This document shows, piece after piece, positions 1 through 34,238 of a DNA stretch of 34,238 nucleotides (the stretch's first letter is position 1; each line of letters begins with the position of its first letter). The translations under genes and the position numbers were made by a program. Below the pieces are notes generated by a model that saw only the letters and a list, made by a program, of their open reading frames with translations, was not told the DNA's origin and searched no databases. The stretch comes from Oscillospiraceae bacterium (GTDB lineage: Bacteria; Bacillota; Clostridia; Oscillospirales; Ruminococcaceae): NCBI GenBank assembly GCA_017462785.1, contig JAFTQJ010000098.1, forward strand, positions 1 through 34,238, read 5' to 3'.

Positions 1-110
1 CTCCCACGACCTTTTTGAAAAAAGGTCGATCAAAAACTTTTGTCCTTGCCTTCGGCGTTAATTGAATGGTTTTTCAACAGACTGTTGGGACGGCGAGAGC
101 CGTCCCATTG
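1..110 (+). repeat. Partial or divergent copy (R0) of the hairpin-array repeat family
   Basis: The stretch holds two perfect hairpins. The first has arms GACCTTTT (8-15) and AAAAGGTC (20-27); the second has arms TGGGACGGC (86-94) and GCCGTCCCA (99-107) with a GAGA loop. Between them, TTTTTCAACAGACTG (70-84) matches the right-hand terminal module of the clearer copies at 12285-12446 and 16695-16912. No open reading frame here looks real. The left part may continue outside the window. Whether the first hairpin belongs to the same unit is uncertain. Confidence 0.55.
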
Positions 111-281
111 CATTTAGAGGGAGCATTCCGCAAAACAGGGAATGAACAGCGGCAGGCTGATTTCCAAATGCGTCTGCCGGCACAGGCTCCGTGCATTTTA
201 GAGCTGAATGCAAAAACATACAAATTTCATGTTTATCCCCTCTGCATTTATACCCATAACACCAAAAAGCCCCTGAATCCC

Positions 282-310
282 TTGACTTTTTGACTGTTTG
301 GGCGTATAAT
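282..310 (+). promoter_or_regulatory. Sigma-A-type promoter of the polysaccharide operon
   Basis: TTGACT (282-287) and TATAAT (305-310) are separated by 17 bases. The predicted start is near 317, giving a leader of about 50 bases before the permease gene. This is the best promoter in the first 11 kb and probably drives the whole operon. Confidence 0.8.
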
Positions 311-368
311 GAAAGTAACTGTTTCCAAGAATATGATATAGGTACAACAAAAGGAGTACACAGGATTT

Positions 369-1148
369 ATGATACAGCAAATCAAAGAACTCTATGCTTA
401 TCGCCAGATGATCTTCAGTCTGGTCAAAAAGGATCTGCGTGGACGTTATAAGGGCAGCGTTCTGGGCTTTCTCTGGACGTTCATCAACCCCCTTTTCCAG
501 CTGGTGGTCTATACCATCGTCTTTTCGTTCATCCTCAAAAGCGGCATCGAAAAATACTACCTCTATCTCTTCGTTGCCCTCATTCCGTGGATCTTCTTCT
601 CCGCCTCCATCACCGGCGGTTCTGCAAGCATCGTTGCACAGAAAGACCTCATCAAAAAGATCTATTTCCCCCGTCAGGTCATCCCGATCTCCTATGTGAC
701 AAGCTGCTTTGTCAATATGCTCCTGAGCTTCCTTGTCATTTTCGCAGTTGTTATTTTTTCCGGTGTCGGGCTGAATCCCCTTGCTCTGCTCTGCCTGCCC
801 GTCATCATGGCGGTCGAATACCTCCTTGCAGTCGGTATGGCTTTGCTTGCATCCGCAGTGACGGTCTATTTCAAAGACCTTGAACATATCCTCGGCATCG
901 TTTCCATGGCGTGGATGTACCTCACCCCCATCATGTACGACAAAGCGATCATTCCGGAGGAATTCCTCCCCGTTTTCAATCTCAACCCCATGACCCACAT
1001 CATCGACTGCTATCGGGACGTGCTCTATTACGCACAGGTGCCCGACCTTACTTCCCTTGCATCCTCCTTCGGGCTGGGCGTGCTTTTCCTGATTGTGGGA
1101 TGGGTGGTCTTTGACAGATTGCAGAAGCATTTTGCGGAGGAATTATAA
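369..1148 (+). CDS. wzm: Polysaccharide ABC transporter permease (Wzm/TagG type)
   Basis: This 259-residue integral membrane protein is the membrane half of an ABC-2 type exporter that moves a finished, lipid-linked polysaccharide across the cytoplasmic membrane. The N-terminus carries the family's amphipathic region ending in DLRGRYKGSVLGFLW, followed by about six hydrophobic segments. NPLF after the first helix and the late LNPMTHIIDCYRD segment are typical of Wzm/TagG/RfbA permeases, and the length is normal for the family. An AAGGAG site lies at 351-356, slightly far from the ATG, and no better start exists. The partner ATPase gene follows after a 165-bp gap filled by a hairpin repeat; these two genes are usually much closer together. 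The name is by family resemblance. TagG of teichoic acid export is the same family, so the exported polymer is not known. Confidence 0.93.
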   Translation: MIQQIKELYAYRQMIFSLVKKDLRGRYKGSVLGFLWTFINPLFQLVVYTIVFSFILKSGIEKYYLYLFVALIPWIFFSASITGGSASIVAQKDLIKKIYFPRQVIPISYVTSCFVNMLLSFLVIFAVVIFSGVGLNPLALLCLPVIMAVEYLLAVGMALLASAVTVYFKDLEHILGIVSMAWMYLTPIMYDKAIIPEEFLPVFNLNPMTHIIDCYRDVLYYAQVPDLTSLASSFGLGVLFLIVGWVVFDRLQKHFAEEL

Positions 1149-1157
1149 CTTTTGATG

Positions 1158-1277
1158 GTTTCTGCGAAACTTCCCCCACCCCCTGCCCCCTCCCCGAGGG
1201 GAGGGGGTGAGTGAGCCGGTGCTCCGCACCGGCACCGGCAAGGGCTATCGCCCTTTGAACCCTATGTTTTTGGGGTT
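1158..1277 (+). repeat. Hairpin-array repeat copy R1 inside the polysaccharide operon
   Basis: Several consecutive perfect hairpins are seen. Arms are GTTTC/GAAAC (about 1158-1170), CCCCCTCCCC/GGGGAGGGGG (1186-1195/1198-1207), GCCGGTGC/GCACCGGC (1215-1222/1226-1233) and AAGGGC/GCCCTT (1240-1245/1250-1255), plus a weaker AACCC/GGGTT at the right end. The order matches the other copies in the window, in particular that at 9955-10090 in the opposite orientation. No U-run follows the hairpins, so it is not a standard terminator. It lies between the two transporter genes. No terminal inverted repeat or target duplication was found for this copy. Confidence 0.8.
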
Positions 1278-1313
1278 TGTCATTTGACACTATTTGGTTT
1301 CAGAGGTTATGTC

Positions 1314-2606
1314 ATGAAAGAAAAAGAAATTGTCATTGATGTGCAGAACATCACCAAAAAATTCAAGATCTATCTCGATAAGGGCAGCCAGCTCAAGGAA
1401 CGTCTGCTGTTCCGGAGCCGCAACCGCTTTGAGGAGCGTGAGGTGCTCAAAGGCATCAGCTTTCAGGTGCGGCGTGGTGAAGCCATCGGTCTGATCGGTC
1501 ATAACGGCTGCGGCAAAAGCACCACGCTCAAACTCCTCACAAAGATCATGTACCCCGACAGCGGCACCATCACCATGAAGGGCAGAGTTTCCAGCCTCAT
1601 TGAGCTTGGTGCCGGATTCCATCCGGATATGAGCGGCAGGGAGAATATCTACACCAACGCCTCCATTTTCGGTCTGACCAAAAAGGAGATCGACAAGCGG
1701 CTCGATGACATCATCCGCTTTTCGGAGCTGGAGCAGTTCATCGACAATCCCGTCCGCACTTACTCCTCCGGTATGTATATGCGGCTTGCGTTTTCGGTTG
1801 CCATCAATGTGGATGCGGACATCCTCCTCATTGATGAGATCCTCGGTGTCGGAGATGCCAATTTTCAGGCGAAATGCTTCAACAAGCTGCGTGAGATCAA
1901 GGCGAGCGGTACGACCATCGTCATTGTATCCCACTCCCTCGGACAGATCGAGCAGATCTGCGAGCGTTCCATCTGGATCCATGAGGGCGTGATCCGTGCA
2001 GAGGGTCCCCCCAAGGAGATCGACCTTGCCTACCTCGAATATATGGGGCAGAAGATACAGGAACGCACTGCACAGGAGCTTGCAGAGCAGGCAGCCGCAC
2101 AGCAGGCGGAGGAAGCCGCAAAGCCAGCCCCCGAAGCAGAAGCTCCCGAGGCTGTGCCCGAACCGGAAGAGCCGGAGGAGGTCAAAAAACGCTGGGGCAA
2201 CGGCAATGCCCGCATTTCCGCCATTCACGTTCTCACCAAGGACGGGCAGAAGCAGCGTGTGTTCCGGACTGGAGATGCCGTCCGCATCCGTGTGGATTAC
2301 AGGGTGAAAAAACCCGTGGAGGATGCTGTGTTCGGCATCGGCATTTTCAACCGTGACGGCGTACAGTGCTACGGCACGAACACCCATATCGACAAGCTGC
2401 CGCAGTTCCGTCTGACGGAAAGCGGCACAGCGGAGATCAGCCTGCATGAAGTGAACCTCCTGCCGGGCGAATATCTCATCGACATTGCCATTGAATCCGG
2501 TGACGGCATCCCCGTGGATTATTACAGAGAAGCCTGCCGCATCGAAATGATCTCACCCATCGGCGATGTCGGCATCGCAAGAATCGGGCACGAATGGACG
2601 GTGTAA
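1314..2606 (+). CDS. wzt: Polysaccharide ABC transporter ATPase with C-terminal glycan-binding domain (Wzt type)
   Basis: This cytoplasmic 430-residue ATPase powers export through the upstream permease. It has Walker A GHNGCGKST (62-70), the ABC signature YSSGM (150-154), Walker B ILLIDE (170-175) and the H-loop His207. After an Ala/Glu/Pro-rich linker (about 250-290) comes a beta-rich C-terminal domain (about 291-430) like the Wzt_C domain of E. coli O8/O9a Wzt, which binds the modified end of the glycan and makes export depend on chain termination. The ATG at 1314 is chosen because AGAGG sits seven bases upstream; an in-frame TTG at 1284 would start inside the repeat region and lacks a site. 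A capping methyltransferase gene follows, as expected if this domain reads a methylated end. Confidence 0.93.
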   Translation: MKEKEIVIDVQNITKKFKIYLDKGSQLKERLLFRSRNRFEEREVLKGISFQVRRGEAIGLIGHNGCGKSTTLKLLTKIMYPDSGTITMKGRVSSLIELGAGFHPDMSGRENIYTNASIFGLTKKEIDKRLDDIIRFSELEQFIDNPVRTYSSGMYMRLAFSVAINVDADILLIDEILGVGDANFQAKCFNKLREIKASGTTIVIVSHSLGQIEQICERSIWIHEGVIRAEGPPKEIDLAYLEYMGQKIQERTAQELAEQAAAQQAEEAAKPAPEAEAPEAVPEPEEPEEVKKRWGNGNARISAIHVLTKDGQKQRVFRTGDAVRIRVDYRVKKPVEDAVFGIGIFNRDGVQCYGTNTHIDKLPQFRLTESGTAEISLHEVNLLPGEYLIDIAIESGDGIPVDYYREACRIEMISPIGDVGIARIGHEWTV

Positions 2607-2634
2607 CCCGTCCGCACCAAAAGGATCGGAATTT

Positions 2635-3801
2635 ATGAGCCATTTAACCAATTTTCTGAATGAATTTTCCCAACGCTCCGGCATGCGTGGGAAACTGACC
2701 AAACGCCTCTTTGCCGGCATGCTTGCAGGCTTGCAGGCGGCACAGCAGGATATGTCCGCACTCCGGCAGGAAATGCAGGAGCAGCAGAAAGAACTGAGTG
2801 CTGCGGATGTGCGGCAGGAGGAACAGACCGCACGTCTGATGCAGGAGCTTCAGTCGCTCCAGAGAACAGCGGAGCAGGAAAAGCTTGCATTGCAGCAGCG
2901 GCTCGATCATGCGGAGCAGGTGAATGCGGACTTGCAGGAACAGCTGCGGCAGATGCAGGAAATGCTTGCCCCCGAGGGTGCGTTCCGTCAGAATCTGGAA
3001 ACGCTGAATGTCAACATGCGGAGCAACAATGCACAGCTCGAAACGCTGCAAAGCGACAATGCCCTGTGCAAGCTCAAGCTCTCAGGACTGGAACGCCGCC
3101 AGAATACCGCCGCACCTGCACAGCAGTCCGGCAGTGCTCCGGCAGTACGGGTGCAGGATTCGGACTATGATACGATCGACTATTTCGATTTTGAGAATCA
3201 TTTCCGTGGAAGCATTGCCCGTATCAAGGAAGCCCAGCGGATGTATCTCCCCTATTTTCAGGGAAAAAAGAACGTCCTCGACATCGGGTGCGGACGTGGG
3301 GAATTCCTCTCCCTCCTGCAAGATGAGGGCATTCCGGCACGGGGCGTGGATGTGTATGAGCCGTATGCGGAATACTGCCGGATGCAGGGACTTTCCGCAG
3401 AATGCGGTGACGGCATTGCCTGCCTGCAAACGCTTGACAGCGTGGATGGTATTTTTGTCGGTCAGGTCGTGGAGCATCTGAAAACCGAGCAGATCACAGC
3501 ACTTTGCAATACCGCCTATGAAAAGCTCACGGACGGCGGCTGTATCGTGATCGAAACCCCGAACCCGACCTCCCTTGCGATCTATACGGGAGCGTTCTAT
3601 ATCGACCCCTCCCACGTCAAGCCCGTCCATCCGCTGACAATGCAGTATTTCCTTGAAAAGGCAGGCTTTACGAACATTGAGATCCTCTATCCGGAACAGA
3701 GCAAGCCGGATGTGCAGATCAGAACGACCGATCCGGACATGCAGAAAATCACAGACATCATGTTCGGTGCACAGGATTATGCGATCATTGCTGTAAAGTG
3801 A
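2635..3801 (+). CDS. Coiled-coil plus SAM-dependent methyltransferase, probable glycan chain terminator
   Basis: This 388-residue protein has two parts. Residues about 30-150 form a long Gln/Glu/Leu-rich coiled coil. Residues about 178-388 are a class I methyltransferase with motif I LDIGCGRGE (215-223), the acidic GVDVYEP loop, QVVEHL (277-282) and ETPNP (307-311). The stretch FDFENHFRGS before motif I and the SHVKPVHPLT segment are typical of methyltransferases found beside Wzm/Wzt exporters, where the WbdD family caps O-antigen chains and uses a coiled coil as a length ruler. In WbdD the coiled coil follows the catalytic part; here it comes first, and no kinase domain is seen. The start at 2635 has AAGGAT upstream. 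Chain termination is an inference from context; the enzyme could also methylate an internal sugar. Confidence 0.85.
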   Translation: MSHLTNFLNEFSQRSGMRGKLTKRLFAGMLAGLQAAQQDMSALRQEMQEQQKELSAADVRQEEQTARLMQELQSLQRTAEQEKLALQQRLDHAEQVNADLQEQLRQMQEMLAPEGAFRQNLETLNVNMRSNNAQLETLQSDNALCKLKLSGLERRQNTAAPAQQSGSAPAVRVQDSDYDTIDYFDFENHFRGSIARIKEAQRMYLPYFQGKKNVLDIGCGRGEFLSLLQDEGIPARGVDVYEPYAEYCRMQGLSAECGDGIACLQTLDSVDGIFVGQVVEHLKTEQITALCNTAYEKLTDGGCIVIETPNPTSLAIYTGAFYIDPSHVKPVHPLTMQYFLEKAGFTNIEILYPEQSKPDVQIRTTDPDMQKITDIMFGAQDYAIIAVK

Positions 3802-3864
3802 CGGCGGGGGACAGCGTTCCCCACATTCGGCTTGCCGCAGCATGATCAGAAAGGAAGACCACTC

Positions 3865-4344
3865 ATGGACAACAAAACCATTCATATAGAAGAAATTATG
3901 CAGAATATCCGGAAGGAGATCAAAGAAAAAGGACTTTCCTCCGATATGCTGAGCTTTGAGGATGTACCCTACCAGAAGCCCGATGCCGCTGTGAACGGTG
4001 CAGGCTCCGAGGAAGTGAAAAATTCCCTCGTTTACCTCAACGGACACTACAATGTCCAGCCCTATAAGCCCCTCGGCGGCAATCCGCTGTTTGTCTTTAT
4101 CAAGAAAGTACTGCGGAAGCTGATGAAATTCTACATTGAACCCATCGTCAATGACCAGAACAATTTCAATGCCAATGTTGTGCGTGTACTGAATGCACAG
4201 CAGAATACCCCTGCACCCGACACCGATGAACTGATGAAGCGGCTCGAAGTGCTCGAACTGAACCAGAAGCAGCTTACCCTGCGTGTTGCTGCACTCCAGC
4301 AGGAAAACGCAGCACTCCGTTCACGCATCGGAAAGCAGGGCTGA
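3865..4344 (+). CDS. Small protein with membrane-type amphipathic helix and C-terminal coiled coil, unknown function
   Basis: The 159-residue product is not recognised as a named family. The N-terminus (IEEIMQNIRKEIKEKG) looks helical, followed by a Pro/Gly-containing loop. Residues about 80-105 form a basic, hydrophobic, probably amphipathic helix (VFIKKVLRKLMKFYIEPIV), then a QNNFNANVVRVLN segment. The last 40 residues are a heptad-like coiled coil. It lies between the capping methyltransferase and the first GT4 gene, with one base before the next start, and AAGGAAG lies at 3851-3857. The simplest guess is a membrane-peripheral adaptor that docks synthesis enzymes or the methyltransferase coiled coil to the membrane. 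This is inference only. Confidence 0.72.
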   Translation: MDNKTIHIEEIMQNIRKEIKEKGLSSDMLSFEDVPYQKPDAAVNGAGSEEVKNSLVYLNGHYNVQPYKPLGGNPLFVFIKKVLRKLMKFYIEPIVNDQNNFNANVVRVLNAQQNTPAPDTDELMKRLEVLELNQKQLTLRVAALQQENAALRSRIGKQG

Positions 4345-4345
4345 T

Positions 4346-5425
4346 ATGAGGATCGTACAGCTGCTGACCACGCTTTCCTTCGGCGATGCTGTCAGCAATG
4401 ACACCATTGCACTGCGTTCCGTGATTGCGGAAATGGGCTATGATACGGCGATCTATGCGGAAAACATTGACCCACGCCTCCCCAAGCACACCGCACTGCA
4501 TGTGGAAAAGCTGAAGGATCTCAAAAAAGATGACATCATCATCTACCATAAATCCACCGGCACGGATCTGAGCTTTTCCCTCGGAAAGTACCCCTGCCGG
4601 AAATTCATGATCTACCACAATATCACACCGCCGGAATTTTTTGTACCCTACAATACAGCGGCGGCTTCCCTCACAGAATACGGTCTGGAGGGCGTGAAGC
4701 ATCTGAAGGATACGGTCGAATACTGCATGGCGGATTCCGGCTTCAACAAGCAGAATCTGCGTGATTTCGGCTTTTCCTGTCCCATTGATGTACGCCCCAT
4801 CCTCATTCCGTTCGAGGATTACAACAAGGAACCCGACTCCGCCGTTCTCCGCAGATACACCGAGGACGGCTGGACGAACATCGTCTTTGTCGGCAGAATC
4901 GCCCCGAACAAGAAGCAGGAAAATGTCATCCGGACATTCTACCACTACAAGAAGCTCAACCCCAAGTCCCGCCTGATCTTTGTCGGCTCCTATCAGGGCA
5001 TGGAAAATTACTATGACCGCCTGCAAACCTATGTGCAGGCTCTTGGGCTTTCCGATGTCATTTTCACAGGACATATCAAATTCGCCGAAATCCTTGCCTA
5101 TTACCGTGCAGCCAATGTCTTTCTGTGCATGAGTGAGCATGAGGGCTTCTGTGTGCCGCTGGTCGAGGCAATGCATTTTCAGGTGCCCGTCATTGCCTAT
5201 GATACCAGTGCGATTGCTGACACCCTCGGCGGCAGCGGTATCCTCCTGCAAAGCAATGACCCCCTTGAAGCAGCAATGGTCATTGACCGCCTTGTGACGG
5301 ATGAAGAGCTGCAAAAACAGGTCATTGCAGGACAGAACAGGCGGCTTGCAGATTTTCAGTATGAAAAGGTGCGTGAGCTGTTTATCTCACAGCTTCGCAG
5401 TTTTATCGGGGGAGGGGATAAGTGA
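4346..5425 (+). CDS. Glycosyltransferase, GT4 family (first of three)
   Basis: This 359-residue GT-B fold enzyme should transfer a nucleotide-sugar residue to the growing polysaccharide on the cytoplasmic side. The C-terminal half shows the GT4 hallmarks: FVGRIAPNKKQENVI (donor-site lysine region) and the EX7E motif EHEGFCVPLVE, followed by AMHFQVPVIAYD. The N-terminal half (about 1-170) is the acceptor domain. The ATG at 4346 is chosen because it begins the typical MRIVQLL strand; upstream in-frame codons fall inside the preceding gene. It starts one base after the previous stop and its stop overlaps the next ATG by one base, so it is translationally coupled at both ends. Sugar and linkage cannot be read from sequence. 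Confidence 0.88.
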   Translation: MRIVQLLTTLSFGDAVSNDTIALRSVIAEMGYDTAIYAENIDPRLPKHTALHVEKLKDLKKDDIIIYHKSTGTDLSFSLGKYPCRKFMIYHNITPPEFFVPYNTAAASLTEYGLEGVKHLKDTVEYCMADSGFNKQNLRDFGFSCPIDVRPILIPFEDYNKEPDSAVLRRYTEDGWTNIVFVGRIAPNKKQENVIRTFYHYKKLNPKSRLIFVGSYQGMENYYDRLQTYVQALGLSDVIFTGHIKFAEILAYYRAANVFLCMSEHEGFCVPLVEAMHFQVPVIAYDTSAIADTLGGSGILLQSNDPLEAAMVIDRLVTDEELQKQVIAGQNRRLADFQYEKVRELFISQLRSFIGGGDK

Positions 5426-6618
5426 TGAAAACGATCGCCTTTGTTGCCCCTTGGTTCGATGACCATATCCCCGGCGGTGCGGAGATGGAGCTGAGAGAGG
5501 TTTCCGCCCATCTGCACAAGGCAGGTGTACCCGTCGAGATCCTCACGACCTGCGTAAAGGAATTCGGCTCGGACTGGAGCGTGAATTTCCACAAGGCAGG
5601 CACCTCCACGCTCGAAAGCGGCATCCCCATCCGCCGTTTCCCCGTCAGAAAACGGGATACAGCACGCTTTGATGCCGTCAATGCAAAGCTCATCCAGAAA
5701 ATGCCCGTCACGCTGGAGGAGGAGGACGTGTTCCTCTCCGAGATGGTGAACAGTCCGGAGCTGTATGAGTATATCCGGACGCATCAGGACGCATATTCGG
5801 TGTTTGTCCATATCCCCTACATGTTCGGCACGACCTATTACGGCGTGCAGGCGGCACCGGAAAAGGCAGTGCTGATCCCCTGTTTCCATGATGAGGGCTA
5901 TGCCTATTTCCAGCGGTTCCGTGAGGTGTTCCGCACGGCTGCCGGCATGGTCTACAATGCAAGACCCGAAATGGAGCTGGCAGAGCGTCTGTACGGCTTT
6001 TCGGAAACCGGTGTCCGGCAGATCCTCATGGGCATCGGCATGGATACCTCCATTTCCGGTGATGCGGAGCGTTTCCGGAAGAAATACCGCATGGATCAGC
6101 CCTTTCTGCTCTATGCCGGAAGAAAGGACACGGGAAAGAATGTCCACACGCTTCTGCAATACTTCTCCGAGTACAGAAAGCGGCATGAAACCGACCTTCA
6201 GCTCGTGCTGATCGGCGGCGGTTCGATTGAAATTCCGGCGGATGTCCGTGATGCCGTGCACGATCTCGGCTTTGTGGATGCACAGGACAAATACGATGCC
6301 TGTGCCGCAGCAGAGCTTTTGTGCCAGCCGTCGAAAAATGAGAGCTTTTCGCTGGTCATCATGGAAAGCTGGCTCTGCGGCAGACCGGTTCTCGTGCATG
6401 ATGCCTGTGCGGTAACGAAGAATTTCGCAAGGGAATCGAACGGCGGCTTGTACTTTGCAGATTATTTTGAATTTGAGGGCTGTGTGAACTACATCCTCCA
6501 TCATCCGGAGATCGCCCGAATCATGGGCGAAAACGGCGGTTCCTATGTACGGGAGCATTTTGACTGGGATGTGATCACGCAGAAATATCTGGCGTTTTTT
6601 GCGGAAATAGAGGGCTGA
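5425..6618 (+). CDS. Glycosyltransferase, GT4 family (second of three)
   Basis: This 397-residue GT-B glycosyltransferase opens with KTIAFVAPWFDDHIPGGAE, the glycine-rich first loop of GT4 enzymes. LYAGRKDTGKNVHTLLQYF and the EX7E-type segment NESFSLVIMES mark the donor domain. It closely resembles the next gene in layout and motifs (LQYFSEYRKRH against FQYFLEYKGRH), so the two look like tandem duplicates that diverged in specificity. GGAGGGG at 5411-5417 supports the ATG at 5425; a GTG one codon earlier at 5422 is possible. Its start overlaps the preceding stop. It acts in the cytoplasm on the lipid-linked glycan, with unknown sugar. Confidence 0.88.
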   Translation: MKTIAFVAPWFDDHIPGGAEMELREVSAHLHKAGVPVEILTTCVKEFGSDWSVNFHKAGTSTLESGIPIRRFPVRKRDTARFDAVNAKLIQKMPVTLEEEDVFLSEMVNSPELYEYIRTHQDAYSVFVHIPYMFGTTYYGVQAAPEKAVLIPCFHDEGYAYFQRFREVFRTAAGMVYNARPEMELAERLYGFSETGVRQILMGIGMDTSISGDAERFRKKYRMDQPFLLYAGRKDTGKNVHTLLQYFSEYRKRHETDLQLVLIGGGSIEIPADVRDAVHDLGFVDAQDKYDACAAAELLCQPSKNESFSLVIMESWLCGRPVLVHDACAVTKNFARESNGGLYFADYFEFEGCVNYILHHPEIARIMGENGGSYVREHFDWDVITQKYLAFFAEIEG

Positions 6619-6679
6619 TCCCCGCAAAGCCATTCCCATGAAACCCGCTGCTGATATAACGATTCAGAAAGGTGATTAT

Positions 6680-7864
6680 ATGAAAAGAATCGCACTTGTG
6701 AACCAACGCTATGGACTCGAAGTCAACGGCGGTTCTGAGTATTATACAAGACTCATCGCAGAACGTCTGACTTCCCATTATCAGGTGGATGTCATTACCA
6801 CCAAGGCTCTGGAATATACCACTTGGGAAAACCACTATACCGCCGATGAGGAGATCCTCAACGATGTCCGTGTCCTGCGGTTTCCGGTGAAGCATCCCCG
6901 TGCAAAGGACTTCAACGAATGCAACGGCTCCTATTTGCAGGCACTCTCGGACGGCAAGCCCGACCCTGCAAAGGAGGCAGTCTGGTTTGAAAAACAGGGA
7001 CCTTACTGTCCGGCAGCCATTGACTATATCCGTGCCCACAAAAATGACTATGATGCGTTCATTTTTGTCACCTACCTCTACTATCTCACCGTCATGGGCA
7101 TGCCCGAGGTCAGGGAAAAAGCCATCTTCATCCCCACCGCACACGAGGAACCGTTCATCCATTTCAAAACCTATGAAACCCTCTTCACCCTCCCGAAAGC
7201 CTATATCTTCCTCACGGACGAGGAAAAGGAGCTGGTGCAGGGGCTGTTCCATACGGAGCACATTCCCTGCGATGTGATGGGAACGGGCGTGGATATTCCA
7301 GAAAAGCCCGATGCTCTGCGGTTCCGTGAAAAATACGGCATCACGGACGATTACCTCATCTATGTCGGCAGGATCGACGAGGGCAAGGACTGCCCACGCC
7401 TGTTCCAGTATTTTCTCGAATACAAGGGGCGGCATCCCGAAAGCCGCTTAAAGCTCGTCCTCATGGGCAAGCCTGCCTGTATGATCCCAAGACACGGGGA
7501 CATCATCAGTCTGGGATTTGTCAGCGAGGAGGACAAATTTGACGGCATTTCCGGTGCAAAGGCACTTGTCCTCCCATCGAAGTTCGAGAGCCTGTCCATC
7601 TCCGTGCTCGAAGCTATGGCTCTGCATGTGCCGGTCATCGTCAACGGTGTCTGTGAGGTGCTCAAGGGGCACTGCCAGAAGAGCAATGCAGGGCTGTATT
7701 ACTATGATTATCTCGAATTTGAGGGCATCGTGGATTATCTTTTCTCCCATCCGACGGAATACGCCGCTATGTGTGAGAATGCACGGTGCTATATTGACCA
7801 ATACTATGACTGGAATGTCATCATGGAGAAATTCCGTGCAGTGATCGGTGAGGTGACAGGATGA
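6680..7864 (+). CDS. Glycosyltransferase, GT4 family (third of three)
   Basis: The 394-residue product starts with KRIALVNQRYGLEVNGGSE, a GT4 first loop. It continues with the donor-site segment IYVGRIDEGKDCPRLFQYF and the EX7E motif KFESLSISVLEAM. Architecture and motif spacing match the preceding gene, suggesting duplication. The start at 6680 follows AAAGGTGAT; the ORF is open from 6638 but no better ribosome site exists there. About 60 bases separate it from the previous stop, and its own stop overlaps the following membrane-protein gene as ATGA. It is a probable polymerising or branch-adding sugar transferase of the exported glycan. Confidence 0.88.
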   Translation: MKRIALVNQRYGLEVNGGSEYYTRLIAERLTSHYQVDVITTKALEYTTWENHYTADEEILNDVRVLRFPVKHPRAKDFNECNGSYLQALSDGKPDPAKEAVWFEKQGPYCPAAIDYIRAHKNDYDAFIFVTYLYYLTVMGMPEVREKAIFIPTAHEEPFIHFKTYETLFTLPKAYIFLTDEEKELVQGLFHTEHIPCDVMGTGVDIPEKPDALRFREKYGITDDYLIYVGRIDEGKDCPRLFQYFLEYKGRHPESRLKLVLMGKPACMIPRHGDIISLGFVSEEDKFDGISGAKALVLPSKFESLSISVLEAMALHVPVIVNGVCEVLKGHCQKSNAGLYYYDYLEFEGIVDYLFSHPTEYAAMCENARCYIDQYYDWNVIMEKFRAVIGEVTG

Positions 7865-9927
7865 GCAGTTATGTGATCGTATTTGCCGCCGCACTCCTCC
7901 TCTCCATCCTGACGGGCGTGATCTGGTACGGAAAACGCAGTGCCGTTGAATCCGCTGTGATCGGCGTGATCTGGTTCTTCTGCTCCCATATTTTCGCAAG
8001 CTTTGCACTGTTTCTCGTGGACTGGTATTCCCTTTTCCGCACCATCTGCCTGACACTTGTACTGGATGCGGCAGTGCTGGGGGCGGTGGTCTTTGTCCGC
8101 CGGCCCAAGCCCTTTTCGGTCAGGGGACTGTTCCGCTGTGACCTGTCCCTGAAGCCCGTGCTCATTCCCCTTTGTATCTGCCTGCTTGCCCTGCCCTTTA
8201 CCCTGCAAAAAAATGAGGTGTTCGGCATGGGACAGGATCAGGGCGTGTACCAGACACAGGCGATCCTCTTCCTGCACGGTGACAACGAACGTCAGAAGGA
8301 TCTCGAGGAATTCTACACGCTCGAAACCGCAGAGGAACGTGACAATTTCCTGATGTATGTCAGTCATAAGCTCGGCGGCTATGACATACCGCCGGCGGAT
8401 TATCCGGATACGGTCTACGACCGCACGGTCGGCGAAGCCTCCGGCATGATCCACGGCATCCCCACCCATTCGGCGATCCTTGCCATGTGGGGTGAGCTGT
8501 TCGGCATGGAGCATATGGCGGATGTCGAAACCATCTTCTACCTCTGCCTGATCTTCCTTGTGTACTGCATCTGCCGGAATCTCCGGCTGCAAAGAGCGTC
8601 CTGCGTGACTGCCTCGGTCTGCACGGCACTGGCTCCCATCGTCATCTGGGTGTCCAAGGCATCTTTGACGGAAATGTTCCTCGCCGTGCTCATGGCGTTC
8701 TTTCTCTACACTATGACGGACAGGACGAACCGGAATGAACGCTGGCTTTCCATTCTGCCCGTGGCGGTGTTCGGCTGCTTCCATGTGTCCTTCTACACAA
8801 TGGTGCCGCTGTTCCTGATGCTCTACGGCGGCATGTACTTCTTCACACGGCAGAAGCAGTTTGCAGTGCTCATGCCGGTGACTCTGATCGGCTATCTTGC
8901 AAGCTATTTCGGCATGCGGCAGATCCAGCCCGTCTACACCATGAACAATTACCGCCAGCTCTTTGTTGCCGGCATCAATGTCCATAATATCACTGCGGTC
9001 GTGATCGCTGCCGTGCTTGCCGCACTCCTCGCAAGCATCGTGTTCATCCTTGCGGTGAAGCGTACCGGCAAAAAATTCTACATCATGCAGAACTGGAATA
9101 CCAGAGCCGGAAAAAGCCTTGGATTCCGCATTTTCCTTGCACTTCTGCTGGCTCTGCCGCTTCTCTTTATCCTCGTGAAAGCCTTCATGAAGTACGATAC
9201 ATGGGAGGAGGCAGGCTATCTGACACTCCTCGGCTTCATCGGCAATGCAGGACTCATCCTCTGCCCCCTTGCCCTGATCGCCGCCATGCTCCGTCCGAAG
9301 CTCTATGCACGGAACAATGCACGGCTTGCGGTGTTCCTGATGTTCTTCTACTGTATTCCGGTCTATTCCGCATTCCTGCGGTTCGACATCCAGTATTACT
9401 ATTATTACGCAAGATACCTTGCACCCTTCGTACCCATCGCCGTTATCTTTGCCGTGCTGACGCTTGACCGCTTCGGCAAGAAGCTCGTGCTTCCGGCAGC
9501 AGCTCTCGGTCTGTGGTTCGTCCTGCCCTATGACTTCTTCCTCATGCATACTAAGGATGACAGTCGTCTGGAATGGGAAGTGCTCATGGATGCCGCAGAT
9601 ACAGCGGAGGATGCCGACTGCATCGTGATCGACAAGGATTATATGCAGTGCATGTGGCTGCCGCTCGATGCCATGACGGATGCGGCTGTATTTCCGCAGG
9701 AAGAGGATGTGGAGGCACAGCTTGCAAGGCTTTCGGAACGCTATGAAACCGTGGTATATGTGACCAATGACGAGCTTTCCGAGGAGGACTTCCAGCTCCT
9801 GTACAAGGACACGAGCGAGCATTCCGAGGATGACCTGAACCATACCGGAAAATTCCTCCCCTTCTCCCATGCATTCTGGCAGACAGAGGACCCCGTGCTG
9901 ATCGGAGCATATGAGGGCACTTCATAA
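7861..9927 (+). CDS. Large polytopic membrane protein, GT-C-like glycosyltransferase candidate
   Basis: The 688-residue protein has about 12 hydrophobic segments, beginning at the N-terminus, and a soluble C-terminal domain of about 120 residues. After the third or fourth helix comes an acidic extracytoplasmic loop with FGMGQDQGVYQTQA, resembling the position of the catalytic Asp/Glu loop in GT-C transferases that use polyprenyl-phosphate sugars. A long loop with conserved-looking Asp, Tyr and His residues follows (about 140-200). It overlaps the upstream GT4 gene by ATGA, so it belongs to the operon. The GT2 downstream could make its lipid-linked donor. No named family was recognised with certainty; a polymerase or flippase-like role is an alternative. 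Confidence 0.72.
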   Translation: MSSYVIVFAAALLLSILTGVIWYGKRSAVESAVIGVIWFFCSHIFASFALFLVDWYSLFRTICLTLVLDAAVLGAVVFVRRPKPFSVRGLFRCDLSLKPVLIPLCICLLALPFTLQKNEVFGMGQDQGVYQTQAILFLHGDNERQKDLEEFYTLETAEERDNFLMYVSHKLGGYDIPPADYPDTVYDRTVGEASGMIHGIPTHSAILAMWGELFGMEHMADVETIFYLCLIFLVYCICRNLRLQRASCVTASVCTALAPIVIWVSKASLTEMFLAVLMAFFLYTMTDRTNRNERWLSILPVAVFGCFHVSFYTMVPLFLMLYGGMYFFTRQKQFAVLMPVTLIGYLASYFGMRQIQPVYTMNNYRQLFVAGINVHNITAVVIAAVLAALLASIVFILAVKRTGKKFYIMQNWNTRAGKSLGFRIFLALLLALPLLFILVKAFMKYDTWEEAGYLTLLGFIGNAGLILCPLALIAAMLRPKLYARNNARLAVFLMFFYCIPVYSAFLRFDIQYYYYYARYLAPFVPIAVIFAVLTLDRFGKKLVLPAAALGLWFVLPYDFFLMHTKDDSRLEWEVLMDAADTAEDADCIVIDKDYMQCMWLPLDAMTDAAVFPQEEDVEAQLARLSERYETVVYVTNDELSEEDFQLLYKDTSEHSEDDLNHTGKFLPFSHAFWQTEDPVLIGAYEGTS

Positions 9928-9954
9928 GCCCGTAAGCACAGTCCCATTTCAGAG

Positions 9955-10090
9955 ATTCAGAGAGTTCCAAGGGGCGGCAGCTCTTTGGTCGGTGCCGGTG
10001 CGAAGCACCGGCTCAATCTCCCCCTCCCCTTGGGGAGGGGGCAGGGGGTGGGGGCAATCTTTGCAGGACTTTCCAGAAGTCCCCCACCTT
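9955..10090 (-). repeat. Hairpin-array repeat copy R2, inverted relative to R1
   Basis: Read on the minus strand this has the same order as R1: a GGACTT/AAGTCC hairpin, a CCCCCACCCCCTG lead, CCCCCTCCCC/GGGGAGGGGG (plus 10020-10029/10032-10041), GCCGGTGC/GCACCGGC (9994-10001/10005-10012) and a decayed hairpin around CCAAAGAGC/GCCCCTTGG with two mismatches. It fills the gap between the GT-C-like gene and the GT2 gene, in opposite orientation to transcription. No gene is seen in it. Confidence 0.78.
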
Positions 10091-10118
10091 TGTATAGAAA
10101 TAGAAAGGAAAGAGAACA

Positions 10119-11072
10119 ATGAAACTCATCATTCAGATTCCCTGTTATAACGAAGAAGAAACACTGGCACTTGCCTATCATGACCTGCCCCGTCATATTG
10201 ACGGCATCGACACGATCGAATACCTCATCATCAATGACGGCAGCAAGGACAAAACCGTGGAAAAAGCCCGTGAGCTGGGATTCCATCACATTGTATCCTT
10301 CAAGCGGAACAAGGGACTTGCCAAGGGCTTCATGGCTGGTCTGGATGCCTGCCTGCATCTGGGTGCGGATATTATCGTGAATACCGATGCGGATAACCAG
10401 TACTGCGGTGCGGACATAGAAAAGCTCGTCCAGCCCATCCTTGCAGGAAAGGCGGATATTGTCATTGGAGAGCGTCCGATCGACCAGACCGAGCATTTTT
10501 CATGGAAAAAGAAGAAGTTCCAGCATCTGGGAAGCTGGGTGGTGCGTGTTGCCTCCAATTCCGACATCCCCGATGCTCCCAGCGGCTTCCGTGCCTATAC
10601 CAGAGAGGCGGCACTGCGGCTGAATGTAGTCAACGAGTACACCTACACACTCGAAACCATCATTCAGGCAGGTCACAACAAAATGGCAATGACCTCCGTG
10701 CCCATCCGCACGAATGCAGAAACCCGTCCCTCCCGTCTTTTTTCCAGCATGTGGAGGTACATGAAGCGTTCCGCCGCTGTCATCACACGTTCCTTTGTGA
10801 TGTACAAGCCCCTGAAATTCTTCAGCACCATCGGAGCCATCCTGCTCCTGCTCGGCGGCATTCTGGGCGTGCGGTTCCTTGTGTACTTTGCAATGGGTGA
10901 CGGTGACGGTCATATCCAGTCCCTCATCCTGACTGCCATCCTGATTATGATGGGCTTTCAGACCATCACCATCGGTCTGCTCGGTGACACCATCGCCGCA
11001 AACCGCAAGATCCTTGAGGATATCCAGTACAGAGTGAGAAAAGCGGACTGCGACAGCAGTGAACAGGAATAA
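10119..11072 (+). CDS. GT2 polyprenyl-phosphate-type glycosyltransferase with two C-terminal helices
   Basis: This 317-residue GT-A fold enzyme starts with IIQIPCYNEEETL and carries NDGSKD (39-44) and the metal-binding DAD motif (90-92, TDADNQY). A QXXRW-like region is absent, which favours single-transfer, dolichol-phosphate-mannose-synthase-like enzymes over processive ones. Two hydrophobic helices (about 225-250 and 262-285) anchor the C-terminus. Family members charge undecaprenyl phosphate with one sugar on the inner membrane face. It follows the GT-C-like gene after 191 bp containing repeat R2, with AAAGGAAAGAG before the ATG. It is the last gene of the operon, ended by the hairpin at 11075. 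Donor sugar is unknown. Confidence 0.88.
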   Translation: MKLIIQIPCYNEEETLALAYHDLPRHIDGIDTIEYLIINDGSKDKTVEKARELGFHHIVSFKRNKGLAKGFMAGLDACLHLGADIIVNTDADNQYCGADIEKLVQPILAGKADIVIGERPIDQTEHFSWKKKKFQHLGSWVVRVASNSDIPDAPSGFRAYTREAALRLNVVNEYTYTLETIIQAGHNKMAMTSVPIRTNAETRPSRLFSSMWRYMKRSAAVITRSFVMYKPLKFFSTIGAILLLLGGILGVRFLVYFAMGDGDGHIQSLILTAILIMMGFQTITIGLLGDTIAANRKILEDIQYRVRKADCDSSEQE

Positions 11073-11074
11073 TT

Positions 11075-11110
11075 AAAAAAACGGCGATACCTTCCGGTAC
11101 CGCCGTTTTT
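11075..11110. terminator. Bidirectional intrinsic terminator between convergent genes
   Basis: The stem is ACGGCG/CGCCGT extended by TACC/GGTA, with a TTCC loop, an A-run on the left and a T-run on the right. It ends the plus-strand polysaccharide operon and the minus-strand nadA-like gene. Confidence 0.88.
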
Positions 11111-11124
11111 ATCGTCTATGATTC

Positions 11125-12069
11125 TCAGATCACGCCAAACGCCTGATACATCTTTGTGATCAGATTCGTGATCTTCTCCGAGGATGCAGGATCCACCTTC
11201 ACCTGTGTTCTTGCACCTGCATTCGCATTGGCAAAATCGCAGGCTTCCATCACCTTGTCCAGACGCATTACATTGAACACGCTGCACGAAATATAGCTGC
11301 TCAGGTGAATGAACTGCTTTTCGGGGAATTCTCTGCACATACGCAGATAGAAATTCTTCTCCACACCGAGGATGAAGGTCGGACATGCAGAAGTGCGGAT
11401 GATCTCCCTCATTCTGCCCGTGCCGATCGCATAGTCCGCTTTTGCCGTGATCGCTTCACAGCATTCCGGATGCACCATCACAAGAGCATCGGGATACTCT
11501 GCACGCAGATCCTCCAGATCATTCACAGAAGCACTGTTGTAAACATTGCAGGTGGGCTGATGCGGATAGACCAGAACCTCCTTGTTCACCTTACGCAGAG
11601 CCTCCGTGGTGCAGTTATATTCACCCACATACAAAAGACGCTCCGCATCCACACTGTTGATGACCTCCGGTACATCGCCCGGAAATGCGATATAGTCCGC
11701 AAGCAGCTTGATGCTCAGCGGAGAGGTGCCGTATACCACCAGCGGCAGCTCCGGATACTGGTCACGCCAGAGCTTCACATGGTCGAACTGGAGCATGCTG
11801 TCCATTGCCACCGGACATGTGGAACCCCTGCCGGGAACATAGACATTCTTGTCTTTCAGGTATGCCGCTGTCAGCTCTGCAAAGAAAGTCGGAGCCAGTA
11901 CGAGCACATTTTTCTGCTCACAGCCCTTGAGGACACTCTGGAAGAAATCACGGCTGTCACCGAGTACATCGGCGATCTCATGCGTTTCAGCAGGTGCATA
12001 GTGATGTGCGATCACATAGATGTCATTCTCCTTTTTCAGCTGAAGAATCTTTTTGATCTGTTCATTCAT
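11125..12069 (-). CDS. nadA: Quinolinate synthase family protein (NadA-like, divergent)
   Basis: The 314-residue protein has the pseudo-threefold layout of NadA, a 4Fe-4S enzyme that condenses iminoaspartate with dihydroxyacetone phosphate to quinolinate in NAD synthesis. AHHY (21-24), ADVLGDS (33-39), a cysteine near 85 in STCP, HPEC (200-203) and a late cysteine (262) match the expected cluster and active-site positions. Differences exist: the glutamine after HHY is missing, the usual YVN segment reads YGT (113-115), and the usual CXVH segment reads PTCNVYN. nadB and nadC are not nearby. It is monocistronic, with a near-consensus promoter at 12153-12181. It may be a true NadA or a paralogue with another substrate; the gene symbol is therefore provisional. 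Confidence 0.72.
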   Translation of the reverse strand: MNEQIKKILQLKKENDIYVIAHHYAPAETHEIADVLGDSRDFFQSVLKGCEQKNVLVLAPTFFAELTAAYLKDKNVYVPGRGSTCPVAMDSMLQFDHVKLWRDQYPELPLVVYGTSPLSIKLLADYIAFPGDVPEVINSVDAERLLYVGEYNCTTEALRKVNKEVLVYPHQPTCNVYNSASVNDLEDLRAEYPDALVMVHPECCEAITAKADYAIGTGRMREIIRTSACPTFILGVEKNFYLRMCREFPEKQFIHLSSYISCSVFNVMRLDKVMEACDFANANAGARTQVKVDPASSEKITNLITKMYQAFGVI

Positions 12070-12081
12070 GTCATTCCACCC

Positions 12082-12099
12082 TGATACCGAAAGGTATCA
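12082..12099 (-). promoter_or_regulatory. Leader hairpin just upstream of the nadA-like gene
   Basis: A perfect 7-bp inverted repeat, TGATACC/GGTATCA with a 4-base loop, ends 13 bases before the ATG, next to a poor ribosome site (GGGTGG). It could be an operator or a translation-limiting hairpin. No known NAD-regulon box was recognised. Confidence 0.45.
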
Positions 12100-12152
12100 T
12101 TTCCTTTCCCAATTTGTCGTTTGCCGTCATATCTGCCCGACGGTCTGTAAAT

Positions 12153-12181
12153 AGTATAACAGATTTTGAAAGTGATGTCAA
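12153..12181 (-). promoter_or_regulatory. Sigma-A-type promoter of the nadA-like gene
   Basis: On the minus strand a perfect TTGACA (plus 12176-12181) is followed after 17 bases by TATACT (plus 12153-12158). The predicted leader is about 75-80 bases and includes the hairpin at 12082-12099. Confidence 0.85.
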
Positions 12182-12260
12182 TGTGTAGGAATGAATTTGC
12201 TCATGCAATGCTTCCCTTTTTGGTGCGATTTGTTCATTGGTTTCCTCCTATATGCAAACA

Positions 12261-12471
12261 AGGTACGGTGCACCACCGTACCCTCAGCTTGTCAAAAAAG
12301 TTTTTTTCTGGGGTAGCACCCCAAAGATTGCCCCCACCCCAACCCCTCCCCCAGAGGGGGAGGGGCTATATTGCGAGGGTACTGCGTACCCTCAACCCGC
12401 CAAAGGACTTCGTCCTTTGAACCTGACAAGGTTTTTCGACAGACTGAGGGTACGGTGCACCACCGTACCCT
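12261..12471 (+). mobile_element. MITE-like hairpin-array element R3 with flanking palindromic direct repeats
   Basis: The core 12285-12446 begins CAGCTTGTCAAAAAAG and ends in the inverted form of CAGTCTGTCGAAAAACC, so it has imperfect terminal inverted repeats. Inside are hairpins TGGGGT/ACCCCA, CCCCTCCCCC/GGGGGAGGGG (12343-12352/12356-12365), GAGGGTAC/GTACCCTC (12375-12382/12386-12393) and CAAAGGAC/GTCCTTTG (12401-12408/12412-12419). A 23-bp sequence containing the palindrome arms GGTACGGTG/CACCGTACC occurs on both sides (12262-12284 and 12449-12471). No transposase gene is present. It lies between two minus-strand genes, 20 bases past the end of the sortase operon. Confidence 0.8.
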
Positions 12472-12493
12472 GCAACAAGGGAATGCCCCTATG

Positions 12494-13480
12494 TTATGCT
12501 TTTTTGGTTTCCGATTCCTTTTCTGTTTCAGATTTCTTTTCTGTATCGGAGTCCTGTTCGGTCACTTCCTGTGATGCTTCTTCCGGTGCTTCTTCTGCAT
12601 CATTGCCTTTTCGTCCGCACACCGCCCGAACGATCCCAAAGACCGCCAGACAGCCAATGGAAACAGCAAGCACAATGATCGCCATAGTCTGTGCACGGCT
12701 CACCAGAAGCTCCAGAAAGCCCACCACTGCGGCGAAGATCTGCGGATCCTTGATGGCAAAGCCTGCAAAATAATCCGTTGCCGTCACATAGATGCAGGGA
12801 GCGAGCAGGAGCAGGGAAGCCGTCAGTCCGGCTGTGCCGCACCAGTAGAGCATGTGGGAGATCTGCCGCAGATTGCACAGCAGAAGCAGTACCAGCACCA
12901 CTGCAAGACCGATCAGACAGGCAGTCTGTGCCATACCCAGATAGGTCAGGTAATGCCGTGCTGTACCCAGCCAGCCCTTTTCATACATCATCGTCAGCTT
13001 GAAGGTGTCCGCTACAAACAGGATCTCCGCTTCCGCTTCTGCGATCACGGAGGCTACCTTCTCTTCGTATACCTTGTCCTTGACGACGTTGTTTTCTTCC
13101 GCATAGCTGCTGAAGAACGTCTGCACGGATTGTTCCAGTGCAGTGAAATCCATCGTGAATCCGAATTCCTCGGTCTTTCCGCTGAGATAGTCAAACGCCT
13201 GTCCAACGCTTGCATTGATCGCCTTTTCCAGCTCGTCACGATCCATCACTTCCGTGAAAACTTCCGCCGGAATGCCGGTGCTGTTCGCACGGGTCTTGAA
13301 ATAGGTTTCCAGAGAGCTGTATGCCTTGTCCGCAAGCCCCTCCTGTGCCGTCACAACGCTGAATGTTTCCGCATTCAGCACCTGCGTCCTGACAAATGCC
13401 GTCAGTCCGCAGCCCAGCAGCAGGAATACCAGCAGAAAGGTCAGCAGGACATTCGGGAAATAACATCTGATCTTGCTCAT
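12494..13480 (-). CDS. Sortase-linked membrane protein with large external domain, unknown function
   Basis: The 328-residue protein has one N-terminal hydrophobic helix (about 9-30), an external domain of about 150 residues rich in Glu, Asp and Tyr, then three more helices (about 185-205, 215-237 and 262-287). It ends in a strongly charged Glu/Lys/Thr tail (about 295-328), probably cytoplasmic. No named family was recognised; the helix-domain-three-helix layout resembles DUF1461/TIGR01906 proteins but their signature residues are not evident. Its ATG overlaps the sortase stop as ATGA, with GGAGG in front, so the two are translationally coupled. A role in presenting substrates to, or restraining, the sortase is inference. 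It is the last gene of the operon. Confidence 0.78.
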   Translation of the reverse strand: MSKIRCYFPNVLLTFLLVFLLLGCGLTAFVRTQVLNAETFSVVTAQEGLADKAYSSLETYFKTRANSTGIPAEVFTEVMDRDELEKAINASVGQAFDYLSGKTEEFGFTMDFTALEQSVQTFFSSYAEENNVVKDKVYEEKVASVIAEAEAEILFVADTFKLTMMYEKGWLGTARHYLTYLGMAQTACLIGLAVVLVLLLLCNLRQISHMLYWCGTAGLTASLLLLAPCIYVTATDYFAGFAIKDPQIFAAVVGFLELLVSRAQTMAIIVLAVSIGCLAVFGIVRAVCGRKGNDAEEAPEEASQEVTEQDSDTEKKSETEKESETKKA

Positions 13481-14235
13481 CCTGCCGCCTCCTCCGTTGT
13501 CAGTTCTGCCTGTGATGCAGAATCCGTGTAAAACTGTTTGCTCACCAGCGAGCAGAGCACGCCCACTCTTGTGGTGGAGGTGCCCAGCACCTGTGCTTCA
13601 CAGGTGTACAGTGTCAGCCGGTCGGTGTCCATCGGCAGAATATGGGTCTTGTCCGTATTTTCAAACTTTACCTGCTCAAACGCTTTGTAGGTGAAGATGC
13701 CGTACTGTGTGTACAGCACGATCTCATCCCCCGGCTCGATCTTGTGCAGATCTGCAAAAAAGGTGTTCACATGGGCATCAATGACCGCATTGCCCACCTC
13801 GCCCAGCACCTTTGAGGAGGATGCCTGACAAGCTCCACGCTCCAGCAGCTCCGGAGTGGAACCCCAGTAGACCGGAACAGAGAGGTTGATCGCCTCGCAT
13901 TCCAGCACCGCATACTGCTCACCGAAGGCAGGACGGATGACCGTTCCTGTGTCGGAGAACTGTTCCGCTTCCTCTTCAGCGGGCTTCTGTGTGCTGATCT
14001 CGTTTTCCTTGATGACCAGCCCGTCCAGACCGGAGGCGGGCTTGATCTTCATATCGTCCATGAAAATGATGTTCAGATAGGTCTGTACTTTCTCATAGGG
14101 CTTGATGAGTGCCACTGCACTGACTGCCGTGCAGAGGATCACCAGCAGCACCGCCGTCAGAATGTAGACAAACGGATGTACGCCCTTTCTTGTCTTTGTT
14201 TTTGTCGCCAATTTCTGCTCCTTTCTGACAGCCAT
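13477..14235 (-). CDS. Sortase, class D-like
   Basis: The 252-residue membrane-anchored transpeptidase has one N-terminal helix (about 21-44), a spacer, and a sortase barrel (about 105-232). Catalytic residues are visible: His155 in IDAHVNTFFADL, Cys212 in LTLYTC and Arg223 in TTRVGVL. The glycine usually before the catalytic His is Ala here. Sortases cleave a C-terminal sorting signal and join the protein to the cell wall or to pilin. It starts one base after the stop codon of the upstream gene for a secreted protein with a C-terminal helix, the likely substrate. Only one sortase is present and no pilin-like genes are adjacent, so a housekeeping or dedicated single-substrate anchor is more likely than a pilus assembly enzyme. 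Confidence 0.92.
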   Translation of the reverse strand: MAVRKEQKLATKTKTRKGVHPFVYILTAVLLVILCTAVSAVALIKPYEKVQTYLNIIFMDDMKIKPASGLDGLVIKENEISTQKPAEEEAEQFSDTGTVIRPAFGEQYAVLECEAINLSVPVYWGSTPELLERGACQASSSKVLGEVGNAVIDAHVNTFFADLHKIEPGDEIVLYTQYGIFTYKAFEQVKFENTDKTHILPMDTDRLTLYTCEAQVLGTSTTRVGVLCSLVSKQFYTDSASQAELTTEEAAG

Positions 14236-14237
14236 GC

Positions 14238-15119
14238 TTACTGCACGCCGCCGTCAGCACGGCAGAGATGACGGTAAACCAGCACAAAGCCAGCCGCTGC
14301 CAGCAGTACCGCTGCCGCAGAAGCCGCCAGCAGTCCGTCATAGGAAATGCCGGTCTCATCAATGGTGATGCCGGTCGCACTCTTGTCGATGATCGTGCCC
14401 TCATTATCACGCACGGTGATAGCGATGCCCTCCGCAGAAATGGAGTCCACCGCAATATTCATATTCATGTCCTTTGCCGCATCAATGTAGCCCTGTAACA
14501 GCTCCGCCTGATCGTTCACATTCATCTGCTTGATGATGCTGTTGCGTTCCGCCGGTGTCAGGTTGTTGAGGAATGCTTCCTTGTCCGCTGCACTCATGGA
14601 ATTGACATAGGCGATCTTCTCGTCCAGTGTCATGTTGATGAAGTCGGAGGAGCTGACTGTATTGCCGGAGGGCTGTGAAGGTGCTGTGGAATTCACAGTG
14701 CCCGATGTGCCGGAGGAATTCACCTCGCCGCCGGTGCTGTTCGTGCCGGAGCTGCCGGAATCTGCCGCAGAGCTGTCTGCGGAGGGCGGTGCGGTTTCAT
14801 TTCCTGTGCGGTCAGGTTCGGAAGCAGGCGGTTCTGCCGTGCTGCCGGTATCAAAAATGCTGTCGATCTTGTCGTTCGCCTGTGTATCATACTCACAGAG
14901 CTTGGCATATGCCGCTTCAAGATCCTCCTGTGTGTATTCGCCGGTTGCCCAGTAATTGTAGCCGAGCTGCACCTGCTCCTCAGGGAAGCCGACCTCTCTT
15001 GCCTTCTGTGCGACCTCATCCACGGTCACAGCCGCCGCATGCAGCCCTGCACCGCAGCAAAGACAGCCTGCTGCAAGCATTGCAGCGGTCACTCTGATAC
15101 GCATTGTGTGTTTGTTCAT
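14238..15119 (-). CDS. Secreted surface protein, probable sortase substrate
   Basis: The 293-residue protein has a signal peptide (about 1-30), a helical Glu-rich domain (about 31-90), and a low-complexity Ser/Thr/Gly/Pro/Asn stretch (about 91-158) like a wall-spanning linker. A second helical domain follows (about 160-220), then a small beta-like segment (222-252). The C-terminus reads IDETG (253-257), a hydrophobic helix (about 261-282) and a short tail with Arg and His. This is the layout of a sortase sorting signal, but the pentapeptide is not LPXTG. No named domain was recognised. It lies directly before the sortase gene and 36 bases after the GTPase gene. Confidence 0.8.
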   Translation of the reverse strand: MNKHTMRIRVTAAMLAAGCLCCGAGLHAAAVTVDEVAQKAREVGFPEEQVQLGYNYWATGEYTQEDLEAAYAKLCEYDTQANDKIDSIFDTGSTAEPPASEPDRTGNETAPPSADSSAADSGSSGTNSTGGEVNSSGTSGTVNSTAPSQPSGNTVSSSDFINMTLDEKIAYVNSMSAADKEAFLNNLTPAERNSIIKQMNVNDQAELLQGYIDAAKDMNMNIAVDSISAEGIAITVRDNEGTIIDKSATGITIDETGISYDGLLAASAAAVLLAAAGFVLVYRHLCRADGGVQ

Positions 15120-15155
15120 TGTATACCTTCCTTTTTCTGTGCGTGAGCGTTCGGC

Positions 15156-16289
15156 TCACTTGTTTGCTTTCAGTCTTTCTTTGAACAGCTCCTTCATCCT
15201 CAGCCTGCCGGCATCGGATGTCAGCTCTCCGGCTTTCAGTTCCCCCTTGTAGACCGCCGTCATGAGCTGGATGTATGCCTCGCCCAGAGCTGTGGTCAGA
15301 AGTCCTGCCGTTGCACCGGAGATCATGCCGCCTGCCGCCGTACCTGCTCCGGGAATGAGCTTGACGAGGTTGGCAACGATCGTTCTGCCGAGGATGGTCG
15401 CACCGCCTGCACCGAGGGTCGAGGACACAAAGCCCGTGATGATGCTCCGGCTCACATTCAGACCGAAGATTGCTGTAATGGAGGCGATCATCGTGACCTG
15501 TGTCGGCACGAGGAGGGCAGCATCGGCAAAGGGGATGGGAGCAAAGCCCTCACCAAAGGCTGCTGTAGTCGCTGCCGCAACTGCGGCGTGGGCACGTCTT
15601 TTTTTTTGCTCCAATGAAGCGATCTGGACATTCTGGAGGGTGTCCTGCAATTCGTCCGGCAGCACCTGCGTCATGACTTCAATGAGGGTATCCAGACCGT
15701 ATGCCTTGACGGTATAGTCCTCGTCGATCTCATAATCGGCTGCAAGCACCGGAACGACCTGACAGACGCTGAGGTTCTCATTGAGGATGCAGTCCCGCAT
15801 CTGCTTGGCGTTCTTCTTCGAGAAGGATTTGGTCAGTACAAGGATGACGGGAACCTGTGTCATCTGGTTTTCCTCTGCGAAATCCCGCAGCCAGTCGATC
15901 TCCTCCGGCTCGATCCGGTCGGAGGCGGTGTTGATGCAGTACCAGATGCAGTGGATCGCCTGATTGATGTCCTTTGCAGCGTGCCCCTTCCGGATGGTGT
16001 CGAGGATCTCCTGCTTGACTTCCTTCTGTGCGTCCTTTCCCAGCTCAAAACCCCTTGTATCGTAGATGGACAGGGGAAAATTCTTCTTGCTGTACTGCTT
16101 CATATGCCCCGTCACCGGCATACCGATACCGGTATCCGCCAGATTTTCACGGAAAATGCTGTTGATGAGCGTACTCTTGCCGACTCCTGTCTTGCCGGCT
16201 ACAATGATATTCAGGTGCTTGAGATTGCGGATGCGTTCATTGATCGCATTCATGCAGTCCTGCACCATTTTGCCTGTGTCGATTGTCAT
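15156..16289 (-). CDS. GTPase with C-terminal hydrophobic helical domain (HSR1/DUF697-like)
   Basis: The 377-residue protein has a TRAFAC-class G domain. G1 is GKTGVGKST (32-40), the threonine of G2 lies near PVTGH, G3 is DTRG (77-80) and G4 is TKS within VLTKSFSKK, an atypical replacement for NKXD. Residues about 230-350 are rich in Ala, Gly and hydrophobics (PFADAALLVPTQVTMIASI, GFVSSTLGAGGATILG), as in DUF697/YcjF-like proteins that associate with membranes. It is the first gene of the operon with the surface protein, sortase and membrane protein, and has its own promoter. A role in membrane or envelope stress or in localising the sortase apparatus is possible but unproved. Confidence 0.86.
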   Translation of the reverse strand: MTIDTGKMVQDCMNAINERIRNLKHLNIIVAGKTGVGKSTLINSIFRENLADTGIGMPVTGHMKQYSKKNFPLSIYDTRGFELGKDAQKEVKQEILDTIRKGHAAKDINQAIHCIWYCINTASDRIEPEEIDWLRDFAEENQMTQVPVILVLTKSFSKKNAKQMRDCILNENLSVCQVVPVLAADYEIDEDYTVKAYGLDTLIEVMTQVLPDELQDTLQNVQIASLEQKKRRAHAAVAAATTAAFGEGFAPIPFADAALLVPTQVTMIASITAIFGLNVSRSIITGFVSSTLGAGGATILGRTIVANLVKLIPGAGTAAGGMISGATAGLLTTALGEAYIQLMTAVYKGELKAGELTSDAGRLRMKELFKERLKANK

Positions 16290-16347
16290 GGGTTTGTCCC
16301 CCTTTTCGGAAATTCCGTCATTTTATGCAATATTCCCCATCTTATTT

Positions 16348-16376
16348 ATTATACCAGAAACCCGCAAAAAAAGCAA
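16348..16376 (-). promoter_or_regulatory. Promoter of the GTPase-sortase operon
   Basis: On the minus strand TTGCTT (plus 16371-16376) and TATAAT (plus 16348-16353) are separated by 17 bases. The leader to the GTPase ATG is about 55 bases. Confidence 0.78.
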
Positions 16377-16401
16377 GTGCCAGATTCTGCCTTTCAAGCG
16401 A

Positions 16402-16428
16402 ATGCCCCGCAAGGGTTCTGCGGGGCAT
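16402..16428 (-). terminator. GC-rich 3' hairpin after the acyl carrier protein gene
   Basis: Arms ATGCCCCGC (16402-16410) and GCGGGGCAT (16420-16428) form a 9-bp stem four bases past the stop. A T-run does not follow directly, so termination strength is uncertain. Confidence 0.6.
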
Positions 16429-16432
16429 GGGA

Positions 16433-16672
16433 TCATTCTTCTTCGGGCATGTTGGCTCTCAGGTAATTCACAATGTCGTTGACCGTGCGGATCTCATCCA
16501 CCGCTTCATCCGGAATGCTGACATCCGTCACATTCTCAATTGCTACGATCAGCTCTACTGCATCCATGGATGTTGCATTCAGATCCTCCAGAATATCCAT
16601 GTCCTCTGTGATGTCCTCTGCATCCATGCCAAAATGCTCTGCAATGATGCCTGCAACTGTTTCAAACTCCAT
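16433..16672 (-). CDS. acpP: Acyl carrier protein
   Basis: The 79-residue acidic, helical protein carries acyl chains on 4'-phosphopantetheine. The attachment serine is Ser35 in NATSMDAVELIVAIE, a variant of the usual DSLD motif (here TSMD), followed by the typical helix II. The start at 16672 is chosen because GGAGG lies seven bases before it; the ATG at 16678 would touch the ribosome site, and the longer open frame runs into a repeat. No fatty-acid synthesis genes are adjacent, so it may be a second ACP rather than the main AcpP. A MITE separates the gene from its likely promoter at 16939-16968. Confidence 0.9.
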   Translation of the reverse strand: MEFETVAGIIAEHFGMDAEDITEDMDILEDLNATSMDAVELIVAIENVTDVSIPDEAVDEIRTVNDIVNYLRANMPEEE

Positions 16673-16683
16673 AACCATACCTC

Positions 16684-16694
16684 CATTTATTACA
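16684..16694. repeat. Left 11-bp target-site duplication of MITE R4
   Basis: CATTTATTACA here is identical to 16913-16923 and directly abuts the element's left terminal repeat. Confidence 0.85.
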
Positions 16695-16912
16695 CAGCTT
16701 GTCAAAAAAGTCTTTTTGGAGGGGGAGAACCCCAAAGATTGCCCCCACCTCACCGGTGCCGTCCCCTCTGTCACTTCGTGACGTCTCCCCACCCCGTGGG
16801 GAGCAGCCCCAACCCCTCTCCGAGGGGAGGGGCTGCATTGCGAGGGTACTGCGTACCCTCAACCCGCCAAAGGACTTTGTCCTTTGAACTTGATCAGTTT
16901 TTTGACAGACTG
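16695..16912 (+). mobile_element. 218-bp MITE-like hairpin-array element R4 in the ACP leader
   Basis: The ends are CAGCTTGTCAAAAAA on the left and the inverted form of CAGTCTGTCAAAAAA on the right, 13 of 15 bases matching. Exact 11-bp direct repeats flank it. Inside are arms GTCAC/GTGAC (16770-16774/16778-16782), CTCCCCAC/GTGGGGAG (16785-16792/16796-16803), a CCCCTCTCC/GAGGGGAGGGG-region stem (16813-16832), GAGGGTAC/GTACCCTC (16842-16849/16853-16860) and CAAAGGAC/GTCCTTTG (16868-16875/16879-16886). It encodes no transposase. Compared with R3 it carries an extra pair of hairpins. The insertion lies about 12 bases upstream of the ACP ribosome site. Confidence 0.88.
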
Positions 16913-16923
16913 CATTTATTACA
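16913..16923. repeat. Right 11-bp target-site duplication of MITE R4
   Basis: CATTTATTACA follows directly after the terminal CTG of the element and matches 16684-16694 exactly. Confidence 0.85.
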
Positions 16924-16938
16924 GATTTTTCTAAAAAT

Positions 16939-16968
16939 AGTATATCGGAAAACAGTGCCTTACGTCAA
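16939..16968 (-). promoter_or_regulatory. Probable promoter of the acyl carrier protein gene, displaced by the MITE
   Basis: On the minus strand TTGACG (plus 16963-16968) is followed after 18 bases by TATACT (plus 16939-16944). The predicted start near 16932 lies just outside the target duplication, so the ACP transcript would carry the whole 218-base element in its leader. Confidence 0.75.
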
Positions 16969-17116
16969 TTGCTATCGCAACGATTTTTCAGAAGTTTTCC
17001 ACATGATTTTTGTGCAATGCATACAAAAATGTGGAAACTTCAAAGTAATGTGTCATAAGTGTGAATGTTCTGTGACTGCGGCGTGGTCATTTCGCAGAAA
17101 AATTACTGAAAAACCA

Positions 17117-17145
17117 TTGTATTTTCTGCAAAAATGTGCTATGAT
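17117..17145 (+). promoter_or_regulatory. Promoter of the aroE operon
   Basis: TTGTAT (17117-17122) and TATGAT (17140-17145) are 17 bases apart. Transcription would start near 17152, with AGGAGG at 17171-17176 before the aroE ATG. It diverges from the ACP promoter about 150 bases away. Confidence 0.7.
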
Positions 17146-17183
17146 TAAGAGGAATCAATCCGTACGACCAAGGAGGCAGTACC

Positions 17184-18050
17184 ATGCATGATTACACATT
17201 GATCGGCAATCCTCTGGGGCACTCCATGTCCCCGATGATCCATGATCGGCTGTTTGCCCTCAGAAACCGTGAGGCAGCCTACAGCCTGACCGCACTTCCG
17301 GCGGAGGAGCTGGCTGTGCGTGAGCCGGAGCTGCGGAAGCTCAGCGGCTATAATATCACCATTCCGCATAAAATGAACATCATCCCGTTCCTCGATGAGC
17401 TGGACGAAACTGCAAAGCGTTACAATTCCGTCAACTGCGTGGCAAACCATGACGGCAGAGCGACCGGCTATAATACCGACTGTGTGGGCTTCCTCCGCAG
17501 TGTGCAGGAGATGCCCCTTGACGGCAGAGTGCTCCTCATCGGCTGCGGCGGCGTGGGCAGAATGATGGCGATCGAAGCCGCCCTGCACGGTGCAAAGGAG
17601 CTGGTGCTGATGGTGCTTCCGTCCGACCAGCCGCTTGCAGAGGCTCTGCGTGAGGAGCTGGCAGCTGCTGCACCGGAAACCGCAGTGAGCATTGAGCTGA
17701 CCGGCAGCGACAGGGAAGGCGGTCTGGGTCATTTCGACCTGCTGATGAACGCCTGCCCCGTGGGCATGTACCCGAAAACCAACGCCTGCCCCATCAGCGA
17801 AAAGCAGCTTGAGCTGTGCGATCATGTATTCGATGTGATCTATAACCCGACCGAAACCCAGCTCATCCGCAGGGCGAAGGCAATGGGCAAGCCCGCTGTG
17901 GGCGGTGCCGCAATGCTTGTATGGCAGGCAGTCCGTGCCCATGAGATCTGGGACGGCGACACCTATACAAATGAAGAAGTACAGGGCATCATCCGGGAGC
18001 TGGAGGAAACCGTGAACCGTGATTTCCCCGTACAGGAGGGCAGCATATGA
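17184..18050 (+). CDS. aroE: Shikimate dehydrogenase
   Basis: The 288-residue enzyme reduces 3-dehydroshikimate to shikimate with NADPH in aromatic amino acid synthesis. The substrate site is seen in IGNPLGHSMSP (7-17), Lys63 in NITIPHK and Asp99 in GYNTD. The nucleotide-binding glycine loop is GCGGVGR (120-126). The C-terminal NPTETQLIRRAKAMG and GGAAMLVWQ segments are typical. Length is normal. An AGGAGG site fixes the start. Its stop overlaps aroK as ATGA, so the two consecutive pathway enzymes are translationally coupled. Confidence 0.96.
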   Translation: MHDYTLIGNPLGHSMSPMIHDRLFALRNREAAYSLTALPAEELAVREPELRKLSGYNITIPHKMNIIPFLDELDETAKRYNSVNCVANHDGRATGYNTDCVGFLRSVQEMPLDGRVLLIGCGGVGRMMAIEAALHGAKELVLMVLPSDQPLAEALREELAAAAPETAVSIELTGSDREGGLGHFDLLMNACPVGMYPKTNACPISEKQLELCDHVFDVIYNPTETQLIRRAKAMGKPAVGGAAMLVWQAVRAHEIWDGDTYTNEEVQGIIRELEETVNRDFPVQEGSI

Positions 18051-18565
18051 CGATCTATCTCTGCGGCTTCATGGGCTGCGGCAAGAGCACCGTGGGTGCA
18101 AGGCTTGCAAAGCAGCTTGATTGTCCCTTTGTGGATATGGACACCTATATTGAAGAGCAGGCAGGCATGACCATTCCGGAGATCTTCAGTCAGTTCGGCG
18201 AGCCGCATTTCCGTGATCTGGAAACGCAGGCGATCCGTGAGCTTGCCTCCCGTGACGGCATCATTGCATGCGGCGGCGGTGCAATGCTCCGTGAGGAAAA
18301 TGCACGCATTGCCGCAGAGCACGGCACCGTGGTCTATCTGGATGTGCCCTTTGCCGTCTGCTACCGGAGAATTGCGGATTCCGACCGCCCGATCGTGCGA
18401 AGAAGCACAAGGGAGGAGCTGGAGGAGCTTTACAACAAGCGGAAGGATGTCTACCGCATGCACTGCACCCATACTGCGGATGCCTCCCGTACACCTGCGG
18501 CGGCAGCGGCAGCTGTGCTCGCAGTGCTTGGGATTTCAACCGATGATACAGGAGAATGTGAATGA
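18047..18565 (+). CDS. aroK: Shikimate kinase
   Basis: The 172-residue P-loop kinase phosphorylates shikimate at the 3-position. Walker A is GFMGCGKST (7-15), Asp32 in VDMD is the shikimate-binding position, and FRDLE plus GGGAMLRE form the substrate and Walker-B-like region. The lid region is DRPIVRR. GGAGG lies before the ATG, which overlaps aroE, and its stop overlaps the next gene. The last 20 residues are Ala-rich, with no evident special role. Confidence 0.95.
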   Translation: MTIYLCGFMGCGKSTVGARLAKQLDCPFVDMDTYIEEQAGMTIPEIFSQFGEPHFRDLETQAIRELASRDGIIACGGGAMLREENARIAAEHGTVVYLDVPFAVCYRRIADSDRPIVRRSTREELEELYNKRKDVYRMHCTHTADASRTPAAAAAAVLAVLGISTDDTGECE

Positions 18566-19716
18566 TTATTTATAATGCAGAGATCTACTCCATGACGGAG
18601 GATGTACATTTTTACGGCTATGTCGTTGTAGAGAACGGAAAGATCACCGCCGTCGAGCAGGGCAGACCCGAGCAGGTGACGAAGGATGACATTGACTGCC
18701 ACGGCGGCAGACTGCTCCCCGGTTTCATTGATGCCCACACCCACCTTGGCATCATCGAGGACGGCATGAATTTTGAGGGGGACGACTGCAACGAGGTATC
18801 CGACCCGTTTACGCCCCAGCTCCGTGCACTCGACGGCATCAACCCGTTCGACCGCTGTTTTGCGGATGCCAGAATGCATGGCGTGACTTCCGTGCTGGTA
18901 TCCCCCGGCTCGGCGAATGCCTGCGGCGGCGAAATGCTGCTGATGAAAACCGCCGGACGCTGCACGGATGAAATGGCGATCACCGCATGCGGCATGAAAT
19001 TTGCCCTCGGTGAGAATCCGAAAACCGTCTACAGCGACCGTGATGAAACACCCGTCACACGCATGGCGACCGCTGCCCTCATCCGTGAGGGGCTGCAGAA
19101 AGCCAAGCTCTATGCAGAGCGTCTGCACCGCTTCGAGGAGCATCCGGATGAGGAAGAAATGCCGGAATATGACGCAAAATGCGAAGCACTCCTGCCCCTA
19201 TTAGCCGGAGATCAGAAGGCACATTTCCACTGCCACCGTGCGGATGATGTCTGCACGGCACTGCGGATTTGCAGGGAGTTTGGTCTGGAATGCGTGATCG
19301 TGCACGGAACCGGTGCACATATTGCGGCGGATCTGTTCGGAGAAATGGGAATTTCCGTGATCGCAGGTCCCATCATCTGCGACCGCTGCAAGCCCGAAAT
19401 GCGTGAGCTTGCCCTGTCAAACGCAGCCATTCTGCATGACAGGGGCGTAAAAATCGCCATCTGCACGGATCATCCGGAGGTACCGATCCAGTACCTCTCC
19501 CTGTCCGCCGGACTTGCAGTCAAGGGCGGCATGCCGAGGGAAGCAGCTCTCCGTGCCATCACCTCGGAGGCAGCCGATATTCTGGGCGTATCCGACCGCA
19601 TCGGCAGGATCGAGGAGGGACTGGACGCTGATCTGGTGCTCTTTGCCGAGGATCCGCTGAATGTGATGAATGATCCGGTATGGGTCATGATCAACGGAAA
19701 AATTCTGGAGAGCTGA
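18562..19716 (+). CDS. Amidohydrolase, imidazolonepropionase-like
   Basis: The 384-residue protein is a metal-dependent hydrolase of the amidohydrolase superfamily. The beta-sandwich N-terminus (MIIYNAEIYSM, VVVENGKITAVE) leads to the metal-binding HXH in GFIDAHTHLG, then later histidines in AHFHCHRADD and VIVHGTGAH and the catalytic aspartate in ICTDHPEVP. The C-terminus GRIEEGLDADLVLFAEDP is typical. Related Firmicute proteins are annotated as unspecified amidohydrolases; no histidine-degradation genes are nearby, so the substrate is unknown. It overlaps aroK by ATGA and lies 21 bases before the fumarase subunit gene, which indicates co-transcription. Confidence 0.88.
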   Translation: MIIYNAEIYSMTEDVHFYGYVVVENGKITAVEQGRPEQVTKDDIDCHGGRLLPGFIDAHTHLGIIEDGMNFEGDDCNEVSDPFTPQLRALDGINPFDRCFADARMHGVTSVLVSPGSANACGGEMLLMKTAGRCTDEMAITACGMKFALGENPKTVYSDRDETPVTRMATAALIREGLQKAKLYAERLHRFEEHPDEEEMPEYDAKCEALLPLLAGDQKAHFHCHRADDVCTALRICREFGLECVIVHGTGAHIAADLFGEMGISVIAGPIICDRCKPEMRELALSNAAILHDRGVKIAICTDHPEVPIQYLSLSAGLAVKGGMPREAALRAITSEAADILGVSDRIGRIEEGLDADLVLFAEDPLNVMNDPVWVMINGKILES

Positions 19717-19737
19717 ATCATAGAAGGAGTGAAAACC

Positions 19738-20580
19738 ATGAGAACCATCACCACACAGGAAATCACCAACGCCGTTGCAGAGCTTTGCATCCGTGCGAAT
19801 AAGATTCTCCCCCGTCATCTGGAGGAGAAGATCACCGCCTGTGCCGCACAGGAACAATCCCCCGTCGGCAAGGCAGTTTTTGACGACCTCATTGCCAATT
19901 TGCAGGCTGCAAGGGAAGAGGACATCCCGATCTGTCAGGATACCGGCATGGCGGTCGTATTCATCGAGCTGGGACAGGATGTGCACATTGAAGGCGGCAC
20001 CCTCCGTGATGCAGTCAATGCAGGCGTGTCCAAGGGCTATACAGAGGGCTACCTCCGCTGTTCCGTGGTCGGCGATCCGCTGGAGCGTGTGAATACCGGC
20101 GATAATACACCGGCTGTCCTCCATCTGGAGCTGACCGAGGGCGAGCAGGTGAAGATCACCGTATGTCCCAAGGGATTCGGCAGTGAAAATATGTCCGCTA
20201 TGAAGATGATGACACCGGCGGCAAGCCATGAGGATATTGTGCAGTTCGTGACTGACTGCATTGCAAAGGCTGGCAGCAACCCCTGTCCGCCCATCGTGGT
20301 GGGTGTCGGCATCGGCGGTAATTTCGAGCATTGTGCCTATCTTGCGAAGAAAGCACTCTGCCGTGATGCTGCTGTCCGCAATCCCAAGCCCCTCTATGCA
20401 GAGCTGGAGCAGAAAATGCTCGATTCCATCAACAAGCTCGGCATCGGGCCGCAGGGCTTTGGCGGCACCATGACCGCACTGTGCGTGAACATCGAAGAAG
20501 CCCCCACCCATATTGCAGGTCTGCCCGTAGCCGTCAACGTCGGCTGCCATGTGACAAGACATGCGGAGATGGTGCTGTAA
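19738..20580 (+). CDS. fumA: Class I fumarate hydratase, alpha subunit (orphan)
   Basis: This 280-residue protein matches the N-terminal catalytic half of iron-sulfur fumarases and L-tartrate dehydratase. Cysteines fit a 4Fe-4S cluster: Cys66 in PICQDTG, Cys183 in NPCPPIVVGVGIGG and Cys270 in VNVGCHVTRH. The ending PVAVNVGCHVTRHAEMVL is typical for the alpha subunit. Anaerobes usually encode the beta subunit directly downstream; here a regulator follows instead. The ATG at 19738 has AAGGAG eight bases upstream; a GTG at 19729 is unlikely because it lies in that site. The enzyme would interconvert fumarate and malate once joined to a beta subunit encoded elsewhere. A tartrate-dehydratase-like role cannot be excluded. 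Confidence 0.9.
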   Translation: MRTITTQEITNAVAELCIRANKILPRHLEEKITACAAQEQSPVGKAVFDDLIANLQAAREEDIPICQDTGMAVVFIELGQDVHIEGGTLRDAVNAGVSKGYTEGYLRCSVVGDPLERVNTGDNTPAVLHLELTEGEQVKITVCPKGFGSENMSAMKMMTPAASHEDIVQFVTDCIAKAGSNPCPPIVVGVGIGGNFEHCAYLAKKALCRDAAVRNPKPLYAELEQKMLDSINKLGIGPQGFGGTMTALCVNIEEAPTHIAGLPVAVNVGCHVTRHAEMVL

Positions 20581-20605
20581 TCGTATTACCGCAACAACCA
20601 GTTGC

Positions 20606-20646
20606 TTGCATTCTCACCTCATCCGCTGTATAATAAGGATGAGGTG
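20606..20646 (+). promoter_or_regulatory. Promoter embedded in a 10-bp perfect inverted repeat, also terminator-like
   Basis: TATAAT (20629-20634) with a weak TTGCAT at 17-base spacing lies inside a perfect inverted repeat, CACCTCATCC (20615-20624) and GGATGAGGTG (20637-20646). The right arm carries the GAGGTG ribosome site of the next gene and is followed by A and six T. It may act as autoregulator operator, ribosome-site hairpin or terminator for the fumarase operon. Confidence 0.65.
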
Positions 20647-20653
20647 ATTTTTT

Positions 20654-21418
20654 ATGAAAACCGGAGCAATCATTTTTGACCTGCGAACCAAAAAAGGCAT
20701 GTCACAGGATGAGCTTGCAGAACAGCTCTATGTGACCCGTCAGGCGGTATCCCGCTGGGAAAACGGCGATACTGTCCCGAATACCGAAACGCTCAAACTG
20801 CTCTCCAAGCTGTTCGATGTTTCCATCAATACACTGCTCGGCTCTCCACGCACACTGATCTGCCAGTGCTGCGGCATGCCGCTGGAGGATGGCATCATCA
20901 GCAGGGAAACCAGCGGCGTGATGAATGAGGAATACTGCAAATGGTGCTATGCCGACGGCGAATATACCTATCACGATATGGACAAGCTCATTGATTTCTG
21001 TGCCGGACATATGGCGGATGCGGAGCATTCCCCCGAGGAAGTGCGTGCCTATATGCAGGATCTCCTCCCCCGGCTCAATTACTGGAAACGCTATGCCCAG
21101 CTCGGCGGCGAGGAGCAGTTCGATGCATTCAAACAGCAGCTCATGGACGAGATCAACGCCCTGCACATTGAGGGCATGCCAAAGGTCGAAGCCCTCAACG
21201 CACTTGTGGGGAGCTATGTCAACCTCGAATACCGCCTGCCGAACGGTCGGACGGTGCAGTTTCTGGATGACAGGGCGACCTACCTCGGCACCCAGCTCGA
21301 ATGCGAGTTCGGCGGTGACAGGTGCTTCGGCATCGTTGCCAATATGGATTTCCTGCTCGTCTGCACCTATGGCGAGAACGGAGCGGATCCGGAGCTGGTG
21401 GTATATCAAAAAAGATGA
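20654..21418 (+). CDS. XRE-family regulator with zinc-ribbon domain
   Basis: The 254-residue protein has an N-terminal helix-turn-helix of the Cro/CI type (about 5-60, with SQDELAEQLYVTRQAVSRWENG). It is followed by a zinc ribbon of the kind annotated in clostridial proteins (CQCCGMPL at 70-77 and YCKWCYADG at 94-102, with a Cys pair at 95/98). A helical middle and a C-terminal beta-rich domain (about 190-254) of unknown function follow. It is likely a cytoplasmic DNA-binding regulator whose ribbon or C-terminal domain senses a signal. The inverted repeat over its own promoter suggests autoregulation. It overlaps the region of the downstream DUF1801 gene's ribosome site, so the two are probably co-transcribed. 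Confidence 0.86.
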   Translation: MKTGAIIFDLRTKKGMSQDELAEQLYVTRQAVSRWENGDTVPNTETLKLLSKLFDVSINTLLGSPRTLICQCCGMPLEDGIISRETSGVMNEEYCKWCYADGEYTYHDMDKLIDFCAGHMADAEHSPEEVRAYMQDLLPRLNYWKRYAQLGGEEQFDAFKQQLMDEINALHIEGMPKVEALNALVGSYVNLEYRLPNGRTVQFLDDRATYLGTQLECEFGGDRCFGIVANMDFLLVCTYGENGADPELVVYQKR

Positions 21419-21432
21419 TGGAGGTGTATCAC

Positions 21433-21765
21433 ATGCAAGACCGGATCCGGACATACATCGAAACCTTTCCGGAGGAGGTGCGTGATCTGTTTCTGCACCT
21501 GCGGCAGCTGATCTATGACAGCAGTACGGCGGAACTGACGGAAACGCAGTGGGCGAGGATGCCGAGTTACTATGCCGGCGATGCCTTTGTCCGGCTCATC
21601 CCGTTCAAGGATCACATCAATATTGAAGCAAGGGCGATCCTGTCCCATCGGGACGAGCTGACCGGCTGCAAGATCACCCCGAAAGGCATGCTGCAAATTT
21701 ACCTGCACCAGCCCGTGCCGGAGGAGGTGCTTCGCAGGATTTTTGCGGAAACGCTGGGATCATAA
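21433..21765 (+). CDS. DUF1801 family protein
   Basis: The 110-residue protein resembles DUF1801/YdhG-like proteins: an N-terminal RIRTYIETFPEEVRDLFLHLRQLI helix, a central W-RMPSYYAG strand, FKDHINIEA, and a C-terminal helix after GMLQIYLHQPVP. Members have been linked to iron or frataxin-like functions, but their role is unsettled. The start at 21433 has GGAGG eight bases upstream, lying just after the regulator's stop codon. Alternative ATGs at 21415 and 21418 overlap the regulator end. A strong terminator follows. Confidence 0.8.
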   Translation: MQDRIRTYIETFPEEVRDLFLHLRQLIYDSSTAELTETQWARMPSYYAGDAFVRLIPFKDHINIEARAILSHRDELTGCKITPKGMLQIYLHQPVPEEVLRRIFAETLGS

Positions 21766-21791
21766 TTCTCCCGACTGCACCCAACAGAATG

Positions 21792-21825
21792 AAAGGAGCA
21801 TCCTTTTCACGGGATGCTCCTTTTT
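21792..21825. terminator. Bidirectional intrinsic terminator
   Basis: Arms AAAGGAGCATCC (21792-21803) and GGATGCTCCTTT (21812-21823) form a perfect 12-bp stem with an 8-base loop and flanking A/T runs. It separates the regulator operon (plus) from the convergent membrane-protein gene (minus). Confidence 0.93.
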
Positions 21826-21827
21826 GT

Positions 21828-22283
21828 TTACTCATTTTTGCTGAACAGTACCTTCATCAGCATGCCGCCGCCGGCTGCTGCAAGACCGAACATCAGCAGG
21901 AAAACATATGCATTCGAGGTTTTCCACGAAATACTTACGCTCATGATCACGGTCAGCAGTATGAACAGAATCCCCAGACCAAAGACGATCCAGCCGAAGA
22001 TCTTCCTGTCCATCACAAACAGCATGACAATACCGATGAGCACGGGCAGCATGATCAGACCATTGGGAACGTTCCAGCTGCCGATGTGGTAAAAGGAAGT
22101 GCCCCAGCTTGTGCGGACGATCACATTCTGCAGGATCATGAATACGCCGCCTGCGAACATCAGCAGTCCTGCAAAAAAGGTCAGCAGATCGTTTTTATTC
22201 TTCTTTTTCTTTCTGTCCATATCCTCGAGAACGGCATAGGCTCTCTCCAGCTCGTCCTCAGTTCTTTTTCTGCGTTTTGCCAT
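21828..22283 (-). CDS. Small four-helix membrane protein, unknown function
   Basis: The 151-residue protein begins with a very basic segment (MAKRRKRTEDELERAYAVLE, then RKKKKNK), followed by four hydrophobic helices (about 36-54, 72-90, 96-116 and 122-143) and a short charged end. No family was recognised. The cytoplasmic basic N-terminus could contact nucleic acid or anionic lipid, but nothing proves that. The ATG at 22283 has GGAGG upstream; an in-frame ATG at 22304 lacks one. It is monocistronic, with a consensus promoter upstream and a terminator shared with the convergent operon. Confidence 0.82.
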   Translation of the reverse strand: MAKRRKRTEDELERAYAVLEDMDRKKKKNKNDLLTFFAGLLMFAGGVFMILQNVIVRTSWGTSFYHIGSWNVPNGLIMLPVLIGIVMLFVMDRKIFGWIVFGLGILFILLTVIMSVSISWKTSNAYVFLLMFGLAAAGGGMLMKVLFSKNE

Positions 22284-22313
22284 ACAGCATTCCTCCAATA
22301 TCAAGATAGGAAT

Positions 22314-22342
22314 ATTATACTATATTTGCAGAGGTTTGTCAA
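22314..22342 (-). promoter_or_regulatory. Consensus sigma-A promoter of the small membrane protein gene
   Basis: On the minus strand TTGACA (plus 22337-22342) and TATAAT (plus 22314-22319) are 17 bases apart, a full match to consensus. Such strength for a small unknown membrane protein suggests high constitutive expression. Confidence 0.88.
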
Positions 22343-22442
22343 GTATGGGCGTTTTTTGGGCATGCAAATCAGTTTTTCTCAGAGCCTGTCCGATCTCCCC
22401 CCGCTGCCGCCTTTTGTGGCAGATAGTTACAAATTGAGAAAA

Positions 22443-23195
22443 TTACAGAGCACTAATGATCCGCAGTGTATACTGGAGGATCATCAGGGCATCTGCGGAG
22501 GAAGGTGTACCGTCACCGTCCGCATCTGCATTCAGTGCTCCCTGCTCACTCAGCGGCTCACCGGCAAGGAGGTTCTTGTTCAGTGCGAGCACATCCGCAA
22601 TGCTGACATTGCCGTCATTGTTCACATCACCCTTGGTGATTCCGGACGGTTCGCCTGCAATGGTAATGCTGCCATCCGTCCAGCTCACCTGTCCAAGGTC
22701 AACATAGCGGATGATATTCACATTATCACTCCACAGATGGGGGCTGTAATCCTCCTCCAGATAGTCGAGTGTGTACACATCGCCGGCAGCGGCATTCTTG
22801 GGAACATTGACATAGTAGCATACCATTACGCCTGTGCGTGTTGAGAGGTTTGCAGATGCCCACGCCAGCCAGCTCATGGATTCTACGGAGCTTGTTGCCA
22901 TTGTTGCGATCATGGATCTGCCGTCGGGCAGCTCCTCGCCGTACTCGGATACGATCTCGTATGTACAGCGGTCATCCACAACCACACCGAATTCCACTGC
23001 ATTGATGCCCGGATTCTTTGTGACGGAAACGGCTACCGGAACACAGTAGTCCATCTCTGCCAGCTCCTCCAGCGTCACCGTCACCTGATCAATTGCAACC
23101 TGCACCTGTGTATCTGCCGCCTGTACGGGCATTGCTGCTGCTGCCAGTACTGCGGATGCGGACAGTACAGCGGCTGTTTTCTTCAGAAAATTCAT
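22443..23195 (-). CDS. Secreted cohesin-like plus dockerin protein (cellulosome adaptor candidate)
   Basis: The 250-residue protein has a signal peptide (about 1-27), a beta-rich module (about 30-178) and a C-terminal type-I-like dockerin (about 187-250). Two calcium-binding repeats are visible: GDVNNDGNVSIADVLALNKNL and NADADGDGTPSSADALMILQYTL, each an Asp/Asn loop plus F-helix. The middle module has the cohesin pattern of PVAVSVTKNPGINAVEFGVVVDD near its start. A single cohesin plus dockerin fits a small adaptor scaffoldin such as ScaC of R. flavefaciens, which changes binding specificity within a cellulosome. The cohesin call is less certain than the dockerin. The start at 23195 has AAAGGAG upstream. 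It lies next to a starch-type GH13 gene but has its own promoter. Confidence 0.85.
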   Translation of the reverse strand: MNFLKKTAAVLSASAVLAAAAMPVQAADTQVQVAIDQVTVTLEELAEMDYCVPVAVSVTKNPGINAVEFGVVVDDRCTYEIVSEYGEELPDGRSMIATMATSSVESMSWLAWASANLSTRTGVMVCYYVNVPKNAAAGDVYTLDYLEEDYSPHLWSDNVNIIRYVDLGQVSWTDGSITIAGEPSGITKGDVNNDGNVSIADVLALNKNLLAGEPLSEQGALNADADGDGTPSSADALMILQYTLRIISAL

Positions 23196-23212
23196 ACCTT
23201 TACTCCTTTCAT

Positions 23213-23232
23213 CTATCAAAACGATTTGATAG
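23213..23232. promoter_or_regulatory. Perfect 20-bp palindromic operator candidate before the dockerin gene
   Basis: CTATCAAA and TTTGATAG are perfect 8-bp arms around ACGA, placed between the -10 box and the ribosome site, overlapping the predicted transcription start. The geometry fits a dimeric repressor site. Confidence 0.6.
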
Positions 23233-23236
23233 TACC

Positions 23237-23265
23237 ATTATACAATAGGAAATCGGAAAAAGCAA
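23237..23265 (-). promoter_or_regulatory. Promoter of the cohesin-dockerin gene
   Basis: On the minus strand TTGCTT (plus 23260-23265) and TATAAT (plus 23237-23242) are separated by 17 bases. Confidence 0.78.
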
Positions 23266-23267
23266 GT

Positions 23268-23302
23268 GAAACCATACATTTTTGCAAAAAATGCATGGTT
23301 TC
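23268..23302 (-). terminator. 3' hairpin after the GH13 gene
   Basis: GAAACCAT/ATGGTTTC and CATTTTT/AAAAATG form a 16-position stem with one A-C mismatch and a 3-base loop. On the minus strand it is followed by ACTTGCTTTTT, so termination is plausible. It overlaps the region just upstream of the dockerin -35 box. Confidence 0.65.
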
Positions 23303-23334
23303 AAGAATAAAAATTCAATTTTTTGAAAAAACGA

Positions 23335-25218
23335 TTACCTCTGCTTCGAGGGATCCCTGCACACTACGACCGCATAATCATATGCACCGATGGTCAGGGT
23401 GTTTCCGTCAAGGCTGCCCCTTTCGATGGAATCGTACACATAATCCGCATTCCACGGCTGGAATTCAAGCGTCTGCTCATGCTCCGTGCGGTTCACATAG
23501 ATCTGCACCGCAACACCGGCGGTTCTCTGCACACGGGCAAATGCCATGACATCCTCCTGTGCCGGCAGGAAATGCAGCCTGCCGTTTGCAAATACCTTGT
23601 ATGCCTTGCGGATCCTGCCCAGCTCCCTGACATAGGCGATCAGCTCCTGATCCTCATTCCCCCACGGATAGCAGCGGCGGTTGAACGGGTCCTTGTAGCC
23701 CTGCAAGCCTGCTTCGTCACCATAGTAGATGCTCGGCACACCCGGCAGGAAGAACATGAGAGCCATTGCGGACTGGAGCATTGCACGTCCTCTGGCGTAT
23801 TCGTATGCGTTGAGGTACTTTTCCGCCATCCAGTCCTTGGACTTGTCATCGCAGTTCTCACCGCCGAAACGGTTGATCGCACGCTCAATGTCATGGGTGG
23901 ATACGAAATTCATCAGCACATCCACCGAGGGCTTGGGGTAGTTTTCAAGAATGCCCATCACACGCAGGCGGAATTCATGGGCGGGCATGCCCTTGACATA
24001 GCCGATAATGGCATCACGGAACGGATAGTTCATGACAGAATCGAGCTGATTGCCCAGAAGATAGCGGCGTTTTACACCGTAGCTCTCCTTGTTGGAGGCA
24101 TCCTCCCACACCTCGCCGATCACGATCTTCTCAGGACCGTGCTTCTTGACCGCCTTATTGAGATTGTCGAGGAATTCATCCGGCAGTTCATCGGCTACGT
24201 CTAGACGGTAGCCTGCCGCACCGAGGGAGATCCAGTAGTCCAGCACACCGCCGTCACCGCAGATATAGTTCGTGTAGTCCTTGTTGTTCTCACGCACATT
24301 CGGGAGCGTGTCGATGCCCCACCATGCTTCGTACACATCGGGGAAATTCCAGAAGGTGTACCACTTGAAATAGGGGCTGTCATCGGACTGGAAAGCACCT
24401 ACGGTGTCATAGCGTCCGAACTTGTTGAAATATACGCTGTCCGCACCCGTGTGGGAGAATACGCCGTCAAGGATCACGCTGATGCCGTACTTCTTCGCAT
24501 CCTCGCAGAGCTGACGGAAATCCTCATTCGTGCCGAGGAGGGGGTCAACATTGCGGTAATTCGCCGTGTTGTAGCGGTGGTTCTCGTGGGATTCAAAGAT
24601 GGGGTTGAGATAGATGCAGGTCACGCCCAGATCGGAGAGATAGGGGAGCTTCATGCGGATGCCCTCAAGGTCGCCGCCGAAGTAGTCGTTGTTCCAGACA
24701 TGCCCGTTCTCATCGGGCTTGTAGCAGGGAGTGCCGCCCCAGTCCTCACGGATCACTCTGCCGTAGGGGATATTCTCATGCACCTTGCCGCTTTTGCAGA
24801 AACGGTCGGGGAAGATCTGGTACATCACGCCTCCCTTGAGGAATTCAGGGGTCTTGTAGTCCTCGCCGTAGATGGTGAGCTGGAAGAGGTCGCCGTCATC
24901 GAGATTGCCGAGATGACCGTCCGTCCGCTTGATATAGTGCCGCTGACCGTTCTGTGTGTAGGCGAAATAGTAATAATGCACACCGACATACTTCGGGAGA
25001 TATTCGGTGCTCCAGACATTGCAGTCCTCCTCCTCAGCCGTCAGGCGGAGGTTGAGGAAACGCTCTTTGAAGCCCGTGCGGAACAGTACCAGAACGGGCG
25101 GATAATCGGGATGGAGGTCCTTGGGCAGACGGAGGGAAAAGTGACAGACCTTGCCGATCCGCACCGCACCGAAGGGCGTTTTGTAGGCAGCATCCCAGCT
25201 GTCGAATAAATGAGCCAT
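23335..25218 (-). CDS. GH13 alpha-amylase family enzyme (maltogenic amylase/neopullulanase-like)
   Basis: The 627-residue protein has an N-terminal beta domain (about 1-120, of the cyclomaltodextrinase/neopullulanase kind) and a GH13 barrel. Conserved regions are DGVFSHTG (251-258), GYRLDVADE with nucleophile Asp340, IGEVWED with acid/base Glu369, and FVSTHD with Asp443. There is no signal peptide, so it acts in the cytoplasm, probably cutting imported maltodextrin or glycogen-derived branches. The next gene upstream on the strand is glycogen phosphorylase, supporting an internal glucan role. An AGGAG site lies before the ATG at 25218. Subfamily GH13_20 is the best guess. It may be transcribed with glgP through the two repeats between them, or from an unrecognised promoter. 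Confidence 0.93.
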   Translation of the reverse strand: MAHLFDSWDAAYKTPFGAVRIGKVCHFSLRLPKDLHPDYPPVLVLFRTGFKERFLNLRLTAEEEDCNVWSTEYLPKYVGVHYYYFAYTQNGQRHYIKRTDGHLGNLDDGDLFQLTIYGEDYKTPEFLKGGVMYQIFPDRFCKSGKVHENIPYGRVIREDWGGTPCYKPDENGHVWNNDYFGGDLEGIRMKLPYLSDLGVTCIYLNPIFESHENHRYNTANYRNVDPLLGTNEDFRQLCEDAKKYGISVILDGVFSHTGADSVYFNKFGRYDTVGAFQSDDSPYFKWYTFWNFPDVYEAWWGIDTLPNVRENNKDYTNYICGDGGVLDYWISLGAAGYRLDVADELPDEFLDNLNKAVKKHGPEKIVIGEVWEDASNKESYGVKRRYLLGNQLDSVMNYPFRDAIIGYVKGMPAHEFRLRVMGILENYPKPSVDVLMNFVSTHDIERAINRFGGENCDDKSKDWMAEKYLNAYEYARGRAMLQSAMALMFFLPGVPSIYYGDEAGLQGYKDPFNRRCYPWGNEDQELIAYVRELGRIRKAYKVFANGRLHFLPAQEDVMAFARVQRTAGVAVQIYVNRTEHEQTLEFQPWNADYVYDSIERGSLDGNTLTIGAYDYAVVVCRDPSKQR

Positions 25219-25267
25219 AGTGGTTACTCCTGTGTGTTATTTTCTGGATAGGGAAAGTTTTTCTTTC

Positions 25268-25380
25268 TTAGGAAAGTTCTGTGAAGCTTCCCCCACCCCA
25301 ACCCCACCCCGTGGGGAGGGGCTTATCATGGAGGGGGCTGCGCCGCCTCCACCGCCCAAGGGACTTCGTCCCTTGGAACC
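25268..25380 (+). repeat. Hairpin-array repeat copy R5
   Basis: It shares the CTTCCCCCACCCC lead with R1. Hairpins follow: CCCC-A-CCCC/GGGG-A-GGGG, a GGAGGGGGC/GCCGCCTCC stem with one G-G mismatch (about 25330-25350), and CCAAGGGAC/GTCCCTTGG (25356-25364/25368-25376). The last stem differs from R3 and R4 by one compensated A-T to G-C change. It lies between GH13 and glycogen phosphorylase. Confidence 0.78.
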
Positions 25381-25383
25381 CTG

Positions 25384-25426
25384 CTACATTTTGTCCCCGC
25401 CCGCAGTGCGGGCAGGGACTTTGTAG
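25384..25426. repeat. Long perfect-type hairpin next to R5
   Basis: Arms GTCCC-C-GCCCGC (25393-25404) and GCGGGC-A-GGGAC (25408-25419) pair with one C-A mismatch around an AGT loop. Outer CTACA (25384-25388) and TGTAG (25422-25426) also pair. It is likely another module of the repeat family or a terminator-like structure between the two glucan genes. Confidence 0.65.
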
Positions 25427-25471
25427 GTGATATTTGGACTGTTGTAGGATTCACAGGGATATTTTGCAGAG

Positions 25472-25627
25472 AACTTTGTTTCCTGCATTCTCTGCCAAGA
25501 GAAAGATTGCTTGCAGTCCTAACGTTTTGCCTTTGTCCCCGCAGGGGGCAATGGCAAAACGCCTTGGGATTCCAAAGGGATCACATCCCTTTGGCGGGGG
25601 TGCAGGGGGCAGAGCCCCCTGCAAAAC
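25472..25627 (+). repeat. Type-B hairpin-array repeat, copy B1, at the 3' end of glgP
   Basis: It shares AACTTTGTTTCCTG, the CCTTGGGATTCCAAAGGGAT block and the AGGGGGCAGAGCCCCCTGC block with the copy at 29266-29419. Hairpins are CGTTTTGCC/GGCAAAACG (25523-25531/25553-25561), CCAAAGGGAT/ATCCCTTTGG (25572-25581/25585-25594) and GCAGGGGGC/GCCCCCTGC (25602-25610/25614-25622). Short inverted ends TTGCAG/CTGCAA bound it. The third hairpin ends 23 bases past the glgP stop. Confidence 0.82.
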
Positions 25628-25644
25628 CTCCCCCTGTAAACTCC

Positions 25645-28047
25645 TTACACCAGACCCCAGATATCTCTTGCGGAGTCGTTGACGCTGCGGTCTGCGGAGA
25701 AGATGCCTGCACCGGCGGTGTTCATGAGGGACATCTTAGCCCAGCGTTCCTTATCATTATACAGCTGAGAGCTGTAAGCCTGTGCTCTTGCGTAGTCATC
25801 GAAGTCAGCCAGTACCATGTACGGGTCGGAATTCTTGAGGGAATTTGCAACCTCATTGAAAGTACAGCCGTTGATGCCCTTGTACATACGGTCGATGCAT
25901 GCACGAACGATGCCGTTGCTGTTGTAGATCTCCTCGGGGTTGTAATGCGGCTTGCGAGCATTCACTTCCTCGGTTCTCATACCGAAGATGATGATATTGT
26001 CATCGCCCACTGCATCCCTGATCTCTACATTCGCACCGTCCAGAGTACCCAGAGTTACCGCACCATTGAGCATGAGCTTCATGTTGCCGGTACCGGATGC
26101 CTCCGTACCTGCCAGAGAGATCTGCTCGGAAATATCACTTGCCGGCATGAGCATCTCGGACATGGTAACGCTGTAGTTCTCTACGAAATTCACAGCCAGC
26201 TTATCCTTGATCTTCGGATTCTTTCTGATCTCCTCAGAAATTGCCCAGATCATCTTGATGATCTGCTTTGCCAGATAATAACCCGGTGCTGCCTTTGCTG
26301 CGAAGATATAGGTCTTGGGTGTGAAGTCTGCATCCGGATTCTCCAGCAGGTAGTTGTACTGTGCCAGAATGTTCATCACGTTCAGATGCTGACGCTTGTA
26401 TTCATGCAGACGCTTTACCTGTACGTCGAAAATGCTGTCAGGATTCAGAACAGCCTTGGAAGCGGACTTTACATACTTTGCAAAACGCTCCTTGTTTGCT
26501 CTCTTGATCTTCATCAGCTCTTCGAGTACTGCCTTGTCATCTGCAAACTTTGCAAACTTTGCAAGCTCTGCACCATCCTTCAGGAAGCCGTCACCGATAT
26601 TTGCCTTCAGCAGCTCTGTCAGACCCGGATTGGACTGGTACAGCCAGCGGCGGTATGCAATACCATTGGTCACGTTCTTGAACTTCTCCGGTGTGTCCTG
26701 TGCTTCATCAGAGAATACATCGGTCTTGATGATCTCAGAGTGCAGCTTGGATACGCCGTTGACGCTGTGGGATGCAGCAACGCAGAGTGTTGCCATGTGG
26801 ATCATGTTGTCCTTGATGATGGACATTCTTGTGGTCTTTGCACTGTCATAGCCGTTACGCTCCATCAGGGACTGGCAGTAACGGTTGTTGATCTCTACGA
26901 TAATAGAGAAGATTCTCGGAATGACGTGCTTCACGAGGTTCACATCCCACTTCTCCAGTGCCTCAGCCATAACGGTGTGGTTGGTGTAAGCGAATGTGTT
27001 GGTGACGATGTTCCATGCCTGATCCCAGCCGTAGCCGCAGTCATCCAGCAGGATACGCATCAGCTCCGGAATTGCCAGTGTCGGATGGGTGTCGTTGATA
27101 TGGATCGCTACCTTCTCATGCAGGTTATCCAGTGTGCCGTATACATTCATGTGTGTATCGACAATATCACCGATGGATGCTGCACACAGGAAATACTGCT
27201 GACGCAGACGCAGGGACTTGCCCTCCAGATGATTGTCGTTCGGATACAGGATCTTGGAAATTGCATTCGCAATGGAGTTCTGACCCAGTGCCTTTGCGTA
27301 GTCACCCTGATTGAACATCTCCATGTTGAAGTTGGGTGCCTTTGCAGTCCACAGACGCAGTACGGATACACCCTCGCTGCCGTAGCCGGATACATACATA
27401 TCCACCGGTGTTGCCATAACAGTGCTGTAGTTCACATGGGAAATATGATGGTACTGGTTATCCCAGTATTCGTTCAGATCACCCTCGAAATGGATCTCGA
27501 TCGCTCTCTCAGGCTTCGGATCCAGCCATACGCTGCCGCCGGGGAGCCAGTTGTCGGGAAGCTCTGTCTGCCAGCCCTCTTCGATCTTCTGCTTGAAAAT
27601 ACCATACTCATAGCAGATGGAATGACCCATTGCAGGCATGCCCTGTGTTGCCATACCGTCCAGATAGCATGCAGCCAGTCTGCCCAGACCGCCGTTGCCC
27701 AGACCTGCGTCCGGCTCACACTCATAGATCTTGTCGAGCTTGATGCCGAATTCGCCCAGCATCTTCTTCACGCCGTCAACCATTTCCAGATTGTACAGGT
27801 TGGTCTTGAGGGAACGTCCCATCAGGAATTCCATGGACAGGTAGTATACCTGCTTCTTTCCTGCGGAATGTGCCTGATTGATAAAATGATGACGCATCTT
27901 CTTGAGCTTTTCCACTACCATTGCAGACAGTACCTGATATACCTGCTGGTCGGAAGCCTCATCGGGAGATACGCTGAATTTCGTCTGAAGGTTCTCGATA
28001 AATGCCTTCTTGAACTTTTCGATCTCTGCGGTTTTCATTACAGCCAT
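25645..28047 (-). CDS. glgP: Glycogen/starch phosphorylase
   Basis: The 800-residue GT35 enzyme releases glucose 1-phosphate from alpha-1,4-glucan with phosphate. The pyridoxal-phosphate lysine is Lys657 in SGTGNMKLMLNGAVTLGTLDG. Other family blocks are YLSMEFLMGRSL, DAGLGNGGLGRLAACYLD, and IHINDTHP near the middle. Length is normal. The start at 28047 gives MAVMKTAEIE with only a weak GAGA site; a GTG at 28092 extends the frame but would itself overlap an AAAGGAGA site. An ATG at 28038 is also possible. It is led by a promoter at 28151-28179 and is followed on the same strand by the GH13 gene, fitting cooperative cytoplasmic glucan breakdown. A large open frame on the opposite strand is a shadow. 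Confidence 0.95.
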   Translation of the reverse strand: MAVMKTAEIEKFKKAFIENLQTKFSVSPDEASDQQVYQVLSAMVVEKLKKMRHHFINQAHSAGKKQVYYLSMEFLMGRSLKTNLYNLEMVDGVKKMLGEFGIKLDKIYECEPDAGLGNGGLGRLAACYLDGMATQGMPAMGHSICYEYGIFKQKIEEGWQTELPDNWLPGGSVWLDPKPERAIEIHFEGDLNEYWDNQYHHISHVNYSTVMATPVDMYVSGYGSEGVSVLRLWTAKAPNFNMEMFNQGDYAKALGQNSIANAISKILYPNDNHLEGKSLRLRQQYFLCAASIGDIVDTHMNVYGTLDNLHEKVAIHINDTHPTLAIPELMRILLDDCGYGWDQAWNIVTNTFAYTNHTVMAEALEKWDVNLVKHVIPRIFSIIVEINNRYCQSLMERNGYDSAKTTRMSIIKDNMIHMATLCVAASHSVNGVSKLHSEIIKTDVFSDEAQDTPEKFKNVTNGIAYRRWLYQSNPGLTELLKANIGDGFLKDGAELAKFAKFADDKAVLEELMKIKRANKERFAKYVKSASKAVLNPDSIFDVQVKRLHEYKRQHLNVMNILAQYNYLLENPDADFTPKTYIFAAKAAPGYYLAKQIIKMIWAISEEIRKNPKIKDKLAVNFVENYSVTMSEMLMPASDISEQISLAGTEASGTGNMKLMLNGAVTLGTLDGANVEIRDAVGDDNIIIFGMRTEEVNARKPHYNPEEIYNSNGIVRACIDRMYKGINGCTFNEVANSLKNSDPYMVLADFDDYARAQAYSSQLYNDKERWAKMSLMNTAGAGIFSADRSVNDSARDIWGLV

Positions 28048-28150
28048 AGTTCTCAATTTCGCCCCACTCTGCGGAGCGATTCTCCTTTCCACTCATTACA
28101 TAATTGTAAAATTACACTTACCATCTCTACCATATAACTTTACATATAAT

Positions 28151-28179
28151 AGTATACCCGATTTTTGCCATACATGCAA
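28151..28179 (-). promoter_or_regulatory. Promoter of glgP
   Basis: On the minus strand TTGCAT (plus 28174-28179) and TATACT (plus 28151-28156) are 17 bases apart, the same pair of boxes and spacing as the htpG promoter. The leader is about 100 bases and contains a TGTAA/TTACA small inverted repeat. Confidence 0.78.
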
Positions 28180-28235
28180 TTGACGTTTTCGACAAATATT
28201 GCCCCCACCTTTTCTACAATATGTAGATAAAGCAG

Positions 28236-28262
28236 AAAATCACGGTTTAATACCGTGATTTT
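28236..28262 (-). terminator. Intrinsic terminator after the thioesterase gene
   Basis: AAAATCACGGT (28236-28246) and ACCGTGATTTT (28252-28262) form a perfect 11-bp stem with a 5-base loop and A/T flanks. It lies 17 bases past the thioesterase stop and upstream of the glgP promoter. Confidence 0.85.
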
Positions 28263-28279
28263 CGTCGTTTTTTATACTA

Positions 28280-28702
28280 TTAGTTGTTATCTTCCGCCAG
28301 ACAGCGTGTCAGGATCTCATGCATTTCGGGGTAATGCCGCTTCACACGGATGATCCTGCCCTCCGCATCCAGAAAACAGTGCGTGCTTGTGCCGGTGCAG
28401 CAGATCTCACCTGTTTCCGCATTCCGCACCTCGTAGGAAAAACCGTAGCGGACACCGTCATAAAGGTGCACTCTTGTGACGATCTCCACACGATCCCCGA
28501 AGCGGACCATTTTCCTGTAATTGGCATCCACTGTAATTACGGGGCAGACAATGCCCCTGTTTTCCTGATCGGCAAACCGCATGCCGATGGAATCCAGATA
28601 GAAAATACGGGCTTCCTCAAACCAGCGGATGTAGTTGGAATGATGCACGATCTTCATCTGGTCGGTTTCATAATAATGCGGCGTTCTCGGATAAATCACC
28701 AT
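28280..28702 (-). CDS. Acyl-CoA thioesterase, hotdog fold (YbgC/4HBT type)
   Basis: The 140-residue protein has the 4-hydroxybenzoyl-CoA-thioesterase-like active site YYETDQMKIVHHSNYIRWFEEAR, with the conserved Asp near residue 14 and the HSNY motif. The middle strands RFGDRVEIVTRV and the late GTSTHCFLD are typical. It would hydrolyse an acyl-CoA or acyl-ACP thioester in the cytoplasm; the chain is unknown. The GGAGG site lies in the end of the upstream gtrA gene, three bases before whose stop it begins, so the genes are coupled. Confidence 0.9.
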   Translation of the reverse strand: MVIYPRTPHYYETDQMKIVHHSNYIRWFEEARIFYLDSIGMRFADQENRGIVCPVITVDANYRKMVRFGDRVEIVTRVHLYDGVRYGFSYEVRNAETGEICCTGTSTHCFLDAEGRIIRVKRHYPEMHEILTRCLAEDNN

Positions 28703-28705
28703 AGC

Positions 28706-29230
28706 TTATTCCTCCGCCGGTACGGGTGCATCCTTCTTCTTGCGGAATACGATCAGCTTGCTGATGAAGTAATTCGACAGGGTGATGATGACCTGCTGTA
28801 AGAAATAGAAAATGGCGTAGATGATGATGTTCTTTGAGCCGTCCTCCTGTACATAGAACAGGGTCGCTACCTGCATGATGAGTACCGTCAGACCCCATGT
28901 GACCAGTCTGCCGGAGATGAATGTCCAGAATTCCCACATCAGCTGTCTGAATTCCTTGGCTTCGCTCTTGAATACGAATTTCTTGTTGACATAGAATGCA
29001 AACATGACCGCAACCAGCCATGCAGAGGTGGTGGAAATGAAATTCTCCACGTTCGCCGACCAGGGCGTGAGGGACAGCAGCCCGAATTCCACACCGAACT
29101 GTACAATCGTGTTGACAATGGTCGTCAGGACACCATAATAAATATAAACGATCAGCTCCTCAAAGCGGTCATAGAGCTTTTTCAAAGGCTTGGGAAGGAG
29201 CCTGACACAGAAGTGAAGAAACGCTTCCAT
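28706..29230 (-). CDS. GtrA family membrane protein
   Basis: The 174-residue protein has four hydrophobic helices (about 27-52, 62-84, 97-118 and 132-155) and the GtrA signature in FYVNKKFVFKS after helix two and in SNYFISKLIVFRKK at the end. GtrA proteins are thought to flip polyprenyl-phosphate-linked sugars for glycan decoration. A GT2 and a GT-C-like protein, the usual partners, lie 17 kb away in the polysaccharide operon. It starts at 29230 and sits between htpG, separated by repeat B2, and the thioesterase gene. Confidence 0.9.
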   Translation of the reverse strand: MEAFLHFCVRLLPKPLKKLYDRFEELIVYIYYGVLTTIVNTIVQFGVEFGLLSLTPWSANVENFISTTSAWLVAVMFAFYVNKKFVFKSEAKEFRQLMWEFWTFISGRLVTWGLTVLIMQVATLFYVQEDGSKNIIIYAIFYFLQQVIITLSNYFISKLIVFRKKKDAPVPAEE

Positions 29231-29265
29231 AGTATTTTTCCTTTCTTTTGTGGTTCATTATGCAG

Positions 29266-29419
29266 CAGGAACTTTGTTTCCTGTGCTTTCTGTCAAAAGA
29301 GTGTCTTTCCTGCAATACTAACGTTGCCCTTTCTCCCCCTTGGGGGAGAATGGGCAACGCCTTGGGATTCCAAAGGGATGCAATCCCTTTGGCGGGGGTA
29401 CAGGGGGCAGAGCCCCCTG
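29266..29419 (+). repeat. Type-B hairpin-array repeat, copy B2, at the 3' end of htpG
   Basis: The same order as B1 is seen. The first stem reads CGTTGCCC/GGGCAACG (29322-29329/29352-29359) with an inner CTCCCCC/GGGGGAG, then CCAAAGGGAT/ATCCCTTTGG (29370-29379/29383-29392) and CAGGGGGC/GCCCCCTG (29401-29408/29412-29419). The first stem differs from B1 in both arms in a compensating way. The last arm touches the htpG stop codon at 29420-29422. Confidence 0.82.
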
Positions 29420-31297
29420 CTACATGAGTTCACAAATGAGATTGGAGAATGCTACCGGATCATCGACGGGCATGCCTTCGATGAGCAGTGCCTGATGATA
29501 GAGGAGCTGGCTGTACTTCTTCAGCTTCTCATCATCCGTACCGTGCAGTGCGGTCAGCCGCTGGAATACCGGATGCTCCGGATTGATCTCCATGACAAGC
29601 TTTGCCTGCACCTTGTTGTCAGTCGGCATTGCATTGAGCACCTTCTCCATTTCCAGTGTCAGGTCGCCCTCGCTTGTCAGGCATACCGGATGGCTCTTCA
29701 GACGGCTGGAGAGCGTCACTCTCTGCACTCTGCCGTCCAGTGCTCCGCACATTACCTCGAACATATCCTTGTTGGCTTCCTTCTTTTCATCGAGTGCCTT
29801 CTTTTCCTCCTCAGTATCGAGGTCGATGTCGTTGGCAGCGATGGACTTGAACTGCTTGTCCTTGTAGGACATCATTGTCTTGACTGCGAATTCATCCACA
29901 TTGTCAAGGAAGAACAGGATCTCATAGCCCTTTTCCAGCACAGCTTCCGTCTGGGGCAGTGCCTTGATACGCTCCACGGAGGAGCCGCTTGCATAGTAGA
30001 TCTCCTTCTGGGATGCCGGCATGTTCTCCACATATTCCGCCAGTGTCACGGGCTTGTCACCTCTGGAGGACTTGAACAGCAGAAGATCCTGCAATTCATT
30101 CTTGTGCATGCCATAATCACTGTATACACCGAATTTCAGCTGCATGCCGAACGCTTCAAAGAACTGCTCGTACTTCTCACGGTCGCTCTTGAGCATTCTG
30201 GACAGCTCGCTGTGAATGGTCTTTTCAATGCTCTTGGCGATCATCTTCAGCTGGCGGTCATGCTGGAGCATCTCACGGGAGATGTTCAGGGACAGATCCT
30301 CAGAATCCACCAAACCACGCACAAAACTGTAATAATCCGGCAGAAGGTCGCTGCATTTGTCCATGATGAGCACACCGTTGGTGTACAGCTGCAAGCCCTT
30401 TTCGTAATCTCTGGAGTAGAAATCGAACGGTGCCTTGGACGGGATATAGAGCAGAGCATCATAGGAGATCATGCCCTCATTGTGCACATGCTTGTATGCC
30501 ATCGGGGGCATGTAGTCCATGAACTTTTCCTGATAGAAATTGTTGTAGTCGTCATCCTTCAGCTCCGTGCGGTTCTTTCTCCACAGCGGCACCATGCTGT
30601 TCAGGGTTTCCACGGTGATCTCAGTTTCGTACTCATCCTCCGTGCCGTCCTTGAGATGCTGGTGAGCCACCTGCATCTGGATGGGGAAACGGATGTAGTC
30701 GGAGTACTTCTTCACCAATGCCTGAATGCGGTACTGTTCGAGGAATTCGCTGTAATTCTCCTCCTCGGAATCATCCATCAGCTCAAGAATGATCTGTGTG
30801 CCGTGGGTCGCCTTGTCGCACTTGTGGATGGTGTAGCCCTCCACGCCCTCGGATGTCCATGCATAGGCTTCGTCCTGACCGAATGCCTTGGAATATACAG
30901 TCACACGCTTTGCCACCATGAATGCGGAATAGAAGCCGACACCGAACTGACCGATGATCTGCTGATCCTCGCCGAGCTTGTTGTCGGTCTTGAACTTCAG
31001 AGAACCGCTGCTTGCGATCGTGCCGAGGTTGTTTTCCAGCTCCTCAGCGGTCATACCGATGCCGTTGTCGGTGATGGTAATGGTGCGTGCATCCTTGTCC
31101 AGATCAATGCGGATGCAGAAATCTTCCTTGTTCAGTCCCACACTGTCATCGGTCAGGGACTGGAAATAGAGCTTGTCGATCGCATCGCTTGCGTTCGAGA
31201 TCAGCTCACGGAGAAAGATTTCCTTATGTGTATAGATCGAGTGGATCATCATGTCCAGCAGCTTCTTGGATTCTGCCTGAAATGCCTTTGTTTCCAT
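29420..31297 (-). CDS. htpG: Molecular chaperone HtpG (Hsp90)
   Basis: The 625-residue cytosolic chaperone has the GHKL ATPase domain at its N-terminus: FLRELISNASDAIDK (Asn of the E-N motif), DNGIGMT and GQFGVGFYSAFMV. The middle domain includes ISREMLQ, with the ATP-contacting arginine. The C-terminal dimerisation domain follows. Length is normal. The start at 31297 is preceded by AGAGGAAAA. It is expressed from its own promoter with a CIRCE element, so HrcA should repress it. Repeat B2 touches its stop codon. Confidence 0.96.
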   Translation of the reverse strand: METKAFQAESKKLLDMMIHSIYTHKEIFLRELISNASDAIDKLYFQSLTDDSVGLNKEDFCIRIDLDKDARTITITDNGIGMTAEELENNLGTIASSGSLKFKTDNKLGEDQQIIGQFGVGFYSAFMVAKRVTVYSKAFGQDEAYAWTSEGVEGYTIHKCDKATHGTQIILELMDDSEEENYSEFLEQYRIQALVKKYSDYIRFPIQMQVAHQHLKDGTEDEYETEITVETLNSMVPLWRKNRTELKDDDYNNFYQEKFMDYMPPMAYKHVHNEGMISYDALLYIPSKAPFDFYSRDYEKGLQLYTNGVLIMDKCSDLLPDYYSFVRGLVDSEDLSLNISREMLQHDRQLKMIAKSIEKTIHSELSRMLKSDREKYEQFFEAFGMQLKFGVYSDYGMHKNELQDLLLFKSSRGDKPVTLAEYVENMPASQKEIYYASGSSVERIKALPQTEAVLEKGYEILFFLDNVDEFAVKTMMSYKDKQFKSIAANDIDLDTEEEKKALDEKKEANKDMFEVMCGALDGRVQRVTLSSRLKSHPVCLTSEGDLTLEMEKVLNAMPTDNKVQAKLVMEINPEHPVFQRLTALHGTDDEKLKKYSQLLYHQALLIEGMPVDDPVAFSNLICELM

Positions 31298-31324
31298 TTG
31301 ATTTTCCTCTTTTCATCTTTGGTT

Positions 31325-31351
31325 TTAGCACTCTCTGTTATCGAGTGCTAA
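31325..31351. promoter_or_regulatory. CIRCE operator (HrcA binding site) of htpG
   Basis: TTAGCACTC (31325-31333), nine bases, and GAGTGCTAA (31343-31351) make a perfect CIRCE inverted repeat. It lies between the -10 box and the htpG start, so HrcA binding should repress transcription until heat or misfolded protein relieves it. Confidence 0.96.
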
Positions 31352-31355
31352 AATC

Positions 31356-31384
31356 AGTATAGCACTTTCAGCGGAAAAATGCAA
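31356..31384 (-). promoter_or_regulatory. Sigma-A promoter of htpG
   Basis: On the minus strand TTGCAT (plus 31379-31384) and TATACT (plus 31356-31361) are 17 bases apart. The start falls within the adjacent CIRCE element. Confidence 0.82.
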
Positions 31385-31437
31385 TAGGGATACCGAAATT
31401 TTCACATAGTTTTCACAACGGGTATTGAGCTATGTGC

Positions 31438-32826
31438 TTACTTTTTATCCTTGTACTCGATCTTGCTGCTGAATTTCCGCAGGCTGTAACCCTCCTTGAC
31501 GGTCATTGCACCACGGTCGATGGCGAGGGAATAATCCGGAACGTCCTTGGTCACGGTCGTGCCTGCTGCGGTGTAAACATACTTGCCGAGCTTTACAGGA
31601 GCGACCAGATTCGTATTGCAGCCGATGAAGCAGTTATCACCGATCACACAGCGGCTCTTGATGATGCCGTCATAGTTGACAGTCACTGTACCGCAGCCGA
31701 AGTTGACCTTCTTGCCGACATCACTGTCGCCGACATAGGTCAGATGTGCAACGGCGGTACCCTCACCGATCACAGAATTCTTGATCTCTACGAAGTCGCC
31801 GATCTTGACACCCTGCTTGATATGGCTGTTCGGGCGGATATGTACGAACGGACCGATCTTGACATTCGCCTCGATCGTTGACTTGTAAGCCTGCACATAG
31901 TTCAGCTGTACGCCGTCCTCAATATTGCAGTCCTCAATGATGCAGTTCGGACCGATATTGCAGTTTTCGCCGATCACGGTCTTTCCACGCAGGATCGTGC
32001 CTGCAAGGATCTGTGTGCCTGCACCGATCTCTACGTCCGGCTCAATGGTGATGCCGTCCGTGCAGGTGAATACTACGCCGTTATCCAGATGCTTGTCAAT
32101 TTCACGCATTCTTGCCAGCGTATTCAGCTCCAGCAGATCACGCTGGCTGTTCGCACCGAGGATCACGTCCGTGTTCTCTGTGCAGAATGCACCAGCCTTT
32201 TCACCCTTGGAAAGCAGGATCGCAATGGTGTCGGTCAGGTAGTATTCGCCTGCGGCATTCTCACAGCCGAGGGAATTGAGTGCATCCAGCAGTGCACCGG
32301 TTCTGAACCAGTAAGCACCGGAATTGATCTCGGTGATCGCCTTCTGCTCCATGCTTGCGTCCTTTTCCTCCACAATGCCGGAAATGCCGTTCTCAGTACG
32401 CAGGATCCTGCCGTAGCCGGTCGGATTCTGGATATTTGCTGTAATCACAGTTACTGCATTGCCCTGTGCGTCATGCTGTGCCTTTGCCTGTGCAATGGTT
32501 TCCGCATCCAGAAAAGGTGCATCACCGCAAAGCACGAGGGTGCTGCCGGAGGTGTCCTTTGCAAGGAATTCCGCCGCCTGCTGTACTGCATGCCCCGTGC
32601 CCTTCTGCTCTGCCTGAAGCACGGTGGTATATCTTCCATTTAAATAAGTGTCGATCTGCTCTCCGCAGAAGCCCTTGACGATGCAAAGCTCGCTGACTCC
32701 GGCATTTTCACAGGCACGGATGACCCATTCGAGCATCGGTCTGCCCAGTACCTCAAACAGGGGCTTGGGCTTGTTTGCCTTCATTCGCTTTCCCTTGCCG
32801 CCGGCAAGGATGATACCAAAATCCAT
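31438..32826 (-). CDS. glmU: Bifunctional GlmU (uridylyltransferase/glucosamine-1-phosphate acetyltransferase)
   Basis: The 462-residue enzyme makes UDP-N-acetylglucosamine for peptidoglycan and surface glycan. The N-terminal nucleotidyltransferase has LAGGKGKRM near residues 8-16, QKGTGHAVQ and the CGDAPF metal-site segment. The C-terminal half is a left-handed beta helix of hexapeptide repeats, seen in VEIGAGTQILAGTIL, and ends in an acetyltransferase site (HLTYVGDSDVG, NFGCGTVTVNYDG). AGGAGG precedes the ATG at 32826. A likely promoter lies about 200 bases upstream, leaving a long, structured leader. Confidence 0.96.
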   Translation of the reverse strand: MDFGIILAGGKGKRMKANKPKPLFEVLGRPMLEWVIRACENAGVSELCIVKGFCGEQIDTYLNGRYTTVLQAEQKGTGHAVQQAAEFLAKDTSGSTLVLCGDAPFLDAETIAQAKAQHDAQGNAVTVITANIQNPTGYGRILRTENGISGIVEEKDASMEQKAITEINSGAYWFRTGALLDALNSLGCENAAGEYYLTDTIAILLSKGEKAGAFCTENTDVILGANSQRDLLELNTLARMREIDKHLDNGVVFTCTDGITIEPDVEIGAGTQILAGTILRGKTVIGENCNIGPNCIIEDCNIEDGVQLNYVQAYKSTIEANVKIGPFVHIRPNSHIKQGVKIGDFVEIKNSVIGEGTAVAHLTYVGDSDVGKKVNFGCGTVTVNYDGIIKSRCVIGDNCFIGCNTNLVAPVKLGKYVYTAAGTTVTKDVPDYSLAIDRGAMTVKEGYSLRKFSSKIEYKDKK

Positions 32827-33024
32827 ATTGATTTCCTCCTATCAGATCTATCGTGCAGTCAATGTGATGCATTTTTCCAGAAATACCGACAAATCAGGGG
32901 TATCGCTGCCCCAATGGACATCCCCCTGACCGAAGCTCCTTCTTCGCACCCCATTGCTGCTGGTCTTGTGAATTATGCACAAAAATTCCCATTCCGCATA
33001 CAGCGGAAATGCAATCGGTACATA
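32827..33024 (-). other. Long, structured glmU leader candidate
   Basis: Between the putative start near 33024 and the glmU ATG no coding region is convincing. The minus strand can form TTCCGC/GCGGAA, CGAAG/CTTCG (plus 32931-32935/32942-32946) and TCAGGGG/CCCCTGA (plus 32894-32900/32923-32929). The GGGG arm can alternatively pair with CCCC at 32909-32912. Alternative pairings of this kind resemble riboswitch or attenuation leaders, but no known class was recognised. Confidence 0.35.
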
Positions 33025-33030
33025 CCTAAT

Positions 33031-33059
33031 ATTATCGCAGATATTGCCGCATTTTGCAA
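33031..33059 (-). promoter_or_regulatory. Promoter of glmU
   Basis: On the minus strand TTGCAA (plus 33054-33059) and GATAAT (plus 33031-33036) are 17 bases apart. Confidence 0.55.
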
Positions 33060-33162
33060 GTGTTTTTCCGGAGTTTTCAGTTTTTTCATAATTTTTGTGA
33101 AAAATGACATAAAAATCTGAAAGATTTTTTTCTGAAAACCTATAGCTTTTTTTGAAAAGATA

Positions 33163-33171
33163 TGTTATAAT
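33163..33171 (+). promoter_or_regulatory. Extended -10 promoter of ppdK
   Basis: TGTTATAAT is a TG-extended -10 box (33163-33171) without a convincing -35 box, in A/T-rich DNA. The predicted start is near 33178. Confidence 0.7.
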
Positions 33172-33186
33172 ATTGATAAGCCTGAA

Positions 33187-33208
33187 ACAGGGTGTCATTC
33201 TGCCCTGT
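33187..33208 (+). promoter_or_regulatory. Leader hairpin of ppdK
   Basis: ACAGGG (33187-33192) and CCCTGT (33203-33208) pair around a 10-base loop, near the predicted 5' end of the ppdK transcript. It may protect the mRNA or act as an operator. Confidence 0.5.
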
Positions 33209-33241
33209 GAAGGATCAAAATTGAATTGGAGGTAAAAACCA

Positions 33242-34238
33242 ATGAGCACAAAATTCGTTTATCAGTTCAATGAGGGCGACGCTTCTATGCGTAATACCCT
33301 CGGCGGTAAGGGTGCAAACCTGGCTGAGATGACCAAGATGGGTCTTCCGGTTCCGCAGGGCTTCACCATTTCCACTGAGGCTTGCACAAAGTACTATGAA
33401 GACGGTCGTCAGATCAACGATGAGATCATGGCTGAGATCATGAAGAACATCGAGATCATGGAAGAAAGAGTCGGCAAGAAGTTCGGCGACAAGGAGAACC
33501 CGCTCCTCGTTTCCGTTCGTTCCGGTGCAAGAGCTTCCATGCCCGGTATGATGGATACCATCCTGAACCTCGGTCTGAACGAGGAAGTTGTTGAGTTCAT
33601 GTCCGCTAAGTCCGGCAATCCGAGATGGGCTTGGGACTGCTACAGAAGATTCATCCAGATGTATTCTGACGTAGTTATGGAAGTTGGTAAGAAGTACTTC
33701 GAAGAGCTCATCGACGAGATGAAGGCAAAGAAGGGCGTAACTCAGGACGTTGAGCTGACTGCTGATGACCTGAAGGAGCTGGCTGGCCAGTTCAAGGAAG
33801 AGTACAAGTCCAAGATCGGTCAGGACTTCCCGACTGATCCCAAGGAGCAGCTGATCGGTGCTGTTAAGGCTGTATTCATAAGCTGGGACAAACCCCGTGC
33901 AAACGTATACCGTCGTGACAACGACATTCCGTACAGCTGGGGTACTGCTGTAAACGTACAGATGATGGCATTCGGCAACATGGGTGATGACTGCGGTACT
34001 GGTGTAGCATTCACTCGTGATCCTGCTACTGGTGAGAAGAAGCTCATGGGTGAGTTCCTGACAAACGCACAGGGCGAGGACGTAGTTGCTGGTGTTCGTA
34101 CTCCCATGCCCATCGCTCAGATGGAAGAGAAGTTCCCGGCTGCTTTCGCACAGTTCAAGGAAGTTTGCCAGATTCTGGAGAACCACTACAGAGATATGCA
34201 GGATATGGAGTTCACTGTTGAGAACGAGAAGCTCTACA
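33242..34238 (+). CDS. ppdK: Pyruvate, phosphate dikinase (N-terminal part, cut by the window end)
   Basis: About 332 codons are present and the frame is open at the window end. The enzyme interconverts pyruvate, ATP and phosphate with phosphoenolpyruvate, AMP and PPi, a PPi-linked glycolytic step in many anaerobes. The N-terminal ATP-grasp domain is clear: MSTKFVYQFNEGD, LGGKGANLAEM (about 20-30), VSVRSGARASMPGMMDTILNLG (about 90-111), NVQMMAFGN, and GTGVAFTRDPATGE. The phosphohistidine and PEP domains lie beyond the window. GGAGG at 33228-33232 fixes the start. Codon use differs from neighbours, rich in GTT, GCT and GGT codons, which suggests very high expression. Confidence 0.96.
   Translation, partial: MSTKFVYQFNEGDASMRNTLGGKGANLAEMTKMGLPVPQGFTISTEACTKYYEDGRQINDEIMAEIMKNIEIMEERVGKKFGDKENPLLVSVRSGARASMPGMMDTILNLGLNEEVVEFMSAKSGNPRWAWDCYRRFIQMYSDVVMEVGKKYFEELIDEMKAKKGVTQDVELTADDLKELAGQFKEEYKSKIGQDFPTDPKEQLIGAVKAVFISWDKPRANVYRRDNDIPYSWGTAVNVQMMAFGNMGDDCGTGVAFTRDPATGEKKLMGEFLTNAQGEDVVAGVRTPMPIAQMEEKFPAAFAQFKEVCQILENHYRDMQDMEFTVENEKLY

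What the first reader, a model, noticed from the sequence alone, without database searches (positions are those of the whole stretch)
1158..16912. Mosaic intergenic repeat family made of hairpin arrays with compensating arm changes (type A)
Copies at 1158, 9955, 12261, 16695 and 25268 share one order of small hairpins with 2-4-base loops: a first hairpin, a C-rich/G-rich stem, a variable stem and a final stem. The variable stem is GCCGGTGC/GCACCGGC in R1 and R2, but GAGGGTAC/GTACCCTC in R3 and R4. The final stem is CAAAGGAC/GTCCTTTG in R3 and R4, but CAAGGGAC/GTCCCTTG in R5. Arms change together and pairing is kept, which is seen directly. Covariation in intergenic repeats suggests selection for RNA or cruciform structure, or gene-conversion-like copying between palindrome arms. 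No U-runs follow, so plain termination does not explain them. I know no named family that fits, but I could not search.
Basis: partly seen in the sequence, partly recalled or inferred. Interest (0 to 1): 0.75.

Follow-up and report, generated by a model that had tools for sequence, protein, structure and literature searches.

The report
Mobile repeat that copies terminator hairpins
Two of the five hairpin repeats are non-autonomous transposons of a kind that tends to land at the foot of a gene-ending hairpin and leave a full copy of it on each side, so a terminator may survive; gene-bearing relatives in other bacteria do the same.

Summary
The hairpin arrays are real, but the five copies are not one family. 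R3 (12285-12446) and R4 (16695-16912) belong to a 160-220 bp element with about 40 further copies found in this genome and imperfect inverted ends (CAGCTTGTCAAAAAA / CAGTCTGTCGAAAAA). It is a MITE with the ends of an IS1182-family transposon; a transposase fragment with such ends lies in the same genome. Many copies sit at the foot of a terminator-like hairpin, with the whole hairpin repeated on the other side; two orthologous sites in relatives have one hairpin and no element. Full-length IS1182 elements of other, mostly Bacillota, genomes do the same: of 55 with both flanks, 41 have an abutting direct repeat, and each of the 41 is a hairpin; repeat and hairpin lengths agree (19-38 nt, r=0.99). 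Shifted controls: 0 repeats of 45. Papers seen say IS1272 of this family replaces hairpins without duplication; one drew whole-hairpin duplication as a hypothesis. Likely mechanism: the transposase joins element ends to the 5' feet of a palindrome, and gap repair copies the hairpin.

The parts
12262..12284 (.). Left copy of the duplicated target hairpin (GGTACGGTG-CAC-CACCGTACC + CT) of R3
   Evidence: 23-nt direct repeat abutting the element
12285..12446 (+). R3: type A MITE, 162 bp, ends CAGCTTGTCAAAAAA / CAGTCTGTCGAAAAA (inverted), with internal hairpins
12447..12471 (.). Right copy of the duplicated target hairpin of R3 (AGGGTACGGTG-CAC-CACCGTACCCT)
16684..16694 (.). 11-nt direct repeat CATTTATTACA left of R4 (no hairpin)
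   Evidence: read
16695..16912 (+). R4: type A MITE, 218 bp, carrying an extra GC-rich module (about 16750-16806) seen also in other copies and in type C
16913..16923 (.). 11-nt direct repeat CATTTATTACA right of R4
   Evidence: read
1..84 (-). One end (CAGTCTG end) of a copy of a second, ~290 bp MITE (type C) with the same kind of ends, cut by the contig start; a hairpin TGGGACGGC-GAGA-GCCGTCCCA follows at 86-107
1173..1262 (+). R1: copy of a ~90-nt repeat (type D), no inverted ends or target duplication seen; lies between an ABC2_membrane gene (369-1148) and a Wzt-like ATPase gene (from 1314)
9958..10054 (-). R2: type D copy
25287..25381 (+). R5: type E repeat, nearest to L244-L246

Best explanation
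R3 and R4 are non-autonomous elements (MITEs) mobilised by a transposase of the IS1182 family. The transposase prefers a near-perfect hairpin, often an intrinsic terminator, as its target. [quoted passage not shown] Gap repair then copies everything between the feet, so the insertion reads hairpin-element-hairpin and the target duplication is as long as the hairpin. The inner feet lose the U-tract, the outer ones keep it. The element therefore sits between a silenced and a working terminator hairpin, which makes insertions cheap for the host. Repeated insertions, nesting and recombination between GC-rich palindromes build the hairpin mosaics. SHOWN from sequence: the ends, hairpin-element-hairpin, two empty orthologous sites, the same pattern for full-length IS1182 elements, the agreement of duplication and hairpin lengths, and tracts at outer but not inner feet. 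INFERRED: action in trans by IS1182 transposase, attack at 5' feet of an extruded cruciform, the effect on termination, and how the mosaics arose.
For: Copy number: 43 match rows in the own genome, about 40 distinct copies, 40 of 140 candidates scored (R4 is not among the rows); 168 hits to the end pattern with <=1 mismatch against 29 for the reversed control pattern. Junctions of 30 type A copies: a stem scoring >=6 touches the left junction in 20 of 28 and the right in 20 of 29; 14 of 27 with both flanks have a long abutting direct repeat, 13 of them scored hairpins. Background: 30 of 600 random window positions; flanks 70 nt further out give 2 of 27, 1 of 25 and 0 repeats of 25. Empty sites: own C46 copy against G002:C81 and own C85 copy against G004:C5, one hairpin each. 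Autonomous element: IS1182 transposase fragment on C50 (NF033551, 272 bits, cut-off 270) with right end CAGCCCGTCCAAAAA; contig C49 begins with the left end CAGTCTGTCGAAAAA; both lie beside the same 34-nt hairpin. Named genomes: of 80 IS1182 loci, 65 gave an end pair of this type (15 did not); hairpin at the left junction 58 of 60, right 58 of 60; abutting repeat in 41 of 55, each a hairpin; repeat end against hairpin foot r=0.99, 19-38 nt, within one base in 38 of 41. A first, cruder pairing kept 54 loci: 48 of 49, 50 of 51, 34 of 46; its control 70 nt outward 2 of 48, 3 of 45, 0 repeats of 45. U- or A-tract at an outer foot in 7 of 13 type A and 27 of 34 IS duplications, at inner feet 0 of 47.
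Against: No transposition was observed. No complete IS1182 was found in the own genome: the transposase is cut by a contig end, and that C49 and C50 hold one element is inferred. G002 and G004, rich in the MITE, show no IS1182 transposase (93% and 77% complete). 13 of 27 type A copies with both flanks lack a long abutting repeat; some (L013 AACCA, L028 ATAAA, R4 11 nt) have short non-hairpin repeats, so hairpins are preferred, not required. 14 of 55 IS copies lack the repeat; in 13 of these a hairpin still stands at each end, cause unknown. A crude count of flanking open frames showed no convergent-gene bias for type A (++ 8, -- 6, -+ 5, +- 3, n+ 1, 7 too short), though that method is weak. 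IS1272 of the same family is reported to replace hairpins without duplication (PMC5678879, PMC4923244).
Confidence: 0.86

Rival explanations
1. A structured RNA or cruciform element kept by selection for its fold, spread by an unknown route; flanking hairpins are terminators that it needs.
For: Arms covary in the R1/R2 family (8 of 24 pairs); tracts at outer hairpin feet suggest 3' UTR-like places.
Against: Type A has transposon ends and, in many copies, the same hairpin on both sides, different at each locus; empty sites exist; gene-bearing elements with the same kind of ends behave alike. Stem 2 is nearly invariant in type A (35 of 36 copies that fitted the search expression). No Rfam match.
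Confidence: 0.1
2. Stem arms are kept complementary by template switching between arms during replication (quasipalindrome correction), without selection for structure.
For: In two own-genome copies (L012, L029) the two flanking hairpins, presumably identical at insertion, differ by an inverted loop. One-sided intermediates are seen in stem 3.
Against: Two cases only; it explains upkeep of palindromes, not their spread, and does not compete with transposition as the origin of type A.
Confidence: 0.35
3. IR-replacing transposition as described for IS1272: the element replaces the hairpin, and the flanking hairpins come from later events.
For: Same transposase family; IS1272 targets hairpins (PMC5678879, PMC4923244, passages read). 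In 14 of 55 IS copies no repeat is seen.
Against: 41 of 55 IS and 14 of 27 type A copies carry the repeat on both sides, abutting the ends; the two empty sites have one hairpin.
Confidence: 0.04
4. REP/BIME-like palindromes mobilised by a RAYT (Y1) transposase.
For: Short intergenic palindromes in arrays.
Against: Ends are inverted repeats shared with a DDE transposase element, and long target duplications are present. RAYT genes were not searched for.
Confidence: 0.02

Closest known systems
IS1182 transposon family (NF033551; DDE transposase, PF13751/PF01609)
   Same: 15-nt ends of the type CAGnnTGTCnAAAAA on the MITE and on full-length elements; hairpin targets
   Different: Types A and C: no gene seen in the copies read. 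Target duplication is typically a whole hairpin of 19-38 nt; a Paracoccus member, ISPse1, is tabulated with '4' (I take this column as repeat length; the header was not in the passage, PMC3281130)
IS1272 / TnSha1 of staphylococci (IS1182 family; PMC5678879, PMC4923244, passages read)
   Same: Insertion at hairpins, often terminators, with no sequence consensus in the target
   Different: IS1272 is reported to delete or replace the hairpin with no duplication; here the hairpin is kept and copied. Wan et al. 2017 drew whole stem-loop duplication only as a hypothetical pathway b
Pneumococcal RUP, BOX and SPRITE repeats (named in review PMC10969869, passages read)
   Same: Small repeats that cluster and insert into one another; SPRITE is terminator-like
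   Different: Not compared by sequence here; no whole-hairpin duplication stated in the passages I saw
REP sequences as targets of insertion sequences (PMC1525189, seen in a search listing only)
   Same: Palindromes used as insertion targets
   Different: There, by its title and abstract start, the target is a repeated palindrome family; here hairpins of many different sequences serve

Membership tests
MITE of the IS1182 family | Terminal inverted repeats matching those of an autonomous IS1182 element | tested here: met
   Type A ends CAGCTTGTCAAAAAA and CAGTCTGTCGAAAAA; own IS left end CAGTCTGTCGAAAAA; same or similar ends on IS1182 loci of other genomes
MITE of the IS1182 family | Target duplication and empty sites showing mobility | tested here: met
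   14 of 27 type A copies with long abutting repeats; two empty orthologous sites
MITE of the IS1182 family | IS1182 transposase in the same genome | tested here: met
   C50 fragment, 272 bits against a cut-off of 270; truncated by the contig end
MITE of the IS1182 family | Mobilised by that transposase | not testable with these tools
   needs a transposition assay
IS1272-type IR-replacing insertion | Target hairpin removed and no target duplication | tested here: not met
   14 of 55 IS copies without a repeat remain unexplained
Structured RNA family (Rfam) | Match to a curated covariance model | tested here: not met
   0 matches, gathering threshold, whole window
Structured RNA family (Rfam) | Covarying base pairs | tested here: inconclusive
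   8 of 24 pairs in the R1/R2 family; 6 of 26 in type A plus R1 and R5, mostly from those two rows; arm copying could give the same signal; R-scape not available
Intrinsic terminator | GC stem followed by a U-tract | tested here: inconclusive
   Internal stems lack it by eye; duplicated flanking hairpins have a tract at an outer foot in 34 of 47
REP/RAYT | Associated Y1 transposase | not tested
   no search made

The most novel reading that the evidence does not exclude
A large group of IS1182 transposases in Bacillota, and their MITEs, practise structure-measured transposition: the duplication is not a fixed number of bases but one target hairpin, so each insertion into a terminator regenerates a terminator and exposes the element to read-in transcription from the upstream gene. 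This turns terminators into safe havens and builds the intergenic hairpin mosaics of ruminococci.
Probability: 0.6. Interest if true: 0.8.

Novelty: new variant of a known kind. Interest (0 to 1): 0.66.

Why it matters
Many DDE transposons duplicate a fixed number of target bases (general knowledge; a passage of PMC5678879 gives 8 and 5 bp examples). A duplication as long as the target's hairpin suggests that the transposase reads DNA structure. It also offers an explanation of how mobile DNA can crowd into terminators without breaking gene ends, and where intergenic hairpin arrays come from. The pairs of once-identical hairpins left behind are natural replicates for measuring how palindromes mutate. 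IS1182 copies of this kind lie in named isolates or cultured genera (Bacillus, Acetobacterium, Sporosarcina), so the idea is directly testable.

Tried and rejected
One family for all five copies: rejected after separate searches with R3, R1 and R5. Rfam: nothing. Autonomous partner by NF033551 in 19 genus genomes: matches in 9, over the cut-off in the own genome only, so relatives did not give a full IS; the named-genome scan did. Strong covariation inside type A: mostly two outlying rows. Gene orientation as proof of terminator sites: crude count uninformative. Recombination between copies as the cause of unequal flanking hairpins: comparing 79 junction flanks of the own genome showed me no reciprocal exchange, but it showed contig-end pairs sharing one hairpin, as expected for long elements split by assembly. 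Literature searches. In their listings and the passages read I found no paper that reports whole-hairpin duplication by IS1182 elements; PMC12056078 (passage) says that such transposases act with or without duplication and may recognise a DNA structure; PMC4923244 (passage) cites Siguier 2015 for palindromic targets of some IS1182 members. That review and one more id I tried for a 2014 review are not held, so prior notice in ISfinder or TnPedia cannot be excluded; I recall, without a source seen, that a wide range of repeat lengths is tabulated for this family. No structure prediction, covariance model or R-scape run was made.
Full report
WHAT IS THERE. The window is contig C52 of a 2.58 Mb, 103-contig genome. 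A search with 12261-12480 (R3) gave 43 match rows in this genome, about 40 distinct copies, with 40 of 140 candidates scored; most rows cover a constant stretch of about 150-165 bp. R4 is not among those rows but has the same ends. Reading 30 copies with flanks shows constant ends: CAGCTTGTCAAAAAA on the left in 18 of 30 and CAGTCTGTCGAAAAA as the inverted right end in 19 of 30. A pattern for these ends with up to one mismatch hits 168 times against 29 for the reversed control pattern. I call this type A. A second element of about 290 bp (type C; full copy in L041) has the same kind of ends; the window itself begins inside one.

TARGETS AND DUPLICATIONS. In many copies a hairpin stands directly against the left end and the same hairpin directly after the right end; its sequence differs from locus to locus. 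With a simple stem score, 20 of 28 left and 20 of 29 right junctions have a hairpin touching the junction; 14 of 27 copies with both flanks have a long abutting direct repeat, 13 of them scored hairpins. Random window positions reach that score in 30 of 600 (42-nt stretches against 45), and flanks taken 70 nt further out give 2 of 27, 1 of 25 and no repeats in 25. Not every copy fits: L013, L028 and window R4 have short non-hairpin repeats (AACCA, ATAAA, CATTTATTACA), and others have different or no hairpins on the two sides. R3 in the window is flanked by a 23-nt hairpin repeat.

EMPTY SITES. A joined-flank query for two loci was searched in 18 congeners plus the own genome; 15 of 19 matched at least one flank. 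For the C46 locus I read the stretch after the left gene in nine congeners; only G002 keeps both neighbouring genes side by side in the search rows, and it has a single hairpin of similar stem followed by a T-run. For the C85 locus, G004 has one hairpin only, while G002 carries an insertion at the corresponding place, with another hairpin sequence on both sides and other internal modules: apparently an independent hit on the same terminator position. Two sites are a small sample.

AUTONOMOUS RELATIVES. The own genome holds an IS1182-family transposase fragment (C50, 272 bits against a cut-off of 270). Its right end is CAGCCCGTCCAAAAA (inverted), followed by a 34-nt hairpin; contig C49 starts with the left end CAGTCTGTCGAAAAA beside the same hairpin. 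That this is one element split by assembly is inferred. The fragment was used to fetch 80 loci from named genomes (more existed than were kept). Pairing ends of the form CAGnn(T/C/G)G(T/A) gave 65 of 80 loci; 15 gave none, 8 of them with under 430 nt upstream or under 130 nt downstream of the match. In the 65, a hairpin touches the left end in 58 of 60 and the right end in 58 of 60; 41 of 55 with both flanks have an abutting direct repeat, each of the 41 a hairpin; repeat end and hairpin foot agree within one base in 38 of 41, r=0.99, 19-38 nt. An earlier pairing (54 loci) gave 48 of 49, 50 of 51 and 34 of 46, and its control 70 nt outward 2 of 48, 3 of 45 and 0 of 45. Several loci come from one genome or species, so they are not all independent. 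Copies with the repeat include Chakrabartyella piscis (four copies, four hairpins), Acetobacterium, Gemmiger, Oscillibacter valericigenes, Bacillus, Sporosarcina, Mesobacillus, Metabacillus and Romboutsia. Of the 14 of 55 without the repeat, 13 still have a hairpin at each end; the cause is open.

HOW IT PROBABLY WORKS. A DDE transposase that joins both 3' ends at the 5' feet of a palindrome's two strands would, after gap repair, leave hairpin-element-hairpin. Wan et al. 2017 (PMC5678879, passages read) drew this as a hypothetical pathway b while arguing for replacement without duplication for IS1272; Furi et al. 2016 (PMC4923244, passages) report hairpin targets, deletions and no duplication. 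The present data are what pathway b predicts. Outer feet have a U- or A-tract in 7 of 13 type A and 27 of 34 IS duplications, inner feet in 0 of 47 (window background 1.4%). So, by inference, the first hairpin met by transcription is silenced as a terminator, the element is transcribed with the upstream gene, and termination happens at the second hairpin. A crude count of flanking open frames showed no bias to convergent genes and does not help this reading.

MOSAICS AND COVARIATION. Type A or parts of it occur in 9 of 31 genomes searched, all of one genus (own plus 8 of 18 congeners; 0 of 12 others); in some only internal modules match. In G002 and G004, by eye, 10 of 20 fetched stretches show hairpin-element-hairpin, and copies carry 60-80 nt modules after the CCCCCACC motif or inside the GAGGGTAC hairpin. 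A shared module also sits in R4, in L043/L044 and inside type C (L037). L047 shows type C inserted at the foot of the GCCGGTGC hairpin of an R1-like repeat. R1 and R2 belong to a ~90-nt repeat with no such ends seen (45 match rows, 40 of 100 candidates scored; the weakest are type A or partial). There, arms do change together: on 20 aligned copies, 8 of 24 pairs with changes on both sides, 15 cells, at most 5 when partners are slid. In 24 type A cores plus R1 and R5, 6 of 26 pairs, 8 cells, 6 of them in R1 or R5 by my reading. Selection or copying between arms remains open; two flanking hairpin pairs that differ by an inverted loop (L012, L029) suggest that arm or loop switching happens.

VERDICT. 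Type A is a MITE with IS1182-type ends. The wider finding is that IS1182-group elements commonly duplicate whole hairpins. Its novelty is limited by what I could not read (Siguier reviews, ISfinder).

Noticed in passing
window 25530-25622 and 29328-29420: Another repeat pair (84% identical over 93 nt) with CCAAAGGGAT/ATCCCTTTGG and CAGGGGGC/GCCCCCTG hairpins, a different intergenic family.
   Followed up: no
L012 and L029 (own genome C24 start, C53:1282-1450): The two hairpins flanking one element differ only or mainly by inversion of the loop, a natural trace of strand switching in a palindrome.
   Followed up: partly
L265 (G000:C96:7250-7500): A ~74-bp fold-back miniature of type A that looks like two right ends around one CAAAGGGC hairpin, with a different hairpin on each side.
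   Followed up: no
L111 (G004:C39): Two different elements in a row separated and followed by the same hairpin (element-hairpin-element-hairpin): repeated hits on one terminator.
   Followed up: no
L010 orthologs: L264 (G002:C10) and L263 (G004:C5): Apparently independent insertion of related MITEs at the orthologous terminator in two species whose hairpin sequences differ; a third species is empty.
   Followed up: yes
13 IS loci incl. L152, L165-L168, L181, L187, L191, L193: Full-length IS1182 copies with a hairpin at both ends but no direct repeat between them; cause not settled.
   Followed up: partly
contig ends of the own genome (C73/C56, C88/C2, C44/C82, C57/C65, C68/C20): Pairs of contig ends share the same or a similar flanking hairpin, as expected if long elements with hairpin duplications break the assembly.
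   Followed up: partly
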